A stretch of DNA of 64,000 nucleotides from Tamarix chinensis (Eukaryota > Streptophyta > Magnoliopsida > Caryophyllales > Tamaricaceae): positions 50,033,138 through 50,097,137 of the forward strand of contig CM060177.1 in assembly GCA_030549775.1 (NCBI GenBank), in the 5' to 3' direction. The notes under the pieces were generated by a model. The model did not search any database. It was given only the letters and a program-made list of their open reading frames with translations, and was not told the origin of the DNA. Position numbers and translations under genes: made by a program. Positions 1-64,000 of the stretch are shown piece by piece; the stretch's first letter is position 1; every line of letters begins with the position of its first letter.

Positions 1-308
1 AATAGTGGTCAGAGGCGTTCTGCCCTGTGTGTTTATTTTCGGTCCACCGGCTATAATAGTGGGGCTCCTGCGCTCACATGGTCTAATAAAGAACGTGTTG
101 AATGAATCTGAATGAAGTAATCCACGGGAAAAATACTAAGTACTTACAGCGAAACACCATGTAAGTTCGGGGCCAGTCCGGTCCACCGGTTAGAATAGTG
201 GCCAGAGGCGTTCTGCCCTAGGTGTTGATTCCGGTCCACCGGCTATAATAGTGGTCAGAGGCGTTCTGCCCTGAGTGTTGATTTCCGGTCCACCGGCTAT
301 AATAGTGG
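1..308 (+). repeat. Two clusters of CCACCGG...ATAATAGTGG boxes in LTR-a
   Basis: Boxes lie at 1-8 (cut by the window edge), 41-62, 180-201, 233-254 and 287-308. Between boxes in a cluster the spacer holds a short hairpin of form CAGaGGC-GTTCT-GCCCTG. The last box of each cluster runs straight into a G-run and a C-rich tail (GTGGGGCTCC, GTGGGATCCCC). The two clusters are separated by about 118 bp containing AACACCATGTAAG, a motif also found between the clusters of LTR-g, LTR-i and LTR-j. Confidence 0.85.
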
Positions 309-957
309 GATCCCCGTGCTTACATGGATCATAAAGGAATATGTGTTGAATGAGCATATTATTAATGAGATTACAGAATAAGTCTAATTGGACCCTGGCC
401 AGCTTTTATTATATGTATTACCATATGCTGCTTATGTGTATAATGAGCCACTTTATATTTCAGTGATACCATGCTTATATGTTACTATGGGTGTATGGCA
501 GGATTTATTCTGTGGGTTGGAAGTATGAATGATTTTGTATTAACGTATTGTACTATAATTTAATACGTACTTGATGTTATAGTTTACGTCCCTTTCATAA
601 AGTAGGGTAGCGAGACTTACTCAGTATTGGACCCGTACTGATACTACATTGGTTGAATGGGTCCTGTGATGATCCACCGATGGTGGGGAGCAGACCTCTT
701 GTGCAGGTTAAGATCGGATACTGTTTTGGGGTGGAAGGCTTGACCTGAGTGAGTAGGCGGTCCGGATATTTATCCTTCGGGATTTATTTTGTTTAATTGT
801 ATTCACCTTTGGAAGTTGCAAGTATTGTTTTTAGATTTCTAAGGGTTTTGTAATTGACTTTAAATTTCTTGTATCCTGATAAGTGTTTACTATTCGGATT
901 TAATTGTTTGATGGGATTTGAAATTCAGATTTAATTGTTTGACAGGTTTTAGCCTTG

Positions 958-1002
958 CATCTAACATGAGATAGATGGTTGACATTTATCTTGTGTTAGA
1001 TG
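958..1002 (+). other. Terminal LTR hairpin of LTR-a
   Basis: The arms are CATCTAACA and TGTTAGATG, with an inner AGATA/TATCT extension across a 2-nt mismatch. It is followed directly by TGGCGGTAAC and lies 88 nt before the LTR 3' end. The same position in other LTRs holds a hairpin of different sequence. Confidence 0.7.
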
Positions 1003-2793
1003 TGGCGGTAACATTTCCCAAATTCGCTTCTAGCTTCCGCTTTAATCTTTCAAAAAAATTTTTTCAGGAGTGAAATTTGGGGGTGTTACAAATAAGATTA
1101 GAATAGTGTAAGAAATTTGACTGCAAGGCTTAAAGTGTAGAAAAGAGGAAAGGTGACTGTAAGGAGTTAAGGATTTCAGTGGTTGAAAGAAAGGTGAATA
1201 AAAGGAGTGATTGGGGCTACTTATAGCCAACTAATCGAGAGGAATAACAGAGGGTTCAAGAACAATTCAAAAACCCTAGAAATTACTATTTAAATTCAAG
1301 CTAAACGGATGGATTTCATCCAATATATGATGACCATAGCTTAAATTGTGTTTATGAATAATGTGGTTTAATTAGGTCAAAACTAGAATATACAATAGAG
1401 GTAATGGAAGGTCAGCGTCCAAGGAATCTTTTAGCTACTTAGAATCGGGCTTAAGATCGAAGCATTGATCTTAAAAATGTGCAGAGGAGAGAGGTGGAAG
1501 AAGATAAGGCTATGGTCATCTCTCCCCACTTAATTGTTCCAATCGACCTCTAGCTCAATTTGAGGCAATATTTCAGGCTAAATGTATCATGAAAATGGTT
1601 AAGAATATCCTAGGGACAATTTAGCATGGGTTGGTAAGGTTCCATTTTAGTATAAGAAATTTTCTATAAAATTGAGTTTGAAAAACATGCCCAGCTCGAC
1701 AAACCAATTGATCAGTTTGGGCCTACCAATCAACTATTATACAAACCAGTCAATCGGTTCCCTCAACTAGTCGATCGGTTTAGTCAAGAAAACCTATTTT
1801 ACTGAAATAACAAATCAGTCAATCGGTCCACCTACAAAACTCATTAAACTTTATTTTCCAATCCCATTTCAAATCAAAATTTGCATCAAACCAAATCATA
1901 ACATTAAATCAAAATCAAGGGTCCACAAATTGGCATAATTATCATTCAAAATTTTCCAAAAATATAGGGTATTATACCAGTAGAATGATTTGGCAATGCA
2001 AAACATGAGGATAAAACAATACATAGCAAAACCAATTGACTAATTGGTTTAAATAATTGATTGTTCATAAAAAATAGTTAATGGGTTTGGCCAAACTAGT
2101 TGATGTGTCAAAGCATAGGCCAGAACCACTATAGTCACAAAACAACCAATTAATAGGTTAGGCAAATTGATCAACTACTCACAAAAACTATTCGGTTGAT
2201 TCATCCAACCAAACTACTATTCAAGCAACCAGCCAATCAAGGCTACTGACATGTGCGATAATTCACATAACCAGTCGATTGGTTATAGTAAACCCATTGA
2301 CTGGTTTGGGTGAAGCAACAACTAACCCCATAATCTACACTTATTAGAAATTCACCAAACTTTTCTAATTTAGTCCTAACATGATTCTATGTCATAAAAC
2401 ACATAAAAGGCATACTCTATATATGAATTCACATAAAACATGGTAGAAAATGGTACTAAAAAAGATCATGCTTAAATTCTCCAAGCTCATGCATAATATC
2501 AAAATACTTGAAATATGCTTAAAACTTTAGAGGTGACAACATTACCACATGCTCAAATCCAAGAACTAAGTTAACACATATACATTACATAAACATACCA
2601 AGAACATAAAACCACAACAAATAATATAAGATGTTAATCATATTAGAGATAAGAATGACTTATCTCCAAGAAAATCTTCTAGTACAAAAATACTCCTAAC
2701 TTGATCACTTTTTACCAAGACACTTAATTTCCTAATAGAATCAAGAATCAAAACAATTAAAATTCCTTTTCAAAACTTCATAAAAATGAAATG

Positions 2794-2850
<57 letters not shown>
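2794..2850. repeat. (TAA)n microsatellite
   Basis: About 19 uninterrupted TAA/AAT units lie immediately upstream of a LINE tail. A shorter TAATAATA follows that tail's poly(A), so the insertion may have hit an existing AAT-rich target. Confidence 0.95.
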
Positions 2851-3105
2851 TATGTTGGGGGCTCTTTTTGTTTCTTACATTGCAACTATTTGGCATGAAA
2901 GAAATCTTAGAATTTTTCAAAATAAAACTAGGCAATTAGGTGTTCTTTTGAGAAGTATTATTATGCATGTATCTAGGATGTTTGTTAATCATACTTATTC
3001 TACTAAGTATTTTAGATGGTTAGGGCTTCTTGATGCTATTGATTGTAATGCTAAGTTGTAATCTCCATTTCAATAGTAATAAATTCTACTTATAGAAAAA
3101 AAAAA
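2851..3105 (+). pseudogene. 5'-truncated LINE (L1-type) 3' end with poly(A)
   Basis: An open frame from 2852 to 3061 contains TIWHERNLRIFQNK, matching the conserved IWxERNxRIFQ sequence at the C-terminus of plant L1 ORF2 proteins. A stop, a short 3' UTR and an A10 tail (3096-3105) follow. Everything upstream of the ORF2 C-terminus is missing, as usual for 5'-truncated LINE insertions. It has no function. Confidence 0.75.
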
Positions 3106-4439
3106 TAATAATAGCATGGCTAAACATTTCTTTCAAAACATAATTCAAATAAGAAAAGTCAAGATCTCCAACCTTTCTCAAAATCTTAATCCTTCCTTGC
3201 TTAAAAGAAAGAAGGTAGAGCTAGCGTTAAAATTAGGAGAAGAAATAAGAGATAAGGATTTGACCAAGATTGAGAAGAAAAGAGGCAAGCCTTTATTTAT
3301 TTATTTTTTTAACAGATATGAAAAGAAAGAAAATTTAAAAAAGGCCCAATACTTAGGAATTTTTCACAAAGAAAGGGAAAGAATGAACAAGTGTAGAAGG
3401 TAAGGAGTGAACATAAATAAGGAATGGAGTTTAAAGACGAGTTGGGCCGACATATAAAAGGGGAAAAGAGAGAATGAGGGTTGACTTTGGTTGAGTAAGG
3501 AATACCAAAGTGTATGAGGGTGAATGATGAGAGTGAAATTAGATGGATGGTAGGGAGTGGGCAAGTTAGGGAAAATGTAGATTGACCTACACACAAATAT
3601 GGCTACTAGAAGAGAGAGCAAAGTGAAGGAGAGTGAAAGAAGGTGAGAAATATCTCAAAAGTATTTTGGAAAACTTTTGAGCTAAATAAATTCAAAGAAT
3701 CATCTAGATAATGTAAAAATAATTCCAAAGTATAAAAATATACTTATTAGCACCAATAGATTTTAATTAGATGTTTTTATGAAAATTAAAAAGAGAATCA
3801 AATTCAAATTTAGAAGATGATCTCAAATCAAAGGGAAATTAGTTATGGGTTTAGGTAAACTAGTTAACTAGTTTATCACATAATAGAAGTGTCAATCTCT
3901 TAGGGTATCGATCAATTGATTAGAGCAACTGGTCGACCAATATGCCTGAAACTTATATTTATATTTTTATTTCAAGCCCTTCTCAAAACCAAAACTAATT
4001 TATTTTATATCAAAATAGTTTTGAATATATTTTGAAGGATTTTAGGATGAGTTATTATATCCACAATCTTACATCAATAGCTTCAATCACTATTATGAAG
4101 TGTTTAAATTTTGGCAAAAGATTGGAGGAAACCAAATCAAATCCTTCAATGTCTAATCAAGTTTTAAAGAATGAATTTTAAAAAAAATAGCCTTCTAATG
4201 AACAACACACATGGAATATTCCATAGAACATCATTTTTATTCAAATCTTTGCTACATTTTAGCATAAATGCAAGCCTACCATTTTCTAAGAGGCTCTCAA
4301 GCAATACCTTACCTATGTGGTGAAAAGGTAATGTTTAGAATGGGTCTTTCTAAATGTAAATCAAGCAAATTTTGAAAAATAAGTGTACCTAGGATTCGGA
4401 TAGAGGCTTCCATAAGCTCAATACATATGGTTCAAACCA
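3106..4439. other. No gene; purine-rich and AT-rich repeat remnants
   Basis: A purine-rich block (about 3190-3650) has overlapping open frames on both strands whose composition is biased and which lack recognisable motifs. The remainder is AT-rich with two CGATTGGTT-type motifs near 3840-3950. I see no coding signal. Confidence 0.6.
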
Positions 4440-4806
4440 ATTAATATACCAAACATTTTAAGGGAGTTTGTTTAGTAATTCATAATCACAATGGTGAATG
4501 GATCATAGGAACTTAAAGAACTATGAAAAAAACATAAATAGTCTCATTGATAAATAAATGACTCTCTATGATGATCTCAATACAACTAAAACTTTAGGAA
4601 TCAAAAATTTGATCATTAAATGTGATGTTGAATCTATGCTTACTTTACTTAGAAATACTCCATCAACTCACTCCTTTTCTCCTCTTTTTTCTAGCTGTAG
4701 GGAATCTTTGATGTTCTTCATTAAGGTAGTAGTTTCTTATGTATATATAGAAACCAATCAATTTGATGGTAAGTTTTCCAAATATTTAATTGAAATGACT
4801 TTTTAA
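4440..4806 (+). pseudogene. RNase H-like domain relic (plant LINE / RVT_3 type)
   Basis: The frame from 4558 to 4806 reads LGIKNLIIKCDVESMLTLL, then SPLFSSCRESL and VSYVYIETNQFDGKFSKY. This follows the plant LINE RNase H pattern of an LxVExDS core, a linker, and an HVxREANxxADxLAK end. Upstream, about 4455-4557 encodes a matching N-terminal piece (HNHNGEWIIG-like) broken by stops. Acidic and histidine residues are partly lost. It may be the remains of a LINE whose other parts have eroded, or a fragment of another RVT_3 gene. Confidence 0.55.
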
Positions 4807-5640
4807 TTTTGTGTTTTTTGATAATTACTCAAATTTTTTGTTTCTTCTTTTAAAATCTTATGTTATGTGGCTTCACAAGACATAACACTAACATGTACAA
4901 CATCATCTTCTTTTTTTAAAAAAAAATTAAAAAGAAAAATTTTCTTTCTCACTTATTGGTTATAACCTATTTATTTTTGTAATTAGTATCCAATTATGAT
5001 TTTATTTTACTATTAACTTTTAATTTAGTTTTTACCTAAGTGATATGTATTTATTATATAATACTTTTTGAAGAAACTATTCTCATGTAACCAAAATATG
5101 ATTATAGTTTTCGAATATCAACAAGGGCTTTTATGCTCTAAATGAGTGATTAACTTATTCATTCAACTGAGTGAGTGGTTCTTATAACTTTATGTTTGAT
5201 TTTTGGTAATCAATAAACTTCATTGATATTAAAAAGAGCATAAGGTACAAACTAATTTGAGACTTTACATATGTATCTAGTTGGTAGAGAACTTTCCTAT
5301 ATAGCTTTTGTTTACCACCTATACTTCGTTTAATATGTATATTCTAAATCAATCATGTGATAATAGTGCTAGGACGCATAACCTTGTTTCAAAACATAAC
5401 CATGTTTCAGCCATCCATATTATATATAATAATGAAGTAGTTGTAGCTCTTATAGCACCATGCATTCCTCTTCTTTTTTTTTCGTGAATGAGAACATCCA
5501 TCATCTACATTTAGGTAAAAAACAAGGAATGAACCATATTCTAAGAAAATTCATCATTCTTTTTCCGAGATTCCTTTTTAATATATATATATTCTATTAT
5601 GAAATTCCATTCCATTCATGTCAATTTTAAACATTTCATT
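4807..5640. other. AT-rich intergenic sequence, nothing recognised
   Basis: About 0.8 kb with homopolymer runs and no motif, repeat terminus or coding frame that I can support. Confidence 0.6.
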
Positions 5641-6513
5641 TGTAATGCTCCAAGTTTTACCAAATCCTAATCTTGGATAAATAATATTCTAACCTAACCC
5701 TAATCCCAAGAAATTAATATTTTTATCTTTTTCTAATTCCTTATTAATAAATCTAAACATAATTCTAATCTTAACCTTAAATTCCTTTTTTTCCCCTTTC
5801 CCTTTATGTTTTTTTTCCCTCTTTTCCTTTTCCTCCTCCTTTTCTTTTCTACTTCTCCTCCTATCATAATATTCCATTTTCCTTCATCATCTTTAGCCCA
5901 TGCCTCCTCCTGCCATATGGTTTTCCTTTCTTGGCCATTATCCCTACCTTTACCGCTACATTTGTCCCATCAAACTAGCTTGCAACAAACACCAAGCATG
6001 CCCCTTGTCTCCCTCCTTTTTCTTTTTCTTTTTTTTTTCCAAGTTTCATGCCTCCCCTACCCTACTCCAACACCCCTCTCTATTAAACCATTCACCCTTA
6101 ACTAGCTATTATACTCCTTCCCTTTCCTTTTTGCTCAAATCCAGCCCAACCTCCCTTTGCTTCCTTCCTCTCCCACTTAACCAAACACTCTTTCCTACTC
6201 CCAATCACAGCTCCATCATCGCCATAGCCACTACCCAAGCAACCCTTATTTTTGGCTTCTTCATCCCATTCATACCCTCACTAGTAGCCACCACTATCAC
6301 CCAACCATTACCACCATCAAATATCATCATCCTTTAATGACAAAACTTAGCCTAGCTCCCCACCATCATCTTCATCACCCACCTTCTTCTCTCCTTTATG
6401 TAGAACTACCATAAATAATCTCCTCCCTATCTATTTTCCAAGATGTTCACCCTTCCTTGAATAATCATGTACCCTCCTCACACAACTATGCACCCTTCTT
6501 CATACAACCATGC
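5641..6513 (+). mobile_element. LTR-c, 5' head of a plus-strand LTR, cut off at 6513
   Basis: It starts with TGTAATGCTCCAAG, resembling the heads of LTR-g (TGTAATACCCC) and LTR-j (TGAAATGCCCC). An AT-rich segment and then a pyrimidine-rich block (about 5780-6500) follow, the same order as in the complete LTRs. It stops where minus-strand LTR-d begins. I could not find its continuation beyond 11665. Open frames in the C-rich block are compositional. Confidence 0.55.
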
Positions 6514-6604
6514 TGTAACACCCCCAAAATTTATTAGTAAAAAATTTCAATTTTAAAAGTTACATGCGAAAGCTAAGACATTAAATTTTTGGGTGTTACT
6601 GCCA

Positions 6605-6649
6605 CACTTAATATCAGACTAGTTTCCTCTACCGTTCCATTATCAAGTG
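6605..6649 (-). other. Terminal LTR hairpin of LTR-d
   Basis: On the minus strand the arms are CACTTGATA and TATTAAGTG, nine pairs including one G-U, followed by TGGCAGTAAC. It lies 91 nt before the LTR 3' end at 6514. Confidence 0.65.
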
Positions 6650-7238
6650 CTAAGGTTAAAACATTACTTTACTTAAATTCAAGAATACAATTATAAATCA
6701 AAGTAGCAAAATAGTTAAGGAGATTGATTTACCTTTCAAATAAAACCCACTAATTGTGGTTACAAAGATGTCAATGAAAAGGAAATATAGAAAACCTTTA
6801 GTTCAAGTTACCAAATAAAACTCCAGATAACCCTATACTCCTAACCTAAAGGATAGCCTTGAATAGAGCTTGCAAGCTAACTTACAAAAACTACTACTCA
6901 TTGAATAAGTAAGGGTCCAAGAAATAAACCCTTCAATATAATAGTACCAAGTAACCCATTATATAAGGCTAATATGCAAGGCCCACATGGAACACATCAA
7001 ATGCATCATAACAATCACATGAACATTTATATACATATAGTAATTGAAATATGATAGTCATTCATATAACCACATGCATCAATATCATATGCTATAAATA
7101 CTCATTCTCCAGAAAATAACTGAAACTTACTAATGGAACATCTAAGTGATGCTCTTTGTAGTATAATTAGAAAGCCACATCATTCTCAACAACAGACATA
7201 ATTCTCTTAATCAACCCACATCTTCTCAATTCATAAGT

Positions 7239-7355
7239 AGGCCCATCAACACAACCAATGCACATATCATCATAAGTAGGCACAAAGGTTGCTACCGAAT
7301 CATAGGTAGGCGCAAAGGCAACTACCAACTCATAGGTAGGCATAAAGGCTACTAT
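7239..7355 (-). repeat. Short tandem repeat in LTR-d
   Basis: About three copies of a unit near 33 bp containing CATAGGTAGGCACAAAGG. A longer related repeat (about 70 bp, two copies near 7430-7570) follows and resembles the four-copy array in LTR-e. Confidence 0.6.
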
Positions 7356-9969
7356 CTAATTATTCCATGAATCATTTTCATTCAATTATCAAGCATTTTT
7401 TAGTTTTTTTTTACTCATGAGGAGATCAACGGACCTAGAGACACTAAGGTACTCCAGTCATACTAACATATAAAGGTAGTATAGTATCTTATTGAATATC
7501 AACCTATGGATGCATATGTATCCTGGTTGCATTGGTATACAAAAGTACATAGTACCTTATCAACAAGGATGCCTAATCCATAATTATGCATATCCCCTAC
7601 TTAGGTCTGTAGAACTGAATAGAGTAATATGTAGGGCTTACCTGGGGCATTAAGGCACACCAAGAAAATCCACAAATAATCATGAGCTAAACCACGTCTT
7701 TAGGGTAGCAACCCCTAAAGAGCCACCATTCCTGATCTCAAGGTATTTTACTTTAAATATTAGTATTTTATGAGGGTGATTGTGAAAAGCACACATTATT
7801 CACATATAATCTATTCTTCATGCTTAACTATTTTTATTTGCTTCCAACGTTATGAGGTAACCAAAATCAAGATTGCTATCAATGTCAACATGAAAAAGTC
7901 TATTAAGGACATTCTAGGCTCAAATACTCACACTTAAGAACTTTAAGTTAAAATGACCAAACACCCCTAAGGCTAAGGTTACAACTTTACCATCCATTCC
8001 CATCACAAATTTCATTTTATTTTATTAATTTGCTATAAAAAGATCAAAAAGCCATAATTAAATTATTTCTCACATAATTAAGTTACCTGATAGACTAAAT
8101 GACCATTTTGCCCTTATACACCATTCTACACATAAAATCCAAACATGCACTTAAGTAGATTATATCGATTCATTAATTATTATCAAAGCTCAAGGTATTA
8201 GTGCAATAAATAATCAACTCATGATTTTATACACATTGGATTCAAGGATCCTACTATTCTCAACTACTAGAGTGGTAAATAAGTACAACTTCTAAGGTAG
8301 GATGTTTCTGACAACTATTATCACCACTGGATTAGTAATCAAGGTACAACTGGTAGTACAACTGGTCCTAACCCATGTGGTATTCTACTATAAGTAATTA
8401 GTATCTTACCAAGGGTTATTGTCATCCAATAATTTAATTTACTTAATTTTAGGACCGTATTATACTCATAAATGGAATGATATAGGGTACAGTTTCTAGG
8501 ATAAGATGCTCTTTACCACTATTCTCTCTAGATAGATTGGCAAATACAACTAGGCTCAACTCAAGTGATCTTTTCACTTTAAGTGATTAGTGTATTATTT
8601 GTATTTTGTTTATTCCATATTCAACAACAAATATGCACACATATCACATGCATGTGTCTCCTTCCCTACTACCACCTTGGGACAACCTTGTTCCTTTAGA
8701 AACCTTAATTTCATAACTCTGGTTCATCCTTACCTCTAGTATCCCTTTTGAGTCCCCAATTTATCCAAAAAACCTTAATATGTCATGCTTAGCATCAAAT
8801 AATGCTTTGCATACATGTCTATTAGAATAATCACCATAGTATATACAAAATTATAAAAATGACCCTAGACCATATAATATTGATAATCATGCTGAAATAG
8901 ATGATACCAAGATAACAAATCCTTATTCTCATATTTAACATCAAATAATAATTACCATGCATGTTTATTAGAATAATCACCATAGTATGTTTAAAATTAC
9001 CAAAATATCTCTAGATCATAAAGTGTTGATATTCACATTGAAACATGTATTTCTAATGGCACAAACCCCTAATCTTATACTCCACATCAATTTACACTTA
9101 TCATGCATGTTTTTTTTAGGATAACCACCGTTGTACATTTAAAATTACCAAAATACCTCTAGATCATATAATATTCATAGTCACACTGAAATAAGTGTTA
9201 CTAAGACCACAAACCCCTATTCTCATTCTCAACATCACCTAACACTTATCATGCATATTTATTAGGATAACCACCATTGTATGTTAAAAATTACTAAAAT
9301 GCCCAACACCAAATAATTTTGATATTCATGCTCAACCATGTGCTCTTAAGAAATTAAACCACCGTCTCCATTATTAGCATTATTTATAACACATTAGGCA
9401 TCCTAGTTAGGGTTAAATATCATGATATGTCTAAATGACCAAATTGTGCATAAGGCTCATGGTGGTAATAAAATTATTACAAGTGTGTCTATACGTACTT
9501 AATGTAATATTTTTACATGCACATAACATACAAAACCACTTCCCAATATTAGGCCCTTTTTATCACACTTCCACACACAACATTTTATATAGAACAACAT
9601 GCATTCTTTTTCTATTTTCCAAGATAACACTAATAATCATAGAAATATTTGTAACAAGTCATATCTAACACAAAATCGCATGTCAAAACCCTAATGTGAT
9701 AACATATGATATCTAAAATTTTTAGTGGAGTATAAATTTTACTTGATTTCCAGCAAAAACAAACTTTACAAGCAACCGACTAAAAATGATTAGGCTCAGT
9801 TAATAAAATTTTGCACCTAAAAATAATATCATAGATACTATATTAATATTTGATAAATGAAATAATAATTTTTATTAAAAATATTTATTAAATATAAAAT
9901 TACCAAACTGCCCTAATACTTTAAGTATTACTTAAAATAAATAAAAATACAAAGCACAACTCATGATGT

Positions 9970-11345
9970 GTGTGTAGTGTGAGACATGCATACAAAAGGG
10001 AGTGGGATAGTTCGGGTAAGGTTGGAGTGGTGGTTGGATGTGTTGGTTTTTGTCCTTTGGTGAAAGAGGTGGGGGTGGAGATGGCTAGTGGTTGGAGGGT
10101 GTGGTATAAGTGGTTAAAGGGAGGTGGCAGGGGTGGCATAGATTATAGGGAGAAGTGGCGTAGAGAAGGGGAAAGAAGAAGAAGAAGAAGGAGAAAAGGA
10201 AAGGTGGTGTTAGGGTGGTTGTGGATGAAAGTTTAGGAGTGGAGGCTAAGGCGGTTGTGGTTGCGGTAGGTAGCTGGGGGAGGTACCATGAAGGGGAGAG
10301 GGGAAGCTGAGTATGGGTGGTGGAAGAAGGGTGAGTGTCGAGGGGGTGAGAGGGTTAGAATGGGGTGTGGTGTAGACAAAGGGGCGGCACAGGCGGTCGG
10401 GGTGTGGTGGAGAGGGAGGAACGGAGAAGGAGAGGGAGGCAAGATGAAATGAAGGTAAGGAGAGGTAGATAAGGTTCTACTAATGGTTTTGGGGGGTAAT
10501 GGGAGTGGTGGTTGCGGTGGGAACGATGGTGGATGGCGGCGTGAAGGGCAATGATAGGTGAGAAGAGGTTGATCGAATAGCTAACTTTGCATAGCCAAGG
10601 CGGCTTGTGCAGGAAGAATTGAGGGTGGTGCGTCTTGTAGTTTGGTGGAGGGTGGTGCAAGGAGTGGTTTGGGAGGTGGCTCAGGTAGCGATGTTGGGCG
10701 ACGGCAACGAGGTGGTCATCTGAATAGGCAGTGGCACAACAAAGGGAGGATTTTCTAGGCAGGGAAAAAAGATCGAATGGGGGAGGTTAAGGGGTATTTA
10801 TAGGCCATTAAAAAGGAAAATGATAGTGGGGGAAGAGGGGAAGAGAGTGACGTGTGTGGTAGGTCTCCGGGTGATGGCGCACGACCGGTATAGGCCTACA
10901 AAGTTGCAGGTCCTGTCTGGTCGAGGAAGGAGAAAGAAAGGGGGAGAGGGGCACACGTGAAGAAATAGAGGAGGGTTGAGTGGGTCGAGTAGGGAGAGGA
11001 ATTGACGGGGAAGAGAGGGGAGGTGGTAGGTCGACATGCAATGTTGTAGGGGCCACATGCCTGCACAGGGAAGGAGCGGGGAAAGAAGAAAGACCGGGAA
11101 AGAAGAAGGAAGAAGAAAGGAGGGAGTGGACCAGCCAGCCTAGGGGAGAAAGAGAGAAAGAAAAAGGAAGGGAGCTGGGCGGGTCGCGATGGGTTGAGAG
11201 GGAGAAAAAAAGTAGTCTTAGGTTGTTCAGGGGAAGAAAAGAGAGGGAGGGAGGTTTGTGCTACGAGGAAGGCTAGCCTAGATAGAGGGGGGGGGAAGGA
11301 AAAAAAAAGGAGAAAGGAGAGGAAGGAAGGAAAAAAGGAAAAAGG
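9970..11345 (-). other. Pyrimidine-rich (minus strand) leader block of LTR-d
   Basis: A purine-rich, G-heavy 1.4-kb block on the plus strand ends abruptly against AT-rich sequence at about 11345. It is the counterpart of the C/T-rich blocks at 23690-24960, 46440-47470 and 52110-53330. Several open frames of 70-100 codons occur on both strands with low-complexity translations (Pro/Ser/His on one strand, Arg/Gly/Glu on the other), so I do not call genes. Confidence 0.7.
10795..10802 (-). promoter_or_regulatory. TATA-like box of LTR-d
   Basis: On the minus strand this reads GGCCTATAAATACCCC, about 865 bp into the LTR. LTR-i has CCTATAAATAGCCCC at a comparable depth. It is a plausible U3 core promoter, from sequence only. 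Confidence 0.45.
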
Positions 11346-11665
11346 AAAAAGGGATAAGGAAAAATAGATGGGTTGGGGTATTTAGAACATTTTGGTATTT
11401 TTGAATATTTAAAATAATAATATTTTAATAAAATAATAAATAAATTTTCCTTTTAGATTAATTTAGGATATTTTGAATGATATTTCCTCAATTCCATTTT
11501 AATTAGCAAACACCTTAATTTTTTTAATTAAATTATTTATTATTTTTCTCTTGGTTTTGCCTTAATTACTTTCTCTTATTTTAATAAAATAATTCATTGA
11601 ATTAATTTTCCTAATAAATCCTTATTTTGCTATAATTTCCTAAATTAGGGTTTTGGGATATTTCA

Positions 11666-11864
11666 ATCAACATCTAATCCAAGGTCGAGACCAAAACCAT
11701 AAAAAACCTATAGATGTAAAATAGAAATATTTTAGATACAATAAAAAAGGTTTTACAACACTTAAAATATCAAAATGTACCTTAAGAACCAAACATAAAA
11801 TCAATCAAGGGATATTATATTTAACCTTAACTCTATGATCCAAACCTAAGCTACCACTAAAACA
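11666..11864. other. Short unassigned spacer between LTR-d and LTR-e
   Basis: AT-rich sequence with no purine tract at 11665. A weak ACTCTATGATCCAAACC near 11830 could be a decayed complement of a Met primer-binding site, but the match is poor. Confidence 0.4.
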
Positions 11865-12294
11865 TGTAACAACCTGAAACTGATAGTATTAGTACATCAT
11901 CTTTATACTAAGTAAATGATAATGCCTTTAAAAAGGTATCATGCCCACATTGTATGTAACATATAAATAATCAAAACACATGCTTGTAGCATAAAGATGC
12001 ATGCAATAACAAGGTACAAATAACATGCGATAACATATATGACGTCAGAGACTATACTCAACAACTAACATACTTTATTGTTTTCACATGCATCTCAAAA
12101 CATATAATAGCCATATCATAACCCATATCCAAAAAGGTAGTACACTAATGCTCTATGCACCCACCAACCAAATCAATTCCAAATCAAAGGTAGGATATAG
12201 AGGTAACTACTGAGCCAACAATCCAATATATACCAAGGTGATCAAATAAATTTACTTCCTGGTTATTTAATTTAGTTAAAGGGAGAGGATAAAC

Positions 12295-12575
12295 TTAGGG
12301 ACAATGATGTGTACCTGGTCATACTGGCATAACAAGGCTACACAATACCCTTGTGCTTTAGAACCCAGGGATATTATTGTACACCTAGTTATACTAGTGT
12401 AATAAGGCAACATAGTACCCTTGTGCCTTAGAACCTAGGGGCATTGATGTACACCCAATCATACTAGTGCAACTAGGCAAAAGAGTACCCTTGTGCCTTC
12501 AAACTTAGGGATACTGACATATACCTAGTCATATGGGTGTAACAAGGCAACACAATATCCTTATTCCTTCTGATT
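12295..12575 (-). repeat. Four-copy tandem repeat (about 70 bp) in LTR-e
   Basis: Four units each carry GTACACCTAGTCATACT-like and CAAGGCAACACAGTACCC-like segments, ending CCTTGTGCCTTAGAACC. On the minus strand they correspond to the two or three units at 27380-27540 in LTR-g (ACCAGTACGACCAGGGTACC) and the two units near 7430-7570 in LTR-d. Confidence 0.75.
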
Positions 12576-14931
12576 CACCTAATCTTTAAGTATCGATACT
12601 CACCATAGAACTAATTAGAGCAGATATATAGCGTTGCTTGGGCACTGAGACACACAAGTGAAAACAAATCAAATTGAGGGGAAAATTCATCCTTAAGGTA
12701 GCTACCCCTAAAGAGCCACAAATCACAACTCAAGGTATTTTACTTTAAGTATTAATATTTTTTGAGATGATCATAAATGTGAGATAGGGCACAAAATTTC
12801 CATTTCCATACTTAACTAATTTTCCTTTATTTTTAATTATTCAAGTCAACCCTGAGGTTGACAGATAAAGCAAAGTTAATGTCAATACTAAGATTAGCTT
12901 AAAAATCTATTAATGTTAACCTAAACCAATTATTCACCTTTAAGAGCATTTTTTTCAGAATGACCAAAATAACCTCAAAAACCCTAGTTACCACTTTTTA
13001 TTCAATTCATTATCATATTTATTTTTATAGGATATTTGTCAGGAAAAACCTAAAATATAATAATTAAAAATAAATTATCATATCAGAAAATTTCACATTA
13101 TACCAAAAGATAATATTATTCCAACGCATGGACATAATACAATACACATATAAAACCTTAGCATGCATTCTAACGTATTATAATATTCACGCTAATTCCA
13201 CATAATAACTTTATATATGAATTATAGTGCATAAAAATTTATATTTCTACCCTTAGAGTATGTGATACAAAGTAATCACAATTTAATCTTATTTATGCTC
13301 TAAAATCAACATATCATACATCCAAATCTGTCTAAAATATATAAGAAATATTTTAAACACATTTGTATGCCCAACATAAGGCAAGAAGAATTTCCAATTA
13401 AACCCTACTCCTAGACATGCGTATTATTCTAGCCATAACTTATATATCAACACAAGCATATATCCTCATTTTTAAAATACTACCAAGGCATACATGTATT
13501 TTTAATTATTAACATAGCAACATATATTATTTTATATGTCACAAAACTTACAAAGAAATGTAATATTTCATTCTTTCATTTTTTGGAAAAAATATGAAAT
13601 TCTGATGCATCAACTTAACTCAATTTTTATTCTAGAAACAACCGATCATATTTGCACAAAACTTTTACTACCTATAAAGTAGTTGGATTTACCTAAATTC
13701 TAAGCAGTCACAAAATAAATTTATACCCGATTCTCTAAACCTAAACCTCTACTTATCTTACATTTTCACCTTCCCCTTAACAAAACCCAATAATATTATT
13801 ATAACATAATTTAAAGTAATATTAAAAAATTATTGACCAATTAATAATAACTAGGAAAACATACCAAGAATCAAACAAGGTTGGTTTGGTGGTATCAAAA
13901 ACAAAAAGGTATGTAAAGTGGAGTTGGATGAGGGCACACAAGTTGTTAGTTGGCTAACAAGGCAAGATAAAGGTTATCGGGATGAATCACATAACAAAGG
14001 CTAACCTAATATGAAAGCCTCATGTTGATAAGGATGGCAAAGAAGGTGGCTAATGTAACAGGTAGGGAGGGGGTTGTGCTATGATGCTTGGATGATGTGT
14101 AATCTATTATTGCTACTTGATTAAGGAAGATAAACAGGTGATGAGTCAAGGGGCAAGAAAGTAGGAGGTTGATGGCCCTATCTCAAACGTGTGTAGGTGT
14201 GCATGATGCTGGTAGTCCGAATGAAGTTTAAGCAGGGAGCATCGAAGGAGAAGCCAACTAAGGTAGGGTGAGACCAAGGCAAAGGCAATGGAGATGATTG
14301 GCGAGGCAAGAAATGGTGGCGGTGGTTCTTAATGCTAGAGTCACGATAGAGAGACAAATTAAGTAAGGGTAATGACAAAGGTCGAATTATTAACAATGAT
14401 TAAGGATCTAGAAAGGGGAGGTTGGACAAGAGGCTTGGTTGTTGGGGTAATGAAAAGGTGAGGAAAAGGTTGATAGAGGTGGTTGCTCAATGAGGAATGA
14501 CACTAGCTAGTTTATGAGGCACCAAATAAAGTATGGTGGTGCAAATGGAGCAGGGTGACAAGTGAGGAAAAATGAATAAGAAAGGAAGGAAAGAGAAGGA
14601 TCAAATGGTTAGGCAGGGGTAAGAGAAGAAGAAGGGAGAAGAAAAAACAAGGAGAAAAGGAAAGGAAGAGAGTGGTTAGTGCAAATGGAGAAAGGGAGCA
14701 AATGAGGTAATTAAAACAAAGGGGATGATTAGGGAAGAAGTTCTATAATGACTGCATGAGGAAGGAGAAAAAAAAAAGGAGATTATCAACATGCATATTT
14801 AATCGGACATAGCAAGGAAAGAAGAAAATAGGTAGAGTCAAAGTGATGGAACCCAAACATGTAGAGGGGTGTTTGGTTGGGAAAGCAAGTTGGTGGGGGT
14901 GGTGTAGTGTTAGTTTATGTTTTGTAGGGGG

Positions 14932-15386
14932 TGTTGTAGAATAGTATGGATTGAAATGATCCAAATAAGAAACTAGAATTAACAATATTGTGAATAATTG
15001 AGGATTTAATCACAAAACATAACAATTGAGGAACAAGTAGAGATCTTTATTTGTGAGAAGTTTGACCGCACGACTTCAATGGATAGGGTTTCATCATGTC
15101 TTCTTTTATAGAAAAAAAAAACCATTTATAGGGCAAAACAATGTGTTTTGGAAATAAAGAAAAACATGGTCCATGTTTAGGAAATATGAGACCCTATGTT
15201 TACTTTCTTACTTTTGTCTTTTTCCCAAGACACATCAATGATTTCACTTAGAAACATGATCCATGTTTATTAATATGGGACCCCTATGTTTCTCATATAC
15301 TTCACATTCTATACTTAAACTTCTCCAATACCTGCACTAACCGCACAATGTTATGCTGTACTTCAAATACCTAATTAAAACTCACA
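14932..15386 (-). mobile_element. Copia-type solo LTR (about 455 bp)
   Basis: The minus-strand sequence aligns by eye with 40321-40855, which precedes a Copia gag relic. Shared stretches include the ATTGTG..GTGCAGG..TTGGAGAA region, the AAACATGGATCATGTTT region and the 3' end ATTGTTxxTxTTGCTAATTCxxxTTT..CAATCCAT. It reads TGTGAGTTTT to ACAACA on minus. The flanking 5-mers (GGGGG and ATTAT) do not match; instead a 16-bp direct repeat (14917-14932 and 15390-15405) surrounds it. Confidence 0.55.
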
Positions 15387-15398
15387 ATTATGTTTTGT

Positions 15399-16056
15399 AG
15401 GGGGTATAACATGGTGATGCGGAAGATTATATCCAAATCTTCTACAACCCTGTAGAAAATGTTTTGAAGGAGTACAAAAATGCAAAAATGGAAACCAAAC
15501 ACTTGACTTCACTTTTATAGTCTTCAGGTATTTTGAATGATGATAGAACTTGAGTATAAATAATCTAAGATCTTACTCTTCTAATGAGAACCTTATATTT
15601 CTCACTAGATTATCCTTGATACTTCTCAATGTACACTTAAGAAAGGAGAAGAGAGGCAGAAGAAGAAACACCCCATGTAACTCTCTCCCAAAAGTCTTAT
15701 ATGAACTTTTCATATAATGTTCAATTGTTGTGGAATCCTTTGAGTACAAGGGTTTATATAGGCATAGAACCTTGCAAGACTTTTCATTAAGAAGCCCATT
15801 AGTAGCCTCATTAATGATTTAACCTTCCTAATGCATGGTCCATGGATTAAAAATAAAGTTGTAATGACAAATTTACAAGAATTATAAAGTAGACAACAAA
15901 AATAATAAAGCTACACAATTTAATAATGCTATACATAGATGTAATCATATATGATAAAACTTTATAGTCTTGTAGCCTTTTTCTTCCTTGAACTTTGTAA
16001 TCTTGTAATACCTTATCATTACCTTATACCTCAAAGAAATTTGTGTATTTTCAAGT
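15399..16056. other. AT-rich insert of unknown type within LTR-e
   Basis: This 0.65-kb AT-rich segment separates two G-rich parts of the LTR-e leader. It has repeated TTTTATAGTCTT / CTTGTAATACCTT words and could be another short LTR, but I cannot place its ends. Confidence 0.35.
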
Positions 16057-17340
16057 AGGGAAGTGGAATAGAGTTGGTGGGTGACAATGAGGTGGTGATG
16101 CTGGTGGACTACAGGGGGTGACTAAGGCTAGGAATGGTGTGGTTAGCGATGATGTGGGTTAAAGGAAAGGGTGAAGGAGGAGAAGGAGGAAATGAGGGAA
16201 AAGAGATGGGCTTGGTATGGTGAGGGTAGTTTTAGGTTAAGTGGGTAGAGAGGAGGAAAGAAAAGGTAGGGATGTGGTGATCTTAGCAATAGAGATAGGG
16301 GTGACATGGGGAAACAAGGGTTGGCAAGCTATGTTTGCACTGTTGATGGTGAAAAAGTGGCATGGGTAGTGTGGTGGTATTAGGTTGAGCGGATGGGGAA
16401 AGATGGAAAAGAAAGGTATCTTAGCTAGGGTGATGGGCGATGGCTACAATGATGTTTCTGGTGGTGATGGGAAGTGGTGTGGTGAGAAGAAGGAAATAGA
16501 GTAAGACAGGTTAGGGGGTTCCCTTCAACAATAAGGAAGAAAAGGAAAGAAATGAAAGGAAAATGCAGAGGAAGGGAACGAGTGCTACTACTACATGCAT
16601 ATGTACACACACACACACACATGCAAATTGAGGAGGGTCGATGGGAAAAGAAGGAAAGAGGGGGAGGTGATGGGTAGATGGGTGTTTAGTGTGTGGATTA
16701 GGCATGGAAATGACATAGCAGAGGATGAAATGCTAGGTAGGTAGTGTCAAGGGTAAGCAATATAGGCCGTGAAGACGAGGTAGATGCATGGTCGAGAAGA
16801 GGAAAGGATGACGACGTGTATGGGCATGGGGTAAGTCTTTGTTTAGACCATAAGAGGAAATGGGAAAGGGAGAGGAGGAAGGATATATAGGGAGAGAAAA
16901 AAGAGAAAAAAGTGGCCAGGATCAACGTAGTTCGAGGAAGGAAGGGGAATAAAGAAAAGAAGAAAAAAATTGGGCTGGGTTGGGCTGGGCATGGGGAAGG
17001 AAGGGAGGAGGAAAAAAAAGAAAAATGAAAGAAAAAAAGAAAAGAAAAGGAGAAAAAGAAAAAAAATGAAAATTTTTTGGGTTTAAAATTTGGGTTGAGG
17101 TTTAGTTTTAAATTTTTGGGAAAGTTAATCTAAAAATTTTATAGGGTTGGGATTAGGTTTCGATTAAGGAGCATTGGGGATTTAGTTATGCTTATGTTGG
17201 GTTTGGAGATAAAATGATAATACAATATTTAATTAAAAATTAATTAATTAAATACTATTAATTAGTTTTAAGAGATTATTAAATACTAAAAAGAAAAATC
17301 CAACCCACTTAATATTTTATTATTACCATTATTATAATTG

Positions 17341-17347
17341 TTAATAT

Positions 17348-17395
<48 letters not shown>

Positions 17396-17396
17396 T

Positions 17397-17428
<32 letters not shown>

Positions 17429-17447
17429 TTTTATTATTGTTGTTACG

Positions 17448-17483
<36 letters not shown>

Positions 17484-17530
17484 TTGATTAATATTAATAT
17501 TATTCTTATTATTATTGTTTTTGTTATTAT
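17341..17530. repeat. (AAT)n/(ATT)n microsatellite
   Basis: About 70 bp of AAT units are followed by about 100 bp of ATT units, so the tract forms an imperfect inverted repeat. Open frames here translate to poly-Ile/Leu and are not genes. Confidence 0.9.
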
Positions 17531-17725
17531 CTTTATCTTTATCGTTCCTCTAAATATTAATATCTCAGTCCAGATAATTAACACACTTTAATAAATATAG
17601 TAACACACACAATTATTAGACATCCAACCCTAAAATAACTCTATAATTAATTACACATAATAGTCAAATTTTAAATTTGGGTATCTAAATTAGGATTCAT
17701 ATCAATAAGGTATCATAAGTATTGT

Positions 17726-19960
17726 TGTTACACTCTTGTTTTTAGCATTAAAATTTTTGTTTTAAAGAGTTGATCGTGGAAGCTAAAATAGAAAACACTA
17801 AGGTGCTACACCACATCTAAAATATAAGAAGCACTCCCTATACTAAGTCTATGTTAATTATAAGGAAAAAGTAACCTCGTACCTAAGAATTAGGTTTGGG
17901 AAGTACTTGATTCCACTATATTAAAGGATATGAAATGGAGAGAAGGGAATATATATAATGACAATAGGAGAATAAGAGTCCATATAAAGATAGAGATAAC
18001 TAGATAACAATACCCTATACCATTTCAATTATACACTCACCGAAGGTAAGCACATTAAGAGTAGTGATAAATAATCACCTATAACATAAGGTAATATTTG
18101 CTTTTGGGAATGAGCAGCACCCATAAAAAGGATGATCAGTACATTATATACTTAGTAAGGTAATAATACAATCATAATAAGGTTGCATAATGTCATGAGG
18201 TCACATGAAAGAATAAACATGCATATAAATTAACATAATATGATGTAAGATAAGAACTAATTCAAGAACTCATTATTAGATATAATCATTATCCATGTTC
18301 TTATCCACGTTGAGTTTAGGACCCTATTACTCTTAATCTGGTGGAACAGATTACAACATCTCTTAAGGAAGAATGTATATGGACATTATTCTTAAGATGG
18401 TAGAACAAACTAAATACCTCCCATGGTAAAATGCTCTTGACCACTATTTTTAATTATATGGAATAACCTAAAGTTTTTCACAGGACAAAATGCTTCTAAC
18501 CACTAATATTAATCCGGTGGAATGGACTCAATACCTCTATCCTAATTTACACAATCTTTCATATTTAAGTGATTAATATCTAATCCATTATTATTCATTT
18601 GATATAATCATAATACATATTCTTATTTAATTTAAGTTTAAGGATCCCATTATTCTTAATTTGGTGGAACATACTAAATCACCTCTTATGGTCGAAAGCT
18701 CCTAAGTTACTATTATGATCTAGTGGAACAGACACCATATACTAAGGCAACATGAACCTACCCACCATTTATAAATCAGTGGATTAGTTTTAAGCATCTC
18801 TTAGGAAAAAAGGCTCATGAACCACTATTATCATCTTGTTGAATGGACACAACAACTTGGTCCTAACTCATGTAGTCTTTCACTTTAACTGATTAATATC
18901 TTATCCGTTGTGTTTATCTCAAGATCATCATGTGAAAACACATATAAATATACAAGAACATAACCTAAATTTAACTTTATTATTCAAAATACATAACACA
19001 CAACCATATGAATGTCAAGACACCCCCATGGAAAAAGGCCCTATTTCCCTTAGAAACCTTAATTTCACAAGATACATATAACTTTTTCCATAATACTCAT
19101 TTGACCACAAATATTAGTGCACAACCCTAAAATATTATTATTGAAAAGATATATAAAATTTTATGTCTTACTCTAACGTCTTACACATGCGATAACAACC
19201 TTACCTCTAGGGTTATTATTCATAAGTCCTTACAAAACCCTAATTTTATAAATTAAGCATGACTTTTTCCATAAAACCCATATAAACACCTAATTTAATA
19301 AAAATTCCTAAAATGGAAATATTAAAAACATATCTAAAAATTAAGGTCTCACTCTAAAGCCTTATACATGCGATAGTAACATTGCCTTTAGTGCTACTTT
19401 TCCTAATTTACACTTTTTTCTCATTTTATTGAACTTAAGTGATTCATAATTAATCCAAATAGTCTAGATAATATATTTATTATATTTTGAACTGATTAAA
19501 ACATTAAAATATCAAATATTTCATATTTATACCACAATGACCAAATTACTTTTAAGTTAGCTAAAATGCCATATTTAAAAAATAAAAAAAAAACTATGAG
19601 CCTGATACTATCGATTTCACACTTCCAATATATATCAACATGACACCACTTGAACATATTAATTAACCACTTTTGATACCTAGTAAGATCACATTAAAAT
19701 ACCATCGTTCATACTATCACACTTAGGGTATCAAAACAAGATTCACAATGACATATATGTTTATACTCTTCACATATTCTCGCTTTTCATCGATTTTACA
19801 CCATGTCGTCATACCAAAAAATTATCATAATAATAATTAAATCCATGAAGTTTCAACACAAAATACATTTATCAATCTAGAAACTCAAATTATAACATGT
19901 ATCTTCACCGAAAAACATGTATAGTCTCTAAGAATGTTTAACCTTAAGATTCCTCCTTTG
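17726..19960 (-). mobile_element. LTR-f, decayed minus-strand LTR with two box clusters (right end uncertain)
   Basis: It begins TGTTACACTC, the complement of a GTGTAACA-type 3' end. Two clusters of decayed boxes lie at 18325-18520 and 18640-18860. On the plus strand they read CCACTAATATTAATCCGGTGG and variants, the complement of the CCACCGGCTATAATAGTGG box. The two-cluster arrangement with about 110 bp between clusters matches the young LTRs. I cannot see a head terminus; sequence to 20753 is AT-rich without recognisable ends. Confidence 0.5.
18325..18860 (-). repeat. Eroded box clusters of LTR-f (about 4 + 4 copies)
   Basis: Copies with a recognisable core lie near 18330, 18384, 18440, 18500, 18650, 18705, 18757 and 18830. 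Each pairs an ACTATTATnAT core with a GGTGGAA/TGGAAC end on the plus strand. The spacers keep the expected length, but their hairpins are largely lost. Confidence 0.6.
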
Positions 19961-20753
19961 AGGCCATTGGAAAGTCACCTAAGAATCAAGGATAATACAT
20001 AATTATAAATCAACAAAACAATTGAGGAAAATATAAGGAAAATGATGGTAAAAAAATGGAGCAAAACTAAAGTCAACCAAGGCACATAAGGCTTGAACTA
20101 CTTGTGACTCCATGGGTGCAGCATGAGATACTCATTGGTGTGGATCAAAGGGAGGGAAGTGTTGATTGAATAAGTTCGTTGATTTAGCTTCCAGCAGGTT
20201 GAAGTTTGTAAGGAATAAGGCTTGCCTTAGGAGGATTATTAAGCTCGAATATAGGTTCTTCAAATGATATGATAACTTTGAATGTCGATACACATTCAAA
20301 GGCTCTAAAGAGGAAAATGCCCTAGGCTCTTCCTAGCTAGATTTTGATCTCCAAAAGAGAGAAATGCAAGTGTTAAACTTGTGATTTTATTTTAAATGAT
20401 CTTCAACATATGTTCATGTACAATGGAATAGGTATATATAGGAGATAAGCCAACTTAAAGGTACTAATCCAATTGGTTTCCCTCCTTAATTCAAGTTAAC
20501 TTTAACCAACTTGAATTAAGCTTATATAATACCTAACCTTAGTCATGATAAATGATATTAATGACAAACATTAAAAATCCCTACAATCAACTATGGTACA
20601 TACATGAATTTACAACAAAACCCTAGCTGACATGAAATATACCTAAGGGTTTACAACAAGTCTAATATAACTAATGAGATCACCAAGTATATCTTGTTGT
20701 ATTGTCATCCCATGTATGCTATAACTTTTCATGCTTTGAATGCATTGTACACT
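19961..20753. other. Unassigned AT-rich sequence downstream of the minus-strand gypsy pol
   Basis: It would be expected to hold the 3' UTR and 3' LTR of the minus-strand element. I see no TG..CA terminus pair or polypurine tract, and no matching copy near 36150-36500, so I leave it unassigned. Confidence 0.4.
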
Positions 20754-23371
20754 TTAAGTATCTTCTTGTATCTTGACTTCTTCACCTTGCAAATATGTAA
20801 CATACCTGCAAGAACATCTTGAAGTATTTTCAATATCAAGGATAGAAATATTATCAAAAATATTTAAGATGATCGGCTTCATTACTAGAAATGCTACTTC
20901 TTCCTTATCTTGAGAATCAATAGAAGCACTAGATGCACCTGCATCATTCTCCCTAAGTTGAGAAGATTTTGTCACCAAATTATCATCATTATAATAAGGA
21001 GACAAATCACCAATATTAAACGTTCTTGAAATTCCTCCATAATGATCTGGAAGTTCAAGTTCATAAGCATTATCCCCAAATTTTCTTAGTATTCTAAAAG
21101 GTCCGTTAGCTCTTGGCATTAGTTTATTTTTACGCAAATTAGGAAATCATTCTTTACGTAAATACAACCAAACTAAGTCACGAGGATAAAATACTTGTGG
21201 GGTTCTATACTTATTTGCTTGAGGTTTATATCTGGCATTAGCTTTCTCAATCTTGGTCTTTATTTTCTGATGAAGCTGTTGAAAGAATTTGACTTTATCC
21301 TCTGCTTCATAATTTTGTAATTCTCCTTTCTTTAAAGGAACCATATTGATTAGCATGTGTGGATTTACTCCATAAACCACTTCAAATGGACTAGCTTGAG
21401 TAGTACTTGATGGACTTCAATTGTAAGCAAACTCTGCATGAGCTAACTTAACATCCCAATCTTTAGTACTTTTATTAACTAAACCTCTTAATAATGTACC
21501 AAGGGTTTGATTAGTTACCTCTGTTTAACCGTCAGTTTGTGGATGATATAAAGTGCTAAATAACAATTTAGTACCAAGCATATGCCACAAAGTTTTCCAA
21601 AATAACTCATAAACTTGATATCCCGATCTGAGATGATATTTTTAGGCACACCATAAAGTTTAACAATTTCTTGAAAATACAAATCAGCAACATGCGTGGC
21701 ATCATTAGTTTTATTGCATGGAATAAAATGAGCCATTTTTTAAAATATATCTACTACCACTAGAATATAATGTTTACCACATTGTGTTCTTAGTAATCCT
21801 AGGATAAAGTCCATGCTAACTCCTTCACATGGTTTATCAAGAATTGGTAAAGGTGTGTATAAGCCTTTATGAAAGTAACTTTTACATTTTTGACATGTAG
21901 AAAATCTACTTATTATAGCTTGTACAATTTTAATCATACGTGGCCAGTAGAAATTTTCTTATAATAATTCCATAGTGTTATGTATTCCAAAATGTCTCTT
22001 AATGTTACCTTCATATACTTCTTTTATTAATAAATCTCGAATACTAGATCTAGGGATACAAAGTTTATTTAGTCTAAAAAATCCATTTTGTATGACATAA
22101 TTACCATGGTATCCACTTTCTTTACATGCATTGAATATATCCATAAAATATTCATCTTTAGGATACAATTCTTTTAACATCTCAAAACCTAATATTTTAG
22201 CATCCATTATGACAAATAATGTAGATCTATGAGAAAGAGCATCGGCTACTACATTTTCCTTTCCATCTAAACATTTGATAGAGAACACAAAGGATTATAA
22301 GAAGCTCACCCACTTTGCATGTCCCAGACTAACTTTCTTTTGACCATGTAAGTATTTCAAACTCTCATGATCCGAGTGTAACACAAAGGATTTGGGCCTT
22401 AGATAATGACTCCATGTCTCTAAGCTCCATATAATGGCAAAGAGTTCCTTTTCATAAGTTGAATAGTTAAGTTTGGTTCCATTCAACTTTTCAGAAAAGA
22501 ATGCTATAGGTTTCTTCTCTTGTGAGAGGACGCCTCCTATCCCAACTCCACTAGCATCACAAGTTCAAAAATTAGGTCAAAGTTGGGTAAAGATAGGATA
22601 GGTGCATTACAAAGTTTAGTTTTGAGGGTTTCAAATGCTTGAGTAGCTTCTTGTCCCCAATTAAATTCACCTTTTTTCATGAGTTGTGTAATAGGTGCAG
22701 CTATAGTAGAAAAATCCTTAATGGATCTTCTATAAAAACTAGCTAACCCATGGAAACTTCTCACATCATGTACATCTTTAGGGATAGGCCACTCATGTAT
22801 AGCTTTAATCTTATTAGGATCCACTTTAATTCCCTCTCCACTAACAATATAGCCTAGGAAAACTACCCTTGGAAGCATGAAATCACATTTCTCAAGTTTT
22901 CCATAAAGTTTAGCTTCCCGTAGCTTATCAAACAATTTCCTCAAATACACTAGGTGATCATATCCATTTTTACTATACACAAGTATATCATCCAAATAGA
23001 CAACAATAAAGTCACCAAGGGAAGGTCAGATAACGTCATTCATAAGTCTCATGAATGAGCTAGGTGCATTACATAGCCCAAAAGGCATAACCATCCATTC
23101 ATAGAGACCATATTTAGTTTTGAAAGTATTTTTCCACTCATCTCCATCCCTAATCCTCATTTGATGGTAACCAATTCTTAAATCAATCTTGGAAAATACT
23201 TGTGCACCACAAATTTCATCTAGCATATGATCTAACCTAGGCATAGGAAAATGATATTTGATAGTAATGTTATTTACTGCTCTAGAATCTATGCACATAT
23301 GCCAAGTACCATCTTTTTTAGGAACTAGTAGGGCAGGTACACTAAAAGAGCTCATACTTTCTCTCACAAAT
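20754..23371 (-). pseudogene. Ty3/gypsy pol relic: RT, RNase H, integrase (CRM/Reina-like)
   Basis: Reading minus from 23367: reverse transcriptase with [28 protein letters not shown] and an intact [12 protein letters not shown] catalytic motif; an RNase H segment with [13 protein letters not shown] and [10 protein letters not shown]; integrase zinc-binding region (GHFGI-like HFGIHNTME), core ([25 protein letters not shown]) and C-terminal GPFRILRKFGDNAYELELP. A TGA at 23026 interrupts RT just before the YLDD motif. A frameshift follows FEL near 22558, and several further stops break RNase H and integrase. Motif style resembles CRM/Reina chromoviruses; the clade is inferred. The upstream part continues at 28760 beyond solo LTR-g. 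Confidence 0.9.
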
Positions 23372-23689
23372 TGTAATACCCCAAAAATTTCAAAAACCTA
23401 TATTTTAATAAATAACTTTATTTAAAATAAAATTAGCTTGTAAAATTATTTATTTTAATTATTTTATGGATTTTAGAGTATGTAAATTTGGATAAGAGTA
23501 TTTAACAAATTAAAAATAAATATTTTGCTATTTATCATATTATTTTATTTAAATAATTTTCTAAATTAATATTTTACCAACTTTATCCTTTTTAAACCAA
23601 AATATTAGATTATAATAAATTAAATTATTAAATTAAATAATTTACCAAGAATATTATGTTTTATGATTTTATAAATTAAATTAAATTAC

Positions 23690-24960
23690 TTTCCTATTTT
23701 TTCCATTCCCCATTTTGCCCTTTCTCCCCTCCTTTTTCCTCTTTCTTCTTTCCTTTTTCTCTTTTCTTTTCCTTCTCCTCCCTTGGGCCGTTCGTTGAGC
23801 CAGGCCCGTCTCCCTTCTCCCTCGCGCGTTGGGCCAGGCCCTCCCCCCTTCTCTCCCTCGCGAACCGTCCAGCCCGCTCCAGCCCTCCTTTTCTCCCCCA
23901 ACGCCTGACGCACGGCACCCCTGGCCCGTCCCTCCTTTTTTTTGCCTGACCGGCCTGCTGCCTATTTTCTTTCCTGCGCCGGTCCGACCCGCCCGCCACC
24001 AGCCCCTCCTTCCCTTTCTTCCTTCTCCACGCCCCGACCCCCAGTGCTGCCATGGTCGAGCGTCCGGCCGCCTACAACTACTGCCTCCTGCCATCCACCA
24101 CCTGCCCCTGCTACTCCCTCTCTCTACCCCGTCCTTTTCTTTCCCATTTCAAGCCAAACTAACCCTCTGCAACCCTCCATTTCCCGCCTGAATTCTTTCC
24201 TTCTTCTTCCCTGTCTTCCCCTGCCAACCGACAGCCCTGCCACCACACCGCAGCACCGATCGGCCAGCCCTGCCCCTCCCTTCTCCCTCTTATTTTTTTT
24301 CATCTCCCCAGCCCTTCATTCCCCATATTTTTCGAGTCCTACTATTTCCCCCCCGAGCTCTCCCTCCTCTCCTTCCTTCTTCCCCATTTTTTTCTACTTT
24401 CTCTCTACGCCGCCGCCCGCCGCCGCTCGAACCACCAATCCCAGCCCTGCGCCGCCTTCTGCCACCGCCTACTACCACCCTACACCACCACGCCGCCCCT
24501 CGAGCCCTACACTTCCTCCCTTCTCCTCCTCTTCCTTTTTCTTCCCAGTTTTTGCCCTTACCGTCGAGCCACCTGCAACCGCCGCTTACGCCGCCGTCCG
24601 CCACCTCTGCCGCCACCCATTATTTAGCCGAAAACAACCCTTGAACCCCTCCATTTTTCCCTCTCCTTTTCCTTCCTTCACAGCCCCTTCCCCTCGACCC
24701 TTCTTGGCAGCCGACTTCGCCGCCTCGCCGCCGCCGTCTCCACCGCCTTAGGCCGCCGTGAAACCACCCTTAGCCTCCACCTACACCCCCTCTTCACTTC
24801 TGCACCATTCCCCTGCCTTAGAACCTCCCCTAACCACCTTCTTTTCTAGCCTAAATACCCTAACCCGAAAATAATGGATTTTGCCTCCCTTCACCCCCTT
24901 CGAGCCCCTTTTCTCCACATAATTTTTCATGAGACTCACGCTGCTCATGCAGCGTGAGCT
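23690..24960 (+). other. Pyrimidine-rich leader block of LTR-g
   Basis: C/T-rich, locally GC-rich sequence with sharp edges to AT-rich DNA on both sides. An open frame of 269 codons (23942-24751) and others on both strands translate to Pro/Ser/Ala/Leu or Arg/Gly/Lys low complexity without domains. Equivalent frames in the twin LTR-j copies are broken by indels, so I treat these as compositional. A TAAATACCC near 24853 is a weak TATA-like candidate. Confidence 0.7.
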
Positions 24961-25559
24961 CCCCTTCATTTTAAAAATTATTTGGCTAATTTTTAAGGTA
25001 TAATGGTATTTTATGTTAAGTGTTTTATTAATTAAAATTTAGTTTTATGCTTTGGTTCTTATTCTAACATAAATATGATGGGTATTATTTTTAGGTGTTG
25101 AGTTGCTAATTATGCTTGGTAAGATTTGATATTTTGCGGGATTAAGGTAACCGTTAATCCTCCTTTAAATATATGGAAAAACTCATGCTAGCACATTAGG
25201 GGTTTAGTATGATTTTATGCATGTTTGGTGTGCTTAGCATGATATGTATATGGTTTCTTATATTGTTTGATAAAAAGGAAAAGCATGATAAATTTTTGTG
25301 CCATATGTAGGTATGTTAATTAAGAAAGGTGTTTGATTATTGATGGAAATGTTAAATGCTTGTTTATGATGTAATATGTTGCTAATGTATGAATAATATT
25401 ATTATCTAAGGGTATTTTAGTAATTATGCTTATGAGGTATGTGAATCAATGTATATAGTTGCTGCTAATGAATATTATGTTGAATAATGATAAGTTGGTG
25501 GACTTAGATGATAAAAATGAAGTATTAATATTATTATTTTATGTAGTGTTAGTAAATTC

Positions 25560-26970
25560 ATAAAAATGATGAATAAAGGGGTTGAGTGGAAATTTCATAA
25601 GTGAAAAAGGGCATTTTGGTAATTTGGTAAACAAAAGGGTATTTTGGTAATTTCAAGGGAAGGGGTGAGATGATAACATTATAAGTAAAAAGGATAAAAT
25701 TGTAAGTTGTGAGAAAGAAGGGTATGATAGTAATTTTCGAGTTAAAAGAAGAATATGGAAATTTTATGATTAAATGGCCAAATGATAATTTTATAAGTAA
25801 AGGGGTATTATAGTAATTTTTGGGAGAAAAGGGTAAAGCGGTAATTTTGGAGTCAAAGGGCAATATGGTAATTTAACAAGTGGTAAGAATGGTAATTTTA
25901 GAAGTAGGGGCATAATAGTAATTTTGGATGAAGGAGGGCATTATGGTAATTTTGTAAGTAAAAGGGTTAATATGGTAATTTTGGAGGTAAAAGGGCAAAA
26001 TAGTCATTTCATAAATGAATGGTAAAATGGCAATTGTATAAGTGAATGGCAAAAAGGTAATTTATAAGTAAAGGGTAATATGGTAATTTTGGAAAAGAAG
26101 GGCAAAATGGTAATTTTGTAAGGAAAGATAAAAATGGTAATTTTTGGATAAAAAAAAGGGGTGAAATAGTAAATTGTAAGGAAAAAGGAGTATTATGTTA
26201 ATTTACAAGCAAAAGGGTAATATGGTAAAATTGGACGTAAGGGGTAAAATGGTAATTTTGTAAATAAAAGGATATTATGGTAAACTTGGGAGTAAGGGAT
26301 AACTTGGTAATTATTATAACAACAAAAGATAAGTTAGTAATTAAATTATGATTGTAGAAGGACAATTGGATTAGTATGATACTATAGAAGGGTAAATTGG
26401 TAAATTAACCAATTAAAGGGCATTATGGTAATTTTAATAGTGGAGAAGGGTAATATAGTAATTATGATTATGAGGAAGGGTAAACTAATATTTGTAATTA
26501 TGAAGAAGGGTAATTTGAGAATTATGATAATTAAAAGGGTAAATGGCAATTAAAATAATTGAGAGGGGTAAAATGGTAATTATGATAAAAGAGAAGGGCA
26601 ATTTGGTAATTTCTCCAACTAAAGGGGCAATTTGGTGACTTAGCCAATTAAATGATAAAGTGATAATTACTTAACCAACTAAAGGGGCAAAATAGTAATT
26701 ATGATAATGAAGGAGGGTAATTTAGTAATTTATCCAACTCAAGGGCAGTTTTGTAATTTTAACAAAGGAGAAGGGCGATTTGGTAAAATAACCAACCAAA
26801 TAGGAAATATGATAAGTGTAGTAATTATGAGGGGTGAATGGTGATCTAAAATGTTTAGGGGATAATTTGGTAATCTAAATTGGACAAGGGGTAATTTGGT
26901 AATTATGCAACCTTAAGGGTAATATGGTAATTTATCAAGTAAGGAATGTATACTTAGAAATTATTTAAGT
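25560..26970 (+). repeat. Degenerate (GGGnAAnATGGTAATTTTG)n array in LTR-g
   Basis: About 1.4 kb of irregular units of roughly 20-35 bp, each with AGGG, an AT-rich stretch and GGTAATTT. Copies diverge by substitution and length, so the array is old or amplified by slippage. It occupies the same relative position as the ATT array in LTR-i and the GGGAGAATCTAATTTATG array in LTR-j. Confidence 0.85.
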
Positions 26971-27658
26971 AAAGGGCAAATGAGTAGTTTGTACCTAACA
27001 TGTCTTTGAGATTGTGGAACATCATAATATGATTCAAATAAGGCTGATTAGCCAAGTAAGCGTATTTGATAATTAGTAGGGCCTTAATGATTTCTCTGTG
27101 ATATCCTGGATAATCATCTAAATAAGAAATGATTAATGATATCTGAACAATCGAAAGTGAATAAGTAACGGATTATCGTGCTTTTCGTGATCACCTTAAT
27201 TAAGACACTATTACTTAAAGTGAAAGACCTCGAGATCGGGAATGGTGACTCCTTAGGGGTCGCTACCCTAAGGACGTGGTTTAGTCCATGATTATTCTTG
27301 TATTTGTTGGTGTGCCTTTGTGCCCCAGCCAGGTTCTATATCTTACTCTTTCTAGCTCTACGGACCTAGTTAGGGGGTATGCATACTTATGGATTAGGTG
27401 TCCTTGTCGGTAAGGTACTGAGTTAGCTTTATGCACCAGTACGACCAGGGTACCTTTGCGTCCTTGGGTTCGTGGTTGAAGGGTACTGAGTAGCTGATAT
27501 GCACCGGTACGACCGGTGTACCTTTGTGTCCCGGGTTATTGATCTCCCGTCTGAGGCAAATAAATATGGTTGATGTGATGATTAAAGAAAGGAAAGATAC
27601 TATAATTGAAAGTGAAATATTAATGAGCCGGGCCCAGATGATTATGATATTGATTACT

Positions 27659-28097
27659 GGTCCACCAGATATAATAGTGGTCCAGGAGCGTGTTGTCCTA
27701 GTATGTGATTATGAGTACCGGTCCACCGGTTATAATAGTGGTCCAGGAGCGTGTTGCCCTGGTGTGTGATTATGAGTACCGGTCCACCGGTTATAATAGT
27801 GGCCAGGAGCGTTGTGCCCTGGATGATGATTTTATATGTATTCCGGTCCACCGGCAATAATAGTGGGGGTCCCGAGCTCAATAAAACCAGTTTTGTATGT
27901 GAATATGATTATGGAAAAATACTAATCACTTATAGTGGAACACCATGTGAGTCGGGGCTAGACCAGTCCACCGGCAAATAATAGTGGTCAGGTGCGTTCT
28001 GCCCTGTGTGTTTATCTTCCGGTCCATCGGCAATAATAGTGGTCAGAGGCGTTTTGCCCTGAGTGTATACTTTCCGGTCCACCGGCTATAATAGTGG
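27659..28097 (+). repeat. Two box clusters of LTR-g (4 + 3 copies)
   Basis: Boxes lie at 27659-27680, 27720-27741, 27781-27802, 27845-27866, 27965-27987, 28021-28042 and 28076-28097. The spacers carry hairpins with CCAGG/CCTGG or CAGG/CCTG arms. The cluster-ending boxes run into GGGGGTCCC and GGGGTTCTC. The intercluster segment contains GGAACACCATGTGAGTCGG. Confidence 0.9.
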
Positions 28098-28613
28098 GGT
28101 TCTCGCACTCACATGGCTTAAATGATGACGGAATAATGGCTTAAGGCCGAATATATTGATCTTACACTATGACATAGCTTAAGGCCCAAATTATCGATCG
28201 TGATTTATGAATTATTATACATGTTATTGTTATGCATGTACCTCTCATTATTTATGTGTGTAGTTTGCATTATGTGCCGTATGCGGGCCTGTCTTTAAGT
28301 GTGGTATTAAAGGGTTACTCAGTACCGTAGTACTAAAGGGATTCCCTTTATGGGCCCCCTGCCTATTCAATGGGCAGTGCCCTTGCAGGTATTTTCAGGT
28401 GCTACTCAAGTGGGCTACGGGAAAAGAGAGTAAGGAGTTATCCGGTATCGTTAGGCCTTTTTTTCTTTCCCATTTAAATTCTTGGTTTCAAATGTATATG
28501 TTATTACTGTAACCACCGGTGGTGGATTTTATTCTGGTAAACGATTTGAAGCGCTACTCTGATTTGTGTGTCTTAAATTTCTTTCAAATTGTATTTCATT
28601 TTCTTAGCCTTAG

Positions 28614-28659
28614 CACTTGGTACTGGAACAGTATGAGTGAACCGGTCTGGTACTAAGTG
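28614..28659 (+). other. Terminal LTR hairpin of LTR-g
   Basis: Arms CACTTGGTAC and GTACTAAGTG, ten pairs with one G-U on the sense strand, followed by TGGCGGTAAT. It lies 100 nt before the LTR end. Confidence 0.75.
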
Positions 28660-28759
28660 TGGCGGTAATACTCCCAAAGTTCACCTTTTATTAATCTGCT
28701 TCCGCAATTATCTTTTAATAAAACGAAATTTTTCAGTAGTGAATTTTGGGGGTGTTACA

Positions 28760-28881
28760 CAAATCCTTTATCTATAGGCTCTTGTATTTGTTTTTGTAAT
28801 TCCTTAGTTTCTTCTAGGTTACATCTATAAGCAGGTTTATTTGGAAGAGTTATTCCAGGAATAAGATCAATATCATGTTCT
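28760..28881 (-). pseudogene. Fragment of the minus-strand gypsy pol between two insertions
   Basis: The minus strand encodes HDIDLIPGITLPNKPAYRCN and then EETKELQKQIQEPIDKGFV, the conserved sequence just upstream of the RT domain in Ty3/gypsy polyproteins. It joins the RT at 23367 across solo LTR-g and the protease-RT linker at 34277 across the LINE. The 17-bp LINE target duplication (28865-28881) lies within it. Confidence 0.9.
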
Positions 28882-29236
28882 GGAATTGTTGGTAAATATA
28901 TATCAAAAATGATTACTGTACAAGTTCATAGGGCATACCCTGGATAGTAGGGCCCTACAAAACAAAAATCTAGTTACAAGGCACCTTAGGTAACAATAGC
29001 ACCCTAGGGGTACAACCTGACCATGTCTTACATACCTTCCCTAAGGTCCCTGTCAAAAAATAGGGCACTATACACAAATTTCTGGACTTGTACAATAATA
29101 CTCTTAGTGTCTAGAGGTTTACATTCAAACAAGGCATAGTTCCTACCCTTCCAGATTAAATATACTCCTGCTGCCACTGCCAGGGCTCTAGCCCTCCATA
29201 TGGAGTGGTGCTTGGAGGAGTTTCTTTGTAGGATTC

Positions 29237-32200
29237 TTATGGCACTAAAGAGGTTATTTGATCCTCTATTGATGCCAAGCCACTACCTGAGAGGTTGCCA
29301 AATACTCTTGGACATTTCACAATCAAAAAACAAATGTTGATGTGATTCCATAACACTGTACACAGCAGGCACACCTTGGGCTCATCCACAAACCTCATTC
29401 TATCTCTGGTATAGAGTCTTGTGCAGAGACTTAGCCACAGCAAAAATGAGTATCTCTTGATTTTGTTCAGTACCGACACACCCACTTTGTGAGGCTTCCA
29501 CTTTGGTCCTTTAGTTCTGAAAAAATTGTAGGCTAGGTGGGTTGAGTATCTTCCATTCACAATCCAGGATTTGACAAGTTCCAGTGCCTGACCCCCTGTG
29601 CCTTGAGCTGCAATCAATGCCTCAAACAACTTGCTCAGCTTTTTCACAAAATATGAGGTTTCATTCCTTGGTGTAAAGGACTCCAGGTTTTTCTGCCTTG
29701 CAGGTAATGTGTGTGTATCCATTTGGTCCACAGGGTCTCCTTTTCATCCTACAGAAACCAAATGTATTTACACAAAAATGCAGAGTTCCATGCCAGATGA
29801 GAGGTTATCACCCCAAGGCCTCCCTCCCCTTTTGGGAGGCAAACCCTTGACCAAGCCACAGGAGGTGGTTTACCCTGCCATAAAAATTTCCTGCAGAGGG
29901 TAATGATTCTGTTAAGCACAATGCCAGGAATTGCAAAGATTGACAGCCAAAATCCAACCATGCCCTGGATGATGGAGTTGATGACTTCAAGCCTGCCTGC
30001 AAAAGAGAGGGAATTAGCCCTCCATAACTTCAACTGATCACAGAGGCTGTTGGTGAACTGCTCATAATCTATAGCTCTGAGTTTGCAGGGATTTAAGGGG
30101 ACTCCCAGGTATCTAAATGGGAATTCCCCTCTAGGCATCCTGGTTAGGGCCAAAATCTGCTAGTGGAGTTGAGGCTTTATTCTAGCCAAAAACACCTGTG
30201 ATTTCTGAGGGTTCACTACAAGCCCTGAACACCTGTTGAAGGACTCCAGCCCTTGGAGCATGACCTGCACAGAGGGGATATCACCTCGACTGAAAAGGAT
30301 GAGATCATCAGCGAATGCCAAATGGAGGAGGTTCAAATGTTTGCATTTGGGATGATAAGAAAAGATCTGCTGCTGTGCTATCTGCTTGAGCTGTCTGCTA
30401 AAGTACTCCATACACAAGACAAAAAGGTAAGGAGACATAGGGTCACCCTGTCTAAGCCCTCTAGCTCCTTTAAAAAAGCCAAATATGTGCCCATTCAGCT
30501 TTAGGGAGAAGGAAGTGGTTGAAACACATTCCATAATCAAGTCTGTGATCTCAGGAGGGAAATTAAAGGCCTACAGGATGCTGCTCAGAAAAGACCAGGA
30601 GAGGGTATCATAGGCCTTCCTAAGGTCTATCTTGATCATGCATTTAGAAGAAGTCCTCTTCCTGCTATATTCCTTCAAAATTTCCTGCACCAATAGCACA
30701 TTTTCAGTCATCAATCTGCCTTTGACAAAAGCACCTTGCTCAGGGCTTATAAGGGGGTCCAGGCATTCAGCAATCCTGTTAGCAAGCAACTTTGCAATCA
30801 CTTTGTACAGGGTGTTACAGCAGGCAATAGGCCTGAAGTCAAAGACACTAGAAGCTTGCTGTGTTTTAGGGATCAACACCAAGACAGCATGGTTTACCCT
30901 CTTTAACAATCTTCTATTGCTGAACACCTCCAGGACAGCATTGCAAAAATCATCCCCAACAATCTCCCATGCCTCTTGGAAGAACTTGGCAGAGTATCCA
31001 TCAGGGCCAGGGGCTTTATGGTCCCCTAGAGAGAACACAATTTTCTTGATTTCAGCTTTAGTCACAGGTCTCTTCATAGCAGACTGTTGTTCTGTACTGA
31101 GGGTGTGGCCTCTAGTGATCACAGAACTGTCAAAACCAGCTGTGGATCTCTGAGTTCCAAGCAAATTCTTATAAAAATCCAGGAACTCCTCTTGCATTTC
31201 TTCCTCAGACAGGGTCACAGAGCCATCCCTCTTGGAGATCTGCACTGTTTTGTTCTTATGAGCCCTAGCTTTCAGCATGCTGAAGAAAAAGTGAGAATTT
31301 TGGTCCATATAGAACAAGAATTTGTTCCTATTAATTTGGGAGACAAAACTAGCAGCAGCAGCTTTGAGGAATTTTGCTTTTTTCTGTAAGCCTGCAAGGG
31401 TCTCAAGTCCCTGTAGGGTATGGTTCTTCATAAACTCCTCCTGAGCTGCTTTTAGTTGTGTATCTGCGAGGTTAGCTCGAGCCACAATATGAGAAAAATC
31501 AAAATGGTTAAGCTTTCTCAGATCTTTCTTAAGCAAGGAGAGTTTGTTGCAGAGATTAAATTGATGGGAGCCACAAAGAGAAAATCTCCAATTTCTCAAA
31601 ACCATTTCTTTGAACCTGGGGTGGGCGCACCACATGTTGAAGAACTGGAAGGACTTGAGTCTATGGAGTGGTCTACCTATCTCCAGAATACAGGGGGAAT
31701 GGTCAGAGGAAGTACCAGGTGGGAGGAAGTGAGCTGAGACATCAATTCCAGCAGCAAAACCCTCAGAGTTCATCATAGCTCTGTCTATCTTGCTCTTAAC
31801 ATTATTTCCCACAAAGGTGTACCAGCAACCTGAGGAGGGTATATCAAACAGTTGGGCTACAAGGCAGCAGGATTTAAAGTCTGCTGTCTCATAGTCAGTC
31901 ACAGGTCTGATCCCACATCTGTCAACAGAATTAAGGGGGCAATTGAAATCCCCTCCAACTATCCAAGTTCCCTTTACAATGGTAGCCATTCTAATGAGAG
32001 TTTCCCAGAGGGTCTTCCTGTCACTGATGCTGTACAGTCCATACACAGCAGTGACTGTAAAGCTCAACTTGGTAGTGATGTCCACCACAGAGCCAGTTAG
32101 AGTTTGTTGGGAGATCTCCTTCAACTGAAAATGGATAACATCAGGGTTCCATATCATCAAAATTCTACCATTAGGGTGGTTGCAAAAATTATCAAAATGT

Positions 32201-32367
32201 CTCCAGCCTTTGAAGTGAGAGTCCTTCATAAGCTGCACTTTCTTCTCATCTAACTTGGATTCCAGGATACAAACTAAGGAGCATTCCTGGTCCTTATATA
32301 CCTTAGACAAAGCTTTTTGTTTCAGGGGAGAGCTTAATCCCCTTACATTCCAAAATAGCACCTTCAT
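29237..32367 (-). pseudogene. LINE ORF2: endonuclease / reverse transcriptase (broken)
   Basis: In order: an EEP-type endonuclease from the start (VLFWNVRGLSSPLKQKAL, IVGGDFNCPL, SSDHSPCIL), which would nick the target; reverse transcriptase (DHKAPGPDGYSAKFFQEAW, LIPKT, DFRPIACCNTLYKVIAKLL, EQGAFVKGR, IKIDLRKAYDTLSW, then GLRQGDPMSPYLFVLCME and FADDLILFSRG); and a C-terminal zinc-finger-like region (RFVDEPKVCLLC). In-frame stops lie at 30571-30573 (before the RT palm), 30160-30162 and about 29749. A frameshift near 29730 separates the C-terminus. The FADD catalytic motif itself is kept. The first ATG overlaps the ORF1 stop as ATGA. Confidence 0.92.
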
Positions 32368-34076
32368 GAGATCTTTGCAGATCTAGCATATTTTTTTGAG
32401 GGATCCTTGAAAATGTTTTTCAACACAGGTTTCTTCTTCTTCCTTTTGGCTGCCTTGGATACCACCTGTTGCCAGCCTGCCACCTCCACTGAGTCATGTT
32501 CCTCTTGGGCTTCAGTAATGGAAATCTGTGTCTTTCGACTGAGTGGTGCAGTTGTCTTAGCCTGGAGTGGGGGATCCTGCCCATGGTTGACTCCCTTCTC
32601 TGCATGCTTGCATACTTCTTGTGTCTGTGATTCTGGAACCCCCTCTGCAGTGGAATTAGGTGCATCCCCATTCAAGTTCTGATCAGCATTTCTGTGACTG
32701 CTTTCAGCAACAGCATGAGTGGCAGTATCTGACTTAGGATTTAGCTTCCCTTTCTTTTTCAGATCAAGTCCCTTGGGATCTTTAGACTTTGCTGGTACCT
32801 TCTGTTGTTGATCTTCAACACCCAGGGCTTGTTTCCCTTTGGATACATGATTGACAATGTTTTCCTTCTTTTTCTGAGATAGGGGGCAATTAGATTCCAG
32901 GTGTCCCAGACTACCACAAAGATCACAGACTAGAGGTAGGTCCTCATACTCAATCACTTGGGTGTATTCTTCATCCTCCCCCTTCACTTTAATAGCAGTA
33001 GGAAGTTTGCTTTTGAGATCCACCTCCACTAACACTCTGCCATATTCAATCTTAGATTTTAGCAGAGTGAAGTCATCAATCAAGATGGGTCTGCCAATAT
33101 AGGAAGCAATTTCACTAATTGCTCCACAGTTCCACAGTTCCATGGGGAGGCTCACTAGCCTAACCCAAACAGGAACCTTAGTAATTTCTTCCTTACCAAA
33201 TGAGAAGAGTTTGGGAACTTCTTTCAGCACAAACACCTTCCCTTTGATTATATAAGGACCCCCAGCAATAGCTTGCTCTTTCTGGGCATGATCTTCAAAT
33301 TTCAGAATCACCCACCCTGAGCTGTGGATGATATATCTAAAAGGTTGTCTCATTACATGCTTAGCAATGCCCAGGTTATACTTATCTGGGTTGGCTCCTA
33401 CAAAACATCCTAACAAGCAGGCACCCCAATATTCCTCCACAGGGTGGATATTGTTCTTTGACAGGCATACCACATTCCCTTTGGGGGGGACAAAGTCACA
33501 TTTCTTAGCTGAAATCTTGGGGAAGAGGTCAGCATAGGATTTCTGTTGTGATGGAGGTACCTGTGGGGTAGACTCCTTACATGGGATCTCCTCCTGCACC
33601 AAAGGAGAGTGAGCTGTGTCCACAGAGGTGTCCTTGACCCCTCTAGCATCATCATCATTTTCAGAATTAGACAACAAATCGGGCATAGAAGACAAAGCAG
33701 CAAGTTTTGCTGAGCTAGAGACCTGGGCAGTGTAATTCAACACTTCCTGTTCCAAGTGAACATTAGCAGGCATAGATTTGGGCTGAGTTTTGGGAATGGG
33801 AACACCCCCAAGCACCTGGTCCTTCATCAACACTTGCTCCTCAGGTAAGGAGCCATGCATAGCTTCATTGGACGAGCAGGGCAGAGGAGTTTGAGTTTCA
33901 GGAGTACTGTTCACAATGTCATTCTGTAGATCACTCAAGACTGCCCTTGGGGATTCTTCTGAGGAAGAAGAGCATGCAGAGGCAGACCTAGTGGCAATCT
34001 CCTTGGGACTATGCGGTGCACAGATAGGAGAATTAGCCATGGCTCGAGCTCGAGTCACTCTCCTTTTGTTCCCCAT
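32364..34076 (-). CDS. LINE ORF1 protein: DUF4283 plus CCHC zinc knuckle (570 aa)
   Basis: An intact 570-codon frame. Residues about 200-350 match the DUF4283 pattern of plant L1 ORF1 proteins (VGANPDKYNLGIAKHVM, GGPYIIKGKVFVLKEVP, VPVWVRLVSLPMELW, IASYIGRPILIDDFT). Near residue 390 follows one CCHC knuckle, CDLCGSLGHLESNC. Both ends are polar and low complexity; the C-terminus is Lys-rich. The family binds LINE RNA in the ribonucleoprotein. Its stop shares ATGA with the ORF2 start. The intact frame beside a broken ORF2 suggests a fairly recent insertion. Confidence 0.9.
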   Translation of the reverse strand: MGNKRRVTRARAMANSPICAPHSPKEIATRSASACSSSSEESPRAVLSDLQNDIVNSTPETQTPLPCSSNEAMHGSLPEEQVLMKDQVLGGVPIPKTQPKSMPANVHLEQEVLNYTAQVSSSAKLAALSSMPDLLSNSENDDDARGVKDTSVDTAHSPLVQEEIPCKESTPQVPPSQQKSYADLFPKISAKKCDFVPPKGNVVCLSKNNIHPVEEYWGACLLGCFVGANPDKYNLGIAKHVMRQPFRYIIHSSGWVILKFEDHAQKEQAIAGGPYIIKGKVFVLKEVPKLFSFGKEEITKVPVWVRLVSLPMELWNCGAISEIASYIGRPILIDDFTLLKSKIEYGRVLVEVDLKSKLPTAIKVKGEDEEYTQVIEYEDLPLVCDLCGSLGHLESNCPLSQKKKENIVNHVSKGKQALGVEDQQQKVPAKSKDPKGLDLKKKGKLNPKSDTATHAVAESSHRNADQNLNGDAPNSTAEGVPESQTQEVCKHAEKGVNHGQDPPLQAKTTAPLSRKTQISITEAQEEHDSVEVAGWQQVVSKAAKRKKKKPVLKNIFKDPSKKYARSAKIS

Positions 34077-34277
34077 TCTTCATGAACAGAGAACCAGGAA
34101 GGCTGTAGCCAAGGACACAGCAAGAGAGGAAGGAAAAGAGGGGAAGGAAGCAAGAGAAAGCTCAAGGAGAATCTCGGTGGAGCAATGAAGCCACCTGCAC
34201 AGCTGCAGCACCATGGGAGGCCTGGGGCTCGAGAGGAGACAAACCGAGACGTTTCTGAGTGATCAATATCATGTTCT

Positions 34278-35041
34278 ATACCTCTTTTAGGTGGTAATCT
34301 AGGAGGTAAGTCATCAAGAAATACATCATGATAATCATCAATCAGATTATTTAGATTAGGATTATTATGTTGTTTCTCCCCAAGTTTATAATCTTTAGCA
34401 ACTAAGGTATACCAAATTCCCTCTTCTTATATGCATTTTTCCATAGCATTTTCATGTAGAAATAATATATTTTTATCATCACTTAAAGGTATATTATCAC
34501 ATAGAGAACGTGTTAATCTATACAATTTTTTTTCTTTTTTCATCACATATTCATTAGTCACTCCATCATGAGTTGCTTTTCTATCATATTTCCATGGATG
34601 TCCTAGAAGTAAACCACAAGCATCCATAGGGAGTACGTCATATAAAATTTCATCATGTTAGTCTCTAATGCAAAATGATATTAGGGTTCTTTTGTTTACC
34701 TTGGATCCTTTATCTTTGTTTAGCCATTGTAAAGAATAAGGTTTAGGATGATTAGTAGTCTCTAAACCAAGTTTTGTAACCATTTCTTCACTAGCAACAT
34801 TTGTGCATAAACCACTATTAATAATGAGTCTACAAACTATATCACCTATTTTACACTTATTTTTAAAATTTTTCTCTCTTTGAGTAGGTGTCAAATTAGG
34901 TTGAATTTGTAACACTCTTTGAAGCACAAAACATGGGTCTCCTTCTTCCTCACCCATGGTTAAAATTTCATTAGGAGATTCAATTCCTAGGTCCTCATCT
35001 TCACTATATGGTTCCATATCCTCTATTTCACTTAAAGTCAA
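34278..35041 (-). pseudogene. Ty3/gypsy protease and protease-RT linker relic
   Basis: Minus-strand frames carry IGDIVCRLIINSGLCTNVAS, the aspartic protease flap region with the catalytic Asp replaced by Asn in the LIIDSGSxxNV motif. Then follow HPKPYSLQWLNK and, after a stop, LLLGHPWKYDRKATHDG, characteristic of CRM/Reina-like elements, then FLDDLPPRLPPKRGIEHDI just before the LINE insertion. Stops at about 34658 and 34427 break the frame. Confidence 0.88.
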
Positions 35042-36151
35042 AGCTCTTTAATTAGGACATTATCTATCAAAGTTTCCATATCCTTTACATTTAAAACATT
35101 GTTTATTAGATATTTCAACCATCTTATTTTTACCTTTTTCATCTTGGTTAATTTTTTTTTTATCATATGAGGATATAGATTTAGGCATGAATGTATTCGA
35201 ATATGGTTTAGGTGAAGTCAAAGCATTAGATTTAACATAGGCCTTGGTCAATTTTGTTTATTTTTCAAATTTAATGCCAACTTAATCAAGTCATCAAGAG
35301 AATCATATGCAAACATATCAACTTTGTCACGTATCAAATTATTTAGTCCACCTAAGTATCTAGCACATTTTTGTTCCTTTCTTTCTTCTACATCATATAT
35401 AAGTGTTAGTTTTTAAAATTCTCTAGTGTACTCTTCTACACTAAACAATCCTTGCCCTAGGGTTATCATATTTACGTACATATCTTTTTCATACTCCCTA
35501 AGCACAAATTTTCTTCTTAGGTGCTTTTTAATTTTTTCCCATGATTTAATTTTTGATTTCTTTTTTCTTTCTCTTGTCTTTTTTAAAGTTTTCATACCAA
35601 ATCCTAGCAAATCTTTTAAACTTAAGAGTAGCAAGCTTACATTTTCTTCCATCATCATACTCTTTACATTCGAAAATAGCCTCAATCTCATGTAACCATT
35701 TAAGGAACAATTCCACATTCAATTCACCATAAAAATCAGGAAGATCTAGTTTGATACCTTGATCCTCATTATATGTATGCCTTACTTGGATATGATGTGG
35801 TCTCCTATGATTTTTTGAGCCGTGAGAACCCATTTCCTCTTCTCCATCCTTGACGTAGTTCATTTTTGCATGCCCACATCCTCCTTTAGCTTGGACTGCA
35901 CCCCTCATCGTCCCCTCTACAATGTCTTGCGTGGCTTCCATTTGATTTTGCCATGGTTAAAGCTTGTCTTGGTCAGCTAACTTTGATTCCACACTTTGCA
36001 GCAGTTGTTGGAGTTCTGCATGAGTCTTAAGTTGGGCGTCCATGCGAGTGGTAAGGCTCTTGATGGATTCCACCAATGCACACACATCTTCACTTGCCAT
36101 GGTGAAGTTGATAAAATAGCACTCAAACTTCCACAAAGAATCAACAACCAA
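35042..36151 (-). pseudogene. Ty3/gypsy gag relic with zinc knuckle
   Basis: From about 36100 on minus: MASEDVCALVESIKSLTTRM with a coiled-coil-like start, then LDLPDFYGELNVELFLKWLH and SWEKIKKHLRRKFVL...LGQGLFSVEEYTREF of the retrotransposon gag domain, then ARYLGGLNNLIRDKV after a frameshift, and CFKCKGYGNFDR, a CCHC knuckle in which His is replaced by Asn and a stop follows. At least three stops or frameshifts are visible. It is the upstream end of the element continuing at 34278, 28760 and 20754. Confidence 0.85.
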
Positions 36152-36500
36152 TGGTGTCCTTGGAAGGTTTACTTGCAGTCGAAAAATGTTGGACAGTTCT
36201 TACAAAGGTATAAGCAATTCTTGATGGCTTCTTTAATGTCTTGGTCATGCAAGGTTTAAGGAGAGGTAGTCAAATGATTTTTAAGTAATTCTTGGGCTGG
36301 TGATGACGGCTTTCTTGGTGAAAACTAGGTAAAGTCATGTAGACTATAAGGAGAGGATGTCAAATGAATTAGTATCTTCAAGTTGAAGATTATATATTAA
36401 AAGGACTCAAAGACAGGAAGAAGAGAAAAGGATAGTATGTGTTGAAATGGTGAGAGATGAATAATAAGGTTCGAAAGCTGTAAGTATTATTTGAACCAAT
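36152..36500. other. Upstream flank of the minus-strand gypsy gag; no LTR edge found
   Basis: The 5' leader and LTR of the minus-strand element are expected here. I see no complement of a primer-binding site and no TG..CA edge. Two GGAGAGGnxGTCAAATGA repeats (about 36260 and 36350) are the only local structure. Confidence 0.4.
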
Positions 36501-38469
36501 GGAACTGCCGGGGGTTTGAATTTTAGGCTATCAACTAGTTTACATAACCGATCAACTAGTGTGCTAGGGAAATTTACATTCTTGTTCTCAACAAACTAGT
36601 CGATTGGTTTGTCTAAACTGATTGACTATCTTATGATTTTTGATGCATTTTTTATTTTGATTTGAATTTCTCTGTAATGATTATGAAAACTTTTGATTTG
36701 AGTCCAAATATGCAAAAAAGAATGTTATAGTGTACTAGGATTATGTTTACATTATTTAGATCATTACATAATTTTAATTAGCTAAACTTTCCCCAAAAGG
36801 CAATTTTGAGGCAAGCTTCACCATTTTCTTCTCCTTCACCTCTCCCTCTCTCTTCTGGTAGATGGAGCTGCAAGACTGACTTTGTGCACCATCCGCTAAC
36901 TTGCCAACCCACTTCCATGCCCATTTCTGACCACACTAAACCCCTGCCCCATCAAGTCAGCCCTCATTTCTTAGCCTGCCCATACTCAATCTCATTAGGT
37001 TCATCCCCTTTTCTCTTAAGAATGTCGACCAGCCTTTCCTCTATACTTCTCATTTCTTATCCATTCTCATTCATCACTTGTGTTCTTTCTCTCTTCTCTT
37101 TTCTCCTTTTGAAAATTTATTGAAGTGTTGAGCATCCTTTCATTTCCCCTCTTCTTCCCTTTACTGAGAAAAATATAAGCTTTCTCTTATTTTTTCCTTT
37201 TATTGTGTAAGTATTGTGTTCCTTTCTCTTTTTATAATCTTGGTTTAAGTTCTCTCATGCTTTCCTTAAGCAAGGAAGAATTAAGGGTGGGAAAGGTTGA
37301 AGATTTCAGCTCCTCCCTTAACAACCTGTTTTTGAGTCAAAGGTGGTGTTCTATGTTTTTCTTCTTCTTTTGATTTTCTTGGATTTTAATGAAGTTTTGA
37401 AAGAGGATTTTAATGGTATTTAATTTTATTCTCTTAATAATTGAAGTTCTGCTAGATAAGCCATCTAGTAGGGGTTTTATGCTAGAAGAATTGTTTCAAG
37501 GTAAGGCATTATTATCTTTAACATAAATAAGTTTCTATGGTATATTGGGGTTCCTATGTTTGGTGCTTATATGAGTATGATCTAATTATGTTCCATGGTA
37601 TGAACATGTGGTATAATTCTTCCCAAGTTAGTGTTGTTGGAATTCTTTGATTTTAAGCATAAAATGGGTTGTTTGAGCATGATTTGTTTAAGTATATACA
37701 TTACCATATATCTATGTGATTATATGTGTGAAGCTTACATTTTTATTTTTATTTTCACATAGAAGTATGCTAGGAATTATATGGTGAACTGTAGTAAAAT
37801 TTGGTGTGTTTCACAAGTTTGGGTAGTGTTTACGTAGACTAATTGATCGGTTCCTCAAACCCATTGATTGGTTTTGTGAGCATTCGAATGGTTTGGAGTT
37901 TAGGATTAGTTGGTCACAAGATCAGTTGTTTAGTTTGATGAACCAATCAACTAGTTTTGATAAATAATCTATCGATTGGTGAAACCCATCAACTAATGTC
38001 TTTGTAGACTAAAATGGCTTGGTCTCTACTTAGACCCATCAACTGGTTGGACCAAACCAATCAAGTGGTTACTATAACTAGTCAATCAGTTGATCAAATA
38101 AATTGATTGGTTTTTCTACAGGCTAAAATAGATTGGTCTCTGCTTAGACCCATCGACTGGTTAGTTAAAACCAACCGACTAGTTCCCATAAATAGTCGAT
38201 CGATGGGGCCAACTAGCTAACTGGTTCTCTAGCGTTGTTTGGACCAGGTTTGGTATGACCAAACCAATCAATTGGCCTATAGAATTGATTAATTAGTCTA
38301 GTTGGAAGTCGCTTGGCGTGATATAATTTATTTGGTTATCTTGGGCCTTTTGTGTTGATACTTCCATGTATTTATAATATTTTAATTATGATTTCAATTA
38401 TGATTAATGTGATGTAATGTGAATCACCATAATGTTATTTGAGACTTGATTTTAGTTAAGTTTGGTGTC

Positions 38470-38690
38470 ATCTCTAAACACCTAAGTGGTGGATTAATGC
38501 CTTGTGATGTGTTTGGTGTTATCACTTGGAAACACCCAATTTGGTTAAATAATAGATTTTATATGTTTTTGGTATTATCACTTGGAAACACCCAACTAGG
38601 TTAAATAATGGAATTTAATGGTGTTTGATGTCATCACTTGGAAACACCCAATTTAGTTATGTTTAGACTTTGTTGTGATTTGTGATATCA
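38470..38690 (+). repeat. Tandem repeat (about 65 bp, 3-4 copies) in LTR-h
   Basis: Units read GTGTTTGGTGTTATCACTTG and GAAACACCCAATTTGGTTAA with small differences. Each unit can pair GGTGTT with AACACC around the ATCACTTGG loop. Confidence 0.8.
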
Positions 38691-38829
38691 CTTGTAGCAT
38701 AATTAATGATTTAATATTTTGTTTGAGCCTATTTCTCCGACTCTTAGGATAGCTGCCAAGAGTTAGTGGGTAGGTTGCTCGTGGTTATATTTTCACTCAA
38801 TACTTATTTTCTTCTCTACCGGGTTATAG

Positions 38830-39190
38830 TTGGTAGGGGGTATGTGCATATTTTTGAGGTATAGGATTATACCATGGCAGGTTGACATGGCATCAGTGTC
38901 CAACTTGGGTGGGTGAGGTATCCTAATACAAACCCCTTGGCACTTTATATTGTCTATTTTTTAGGTAGGTGTGGTATCTTAACCTTTTAGCCTTCACTAT
39001 GGAGACATTCAAAGTGTGGTGAGTGAGGTATCCTAGTACAAGCCCATTTAGTTTACTTCTACCACACATGGTGGGTGTGGTATCCTAATTTGTGGTAGGT
39101 GTACTCAATGTGTGGTGGGTGTGGTATCCCAATGAAAGCCCCTTCAATGTATCCTGAACTTGTGTGATGGGTATGGTATCACATTGTGAT
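38830..39190 (+). repeat. GGTGGGTGTGGTATCC repeats in LTR-h
   Basis: At least six degenerate copies of GTGGGTGnGGTATCCTAAT separated by 40-60 bp. They sit where the CCACCGG boxes lie in the other LTRs; homology to the box is not evident. Confidence 0.65.
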
Positions 39191-39836
39191 TATTTTTACA
39201 ATGATGAATTTTGATTATGGTGGAGAATTGGGTGTGGCAAACGAACTACCTTATTAACTGGAAATTGTGTGGTCACTAAAGGAGGAATTCTCATATGGTT
39301 TATATTATATAAATTGTATGTATTACTATATTTCTATACTTCTTTGATTTCCATGCAAGCATGCCATGTTGTACTTGAGTTATATTGATATGATATCAAC
39401 ATGCTATTATGTGACTTCAATGTGTTATATGAGCCTCAACATGTTTTAGGTAGTATGTTTTACCAGTACTTCATAGTACTGATATTGTACTTGTGTAGTC
39501 ATTGTGATGATCCAGCTTCTGGTCCGGGGAGCAAAGGACAATTTGTGGGGTTATAACTCCCAGTTAGAGAATGCCGAGAGTGATGACATGGGCCATTAGC
39601 GGGCTATTGTTTGGGTTTGGAGGTTTATAATTGCGCTTAAGAGTTAGACTAACTGGTTATTAGTATTTTACCCACTTTTTTTGATGATTTTGTATTTTTG
39701 GTTATTTAAACTCTTGGCTCGATTTCTTTTATTTGGTTTCATAAAACTATCAAATTCATTCTATCTATAATATCATTGTAGTCTTTATTATCATATATTG
39801 TCACATGAATTTTGTTTCTTATTCCATTTTACCTTA

Positions 39837-39883
39837 CATCAGTTATGGGTTAGGTGATGATCACACCTCTCTCATAGTTGATG
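39837..39883 (+). other. Terminal LTR hairpin of LTR-h
   Basis: Arms CATCAGTTATG and CATAGTTGATG, eleven pairs including two adjacent G-U pairs on the sense strand, followed by TGGTGGTAACA. It lies 90 nt before the LTR end. Confidence 0.7.
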
Positions 39884-39973
39884 TGGTGGTAACATTCCTC
39901 AGTTTGTTTTTCAAATGCTTCTGCATTGTCTTAAAAATGATTTTTTTTGGTTTAATAAATTGAGGGTGTTACA

Positions 39974-40320
39974 ATTTTACACTTTGCGTACCTCCCACAA
40001 GTGTTGCCCAATAAAAATGCTCACTAGGTATGTCTATGGTCTTGTTGATGCCAAAATGTATGACTTTTCCTCCTCTGTCCACTTCCCTCACAAGCAACAC
40101 TCTAATATAGAACTTAGGAATGCAAAGCATATTACTCTCAAAGAGGAACCCATCTTAGATGATGAAAGACCCCTTTTTCTTGTTTTGGTCCTTGAAGTAG
40201 CATCCAAAGTCTTCATCTTCCTTATAAAACTATCTAATACACCCAAAACCCAATACCTTATCTTATAATAAAGAAATCATTCAATATCTCATAGAGAGTA
40301 CATCAACTACTACATTAGTA
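39974..40320 (-). pseudogene. Antisense gypsy RNase H-integrase junction fragment
   Basis: On the minus strand, TNVVVDVLSL (about 40290-40318) matches the NVVADALSR end of gypsy RNase H. HFGINKTIDIPSEHFYW (about 40000-40045) matches the GHFGxxKTLxxLxxHFYWP integrase H2C2 region. Several stops occur between. It is cut by LTR-h on the left and by a Copia LTR on the right. This is a different copy from the pol at 20754-23371, which has its own version of this region. Confidence 0.75.
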
Positions 40321-40855
40321 TGAGTTTTGAATGGGTACGTGAGGCACAACATAATATTGTGTTGGTTTGTGCAGGAGTTGGAGAATTCAAACGTGGAATG
40401 GTGAGTTCTATGATAAAAATGGGGCTCGGTGTTTATTAACACAGACCATGTTTATTTACATAATGTGTTGATGTGATTTTTTGGCAAAAAGTTGATAGTA
40501 AAGAAATAAAAATAGAGGCCATGTTTCCCAAACATGTGCCATGCTTTTTCTTAATTTTTAAAATACGTTGTTTCGCCCTATAAGGTTTTTTATAGTATAA
40601 AAGAGATATTAGAAAATACTGGCCATTAAGTCATGTGAGCCAACTTTTTCTTCTCCATAGGATTCTCCATTGTTAGAGAATTCTAGTTTTGTGTAATTGG
40701 TTGATTAATTTATTTAATTATTTTGTAGTCACACAAGAGCATAAATAAAGATCTCTAATTTTTTCCTCAATTATTCTATTTTGTGATTAGTCTATTAATT
40801 GTTCATCATCTTGCTAATTCCAATTCTGGTTTAGATCCATTCAATCCATGTTATA
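40321..40855 (+). mobile_element. Decayed Copia 5' LTR and PBS
   Basis: It begins TGAGTTTTGAATGGG and resembles the minus-strand solo LTR at 14932-15386 over most of its length. Immediately after, CATGTTATATCAAAGCTATGG (40847 on) looks like a decayed Met primer-binding site (TGGTATCAGAGC), followed by a Copia gag relic. Confidence 0.6.
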
Positions 40856-40869
40856 TCAAAGCTATGGTT

Positions 40870-41620
40870 GTTAAAGAGATCTAGTAATCAGGATAGGTAT
40901 AAGTTTCGATATTGAGAAGTTAAATCGGTTTGTGAGTTTTGATTATTTAATTGAAGGTAGGTGGTTCTTATTTAGAAAATATTGGAAAAGGCTTTATCTT
41001 ATCATTTGAATAAGTTAAATTCGATAAAGGCTGAGAGATTTAAAGAATTTAATCTAAATGCCCTCTCTACCTTACAACTATGCTTGTAAAACAAGGTATT
41101 GTGGGAATTGGCAAAGGAATCAAAGGTGATTGCCTTATGGTTGAAGCTTGAGTCATTATATGTGACGAAATTAATAGAGAATTAACTACTATTGAATAGT
41201 CAACTTCATAACTTGAAATTAAGGTAGGGTCAATCTTTGAAAGCTTATTTAGACGAATTTGATTCTATTGAGAGGAATTTTCATAAATTACAAGTCAAGT
41301 TTGATGATGCAAATTTGGCCAGTATGCTATTATGTTCTTTGTCTGCTAATTTTAAGCATTTTTTTTTAGACTTTTTTTTTGTATGGAAAGGATGAGTTAG
41401 TTCTTAAGGATGTGAAATCTGCCTTGCTATAATGGGATTTGATTAATATTTACTTGGCTGCCAATGGTACTTTTGGGGACTCATATAGTGAGGCATTAAC
41501 ATGAACAGGGGTCTATTGATTGTAAGAAGTCTATATCTAAATTGAAGAGTTGGCAGAAGAATATAGAATGTTATGGGTGTCATTCTACAAGACCAATCAA
41601 ATCACGTTTATTACTATGAC
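40870..41620 (+). pseudogene. Ty1/copia gag (UBN2-type) relic
   Basis: The frames contain LESLYVTKLIEN.., GQSLKAYLDEFDSIERNFHK (about 41232-41290), DDANLASMLLCSLSANFKHF and GKDELVLKDVKSALL. These match the UBN2 gag pattern KxGxSVxDYLDEFxxI..LLxSLPxSYxHF..LYGKDxLxxxDVxSAL. WQKNIECYGCH near 41553 is the start of a zinc knuckle. Stops and frameshifts are present and no pol follows. Confidence 0.8.
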
Positions 41621-42373
41621 AACAATTTCTCAACCTCTTTTTGTTTGATATAATCATTCAATCCACACACATTCTAATATCCAAAGCTCATATATAGATG
41701 TGGAAATTATGTCTAAAGAAGAATGTGAATAAGCCTTTGAGAAACCAACCTCAAACTTGCCTCAAAGTTAATGTCATCACATTACTCAAGAGTTGAAATA
41801 GATGGTTCTCTTAGCAAGAAAAAAAAACTAATTAGTAGGAGAATAAGAGGACCCTATACCACTAATAGATCTAGTAGTTGACCTTTAAGAACCTACCATA
41901 ATATTCATAGGTGTTGGTTACAACTCAAGAGTAGAGAAACTCATAAGGTGAGTAGAAGGATGAGATGTATCCTCTTTTCTTCTATCTTTCAAAATAACCC
42001 ATTGTTCCTTAGTAAGGGTCTCTATGGTACCTTAGCAAGGAATTGATTAGCCTCATGATTAGTACTATGGTAATGGTAACAATAAAAAGGCCTCTATTCA
42101 AAAACCAAGGGTTTTCAAATATAATACCATATTTCTTCTTGATACACACTAATTGGGAACTTCTTGTGATAATCAACCTCAGCAAGCATACAAGTAAACA
42201 TGTAAAAGAGATAAGCTCCATGGAAGTTGTAATAGGGTCCATCCTTATAGACTTACTAATGCAACTACATATACAACCTTGGGAGGGAACTAATCACCTA
42301 TGGAGCAGCAAGTTAAGGAATTTAACCCACAAGGGAAGCTTGTTAAAAATTGATCAATAACTAGCATTCGACC
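41621..42373. other. No recognisable feature
   Basis: AT-rich sequence with two overlapping opposite-strand open frames (42009-42360) that have no conserved motif. It may be eroded Copia pol or older repeat; nothing can be supported. Confidence 0.5.
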
Positions 42374-42472
42374 TATAATGCCCCCATTTTTTTTTACTGC
42401 CAAAAAAATTTCTTTTTAAAATATTTTAGAATAGAAAGATACAAACACCTATAGAAAAAATGGGGTGTTATA
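42374..42472 (+). mobile_element. Miniature LTR remnant (99 bp) with both termini
   Basis: A head TATAATGCCCCCATTTTTTT and a tail AAAAAAATGGGGTGTTATA, complementary over most of 18 bp, lie only 99 bp apart. GGTTAGTATTAGAGT, a decayed primer-binding site, follows directly, and then the gag relic. It looks like the 5' LTR of the relic element after a very large internal deletion. Confidence 0.5.
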
Positions 42473-44945
42473 GGTTAGTATTAGAGTTTTTTTTTTAAAT
42501 ATCCCCTTCACTTTTAAGTATTTTGGACCAATATCACATGTTGGTGCTATAGTTGTGTTAAAACTCCTTCCCTTTTTAAATATTTATAACTAATACTGAA
42601 AATTATTTCAACACTTTTTCAACTATTTTGAGTATTTATTAGAGAATTGAAGTGTTTTAAAACCTTTATAGTCCATGAGTGAGAGTGGGTTGGGAGCGTG
42701 TTATAGATAACTTACATGTTTATTTGTTGTGCAAGCCTTATTGCTTAGTAAATTGGTTGTTTTTTTTTTATTAGTCCTAGTATTTATAAATTGATGGTTA
42801 CCAACCACCACAATGACAACATCAATGAATTCATAGAAACTATTAATGCCTACAAGGAAGGTTAAATTTGAGCTCCACAGCCGCTACTACTATTGCCACC
42901 ACCAGTGCCAATACCAACACCAATTTTAGAGAATTGGCTTAGGAGAGTTAGACATCATCATCCAATGATATTTGAGGGTTAGAAGGACCCTATTGTTATA
43001 GAGAGATGGATTAGGGACAAAGAAAATACCTTTATTGTGTGTGGTTACCCATCATATAAAAGGGTTGATATAGTAGTGTACTATCTAAGGGGCTAACTTG
43101 ATATTTGATGGAGGAGCGTCTAGTGTAGGGTCAGAGAGCATGCTTTATGGGGGTCTTTTCCTAAGATATTCTAAGCTAGATTTTACCCTCATCATCTCCA
43201 TATGAGGAAGTATGATGAATTTATAGTGCTTCATCAAGGGAGCATGATGATGGAGGAGTATCACATGAGGTTTATAGGCCTAGTCCAATTTGCTCCTGAG
43301 GTAGAGGCTAGTAAGGATATGTAGGTCCACCAGTTTAAAGAAGCCATTTTTAAACTCATTATATATAATCAATTTGGCTATAATAGTAGACTTGGAGAAT
43401 TCCTCCATTTTCAATTAATGTTATCAATCGTGCTAGTCAACCAAGGGGCTAGAAACCCCCACACTTTTCAATAGATTTAGGGATTAAGAAGTTTTGTAGA
43501 AGTTTCTTCGGTAGGGAAACTAAATGTGATTGGCTAATTTGAGGTTGAGCATTAGGTTGGTGTGGTAATGGGTATGCTTACCTTTTCTAACTTTTCAACA
43601 TGTGTGATGTTTTACTCTAATGCACTACATTCCTTTGTGCCATATTTATTTGTATCTAGAGTTACTTTATATTCTTCCTCTCGTATTTCCACTTCTATTA
43701 TGTTGCCTTCGATAGATAGGATTTCATGTTTTAAACTCTTTAGAGGAGTGACCCTAATAATTGGGGGAGTAGAGTTTCTCATAGACCTCATAGAGTTTGA
43801 GTTATGTGACTTTTATATGATTTTTAGAATGGACATGTAAGAGGAGTATCGAGCATTTATAGATTATATACAAGAGCGTGTGATGCTTCAAGGACTAAAT
43901 GGTGTTAGGGTGTCTTATTAAAGGCACAAGTCGAACCCCTTAATGAAGGTTGTGTCGGCTATCATGTTAAGTACCCTTGTTCAAATAGGGTATCCATTCT
44001 TCTTATGCAATCTTTGAGATACTGAGGTAGAAGAGACACCTCTAGAGTAGATTTTGGTAATTCAAGAGTATATAGAAGTGTTTCTCAATGAGATCTCAAG
44101 TCACTGATTTGAGATGTTGAGTTCACCATCGGCTTATCACAAAAGACAAAGCTAGTGTTGAAAGTACCATACCATATGGCACCCCTAGATATGAAAGAGC
44201 TTGAGACTCAACTAGAGGGATTTTTTTTAAAAAAATGGGCTATATTCAATCAAGTGTATCATCTTAAGGAGCACTAGTTTTATTCGTTAGGGAAAAATAT
44301 GGAAGTATAATGTTGTGCATCAACTACTAAGGACTGCATTAGGTTACATTAAATAACCATTATCCTTATTTTAAATTGATGCTTTGTTTGACCAACTCAA
44401 AGGAAACACAACATTTTTAAACATTGGTATTTGATCACGATACCATCAATTGAGGATTGTCCTGCAATATAGACCAAAGACAACCTTCTAAACTAGATAT
44501 GGCTATTATGAGTTCATAGCGACACCTTTTGGACTCACTAATGCACTTTCAGTATTTATAGTTCTCATGAACCAGATCTTTAAGAAATATTTGGATAAGT
44601 TTGTAGTGGTGCTCATCAACATCCGAATCTACTCTAGTAGTTATGAGGATCACAAACAACATCTAAGACATTCATTAACATTATAGAGAGCACACTAGTT
44701 ATATGCCTAAATTTTGAAGTGTGGGTTTTGTCAAGATCAAACAGTTAGCCAACACTTATAGGAAGAATATCGTGAGACTCCATGGAGTACCTAGAGACAT
44801 TATGTCAGACCAAGATTCCAATTTTTTATCACAATTTTGACAGAAGTTGCATGCCACTTTTGGGACTCAATTAAAGATAAGAATGGCTTTTCACCTATCT
44901 ACAAATGGTCAGATAGAGAGAACCATTTAGACCTTAGAGGACATA
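42473..44945 (+). pseudogene. Tekay/Del-like gag-protease-RT-integrase relic
   Basis: The gag (about 42920-43460) has ENWLRRVRHHHPMIFEG and DPIVIERWIRDKENTF, homologous to the intact gag at 51396, then RFYPHHLHMRKYDEF and EEYHMRFIGLVQFAP. A protease-like region (43560-43840) follows. RT has [19 protein letters not shown] and [18 protein letters not shown], in which the catalytic FIDDILIYS motif has lost both Asp residues. Integrase has IVRLHGVPRDIMSDQDSNF and HLSTNGQIERT. Stops are frequent and RT appears shortened. It continues at 45713 beyond a small insertion. Confidence 0.88.
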
Positions 44946-45707
44946 TGTAACACCGCGAATTGATACGACCACATGGGGGCTACCTTAGATTGCTTTTAGA
45001 TTGATTAGATGACCCCACATATTAAAACAATTCCTTTTAATGCACTTTGTTGTCACTTAAGTGCTTCTAGAGATATTTTTAGAAAATTTTTGAAATTTTC
45101 GAGGAGTGTCACCTATCCTAAAAATTATTCCATGAAAAACATGCTCAATTATGGAGTTCTTATGATAGAATCACCAAACGACGGTATACTATATTAATAT
45201 GAGTAGTCATTATCAATCCTTATAATACTCCTCTCAATTTGGGGGTATTGCATTTACTCCGACTCAAGGAATACAACTTCCTCATTGTGCCTTGACCACT
45301 AACTATCTCAGTATAGTTTATCCTAAGAATCGTCTCGCTAAACGACTAACTGACTTATCTAAGTTTGTATCACGGTCTTGATTTTGTTTTGATAGCATTT
45401 ATAACACCTTGAGTTGATATGACCTTACTTGGGCTACCTTAGAGCGCTTTTAATTTGATTAGTTGGCCCCACATATCAATACATGTTCTTTTAATGCACA
45501 TTATCCTCACTCATGTGTTTCTCAATATATTTTTAGAAGGTTTCTGAAACTTCCAAAGAGGATCACCTATCCTAAAAATTTCTCTATGACAAATATGCTT
45601 AATTGTAGAGTTCTTAAGATGGAATCACCAAAAGGATTGAATATCATATTGATACAAGTAGTCATATCAATTATTATAATACTCTACTTAATTTGGGGGG
45701 TATTATA
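44946..45707 (+). mobile_element. TRIM-like miniature LTR element (762 bp), TSD ACATA
   Basis: Two direct repeats, 44946-45252 (TGTAACACCGCG to GGGGTATTGCA) and 45400-45707 (TATAACACCTTG to GGGGTATTATA), flank a 147-bp internal segment. ACATA precedes at 44941-44945 and follows at 45708-45712. The integrase frame of the host relic resumes after it (LWECVINFRAIWKDHLNLIE). No coding capacity. The internal segment shows no clear Met primer-binding site or polypurine tract. The repeats have diverged noticeably, so the insertion is old. Confidence 0.82.
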
Positions 45708-45712
45708 ACATA

Positions 45713-46020
45713 CTTTGGGAATGTGTGATAAACTTTAGAGCTATTTGGAAGGATCACCTAAACTTGATTGAGTTTTCTTATAACAATAATTACTATATAT
45801 GTATTGAGATGAAACATTTTGAGGCCTTGGATAAAAGGAAGTGACATGATCCCTTATGTCGATGTGATACTATTGAAATACTTGTGTTGGGATCAGACAT
45901 GATTAAGGAGATAACGAGGTAGATTATAGTGATTCAGGGTCGTATGGGAACTACCTAGGATAGTAGAAGAACTTTGCAGATTTAAAGAGACAAATTGATG
46001 GTTATGAGGTAGGCAATAGA
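45713..46020 (+). pseudogene. 3' part of the Tekay/Del-like integrase relic
   Basis: Reads KDHLNLIEFSYNNNYY, EMKHFEALDKRK, LGSDMIKEITR and VIQGRMGTT, corresponding to the WDDHLPLIEFAYNNSYHSSI..PFEALYGRKC..LGPE part of gypsy integrase. It joins 44940 in frame context and is cut at 46021 by LTR-i. Confidence 0.85.
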
Positions 46021-46439
46021 TGAAATACCCCAAAAACCCTAATTTAGGAAATCCTGGCCGAATAGGGAATCATTAGGAAATTAATTAAAATAAACTACTT
46101 TTAGTGAAATAAATGGGAATTAATTAGAATAAATCAAGAAGGAATTTATAAGTGTGTAAATAGGAGGAATTGTGGTATTTTAAGTTAATTAAGGTTTTTA
46201 TTTTAGAAATTTATTAAATACATTAATTTATTAAAAATAGGAAGGATAAAATAGTCCAAATTAATATAAAATTTGCAAATAATTTAATTAGAGAAAAATT
46301 TAAGTGTTTTGTTAATCAAAATGGAATTAAGAAGATTTTTCCATAAACCCCTAAATTAACCTAAAAGTAGAACTCAATTATTGTTTTGATAATTATATTT
46401 TATTAAATACCCCTAATTACCCCAAATTATACTAATTAA

Positions 46440-47470
46440 GCCAACCCCTAATTTCCCCTTTTTTCCTTTTTCCTTTTCTCCCTCTTTTTCCTTTTTCTTT
46501 CTTCCCCTTCTCCCCCCTTATTTTTCCCGCCTGGGCCGCCTGCCAGGCCCAGCACCCTTTCCCCCCTCGCGGCCCGTTCCCCTCCTGCGCCCCTCTTCCT
46601 TTTTTTTCCCCCGGCCGGTTCGGCCCGCCCCGTTTCCTCCCTTCTTTTCTTTTCCGCTGGACCGCCGGTCCAGCCTTCTTTCTCTCCCGCCCCCGTCGTC
46701 TTCAACCTCCAGCCACCTGCAACCCGAGATTTTCGCCGAGAAGGAAGCTTCTACGGCACGCCATTGCTCCCGTCTTTTCGTCCTTCTCCACCTCGTTGTC
46801 TCCCCTATAGATTTGACTAATCGATCCATTTATTTTTCCCGCACGAAACCCCTCTCTCTCTCTCCCCGGCGAGTCTCGGTCTGCAATTGCAGACCTGCTC
46901 CGGTCAGCCTCGCCGGACACGCATCCACCTAACCTCTGACCCTCCCTCGCATCCTTGTCGTTTTCCCGTCCCGTTTAGCCTATAAATAGCCCCGGAGATG
47001 GCCTGAATCGGGTTGGAGACTGGAAACCCAGAAATCCAAAGCCGCCGCACCGCCCACCTTCAGTCGCCGTTTCCTCCGCCTTCGGCCGCCGTTTCCTCCT
47101 GCCGCCCGTGCCACCAACGTCCTCCCTGCACCTCCCTCTACACAACCAAACTGCTAGCTCTCCCTGCCTCGCGCCGCACGTGCCGCCCTGGCCGTGCGAA
47201 AATCCCTCCTCAACCTCGACCTCCCAGCCCCTGCGCCACCTTCGCGCCGCCACCGCCGGCCACACCGCCGCTTGCAGCGCCACCACCACCCCCCAAAACG
47301 ACCAGCAGCTCCTGTCCTACCACCCCGTACCTCCCTTTCCCTCTGGTTTTCCCTCCCCTAGCCTCCACCACCATTTTCCCCTCTCTCCCTTCCTCCACCG
47401 CCGCGCCGCCGCCGCTGCCAGCCGCCGCCGCCGCCGCCGCCACCACCACCTCAGTCAGGTTGCCAATACC
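46440..47470 (+). other. Pyrimidine-rich, GC-rich leader block of LTR-i
   Basis: A C/T-rich segment with sharp boundaries, GC-richest from 46520 to 47450. Open frames on both strands (for example 47013-47474) are Pro/Ala/Ser-rich and end in CCG-repeat tracts. No domain is recognisable. A TATA box (46981) lies within it, so its right half would be the start of the transcript. Confidence 0.7.
46981..46989 (+). promoter_or_regulatory. TATA box of LTR-i
   Basis: GCCTATAAATAGCCCC fits the plant TATA consensus and lies 960 bp inside the LTR. Related sites occur at similar depths in LTR-d (GCCTATAAATACCCC) and LTR-j (TTTAAATAG). If used, U3 is about 1 kb and R+U5 about 4.1 kb. Confidence 0.55.
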
Positions 47471-47484
47471 CTGAACCCTAAGTC

Positions 47485-47664
47485 ATAAATAAATAAATAA
47501 ATAAATAAAATAAGTAAATAATAATAATGAATAAATAAATAAATAAATAAAAGTGATTAGTGGTTTAATATTAATAACTACTATTATTAGTATTATTATG
47601 ATTAATATTAACATTATCATTATTATTACCATTATTATTATTATTGTTATTATTATTATTATTA

Positions 47665-47695
<31 letters not shown>

Positions 47696-47890
47696 CATTA
47701 TTATTATTAAGCATTATTATTACTAACATTACCATTAGTGTTATTACTATTATTGTTATTAGTATTAATATTAATATTAATATTATGATGGTTATTACTA
47801 TTAATAGTATTATTAGTATGATTATTATTACTATTATTATTGTTTTTATTATTATTATCATTATCGTTACTGTTGCTATTCTTATGGCTA

Positions 47891-47928
<38 letters not shown>

Positions 47929-48900
47929 GTACTGTTATTATTATTATTGTTACTATTAGTATTATTATTATCACTATTATTACCATTATTATTATTATTG
48001 TTATTATTTTACTATTAGTGTTATTATTGTTATTATTAATATTATTATTGTTGTTATTTTTACTACTGTTAGTGTTAGTACTATTATTGTTATTATTATT
48101 ATTATTGATATTATTATTATTATTGCTATTATTCTTAGGGTTGTGTCATTGTTATTATTATTACTACTACTATTATCATGGTCATTATTTTACTATTAGT
48201 ATAATAATTATTATTAATACTGTTATTGTTATTTTACTATTGTTGTTGTTATTATTATTATTATTGTTATTATTATTATTATTGCTATTACTATTACTAT
48301 TATTATTAGTAGTAGTATTATTGTTAATGTCATTATTATTATTGTCTTTACTATTTTATTATCAACGTTATTATGGCCGTTGTTATTAGTACTATTATTA
48401 GTATTATTATCGTTACCATTATTACCCATATTACTATTATTATTGTAATAATAATATTATTATTTTCATTAATATCATTAGTATGGTTATTATCATTATC
48501 ATTATTATTCTTATCATTTCTTTATCACTATTGTGTTTATCGCATCTATTATTTTATCGATTATTACCGTTATTCTTATTATCCTTATTAATATTATTTT
48601 TATGATCGTTGATATTATTACTAATACTTTCATTGTATTTATTATTATTATTTGTATTATTATTGTCTTCATTCCTATCATTATTATTATTATCACTATT
48701 ATTATTGTTAACATTATCATTGTTTTTGTCACCTAAGCGACTATGGTTGTACAAATACTTTATTATTAGTATTATTATTATTATCGATAATACACTATTA
48801 CTAATGCTAATATGATTTCAATTATTACTATTATCATTATAGCTATTATTATTTTTATTAGGAGCACTGTTATTATAAATAGTATTCTTATTATGGTAGG
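47485..48900 (+). repeat. AATA and (ATT)n array, about 1.4 kb, in LTR-i
   Basis: AAATA repeats (47485-47550) are followed by more than 1.2 kb of interrupted ATT/TTA units. All open frames here (poly-Leu, poly-Ile, poly-Asn) are by-products of the triplet repeat. Confidence 0.95.
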
Positions 48901-49168
48901 TATTACTGGTAATCATTATTAATGTTGTTAAAACCCTCACCTTAGCATTTGGATTGCTAAAACCTACTTAATTAGTGATAATCCGTATAAGCTATCGTAA
49001 GAGTAGTAATAACCAAACCCTTTTTATTTATAAACCCCATTATTAATAGTAGCCTTGGTATTAGGCCATGATAGGGGTAAGATGGGAATTTTGATAATTC
49101 TGGTAGAGGGAGATTAACCCCAAGTATTCCCTCTTATAGGTAAACCGGGTCAAACCACCGGAGGTATA

Positions 49169-49205
49169 GGAGCGTGCTCCAAGCCCGGCGCCGATTTAGG
49201 TAAGG
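49169..49205 (+). promoter_or_regulatory. Palindrome GGAGCGTGCTCC plus splice-donor-like AG|GTAAGG in LTR-i
   Basis: The stem GGAGC/GCTCC (49169-49180) is followed after 17 nt by TTTAG|GTAAGG (GT at 49200-49201). The same pair occurs at 54185/54215 and 61107/61138 in LTR-j, and the word GGAGCGTGCTCCAAG is unchanged. A matching acceptor-like tract ends just before the gag start at 51396. Confidence 0.5.
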
Positions 49206-50092
49206 ACGTAACTAAGGCTGCTTGTGTGTATTACATGTTTTATTTGCCTTGGATGCCTCGTGTGTTTTATACGCTATATTACGTGTATGTTATCTGTTCT
49301 ACTGTGTAGCGCAACATGGAACCGAGGTACGTTTCCGTACTCTGGCTTATATGTACTAGTATGGCATGATACAAGGATGATATGGTGTGATGTGACATGC
49401 ACGTTAGAATGTTTTGATGAGGAGTTGTGGAGTGGGGGCTTTGAAAGAGAAAAATAAGCAAATAGGAAAACCAAAGGGAAGTATGTTGGCTAACGCAGGT
49501 AAGAATGACCTAGGCAAGTTATGATTAATGAATGAATGGGAAAAGGGGGGGATTTAATAAATAGGAGAGTAGAAGAAAGTAAAGTTACTTGGGGAACACT
49601 AGGGTTTGGGATGGAAACCCTAATTTGAGGAGGTAGAGAAGAAAAGGAAAATAATAAGAATTTATGGGGAAGAGTGAAGTATGTGGGGAATTTGAGTTGA
49701 GGGTCATGATTTGGGTTCCCGATGCGAGAAGTATATTAAATACAAAGGGTGTTAGTGGCTTAATATAAGCGTAGGAGACAGCTCGGTGACCTAAACCGAG
49801 TGAGGATATAGATAAGATTGGATGTGTGACCTGTGTCCTATGTGCTGTGGATGCCTTATATGAATGCTGTGTTGTATTCTAAATGTCGTTATCTTACTTG
49901 TTTCGTGGGTAATGTGGCTTGGAAACAAGACGTGTACTTATATTTTATTAACATGTGATAGTACGATTATGTCGTCAGTTTTGATGTGATGTGTTGAGAA
50001 CTCTGGCCATGCATGACAAAGATATGCCCTCGAATAAGATACTTTAAGACACTAACGACTTACAGAGAAAGATGTTGAGCTGAACCCAGACC

Positions 50093-50409
50093 GGTCCACC
50101 GGCTATAATAGTGGCAGGGTATTTTACCCTCGCGACCGTTCCACCGGCTATAATAGTGGCAGGGCATAAGCCCTCGCGACCGTTCCACCGGCTATAATAG
50201 TGGGGGATTTCGTGCTCAACAAACTAAACGTAAAGGTGATAAGCCATGGGAAAGATATAAATGGTTACAGTGGAATACCTTGTGAGTCGGAGCCAGACCG
50301 GTCCACCGGCTATAATAGTGGCAGGGTATCTTACCCTCGCGACCGTTCCACCGGCTATAATAGTGGCAGGGCATGGCCCTCGCGACCGTTCCACCGGCTA
50401 TAATAGTGG
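50093..50409 (+). repeat. Two box clusters of LTR-i (3 + 3 copies)
   Basis: Boxes at 50093-50114, 50138-50159, 50182-50203, 50300-50321, 50345-50366 and 50388-50409 are nearly identical. Spacers are AGGGTATTTTACCCT, AGGGCATAAGCCCT, AGGGTATCTTACCCT and AGGGCATGGCCCT, each a perfect hairpin. The stem switches between GGGTA/TACCC and GGGC/GCCC. Confidence 0.92.
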
Positions 50410-50970
50410 GGTTCCCGCACTCACAGGGTCTGGACAAGATGATGATCGATTATATTCAGAGACCTGATAAAAGAAAAGTGACGTTTGGTCTGTAATCTGT
50501 GTGGTTTATGTGTTATTGCATTCGATCTATGTATCTATGCTATGTCTTCTATGTTATGTATCTTTGTGTGTGGGCCTTGGCACCTACGCCCTTACTCAGT
50601 ACTGGACCCGTACTGATGCTACACTGGTTGAATGGGTCCTGTGATGATCCACCAATGGTGGGGAGCAGACCTTTGATGCAGGTTTTGATCGGTTGCTATT
50701 GGGGTGGAAGGTTGACTTGAGGGAGTAAGTGGACCGGACATTTACCTTCGGAATTTGTTTTGTGTAATCGCATTCGTCTTGAAAGTCACAAGTGTTGTAC
50801 TTAAATCTTCAAGGGTTTTATCATACTTGTCATTCCGTTATTTTAAGTATTCTGATATATAGACCTTTTAAATTGTATTTCGGAATGTAACTTTTTACCT
50901 TCGCACTCTGATTTTGTAGAACCCGTGTTTTATGAATGATTTGCTCTGGTTTTATTCTTTCTAGCCTTAG

Positions 50971-51016
50971 CACTTAGTATCGGGTCGGTAGCTATGGATC
51001 GATCTGGTACTAAGTG
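50971..51016 (+). other. Terminal LTR hairpin of LTR-i
   Basis: Arms CACTTAGTA and TACTAAGTG, nine perfect pairs, followed by TGGCGGTAATA. It lies 100 nt before the LTR end. Confidence 0.75.
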
Positions 51017-51116
51017 TGGCGGTAATACCCCCGAGTTACGGTTTTTAATTCTCTTGCTTCCGCTAAAACTCTTGATTTAAACGAAATTTTTCAGTAGTAA
51101 ATTTGGGGGTGTTACA

Positions 51117-51395
51117 AGTTGGTATCAGAGCGGTTGGTCCTTTCGGCCACGCTTGTTTTTGAAATTAAAGCCTATTTTTGAGAATTGTATTTGTTTCTAA
51201 TAGGAAAATTTTTTTCCTCGAATTTGAATTGTTTTGAAGAGAAAGGAAATTTTATTCCGAAGTGTTAGGAGTCCGAGCCACAGTGAGGAACGTAAGGGTA
51301 GACTAGGAATCCTTCACAAAGGATGAGGGTAGCATAGCATGATTAATGCGGACTAGCGGGTCGCTTCTAACCTTGTTTTTCTCTTGCAGCTTCCC
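51117..51395 (+). promoter_or_regulatory. Primer-binding site and gag leader of the outer element
   Basis: AGTTGGTATCAGAGC (51117-51131) follows the LTR. TGGTATCAGAGC is complementary to the 3' end of initiator Met tRNA and would prime minus-strand synthesis. Just before gag, CTTCTAACCTTGTTTTTCTCTTGCAG (in parts: branch-like CTTCTAAC, pyrimidine tract, CAG at 51388-51390) looks like a 3' splice site. Confidence 0.8.
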
Positions 51396-51694
51396 ATGGC
51401 GGCGAATGGCCGAGTAGCCCGTTTGGAGGGGGCCTTTGAGGCCTTCATGCAATTTGTTCAGCGTAACCACCAACAGGAGGGTGCGGGAGAGGATTGGCTT
51501 AGGAGAGTTACCGGGCATCACCCACCTACGTACTCCGGCGAGGAAGACCCTGTGATCCTCGAGGGGTGGATCAGAGACTTAGACCGTACATTTGAGGCGG
51601 TAGGTTGCCCTGCAGCTCGGCAACCCAGCATAGCTGCTTTCTTCTTGAGAGGCGTGGCAGACGCCTGGTGGGTAGAACACCGAGCCCGAGTCGG
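51396..51694 (+). CDS. Outer-element gag, N-terminal part (split by an insertion)
   Basis: ATG at 51396 opens a frame running to the insertion at 51694 (about 100 codons). It starts MAANGRVARLEGAFEAFMQF, then WLRRVTGHHPPTYSGEEDPV, EGWIRDLDRTFEAVGC and FFLRGVADAWW, the N-terminal half of the Ty3/gypsy retrotransposon gag domain, closest in style to Tekay/Del chromoviruses. Gag builds the virus-like particle. A TTG four codons upstream is in frame, but the ATG is the natural start. The remainder of the frame resumes at 63547 without a stop, so gag was open when the inner element inserted. Confidence 0.88.
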
Positions 51695-52109
51695 TGAAAT
51701 GCCCCGAAAATTTCATATTTTATAAACTACATTTAAAGGATATTTATTATAATAATTATTTAAATAAATTATTTTTAAATTGAATTAATTAGGGTAAATC
51801 AAGAAGACAGTTATAAGTATTTTTATTAGAAGAAAATTTGGGTATTTTAGCTAATTAAGCATTTTATTTCAAAAATAAATTAAATAAATTATTTTATTTA
51901 AAATAAGAAGAAAATAAAAATAGTTTCAAATTAATATTAATTTTATAAATAAATAATTTAATTGGAGAAAATTTGGGTGTTTTGCTAATTAAAAAGGAAT
52001 TTGTGGAAAACCTTTTAAAAATCCTAATTTAGCCTAAAAAGGGGATTTTAAATATTAATTTATTTAAATATTATCATTTTTAATAACTCAAATATCCTAA
52101 TTAATTTAA

Positions 52110-53330
52110 TTAATTCAAACCACTATTTTTCTTTTCCTTTTCTCTTTTCCTTTCTTTTCTTTCTTTTTCTTTCTTTTTCTTCTTTTCCTTTTTCCTTCTT
52201 TTCTTCTTTTTTCTTCTTCTTCTTTTCTTTTTCTTTTTTCTCCTCTCCGAACTGGGCCAGCCCAGCGGCCCAGTTCCTCTTTTCCCTTCCTTTCTTCCTT
52301 CGGCCCAGCCCGTCCGCGCGCGCCGTTGCCTCCTTCTCCCGCCTCCAGCGCTGCGTTTTGTCCATCGTTTTACTAAAACTCTCGTCGTGTTATTTAATGA
52401 GCCAGCCCGCGCGTCCTCCTTCGCCCGTCCCCCTCTACGCCGCGTTTTGACTCCACTTCCACCTAAACCCGTCGTTTCATTAATGCCTACCTCCCTCGCG
52501 CTCGACCGGCCCGGTCTGCCCCTTCTTTCTTTTCTTTCCTCGCGAACCGCCCGGCCCAGCCTCTTTCTTCTTCCCCTTCGCGCCTGCCAGCCCCCGACGC
52601 CGTCGAACCTGCAACTTCCCCGCCGAAAATGGCGGCATCGGCTACGAGCAGTCTTACCGGCCGATTCACCCACCCTTCTCTTCCTATTAGCTCGCACATC
52701 ATCTTGGAATAGTCAATTAACCTTCACTCTCTCTCATTCTCTCTCTCTGGCTTCTCGAATCTTCGACCCGACCCAAGCAACCGCCGGTCGATTTATGACA
52801 CCGGCCACCAAAACCCTATCACCCAAACCCATCCTTCCGACCCCCAAAACCCTAATAACCCATCTAAACTCTTTAAATAGCCTAATGGTGGGTGTTTTCG
52901 AGACTTCTTCCTTCCGAAACCCCAAGTCAGAATCGCCCAGCCACCTCCCCCATCAGACGCCATTATCTCCTTCCTCGGCCAACTTCAACATCTCTTCTTG
53001 CTACCAATCTCTTCCCTGAAATTTCCTCTAGCTAACTAAGCCATTCAAATCCTTCGATTCTTCTTGAATGAGCTGCCATAACCATGCGAAGTTGGTTAGT
53101 TGCTTCGACAGAAAATTTCACCCCGAGACCTTAAACCACCTTCCACCACCACATGCGCCGCTTCTAACACCTTCCAAACCAACCATTAAATCCTACTAAT
53201 TATCCTCTACAGCCCCATATAATTATTTTAATTTTTCTTCCTCTCCATCACCCATTTTCCTAATTTTTGGCCCTCTTAGATCACTTTTCCGGCCACCTCC
53301 GGGAACCACCGCCGGCCACCTTCATCCTCC
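52110..53330 (+). other. Pyrimidine-rich leader block of LTR-j (5' copy)
   Basis: C/T-rich to GC-rich segment. A 210-codon frame (52387-53019) is Pro/Leu/Ser-rich. In the 3' copy the equivalent frame is broken into two by single-base length changes, which argues against a conserved protein. TTTAAATAGCC (52872-52880) is a weak TATA-like candidate. Confidence 0.7.
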
Positions 53331-54539
53331 AACTCAAGGTGAAACCCTAAAACTTTTAAATACTTAATTTCGATTTATTGATAATTATTATGCTTTTATT
53401 CTAATTTTTAATGCTAATTCAAGTTTAATTATTATTATTATAATTATTATTATTGTTGTTATCAACTGTATTTTAATTTCTAAATTTGGTTTACAGGTCT
53501 GGGAGTATTATTGAGTGAGATAAATTATTATTCTCGAATTTTTCCTATTTAATGTAATTATTACATGTTTAATAATATTATTAATAATATAATTAATATT
53601 ATTATTGTTAGTATAATTAGTTATTTGATACTGCAATTATTTCAGGAGAAGTAGAAACCTAAAATTTTAATTAAGTCTCGTATCTTTGCCTTTTTATTAT
53701 TATTTTTAGCATTTTTAACATTATTACTAATTATCTTATTATTATTAACCATATTAACTTTATATAATAAGTATATGTATAATATTAATATCTTTTTACA
53801 TTTCAAATAGTATTATCATTAAATGGGGAGGTTTCAAAATCCACTTTGTAAATTTAAGGCTTAGATTATTATTGTTATTAAGTTTTCTATTAATATTACT
53901 ACTATTAGTAATAATCTGTTATTATTAAAATTATTATTATAATAAATATTATTATTATTATTACCTTTACTAAATTTATTTCGGTAAAGGGTAGAAACCC
54001 TTATATCACCACCTTTTTACTTTAAATATAATAGTATGTATTAATGTTTTAGTGGTTTTGGGCATAATTAATTAAGAATCAAGACTTAAGATAAATTAGA
54101 AACTAATAGTAGTATAGGAAGGAAGCTAATCCTAGTATTTCTTCCCATAGTAGGTGAGCCCAGTCAAATCCCTCAAGTGGAATAGGAGCGTGCTCCAAGA
54201 CCGTGTCGTTTTAGGTAAGGAGTGCTAAGGTCTTTTATGTGCTTATTTGTATTATGTGCTTCGCATGCTATGTATCATGTGTTGTTATTATTAATTATTT
54301 CGTATGTGGTATGAGATGGAGTTAAAGTATGTTTTTGTATGGCATGTGTATTATATGTATATGACAATATGTGTTGTGACTCTATAAGACATATATGAGA
54401 GGACTTTGATGTGATTTGTGCGGGAGAAAGGATGAAAAAGGAGGATGGGGAAAGAATTTGATTAAGGGAAGTGAGTTAACCTAATTTTATGGTTTTATAA
54501 GGATTAATCTAATGTATGATTTTATGTGTGAAAGAGCAG

Positions 54540-54960
54540 AATTTATGGTTCGTTGGGAGAATCTAATTTAGGATGTTATTTGGGAGACGGTAATTTATGA
54601 TGTTATCGAATTTATGGTGTGTTTGGGAGAATCTAATTTATGGTGTTAATTGGGAGAATCTAATTTATGATGTTATATGGGATAATCGAATTTATAATTT
54701 GTTTGGGAGAATTTAGTTTATGATGTTATTTGGGAGAATGTAATTTATAATATTATATGGGAGAATTTAAGTTATGATTTGATTGGGAGAGTTAATTTAT
54801 AATTTGTTTGGGAGAATCTAATTCATGATGTTATTTGGGAAAATGTAATTTATGATATTATATGGTGGAATCTAATTTATGATTTGCTTGGGGGAATTCA
54901 ATTTATAGTTTTCCTTGGGAGATTCTAATTTATAATTTTATGTGGAAGAATCTTTATGGC
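54540..54960 (+). repeat. GGGAGAATCTAATTTATGATGTTATTT array in LTR-j (5' copy)
   Basis: More than ten degenerate units of about 24-40 bp containing GGGAGAATNTAATTTATG. The 3' copy repeats the array at about 61465-61880. It occupies the place of the GGTAATTTT array of LTR-g. Confidence 0.85.
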
Positions 54961-55624
54961 TTGAATTTAGGGTTTGGTATGGAAGAATCTTTATGGTTTG
55001 AATTTAGGGTTCAGTATGGGTGAATCTTTGGTTTTGGTTGGATTGAATTTATGGTTTTGTATGACGGAATCTAGGGTTTACCTGGTGGTATTAATGGATG
55101 TATGTTAGTATTAGGGTTTGTATGATGATATTAAGGTTTGTATGGTGGTAATTATAGTTGTATGGAGGTATTAGGATTTACATGGTGATATTGATGGTTG
55201 AATGGTGGTATTAGGGTTTGCATGGTTGAATTTAGGGTTTCACGTGGAATTTTAGGATTTGCATGAAAACGGTTCAAGGTTTGCATGGGGAGATTAATGT
55301 TTGCATGGAAGATAAATTTACGTGTGAAAAGTTGATTTGGGATGTAAGGGAGGAAGTAGAAGAGTTATTTGGGTGTTTGAATATTTTGGGTGAAAAATAA
55401 TACGTAGGACATTATAAGGGTATGGAGGAGACTGAATTATGATTTGTTGTGGTTAATTGAGGTATATGGTGGCTGATTAGGGTTTTTGGTGTTATCATGT
55501 GTATATGGTGATTAAAGTGTAATTGTGATGTGTGGTGATTTATGCATGTTTGGTAAAAGCCTTTGAATAAGATACCTAAAACATTAATCACGTAAAGAGG
55601 AAGATGTTGAGCCGGGCCCAGACC

Positions 55625-55946
55625 GATCCACCGGCATAATAGTGGCCAGGTACTGCGGTAACCTGGAGATCGATCCACCGGCTTAATAGTGGTAGGGTAT
55701 GTTACCCTAGTGACCGATCCACCGGCAATAATAGTGGGGATCCCGAGCTCAACGAACCAAACTATACATGTTGATAATAAGTGGGAAGACATTATCTACT
55801 TACAGTGGAACACCGTGCGAGAAGGGGCCAGACCGATCCACCGGCTATAATAGTGGCAGGGTATGTTACCCTCGCGACCGATCCACCGGCTAAAATAGTG
55901 GCAGGGTATGTTACCCTTGCGACCGATCCACCGGCTAAAATAGTGG
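55625..55946 (+). repeat. Two box clusters of LTR-j, 5' copy (3 + 3 copies)
   Basis: Boxes use GATCCACCGGnnnnAATAGTGG. Spacer hairpins are CCAGG-TAC/GTA-CCTGG (first spacer) and AGGGTATGTTACCCT (the others). The final boxes run into GGGGATCCC and GGGGTTCCC. The intercluster segment contains GTGGAACACCGTGCGAG. Confidence 0.9.
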
Positions 55947-56478
55947 GGTTCCCGTACTCGTATGGACTTGATAAAAAGTATGGTGTGAAATGAATTCTAA
56001 TAATAGATTAATGAAATGATTAATCCAGTCTACAATCGGGCCTTATACTCTTACTTGGATGGTTGTATGTATTTATGTGATCATATTGGTCTTATGCATT
56101 TATAAGCATTCCCTTCTATGTTCTGCATGATTTATGTGTCGGTGTGTTGGCCTTAGTGATCAAGTCTCCTTACTCAGTACTGGACCCTACTGATACTACA
56201 TTGATTGATGGGTCCTGTGATGATCCACCAATGGTGGGGAGCAGACCTCTTGTGCAGGTTTAAGATCAGAGACTGTTTTGGGGTGGCAGGCCTGACTTGA
56301 GTGAGTAGGCAATCCGGCATTTGACCCATCGGGTTTTATCTTATTTAAATGTATTTCTATTTGTAAGTTACAAGTGTTTATAAACGTTTATGCGTACTCT
56401 GATTTTGTTGTAAGATCTTTTGAATTCTTTTATGAATGGTTAATTTGAATTTAACGTAAAACTTTTCTTTAGCCTTAG

Positions 56479-56524
56479 CACTTGGTACTGGAACGGTCGG
56501 AGAGAACTGGTCTAGTACTAAGTG
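56479..56524 (+). other. Terminal LTR hairpin of LTR-j, 5' copy
   Basis: Arms CACTTGGTACT and AGTACTAAGTG, eleven pairs including one G-U on the sense strand, followed by TGGCGGTAACA. It lies 97 nt before the LTR end. Confidence 0.75.
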
Positions 56525-56621
56525 TGGCGGTAACATTCCCAGAATTCACAGGTTTTAAGTGTTTCTATCTTAATTGCTTCTGTTTTCAAAAAAAAAAATT
56601 AGTGAATTTTGGGGTGTTACA

Positions 56622-56910
56622 AGTTGGTATCAGAGCAGGTTTCGACCATGCTCTTCCGTGTTCTTTAAAATTTTTAAATTGATACCACAGGATGGTATCG
56701 AAGTTGATTTCAACCAAGCTCCTTCATTTTTAAATTTTTCTCTAAGCTGATACCACAAGTTGGTATCAGAGTGGTTGGTCTTTCGGCCACGCTCGTTTTC
56801 GGAAATAAATTTGGTTTTCGGACTTTGTATTTGATTTTGAAGTGTGTTTTGACCGCTCCTCTATTTGTTTTAAACTTTTTAAGCTGATACCACAAAGTGG
56901 TATCAGAGCT
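56622..56910 (+). repeat. Four tandem PBS-like units in the inner element
   Basis: AGTTGGTATCAGAGC (56622) is the PBS proper. PBS-like GATGGTATCGAAG (56691), AGTTGGTATCAGAGT (56759) and AGTGGTATCAGAGC (56896) follow. The last three each lie in a palindrome with GATACCAC a few bases upstream (56681-56699, 56748-56768, 56884-56906). Unit three and its downstream CTTTCGGCCACGCTCG match the post-PBS leader of the outer element. Confidence 0.8.
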
Positions 56911-58620
56911 TTTGGTTGTTGAGAATTGGGTTTTGGTTAGAGATTCGGTTCTCACGATCCTAAATGTTTTAACTGAAAATGTATTTACCTTGTTTCAAGT
57001 AAATTTTAAAATCCGGATTAGCTTGTGAGGATTGTACGATGGGGTAGCATAAGTGACCTTCTGTTTTACTGCCGTGATTGTGGTTTTGTAATTAGTTTAT
57101 TCTCAAGGGGGTAGTAACCCCACTAGATTAACCCTAGTCTTGTAGGTTTTACGGATTGATAACCTTAGTGTGGACCTTGCCGGAATAGATATGATATGAT
57201 ATAAATTGTAATATATATTTTTTTAGAGTTGTGTACTCTTTAAAACTTTCGTTCCTTTATTTTGTGTGAACTTCACGTTATAATTTTTTGTTGTTATTCT
57301 CTTGTAAGATTTTATTTTAAAGAATAGTATTTTCGTAACTTGTTTTGACTTTAAGTATGTACTTCTTTCTTATTTGAATTCCATTGTATTTGATCTGCTA
57401 AGCATTGATTCTCCTCCTTTTATTTTGCTTCCTATGCCTTGTTTGTTTCAACTTTGCTTGGTTTAGTTTTGTAAAACATCGTTTTACTGTTCTTCGGATT
57501 TACTTTTAACCTATTTATTGTGGTTAATGCTTTATTCAATCGTTTTGACAAGTTTTCGCTACTTAGATTTTCCCTTAATTTCGGGGACGAAGTTCCTTTT
57601 TAAGGGGGTAATGATGTAATACCCTGTATTTTTAAAATCCAAATTTATTAAGTTTAATGATTTTATTAATGTAATTTGATGTATATAATTAATTATCTTA
57701 ATTTCGATTTGTCCTATGGATTTATCGACGATTCAAATTCATAGTTAAATTTAGTTAAATTCTTATGAGTTCGATTTTTTGGTTAATAATATATATTCCC
57801 GTTCTTTCTCGTATTTTCATATTTTAGATTTGTTATTTTTTTATTATTATTATAACTTTGTCATGTGATTACGACAATATTTTGAAGTTATATTTTGTTG
57901 ACAAAATTCATTATTTAAATTATAGAATTCCTATTGAATAGTTAAATTTATTGTAATGATTTTATTAGTAGAAAATATTTTCGACTCTAAATTATTCGTT
58001 TCAATTGTTAATATTTTTGGGAAGTTTTTAATTTAGAAGACGTATTCAGGAATTTCTTTCCAAAATTATCTTTATTTTGTTGTATGCTTTTGATTTACAG
58101 GAAATGACTAAATTGGGCTCGAGGTGCTAGAGTTCAACTTAAATATTTTACTACATGCTTTAAATAATTTTCCTTAGTTCTTATAATATATTTCCAGAAA
58201 TAATACATATTTTTTTTTATGTTCATCGGTTATTCCTTCCAAGAGTGTTTCCAAAATTTTTATATAACTCTTTTATTAATTCTGAGCCTTCGGATCTTTT
58301 CAAAATAGATTTTCGATAAATAAATTTTTGATTAAATTCTCTCAATATTAATATTTAATATTTAGTATTTAAATTGAACTTATACCCAGGTACAACAACC
58401 CATAGTTCGTCTCTAAGGGGTAGTTTTTTTTTAAGTGTTGTTTTTATATAGTGTCCCTATTTTCGTGGTTTTAAATTTTCTTTAGTAAGTTTATTCCTAA
58501 GGGGTAGTTTATATTGGTATTAGCGTTAGTTGGTTTTCTATACACTTAGAGCATTTCGACCCTAACCCTAGGCGCTTCCGGAGACTTCGGGGGCGAAGTC
58601 TATTTTTAAGGGGGTAGTGA
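56911..58620 (+). other. Non-coding internal region of the inner element with duplicated polypurine/LTR-head signals
   Basis: AT-rich, with no frame longer than a few dozen codons. CGGGGACGAAGTTCC..TTTTTAAGGGGGTAATGA (57578-57614) is a polypurine tract followed by TGTAATACCCTG at 57615, an LTR head of another family. A second GGGGGCGAAGTC..TTTTTAAGGGGGTAGTGA (58588-58620) precedes the true 3' LTR at 58621. The segment 57615-58590 therefore looks like a captured LTR 5' portion. Confidence 0.7.
58608..58617 (+). promoter_or_regulatory. Polypurine tract of the inner element
   Basis: AAGGGGGTAG, immediately before the 3' LTR start at 58621; primes plus-strand synthesis in this element class. Confidence 0.8.
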
Positions 58621-61600
58621 TGAAATGCCCCGAAAATTTCATATTTTATAAACTACATTTAAAGGATATTTATTATAATAATTATTTAAATAAATTATTT
58701 TTAAATTGAATTAATTAGGGTAAATCAAGAAGACAGTTATAAGTATTTTTATTAGAAGAAAATTTGGGTATTTTAGCTAATTAAGCATTTTATTTCAAAA
58801 ATAAATTAAATAAATTATTTATTTAAAATAAGAAGAAAATAAAAATAGTTTCAAATTAATATTAATTTTATAAATAAATAATTTAATTGGAGAAAATTTG
58901 GGTGTTTTGCTAATTAAAAAGGAATTTGTGGAAAACCTTTTAAAAATCCTAATTTAGCCTAAAAAGGGGATTTTAAATATTAATTTATTTAAATATTATC
59001 ATTTTTAATAACTCAAATATCCTAATTAATTTAATTAATTCAAACCACTATTTTTCTTTTCCTTTTTCTCTTTTCCTTTCTTTTCTTTCTTTTTCTTTCT
59101 TTTTCTTCTTTTCCTTTTTCCTTCTTTTCTTCTTTTTTTCTTCTTCTTCTTTTCTTTTTCTTTTTTCTCCTCTCCGAACTGGGCCAGCCCAGCGGCCCAG
59201 TTCCTCTTTTCCCTTCCTTTCTTCCTTCGGCCCAGCCCGTCCGCGCGCCGTTGCCTCCTTCTCCCGCCTCCAGCGCTGCGTTTTGTCCATCGTTTTACTA
59301 AAACTCGTCGTGTTATTTAATGAGCCAGCCCGCGCGTCCTCCTTCGCCCGTCCCCCTCTACGCCGCGTTTTGACTCCACTTCCACCTAAACCCGTCGTTT
59401 CATTAATGCCTACCTCCCTCGCGCTCGACCGGCCCGGTCTGCCCCTTTCTTTCTTTTCTTTCCTCGCGAACCGCCCGGCCCAGCCTCTTTCTTCTTCCCC
59501 TTCGCGCCTGCCAGCCCCCGACGCCGTCGAACCTGCAACTTCCCCGCCGAAAATGGCGGCATCGGCTACGAGCAGTCTTACCGGCCGATTCACCCACCCT
59601 TCTCTTCCTATTAGCTCGCACATCATCTTGGAATAGTCAATTAACCTTCACTCTCTCTCATTCTCTCTCTCTGGCTTCTCGAATCTTCGACCCGACCCAA
59701 GCAACCGCCGGTCGATTTATGACACCGGCCACCAAAACCCTATCACCCAAACCCATCCTTCCGACCCCCAAAACCCTAATAACCCATCTAAACTCTTTAA
59801 ATAGCCTAATGGTGGGTGTTTTCGAGACTTCTTCCTTCCGAAACCCCAAGTCAGAATCGCCCAGCCACCTCCCCATCAGACGCCATTATCTCCTTCCTCG
59901 GCCAACTTCAACATCTCTTCTTGCTACCAATCTCTTCCCTGAAATTTCCTCTAGCTAACTAAGCCATTCAAATCCTTCGATTCTTCTTGAATGAGCTGCC
60001 ATAACCATGCGAAGTTGGTTAGTTGCTTCGACAGAAAATTTCACCCCGAGACCTTAAACCACCTTCCACCACCACATGCGCCGCTTCTAACACCTTCCAA
60101 ACCAACCATTAAATCCTACTAATTATCCTCTACAGCCCCATATAATTATTTTAATTTTTCTTCCTCTCCATCACCCATTTTCCTAATTTTTGGCCCTCTT
60201 AGATCACTTTTCCGGCCACCTCCGGGAACCACCGCCGGTGCCACCTTCATCCTCCAACTCAAGGTGAAACCCTAAAACTTTTAAATACTTAATTTCGATT
60301 TATTGATAATTATTATGCTTTTATTCTAATTTTTAATGCTAATTCAAGTTTAATTATTATTATTATAATTATTATTATTGTTGTTATCAACTGTATTTTA
60401 ATTTCTAAATTTGGTTTACAGGTCTGGGAGTATTATTGAGTGAGATAAATTATTATTCTCGAATTTTTCCTATTTAATGTAATTATTACATGTTTAATAA
60501 TATTATTAATAATATAATTAATATTATTATTGTTAGTATAATTAGTTATTTGATACTGCAATTATTTCAGGAGAAGTAGAAACCTAAAATTTTAATTAAG
60601 TCTCGTATCTTTGCCTTTTTATTATTATTTTTAGCATTTTTAACATTATTACTAATTATCTTATTATTATTAACCATATTAACTTTATATAATAAGTATA
60701 TGTATAATATTAATATCTTTTTACATTTCAAATAGTATTATCATTAAATGGGGAGGTTTCAAAATCCACTTTGTAAATTTAAGGCTTAGATTATTATTGT
60801 TATTAAGTTTTCTATTAATATTACTACTATTAGTAATAATCTGTTATTATTAAAATTTATATTAATAAATATTATTATTATTATTACCTTTACTAAATTT
60901 ATTTCGGTAAAGGGTAGAAACCCTTATATCACCTTTTTACTTTAAATTATAATAGTATGTATTAATGTTTTAGTGGTTTTGGGCATAATTAATTAAGAAT
61001 CAAGACTTAAGATAAATTAGAAACTAATAGTAGTATAGGAAGGAAGCTAATCCTAGTATTTCTTCCCCATAGTAGGTGAGCCCAGTCAAATCCCTCAAGT
61101 GGAATAGGAGCGTGCTCCAAGACCGGTGTCGTTTTAGGTAAGGAGTGCTAAGGTCTTTATGTGCTTATTTGTATTATGTGCTTCGCATGCTATGTATCAT
61201 GTGTTGTTATTATTAATTATTTCGTATGTGGTATGAGATGGAGTTAAAGTATGTTTTTGTATGGCATGTGTATTATATGTATATGACAATATGTGTTGTG
61301 ACTCTATAAGACATATATGAGAGGACTTTGATGTGATTTGTGCGGGAGAAAGGATGAAAAAGGAGGATGGGGAAAGAATTTGATTAAGGGAAGTGAGTTA
61401 ACCTAATTTTATGGTTTTATAAGGATTAATCTAATGTATGATTTTATGTGTGAAAGAGCAGAATTTATGGTTCGTTGGGAGAATCTAATTTAGGATGTTA
61501 TTTGGGAGACGGTAATTTATGATGTTATCGAATTTATGGTGTGTTTGGGAGAATCTAATTTATGGTGTTAATTGGGAGAATCTAATTTATGATGTTATAT

Positions 61601-63546
61601 GGGATAATCGAATTTATAATTTGTTTGGGAGAATTTAGTTTATGATGTTATTTGGGAGAATGTAATTTATAATATTATATGGGAGAATTTAAGTTATGAT
61701 TTGATTGGGAGAGTTAATTTATAATTTGTTTGGGAGAATCTAATTCATGATGTTATTTGGGAAAATGTAATTTATGATATTATATGGTGGAATCTAATTT
61801 ATGATTTGCTTGGGGGAATTCAATTTATAGTTTTCCTTGGGAGATTCTAATTTATAATTTTATGTGGAAGAATCTTTATGGCTTGAATTTAGGGTTTGGT
61901 ATGGAAGAATCTTTATGGTTTGAATTTAGGGTTCAGTATGGGTGAATCTTTGGTTTTGGTTGGATTGAATTTATGGTTTTGTATGACGGAATCTAGGGTT
62001 TACCTGGTGGTATTAATGGATGTATGTTAGTATTAGGGTTTGTATGATGATATTAAGGTTTGTATGGTGGTAATTATAGTTGTATGGAGGTATTAGGATT
62101 TACATGGTGATATTGATGGTTGAATGGTGGTATTAGGGTTTGCATGGTTGAATTTAGGGTTTCACGTGGAATTTTAGGATTTGCATGAAAACGGTTCAAG
62201 GTTTGCATGGGGAGATTAATGTTTGCATGGAAGATAAATTTACGTGTGAAAAGTTGATTTGGGATGTAAGGGAGGAAGTAGAAGAGTTATTTGGGTGTTT
62301 GAATATTTTGGGTGAAAAATAATACGTAGGACATTATAAGGGTATGGAGGAGACTGAATTATGATTTGTTGTGGTTAATTGAGGTATATGGTGGCTGATT
62401 AGGGTTTTGGTGTTATCATGTGTATATGGTGATTAAAGTGTAATTGTGATGTGTGGTGATTTATGCATGTTTGGTAAAAGCCTTTGAATAAGATACCTAA
62501 AACATTAATCACGTAAAGAGGAAGATGTTGAGCCGGGCCCAGACCGATCCACCGGCATAATAGTGGCCAGGTACTGCGGTAACCTGGAGATCGATCCACC
62601 GGCTTAATAGTGGTAGGGTATGTTACCCTAGTGACCGATCCACCGGCAATAATAGTGGGGGATCCCGAGCTCAACGAACCAAACTATACATGTTGATAAT
62701 AAGTGGGAAGACATTATCTACTTACAGTGGAACACCGTGCGAGAAGGGGCCAGACCGATCCACCGGCTATAATAGTGGCAGGGTATGTTACCCTCGCGAC
62801 CGATCCACCGGCTAAAATAGTGGCAGGGTATGTTACCCTTGCGACCGATCCACCGGCTAAAATAGTGGGGTTCCCGTACTCGTATGGACTTGATAAAAAG
62901 TATGGTGTGAAATGAATTCTAATAATAGATTAATGAAATGATTAATCCAGTCTACAATCGGGCCTTATACTCTTACTTGGATGGTTGTATGTATTTATGT
63001 GATCATATTGGTCTTATGCATTTATAAGCATTCCCTTCTATGTTCTGCATGATTTATGTGTCGGTGTGTTGGCCTTAGTGATCAAGTCTCCTTACTCAGT
63101 ACTGGACCCGTACTGATACTACATTGATTGATGGGTCCTGTGATGATCCACCAATGGTGGGGAGCAGACCTCTTGTGCAGGTTTAAGATCAGAGACTGTT
63201 TTGGGGTGGCAGGCCTGACTTGAGTGAGTAGGCAATCCGGCATTTGACCCATCGGGTTTTATCTTATTTAAATGTATTTCTATTTGTAAGTTACAAGTGT
63301 TTATAAACGTTTATGCGTACTCTGATTTTGTTGTAAGATCTTTTGAATTCTTTTATGAATGGTTAATTTGAATTTAACGTAAAACTTTTCTTTAGCCTTA
63401 GCACTTGGTACTGGAACGGTCGGAGAGAACTGGTCTAGTACTAAGTGTGGCGGTAACATTCCCAGAATTCACAGGTTTTAAGTGTTTCTATCTTAATTGC
63501 TTCTGTTTTCAAAAAAAAAAAAATTAGTGAATTTTGGGGTGTTACA
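58621..63546 (+). repeat. LTR-j, 3' copy (4926 bp)
   Basis: Same layout as the 5' copy: TTTAAATAG at 59796, palindrome at 61107-61118 with donor-like GT at 61138, box clusters 62545-62868, CCACC/GGTGG hairpin 63148-63160, terminal hairpin 63402-63447. Differences from the 5' copy that I noticed are one- to three-base length changes in homopolymers and short repeats. Confidence 0.95.
62545..62868 (+). repeat. Two box clusters of LTR-j, 3' copy (3 + 3 copies)
   Basis: Same boxes and hairpins as 55625-55946, with one extra G after the third box. Confidence 0.9.
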
Positions 63547-64000
63547 GTCGGTCCCCCGGCAGATTGGGAGGCGTTCAAGGATGCTCTTCGTTCCAGATTC
63601 TACCCGGAGAGCCTGAAGAGGGACAAGCTTCGCGAATTCATGCAACTCACCCAAGGGTCGTTGACGGTGCGGCAATATTATGCCCGTTTCACCGAGCTAC
63701 TACGTTTCGCCCCCGGGATTGCCGCTAATGAGTCGACGGTGGTGTTTCAGTTCGAGCAAGGGCTGAACTTTGGCATCCGGAGAATGATGGGCGCCGTACC
63801 GTTCACCGATCTCGCTACACTCTACGAACGCGCCTGCCTTGCCGCCACCTTGGTCCAGGAGCAGACCGACATCCTAGGGAAAAGGAAACTCGATGGACAT
63901 AGTTCGGGGAGCAGAACCCACCCACAGACAGAGAAGCTGAGGAGACCCCCACCGAGAGACCATAGTAGGAGTCATGGTTCCCCAGGAGGATTCTCATGCA
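63547..64000 (+). CDS. Outer-element gag, continuation (runs off the window)
   Basis: The frame resumes at the duplicated GTCGG and stays open to the window end, about 150 codons. It reads ADWEAFKDALRSRFYPESLK, LREFMQLTQGSLTVRQYYAR, FTELLRFAPGIAANES and FEQGLNFGIRRMMG, the C-terminal half of the retrotransposon gag domain. A basic, Ser/Arg/Pro-rich stretch leads toward the expected zinc knuckle outside the window. It is the second half of the gag begun at 51396; codon phase is kept across the insertion. Confidence 0.88.

Follow-up and report, generated by a model that had tools for sequence, protein, structure and literature searches.

Four LTR families in the 64,000-nucleotide stretch of Tamarix chinensis DNA analysed here (the window) carry clusters of a 19-bp box with spacers that can fold into hairpins, which raises the question of whether these arrays are regulatory DNA palindromes, products of mutation, or RNA structures maintained by selection.

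Box-bearing LTRs and their elements

The box described in the earlier note is borne out, with 24 near copies (at most three mismatches), every one on the + strand of the window, against a mean of 0.03 matches in shuffled sequence; 24 was reached in none of 100 shuffles. A pattern with a variable middle, CCACCGG(1-4)AATAGTGG, has 26 error-free copies, LTR j included. The LTRs concerned form families a (1-1090), g (ending at 28759), h (ending at 51116) and i/j, which the earlier note had named a, g, i and j; here the labels i and j denote the two LTRs of a single insertion. The first cluster of family a is incomplete because LTR a begins at base 1 of the window. Searching viral contigs with the 19-bp box gave zero matches, and a single-copy match in a Bacteroidales contig, from the search of genome contigs, is taken as chance.

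Element i/j is an LTR retrotransposon of 11.9 kb, with paired TG...CA LTRs that are 99.45% identical, a target-site duplication GTCGG (51690-51694 and 63547-63551) and a PBS, TGGTATCAGAGC, at 56625. As LTRs of one insertion, i and j do not count as independent evidence, and LTR j is set aside where noted. ORFs of the internal part that begin with ATG, GTG or TTG do not exceed 81 aa, and the element is apparently non-coding. Of the two gag pieces in element h, one has a PF03732 match (Retrotrans_gag, 1e-12) and also resembles Ty3_capsid, below the cut-off of that model; the second piece had no match, and no pol was seen for these elements, which from their LTR ends and PBS may be Tekay/Del. The window also contains a LINE ORF (30571-32367) whose eight best-scoring relatives are 36-40% identical, the named ones being from plants.

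Table 1. Positions of the folded domains, hairpins and LTRs within the window.
Feature	Positions	Strand	Details
LTR a domain 1, 3' part only	1-84	+	part box 1-8, spacer hairpin 9-26, box 44-62
LTR a domain 2	157-327	+	P1 arms 157-172, 312-327; boxes 183-201, 236-254, 290-308
LTR g domain 1	27620-27884	+	P1 arms 27620-27632, 27871-27884; 4 boxes; 3 spacer hairpins, first broken
LTR g domain 2	27943-28116	+	P1 arms 27943-27956, 28102-28116; 3 boxes
LTR h domain 1	50073-50221	+	P1 arms 50073-50084, 50209-50221; 3 boxes
LTR h domain 2	50278-50428	+	P1 arms 50278-50291, 50414-50428; 3 boxes
LTR i domain 1	55605-55754	+	P1 arms 55605-55616, 55742-55754; 3 boxes
LTR i domain 2	55813-55965	+	P1 arms 55813-55826, 55951-55965; 3 boxes
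LTR j domains	62527-62887	+	domain 1 62527-62675, domain 2 62735-62887; not independent
U5 hairpin and flanks, LTR a	952-1013	+	
U5 hairpin and flanks, LTR g	28608-28670	+	
U5 hairpin and flanks, LTR h	50965-51027	+	
U5 hairpin and flanks, LTR i	56473-56535	+	
U5 hairpin and flanks, LTR j	63396-63458	+	
U5 hairpin and flanks, LTR e	6594-6655	-	family without detected box
U5 hairpin and flanks, LTR l	39831-39894	+	family without detected box
5' LTR of element i/j	51695-56621	+	4927 bp, TG...CA
3' LTR of element i/j	58621-63546	+	
Decayed copy k, neutral comparison	18290-18885	-	two clusters of degenerate boxes

Spacer hairpins and an enclosing stem

The spacers after non-final boxes measure 24-45 bp, rather than the 15-45 bp first reported, and 15 of the 16 outside copy j give a stem of at least 5 bp directly after the box. 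All five stem types listed in the earlier note are found among them, and the spacer that it singled out as broken (g1-1, 27681-27700) has a stem reduced to 4 bp. Compared with dinucleotide shuffles, 12 of the 16 reach p<0.05, the remainder being a2-1 (0.146), g1-1 (0.129), h2-2 (0.265) and i2-1 (0.052). The two arms do change together, as had been proposed: pairing with the own partner beats swaps, and 98 and 86 of 200,000 permutations equalled it in two runs.

Each box cluster is further enclosed by a long stem, P1, which the earlier note did not include. Its arms are the flanking sequences, which pair over 8-10 bp and 4 bp on the two sides of a single-base bulge. The 5' arm lies within the GGAACACCATGTGAG-bearing segment and the other arm 3' of the last box; the two clusters per LTR stand, but the GGAACACCATGTGAG segment, previously thought constant, varies between copies. 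Two-sided changes occur in 8 of 14 P1 pairs, with 91.7% of cells paired. For the 23-pair domain structure, none of 500 shuffles came up to the real alignment in pairing, in two-sided changes or in covariation score, and sliding the structure by 1-3 columns gave just 0-1 pairs with two-sided changes. The own P1 arms are the unique optimum among 5040 arm pairings, and MFE folding closed the outer P1 in 9/9 full domains (j counted). The independent sample consists of only 7 full domains and 6 LTR ends; the RNAalifold covariation term is -0.1 for the domains and -3.85 for the LTR ends, and RNAalifold predicts a different interior for the domains.

The P1 bulge base is retained in 7/7 domains with its letter varying (the a2 bulge is opposite an unpaired T, and in i2 the neighbouring pairs fail), and a bulge base of varying letter is likewise retained in 8/8 a/g spacers. 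These bulges bear on a mutational origin of the paired changes, in which template switching in hairpins (quasipalindrome correction) at reverse transcription alters both arms without selection. Two-sided changes would be expected from such switching in any reverse-transcribed hairpin, yet it should also perfect the stems, and both the bulges and G·T pairs persist; we consider this origin improbable.

A co-varying hairpin near the LTR 3' end

The U5 hairpin co-varies over six LTR families, with two-sided changes in 7 of 13 pairs and 98.7% of cells paired. Its own arms rank first of 720 by energy and fourth of 720 by Watson-Crick score; for the LTR ends, the number of further pair types was equalled in 96 of 500 shuffles. 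Selection on folded structure, the central suggestion of the earlier note, is thus supported by the spacer-arm permutations, and more strongly by the two-sided changes in P1 and the U5 hairpin.

A match to model R1 at 16332-16382 (14.8 bits, E 0.025) lies in purine-rich DNA where no LTR end was seen, and is taken as chance. Possible analogues of the box array in LTR e (a 30-bp repeat at 7269-7354, z -0.22) and LTR l (three stretches within 38900-39400, z -0.39, -1.02 and +0.01) were rejected because they fold no better than shuffles.

RNA or DNA, and which strand

Two features favour sense-strand RNA over cruciform DNA: bulge positions are kept, and G·T outnumbers A·C in the P1, U5 and terminal stems by more than composition predicts. 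With uniform scoring, G·T:A·C over these stems is 56:10, compared with 42.9:23.1 expected from composition (p=3e-4, the cells not being independent). Hand registers give 7:1 for P1 and 3:1 for the spacers, and the automatic alignment only 10:5 for P1 alone. Mismatched arms from different families are also G·T-rich (U5 132:33, terminal stem 113:31), and part of the excess is therefore shared composition.

The box hairpin has the opposite ratio: over 23 boxes, A·C occurs 7 times and G·T 3 times, next to 4 mismatches of other kinds. This A·C surplus would fit boxes and spacers that are tandem host-activator sites in U3, a role already proposed for the repeated motifs of Sireviruses, with hairpins a by-product of dyad symmetry, as would the conservation of the 19-bp box in its letters, beyond pairing alone, and the intact CGG-TCCA-CCG in 10 of the 23 boxes outside j (a 4/4, g 4/7, h 2/6, i 0/6; hand registers). 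Sirevirus LTRs offer a parallel in palindrome arrays that lie upstream of TATA and have CGG-CCG as their core (PMC2829016, available part). Regulatory DNA sites leave unpredicted, however, a P1 stem between flanks 150-260 bp apart, as well as the kept bulge positions and the G·T excess noted above, and we judge this account unlikely, if less so than template switching.

Folding z-scores of the domains overlap between sense (-1.5 to -3.5) and antisense (-0.3 to -4.7), and folding energy is therefore uninformative on strand. Single control windows attain -3.26 and -4.14, and 120-nt windows across the h and i arrays have values near zero. No excess folding was seen in the decayed copy k (sense z -0.73 and +0.58).

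Proposed structure and role

We think it probable that the arrays are two tandem folded sense-RNA domains, forming a cis-acting signal of related plant Ty3/gypsy-type LTR retrotransposons. Each LTR would carry two such domains of about 150-260 nt, each closed by P1, within which a box hairpin, an AU-rich linker (the box middle) and a spacer hairpin may alternate. The putative box hairpin, of 3-5 bp, would pair bases 5' of the box with the box 5' half (CCGG-TCCA-CCGG); the data argue weakly for this hairpin and for the layout within P1. The LTR region carrying the domains is presumably transcribed in sense. The most likely function of the fold, we infer, is in packaging, dimerisation or a leader role of retrotransposon RNA, and it may be read by Gag. 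The fold is kept both in the gag-bearing h and in the apparently non-coding i/j, which would need it for copying in trans.

Little is settled about the packaging signals of plant LTR retrotransposons, or about how non-coding elements recruit partner proteins; a co-varying domain in both a gag-bearing and an apparently non-coding element is a direct candidate for such a signal. The domain could also act as a covariance-model probe for classifying fast-changing plant LTRs. More tentatively, and with considerable doubt, the arrays may represent an RNA element of a new class, in which paired leader domains of several hairpins would serve as a packaging or recognition signal common to autonomous and mobilised non-autonomous elements, with a fold that outlasts sequence turnover.

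Alternatively, the folded domains might chiefly feed host small-RNA silencing through miRNA-like processing, as has been discussed for the clustered palindromes of maize Sireviruses, where small RNAs are reported to be in excess (PMC10760457, available text). Host targeting would be expected to favour stem loss over compensatory upkeep, a point made in the same text, and we give this reading little credence.

Comparison with known systems

An Rfam search of the window at gathering threshold returned zero families, hammerheads included. A relaxed threshold brought up weak matches that fall well short of gathering, three at the end of LTR g and one at the end of LTR h; the best, MIR172-like at 28656-28766 (23.1 bits against a gathering threshold of 70), was rejected. 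Among the literature matches listed, judged by title and the start of the abstract, there was no description of this array, and the available text of a 2025 paper on plant structured RNA (PMC12218528) has no words beginning with retrotranspos, transpos, LTR or gypsy.

Retrozymes are plant LTR elements with functional LTR RNA, a Ty3/gypsy-like LTR 3' end and a tRNA-Met PBS (PMC4918200, available part). At 4.9 kb for the LTR and 11.9 kb for the element, the sizes here are roughly ten times larger, and the hammerhead that defines retrozymes was not found in the LTRs at Rfam gathering threshold. In the R-U5 leaders of retroviruses and LTR elements, long R regions retain stem-loops (PMC3601003, available part), and the predicted fold resembles these in that it would be RNA structure of a leader derived from an LTR. 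Covariation in a conserved fold, as expected of packaging or leader signals, was found here in small sets of sequences. The present arrays differ from R-U5 leaders in that their predicted domains stand in tandem, with several hairpins each, and in that the 4.9-kb LTRs belong to a plant element.

There is a further likeness to Sireviruses (Ty1/copia), whose LTRs carry many tandem copies of CGG-CCG palindromes with other bases variable between families, such as TCGGTCYCACCGA in Barbara (PMC2829016, available part). These temper the earlier statement that no LTR element with such an array had been described: both are tandem arrays in plant LTRs, and the CGG-CCG core of the Sirevirus palindromes is whole here in 10 of 23 boxes. 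A functional role was proposed for the Sirevirus motifs, which the same source treats as DNA regulatory boxes and CpG islands; no word beginning with compensat occurs in its available text. GC content is 0.48-0.60 in the domains described here and 0.34-0.35 in the part of the LTR upstream of them; the CpG observed/expected ratios are 0.74-1.05 and 0.83-1.0, respectively. Unlike Sireviruses, the sole gag match here is Ty3-type, and box and spacer hairpins are predicted to alternate in two domains, each under a long co-varying stem.

Box clusters and their host elements

The 19-bp box reported in the earlier note is real: CCACCGGCTATAATAGTGG occurs 24 times in the window at three or fewer mismatches, always on the plus strand (0.03 in shuffled sequence), and a pattern allowing a middle of variable length recovers 26 copies free of error. 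The copies sit in the 3' part of the LTRs of four families, a, g, h and i/j, the last comprising the 5' (i) and 3' (j) LTRs of a single insertion. These two LTRs are 99.45% identical, the insertion has a GTCGG target-site duplication, and a primer-binding site (PBS; TGGTATCAGAGC) lies directly 3' of its 5' LTR; LTR j is excluded from every independence test. The gag gene of element h appears to be split by the i/j insertion, because a gag-like frame lies on either side; the frame on the right has a Retrotrans_gag match, the one on the left none. The best eight relatives by score of the endonuclease-RT ORF of a LINE in the window are 36–40% identical, and those with names are plant proteins.

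Coordinates and pairing arms of the features described in the text
Feature	Position (nt)	Sequence or remark
LTR a	1-1090	truncated by window start
LTR g	end 28759
LTR h	end 51116
i/j 5' LTR (i)	51695-56621	TG...CA ends
i/j 3' LTR (j)	58621-63546	TG...CA ends
P1 arms, a2		CCATGTAAG/CTTACATGG
P1 arms, g2		CCATGTGAG/CTCACATGG
P1 arms, i2		CCGTGCGAG/CTCGTATGG
P1 arms, h1		TGTTGAGC-TGAA with TTCG-(T)-GCTCAACA
P1 arms, i1		GTTGAGC-CGGG with CCCG-(A)-GCTCAAC
First spacer, g1	27681-27700	4 bp retained
U5 hairpin arms, g, h, i		CACTTRGTAY with GTACTAAGTG
U5 hairpin arms, a		CATCTAACA with TGTTAGATG
U5 hairpin arms, l		CATCAGTTATG with CATAGTTGATG
Possible upstream hairpin, g	27250-27280	CCTTAGGG-gtcgcta-CCCTAAGG
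Possible upstream hairpin, e	7640-7760 (minus)	CTTTAGGG-gttgcta-CCCTAAAG
Conserved block	a 618-700; h 50593-50680; i 56171-56250; j 63093-63175	TTACTCAGTACTGGACCC...GGGTCCTGTGATGATCCACCAATGGTGGGGAGCAGACC
Shorter related stretch, l	39470-39560	GTGATGATCCAGCTTCTGG..GGGGAGCA
Decayed copy k	18290-18885 (minus)	two clusters of degenerate boxes
PBS-like copies, i/j internal start (56622-56910)	56625, 56761, 56898	TGGTATCAGAGC/T
PPT-like motifs, i/j internal (57100-58620)	about 57106 and 58608	AAGGGGGTAGT; seemingly more than one
Other long tandem-repeat arrays upstream of domains	25588-26754; 47582-48930; 54478-54953	about 29 bp; TAT-rich; 27 bp
LINE	28760-34076 (minus)	DUF4283 ORF 32364-34076; endonuclease-RT ORF 30571-32367

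A covarying stem encloses each cluster

The flank 5' of each cluster is complementary to the flank 3' of it, forming a stem, P1, that together with its cluster constitutes a domain (a2 being the second domain of LTR a). In minimum-energy folds P1, or at least its outer part, is closed in all nine full domains, those of j counted. A covariation alignment of six domains (a2, g2, h2, i2, h1 and i1), leaving out g1 with its fourth box and the near-duplicates j1 and j2, has two-sided changes at 8 of 14 P1 pairs, with 91.7% of cells paired. When P1 and three box hairpins are taken as one 23-pair structure, pairing, two-sided changes and covariation score each exceed those of all 500 shuffles, and the number of further pair types is equalled in 8 of 500; all eight two-sided pairs belong to P1, and a structure shifted by 1–3 columns has 0–1 two-sided pairs. 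With g1 added, none of the other ways of matching the seven 5' and 3' arms (5040 in all) scores as well as the true one. The same holds when G·T and A·C are scored alike, and within domain classes the true matching ranks 1/24 and 1/6, the best attainable. The hand-made register of P1 contains seven G·T, one A·C and three other mismatches. All seven P1 stems carry a base at the bulge position (A, T, A, T, C, C, T), although in a2 the bulge is opposite an unpaired T, and in i2 two adjacent pairs fail.

Hairpins inside the domains

The spacers after non-final boxes do fold, as had been proposed, 15 of 16 (j left out) having a hairpin stem 5 bp or longer directly after the box; the exception is the LTR g spacer whose broken arm had already been recognised. 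Twelve of the 16 reach p<0.05 against dinucleotide shuffles and four miss. In two permutation runs over this one set of 16, the pairing of own 5' and 3' arms is beaten or equalled by 98 and 86 of 200,000 rearrangements. All eight spacers of the a and g families have a base at the bulge position (A seven times, T once), and the hand-made register of the spacers has three G·T and one A·C.

The four bases 5' of a box may also pair with its CCGG around a TCCA loop, and the first g box, which is off consensus (CCACCAG), is preceded by CTGG rather than CCGG, a two-sided change. Box hairpins have zero two-sided pairs in the six-domain test; the hand register of 23 boxes includes three G·T, seven A·C and four other mismatches, and the innermost pair fails in 6/6 i boxes (A·C) and 4/6 h boxes (T·C). 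RNAalifold favours pairing GTGG of one box with CCAC of the next, which is nearly invariant and thus gives no covariation readout. With two candidate interior pairings, the layout inside P1 is tentative and, like the box hairpin, weakly supported.

Hairpins at the LTR 3' ends

Six families share a U5 hairpin close to the LTR 3' end: the box-bearing a, g, h and i, plus two where the box search gave no match, l and e (the latter on the minus strand). The hairpin is bounded by CCTTAGC (or CCTTGC, CCTTAC) and TGG(C/T)(G/A)GTAA, the latter stopping 77–89 nt ahead of the LTR end. Seven of 13 pairs have two-sided changes, with 98.7% of cells paired, and own-arm pairing ranks 1/720 by energy and 4/720 by a neutral score. 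The terminal hairpin, ending at the LTR border, has 20 pairs (three two-sided, 86.4% paired; own-arm rank 8/720), and a 3-bp outer helix is 72.2% paired with zero two-sided changes. For the 36 pairs jointly, 0 to 2 of 500 shuffles match pairing, two-sided changes and covariation score, and 96 of 500 equal the number of further pair types. A U5 covariance model matches seven LTR ends, j among them, at 67–83 bits, six of them by construction as the model was built from them.

We note that the possible upstream hairpins of LTRs g and e differ by a further two-sided change, and that the g minimum-energy fold pairs differently. The conserved block folds GGACCC against GGGTCC in a, h and i.

RNA or DNA structure

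The structure likely, though not certainly, acts as RNA. Over P1, U5 and terminal stems scored alike, G·T to A·C is 56:10 (10:5, 26:3 and 20:2, respectively) against a composition-expected 42.9:23.1 (p=3e-4, with related cells not independent). Arms mixed across families give 75:68, 132:33 and 113:31, and as mixed arms are G·T-rich in the U5 and terminal stems, much of the excess there reflects shared letters. Folding energy does not distinguish the strands: z against shuffles in seven domains is -1.46 to -3.52 sense and -0.32 to -4.71 antisense, with means of -0.33 and -0.37 and extremes of -3.26 and -4.14 in 20 control windows. It is because the G·T excess is partly shared letters and the energy strand-neutral that the RNA reading is only likely. 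Windows of 120 nt over the h and i arrays have z near zero, and one in g has -2.4 sense and -3.94 antisense. Copy k, a single AT-rich copy used as a neutral comparison, has no excess folding (sense -0.73 and +0.58; antisense +0.02 and -0.20).

Position and possible role

Full domains are 148–262 nt long, the first and second are 56–60 nt apart, and the second ends 643–762 nt before the LTR end. An upstream transcription start would place the two domains, along with the U5 hairpin, within the 5' leader, ahead of the PBS; a start downstream of them would place them in the U3 part of the RNA 3' end. By established LTR biology, either case would put them in genomic RNA. Element i/j retains both domains, and since the longest ORF in its 2-kb internal part is at most 81 aa (ATG, GTG or TTG starts), what it retains is, judging from sequence, likely cis-acting. 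From this retention in a seemingly non-coding element we infer that the domains may serve Gag recognition, packaging or dimerisation, or a leader function.

In the same internal part, the PBS-like copies at 56761 and 56898 have CTGATACCAC just upstream, and each could form a PBS-hiding hairpin; a third stretch resembles the PPT-like motif at about 58608.

Comparison with known systems

Among the matches listed, drawn from titles and abstract starts in a search with many journals outside its coverage, none describes domains like these. Published accounts report conserved stem-loops in long R regions (PMC3601003), and CACCGGACNNNGTCCGGTG common to structured regions of maize Copia elements together with a small-RNA excess for Sireviruses (PMC10760457). 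Retrozymes carry ribozymes inside their LTRs (PMC4918200), and the window contains no Rfam family at the gathering threshold. In Sirevirus LTRs, palindromes built on a CGG-CCG core occur in tandem (PMC2829016); these LTRs resemble the present ones in having tandem arrays, and the multiple PPTs reported for Sireviruses are reminiscent of the PPT-like motifs of i/j.
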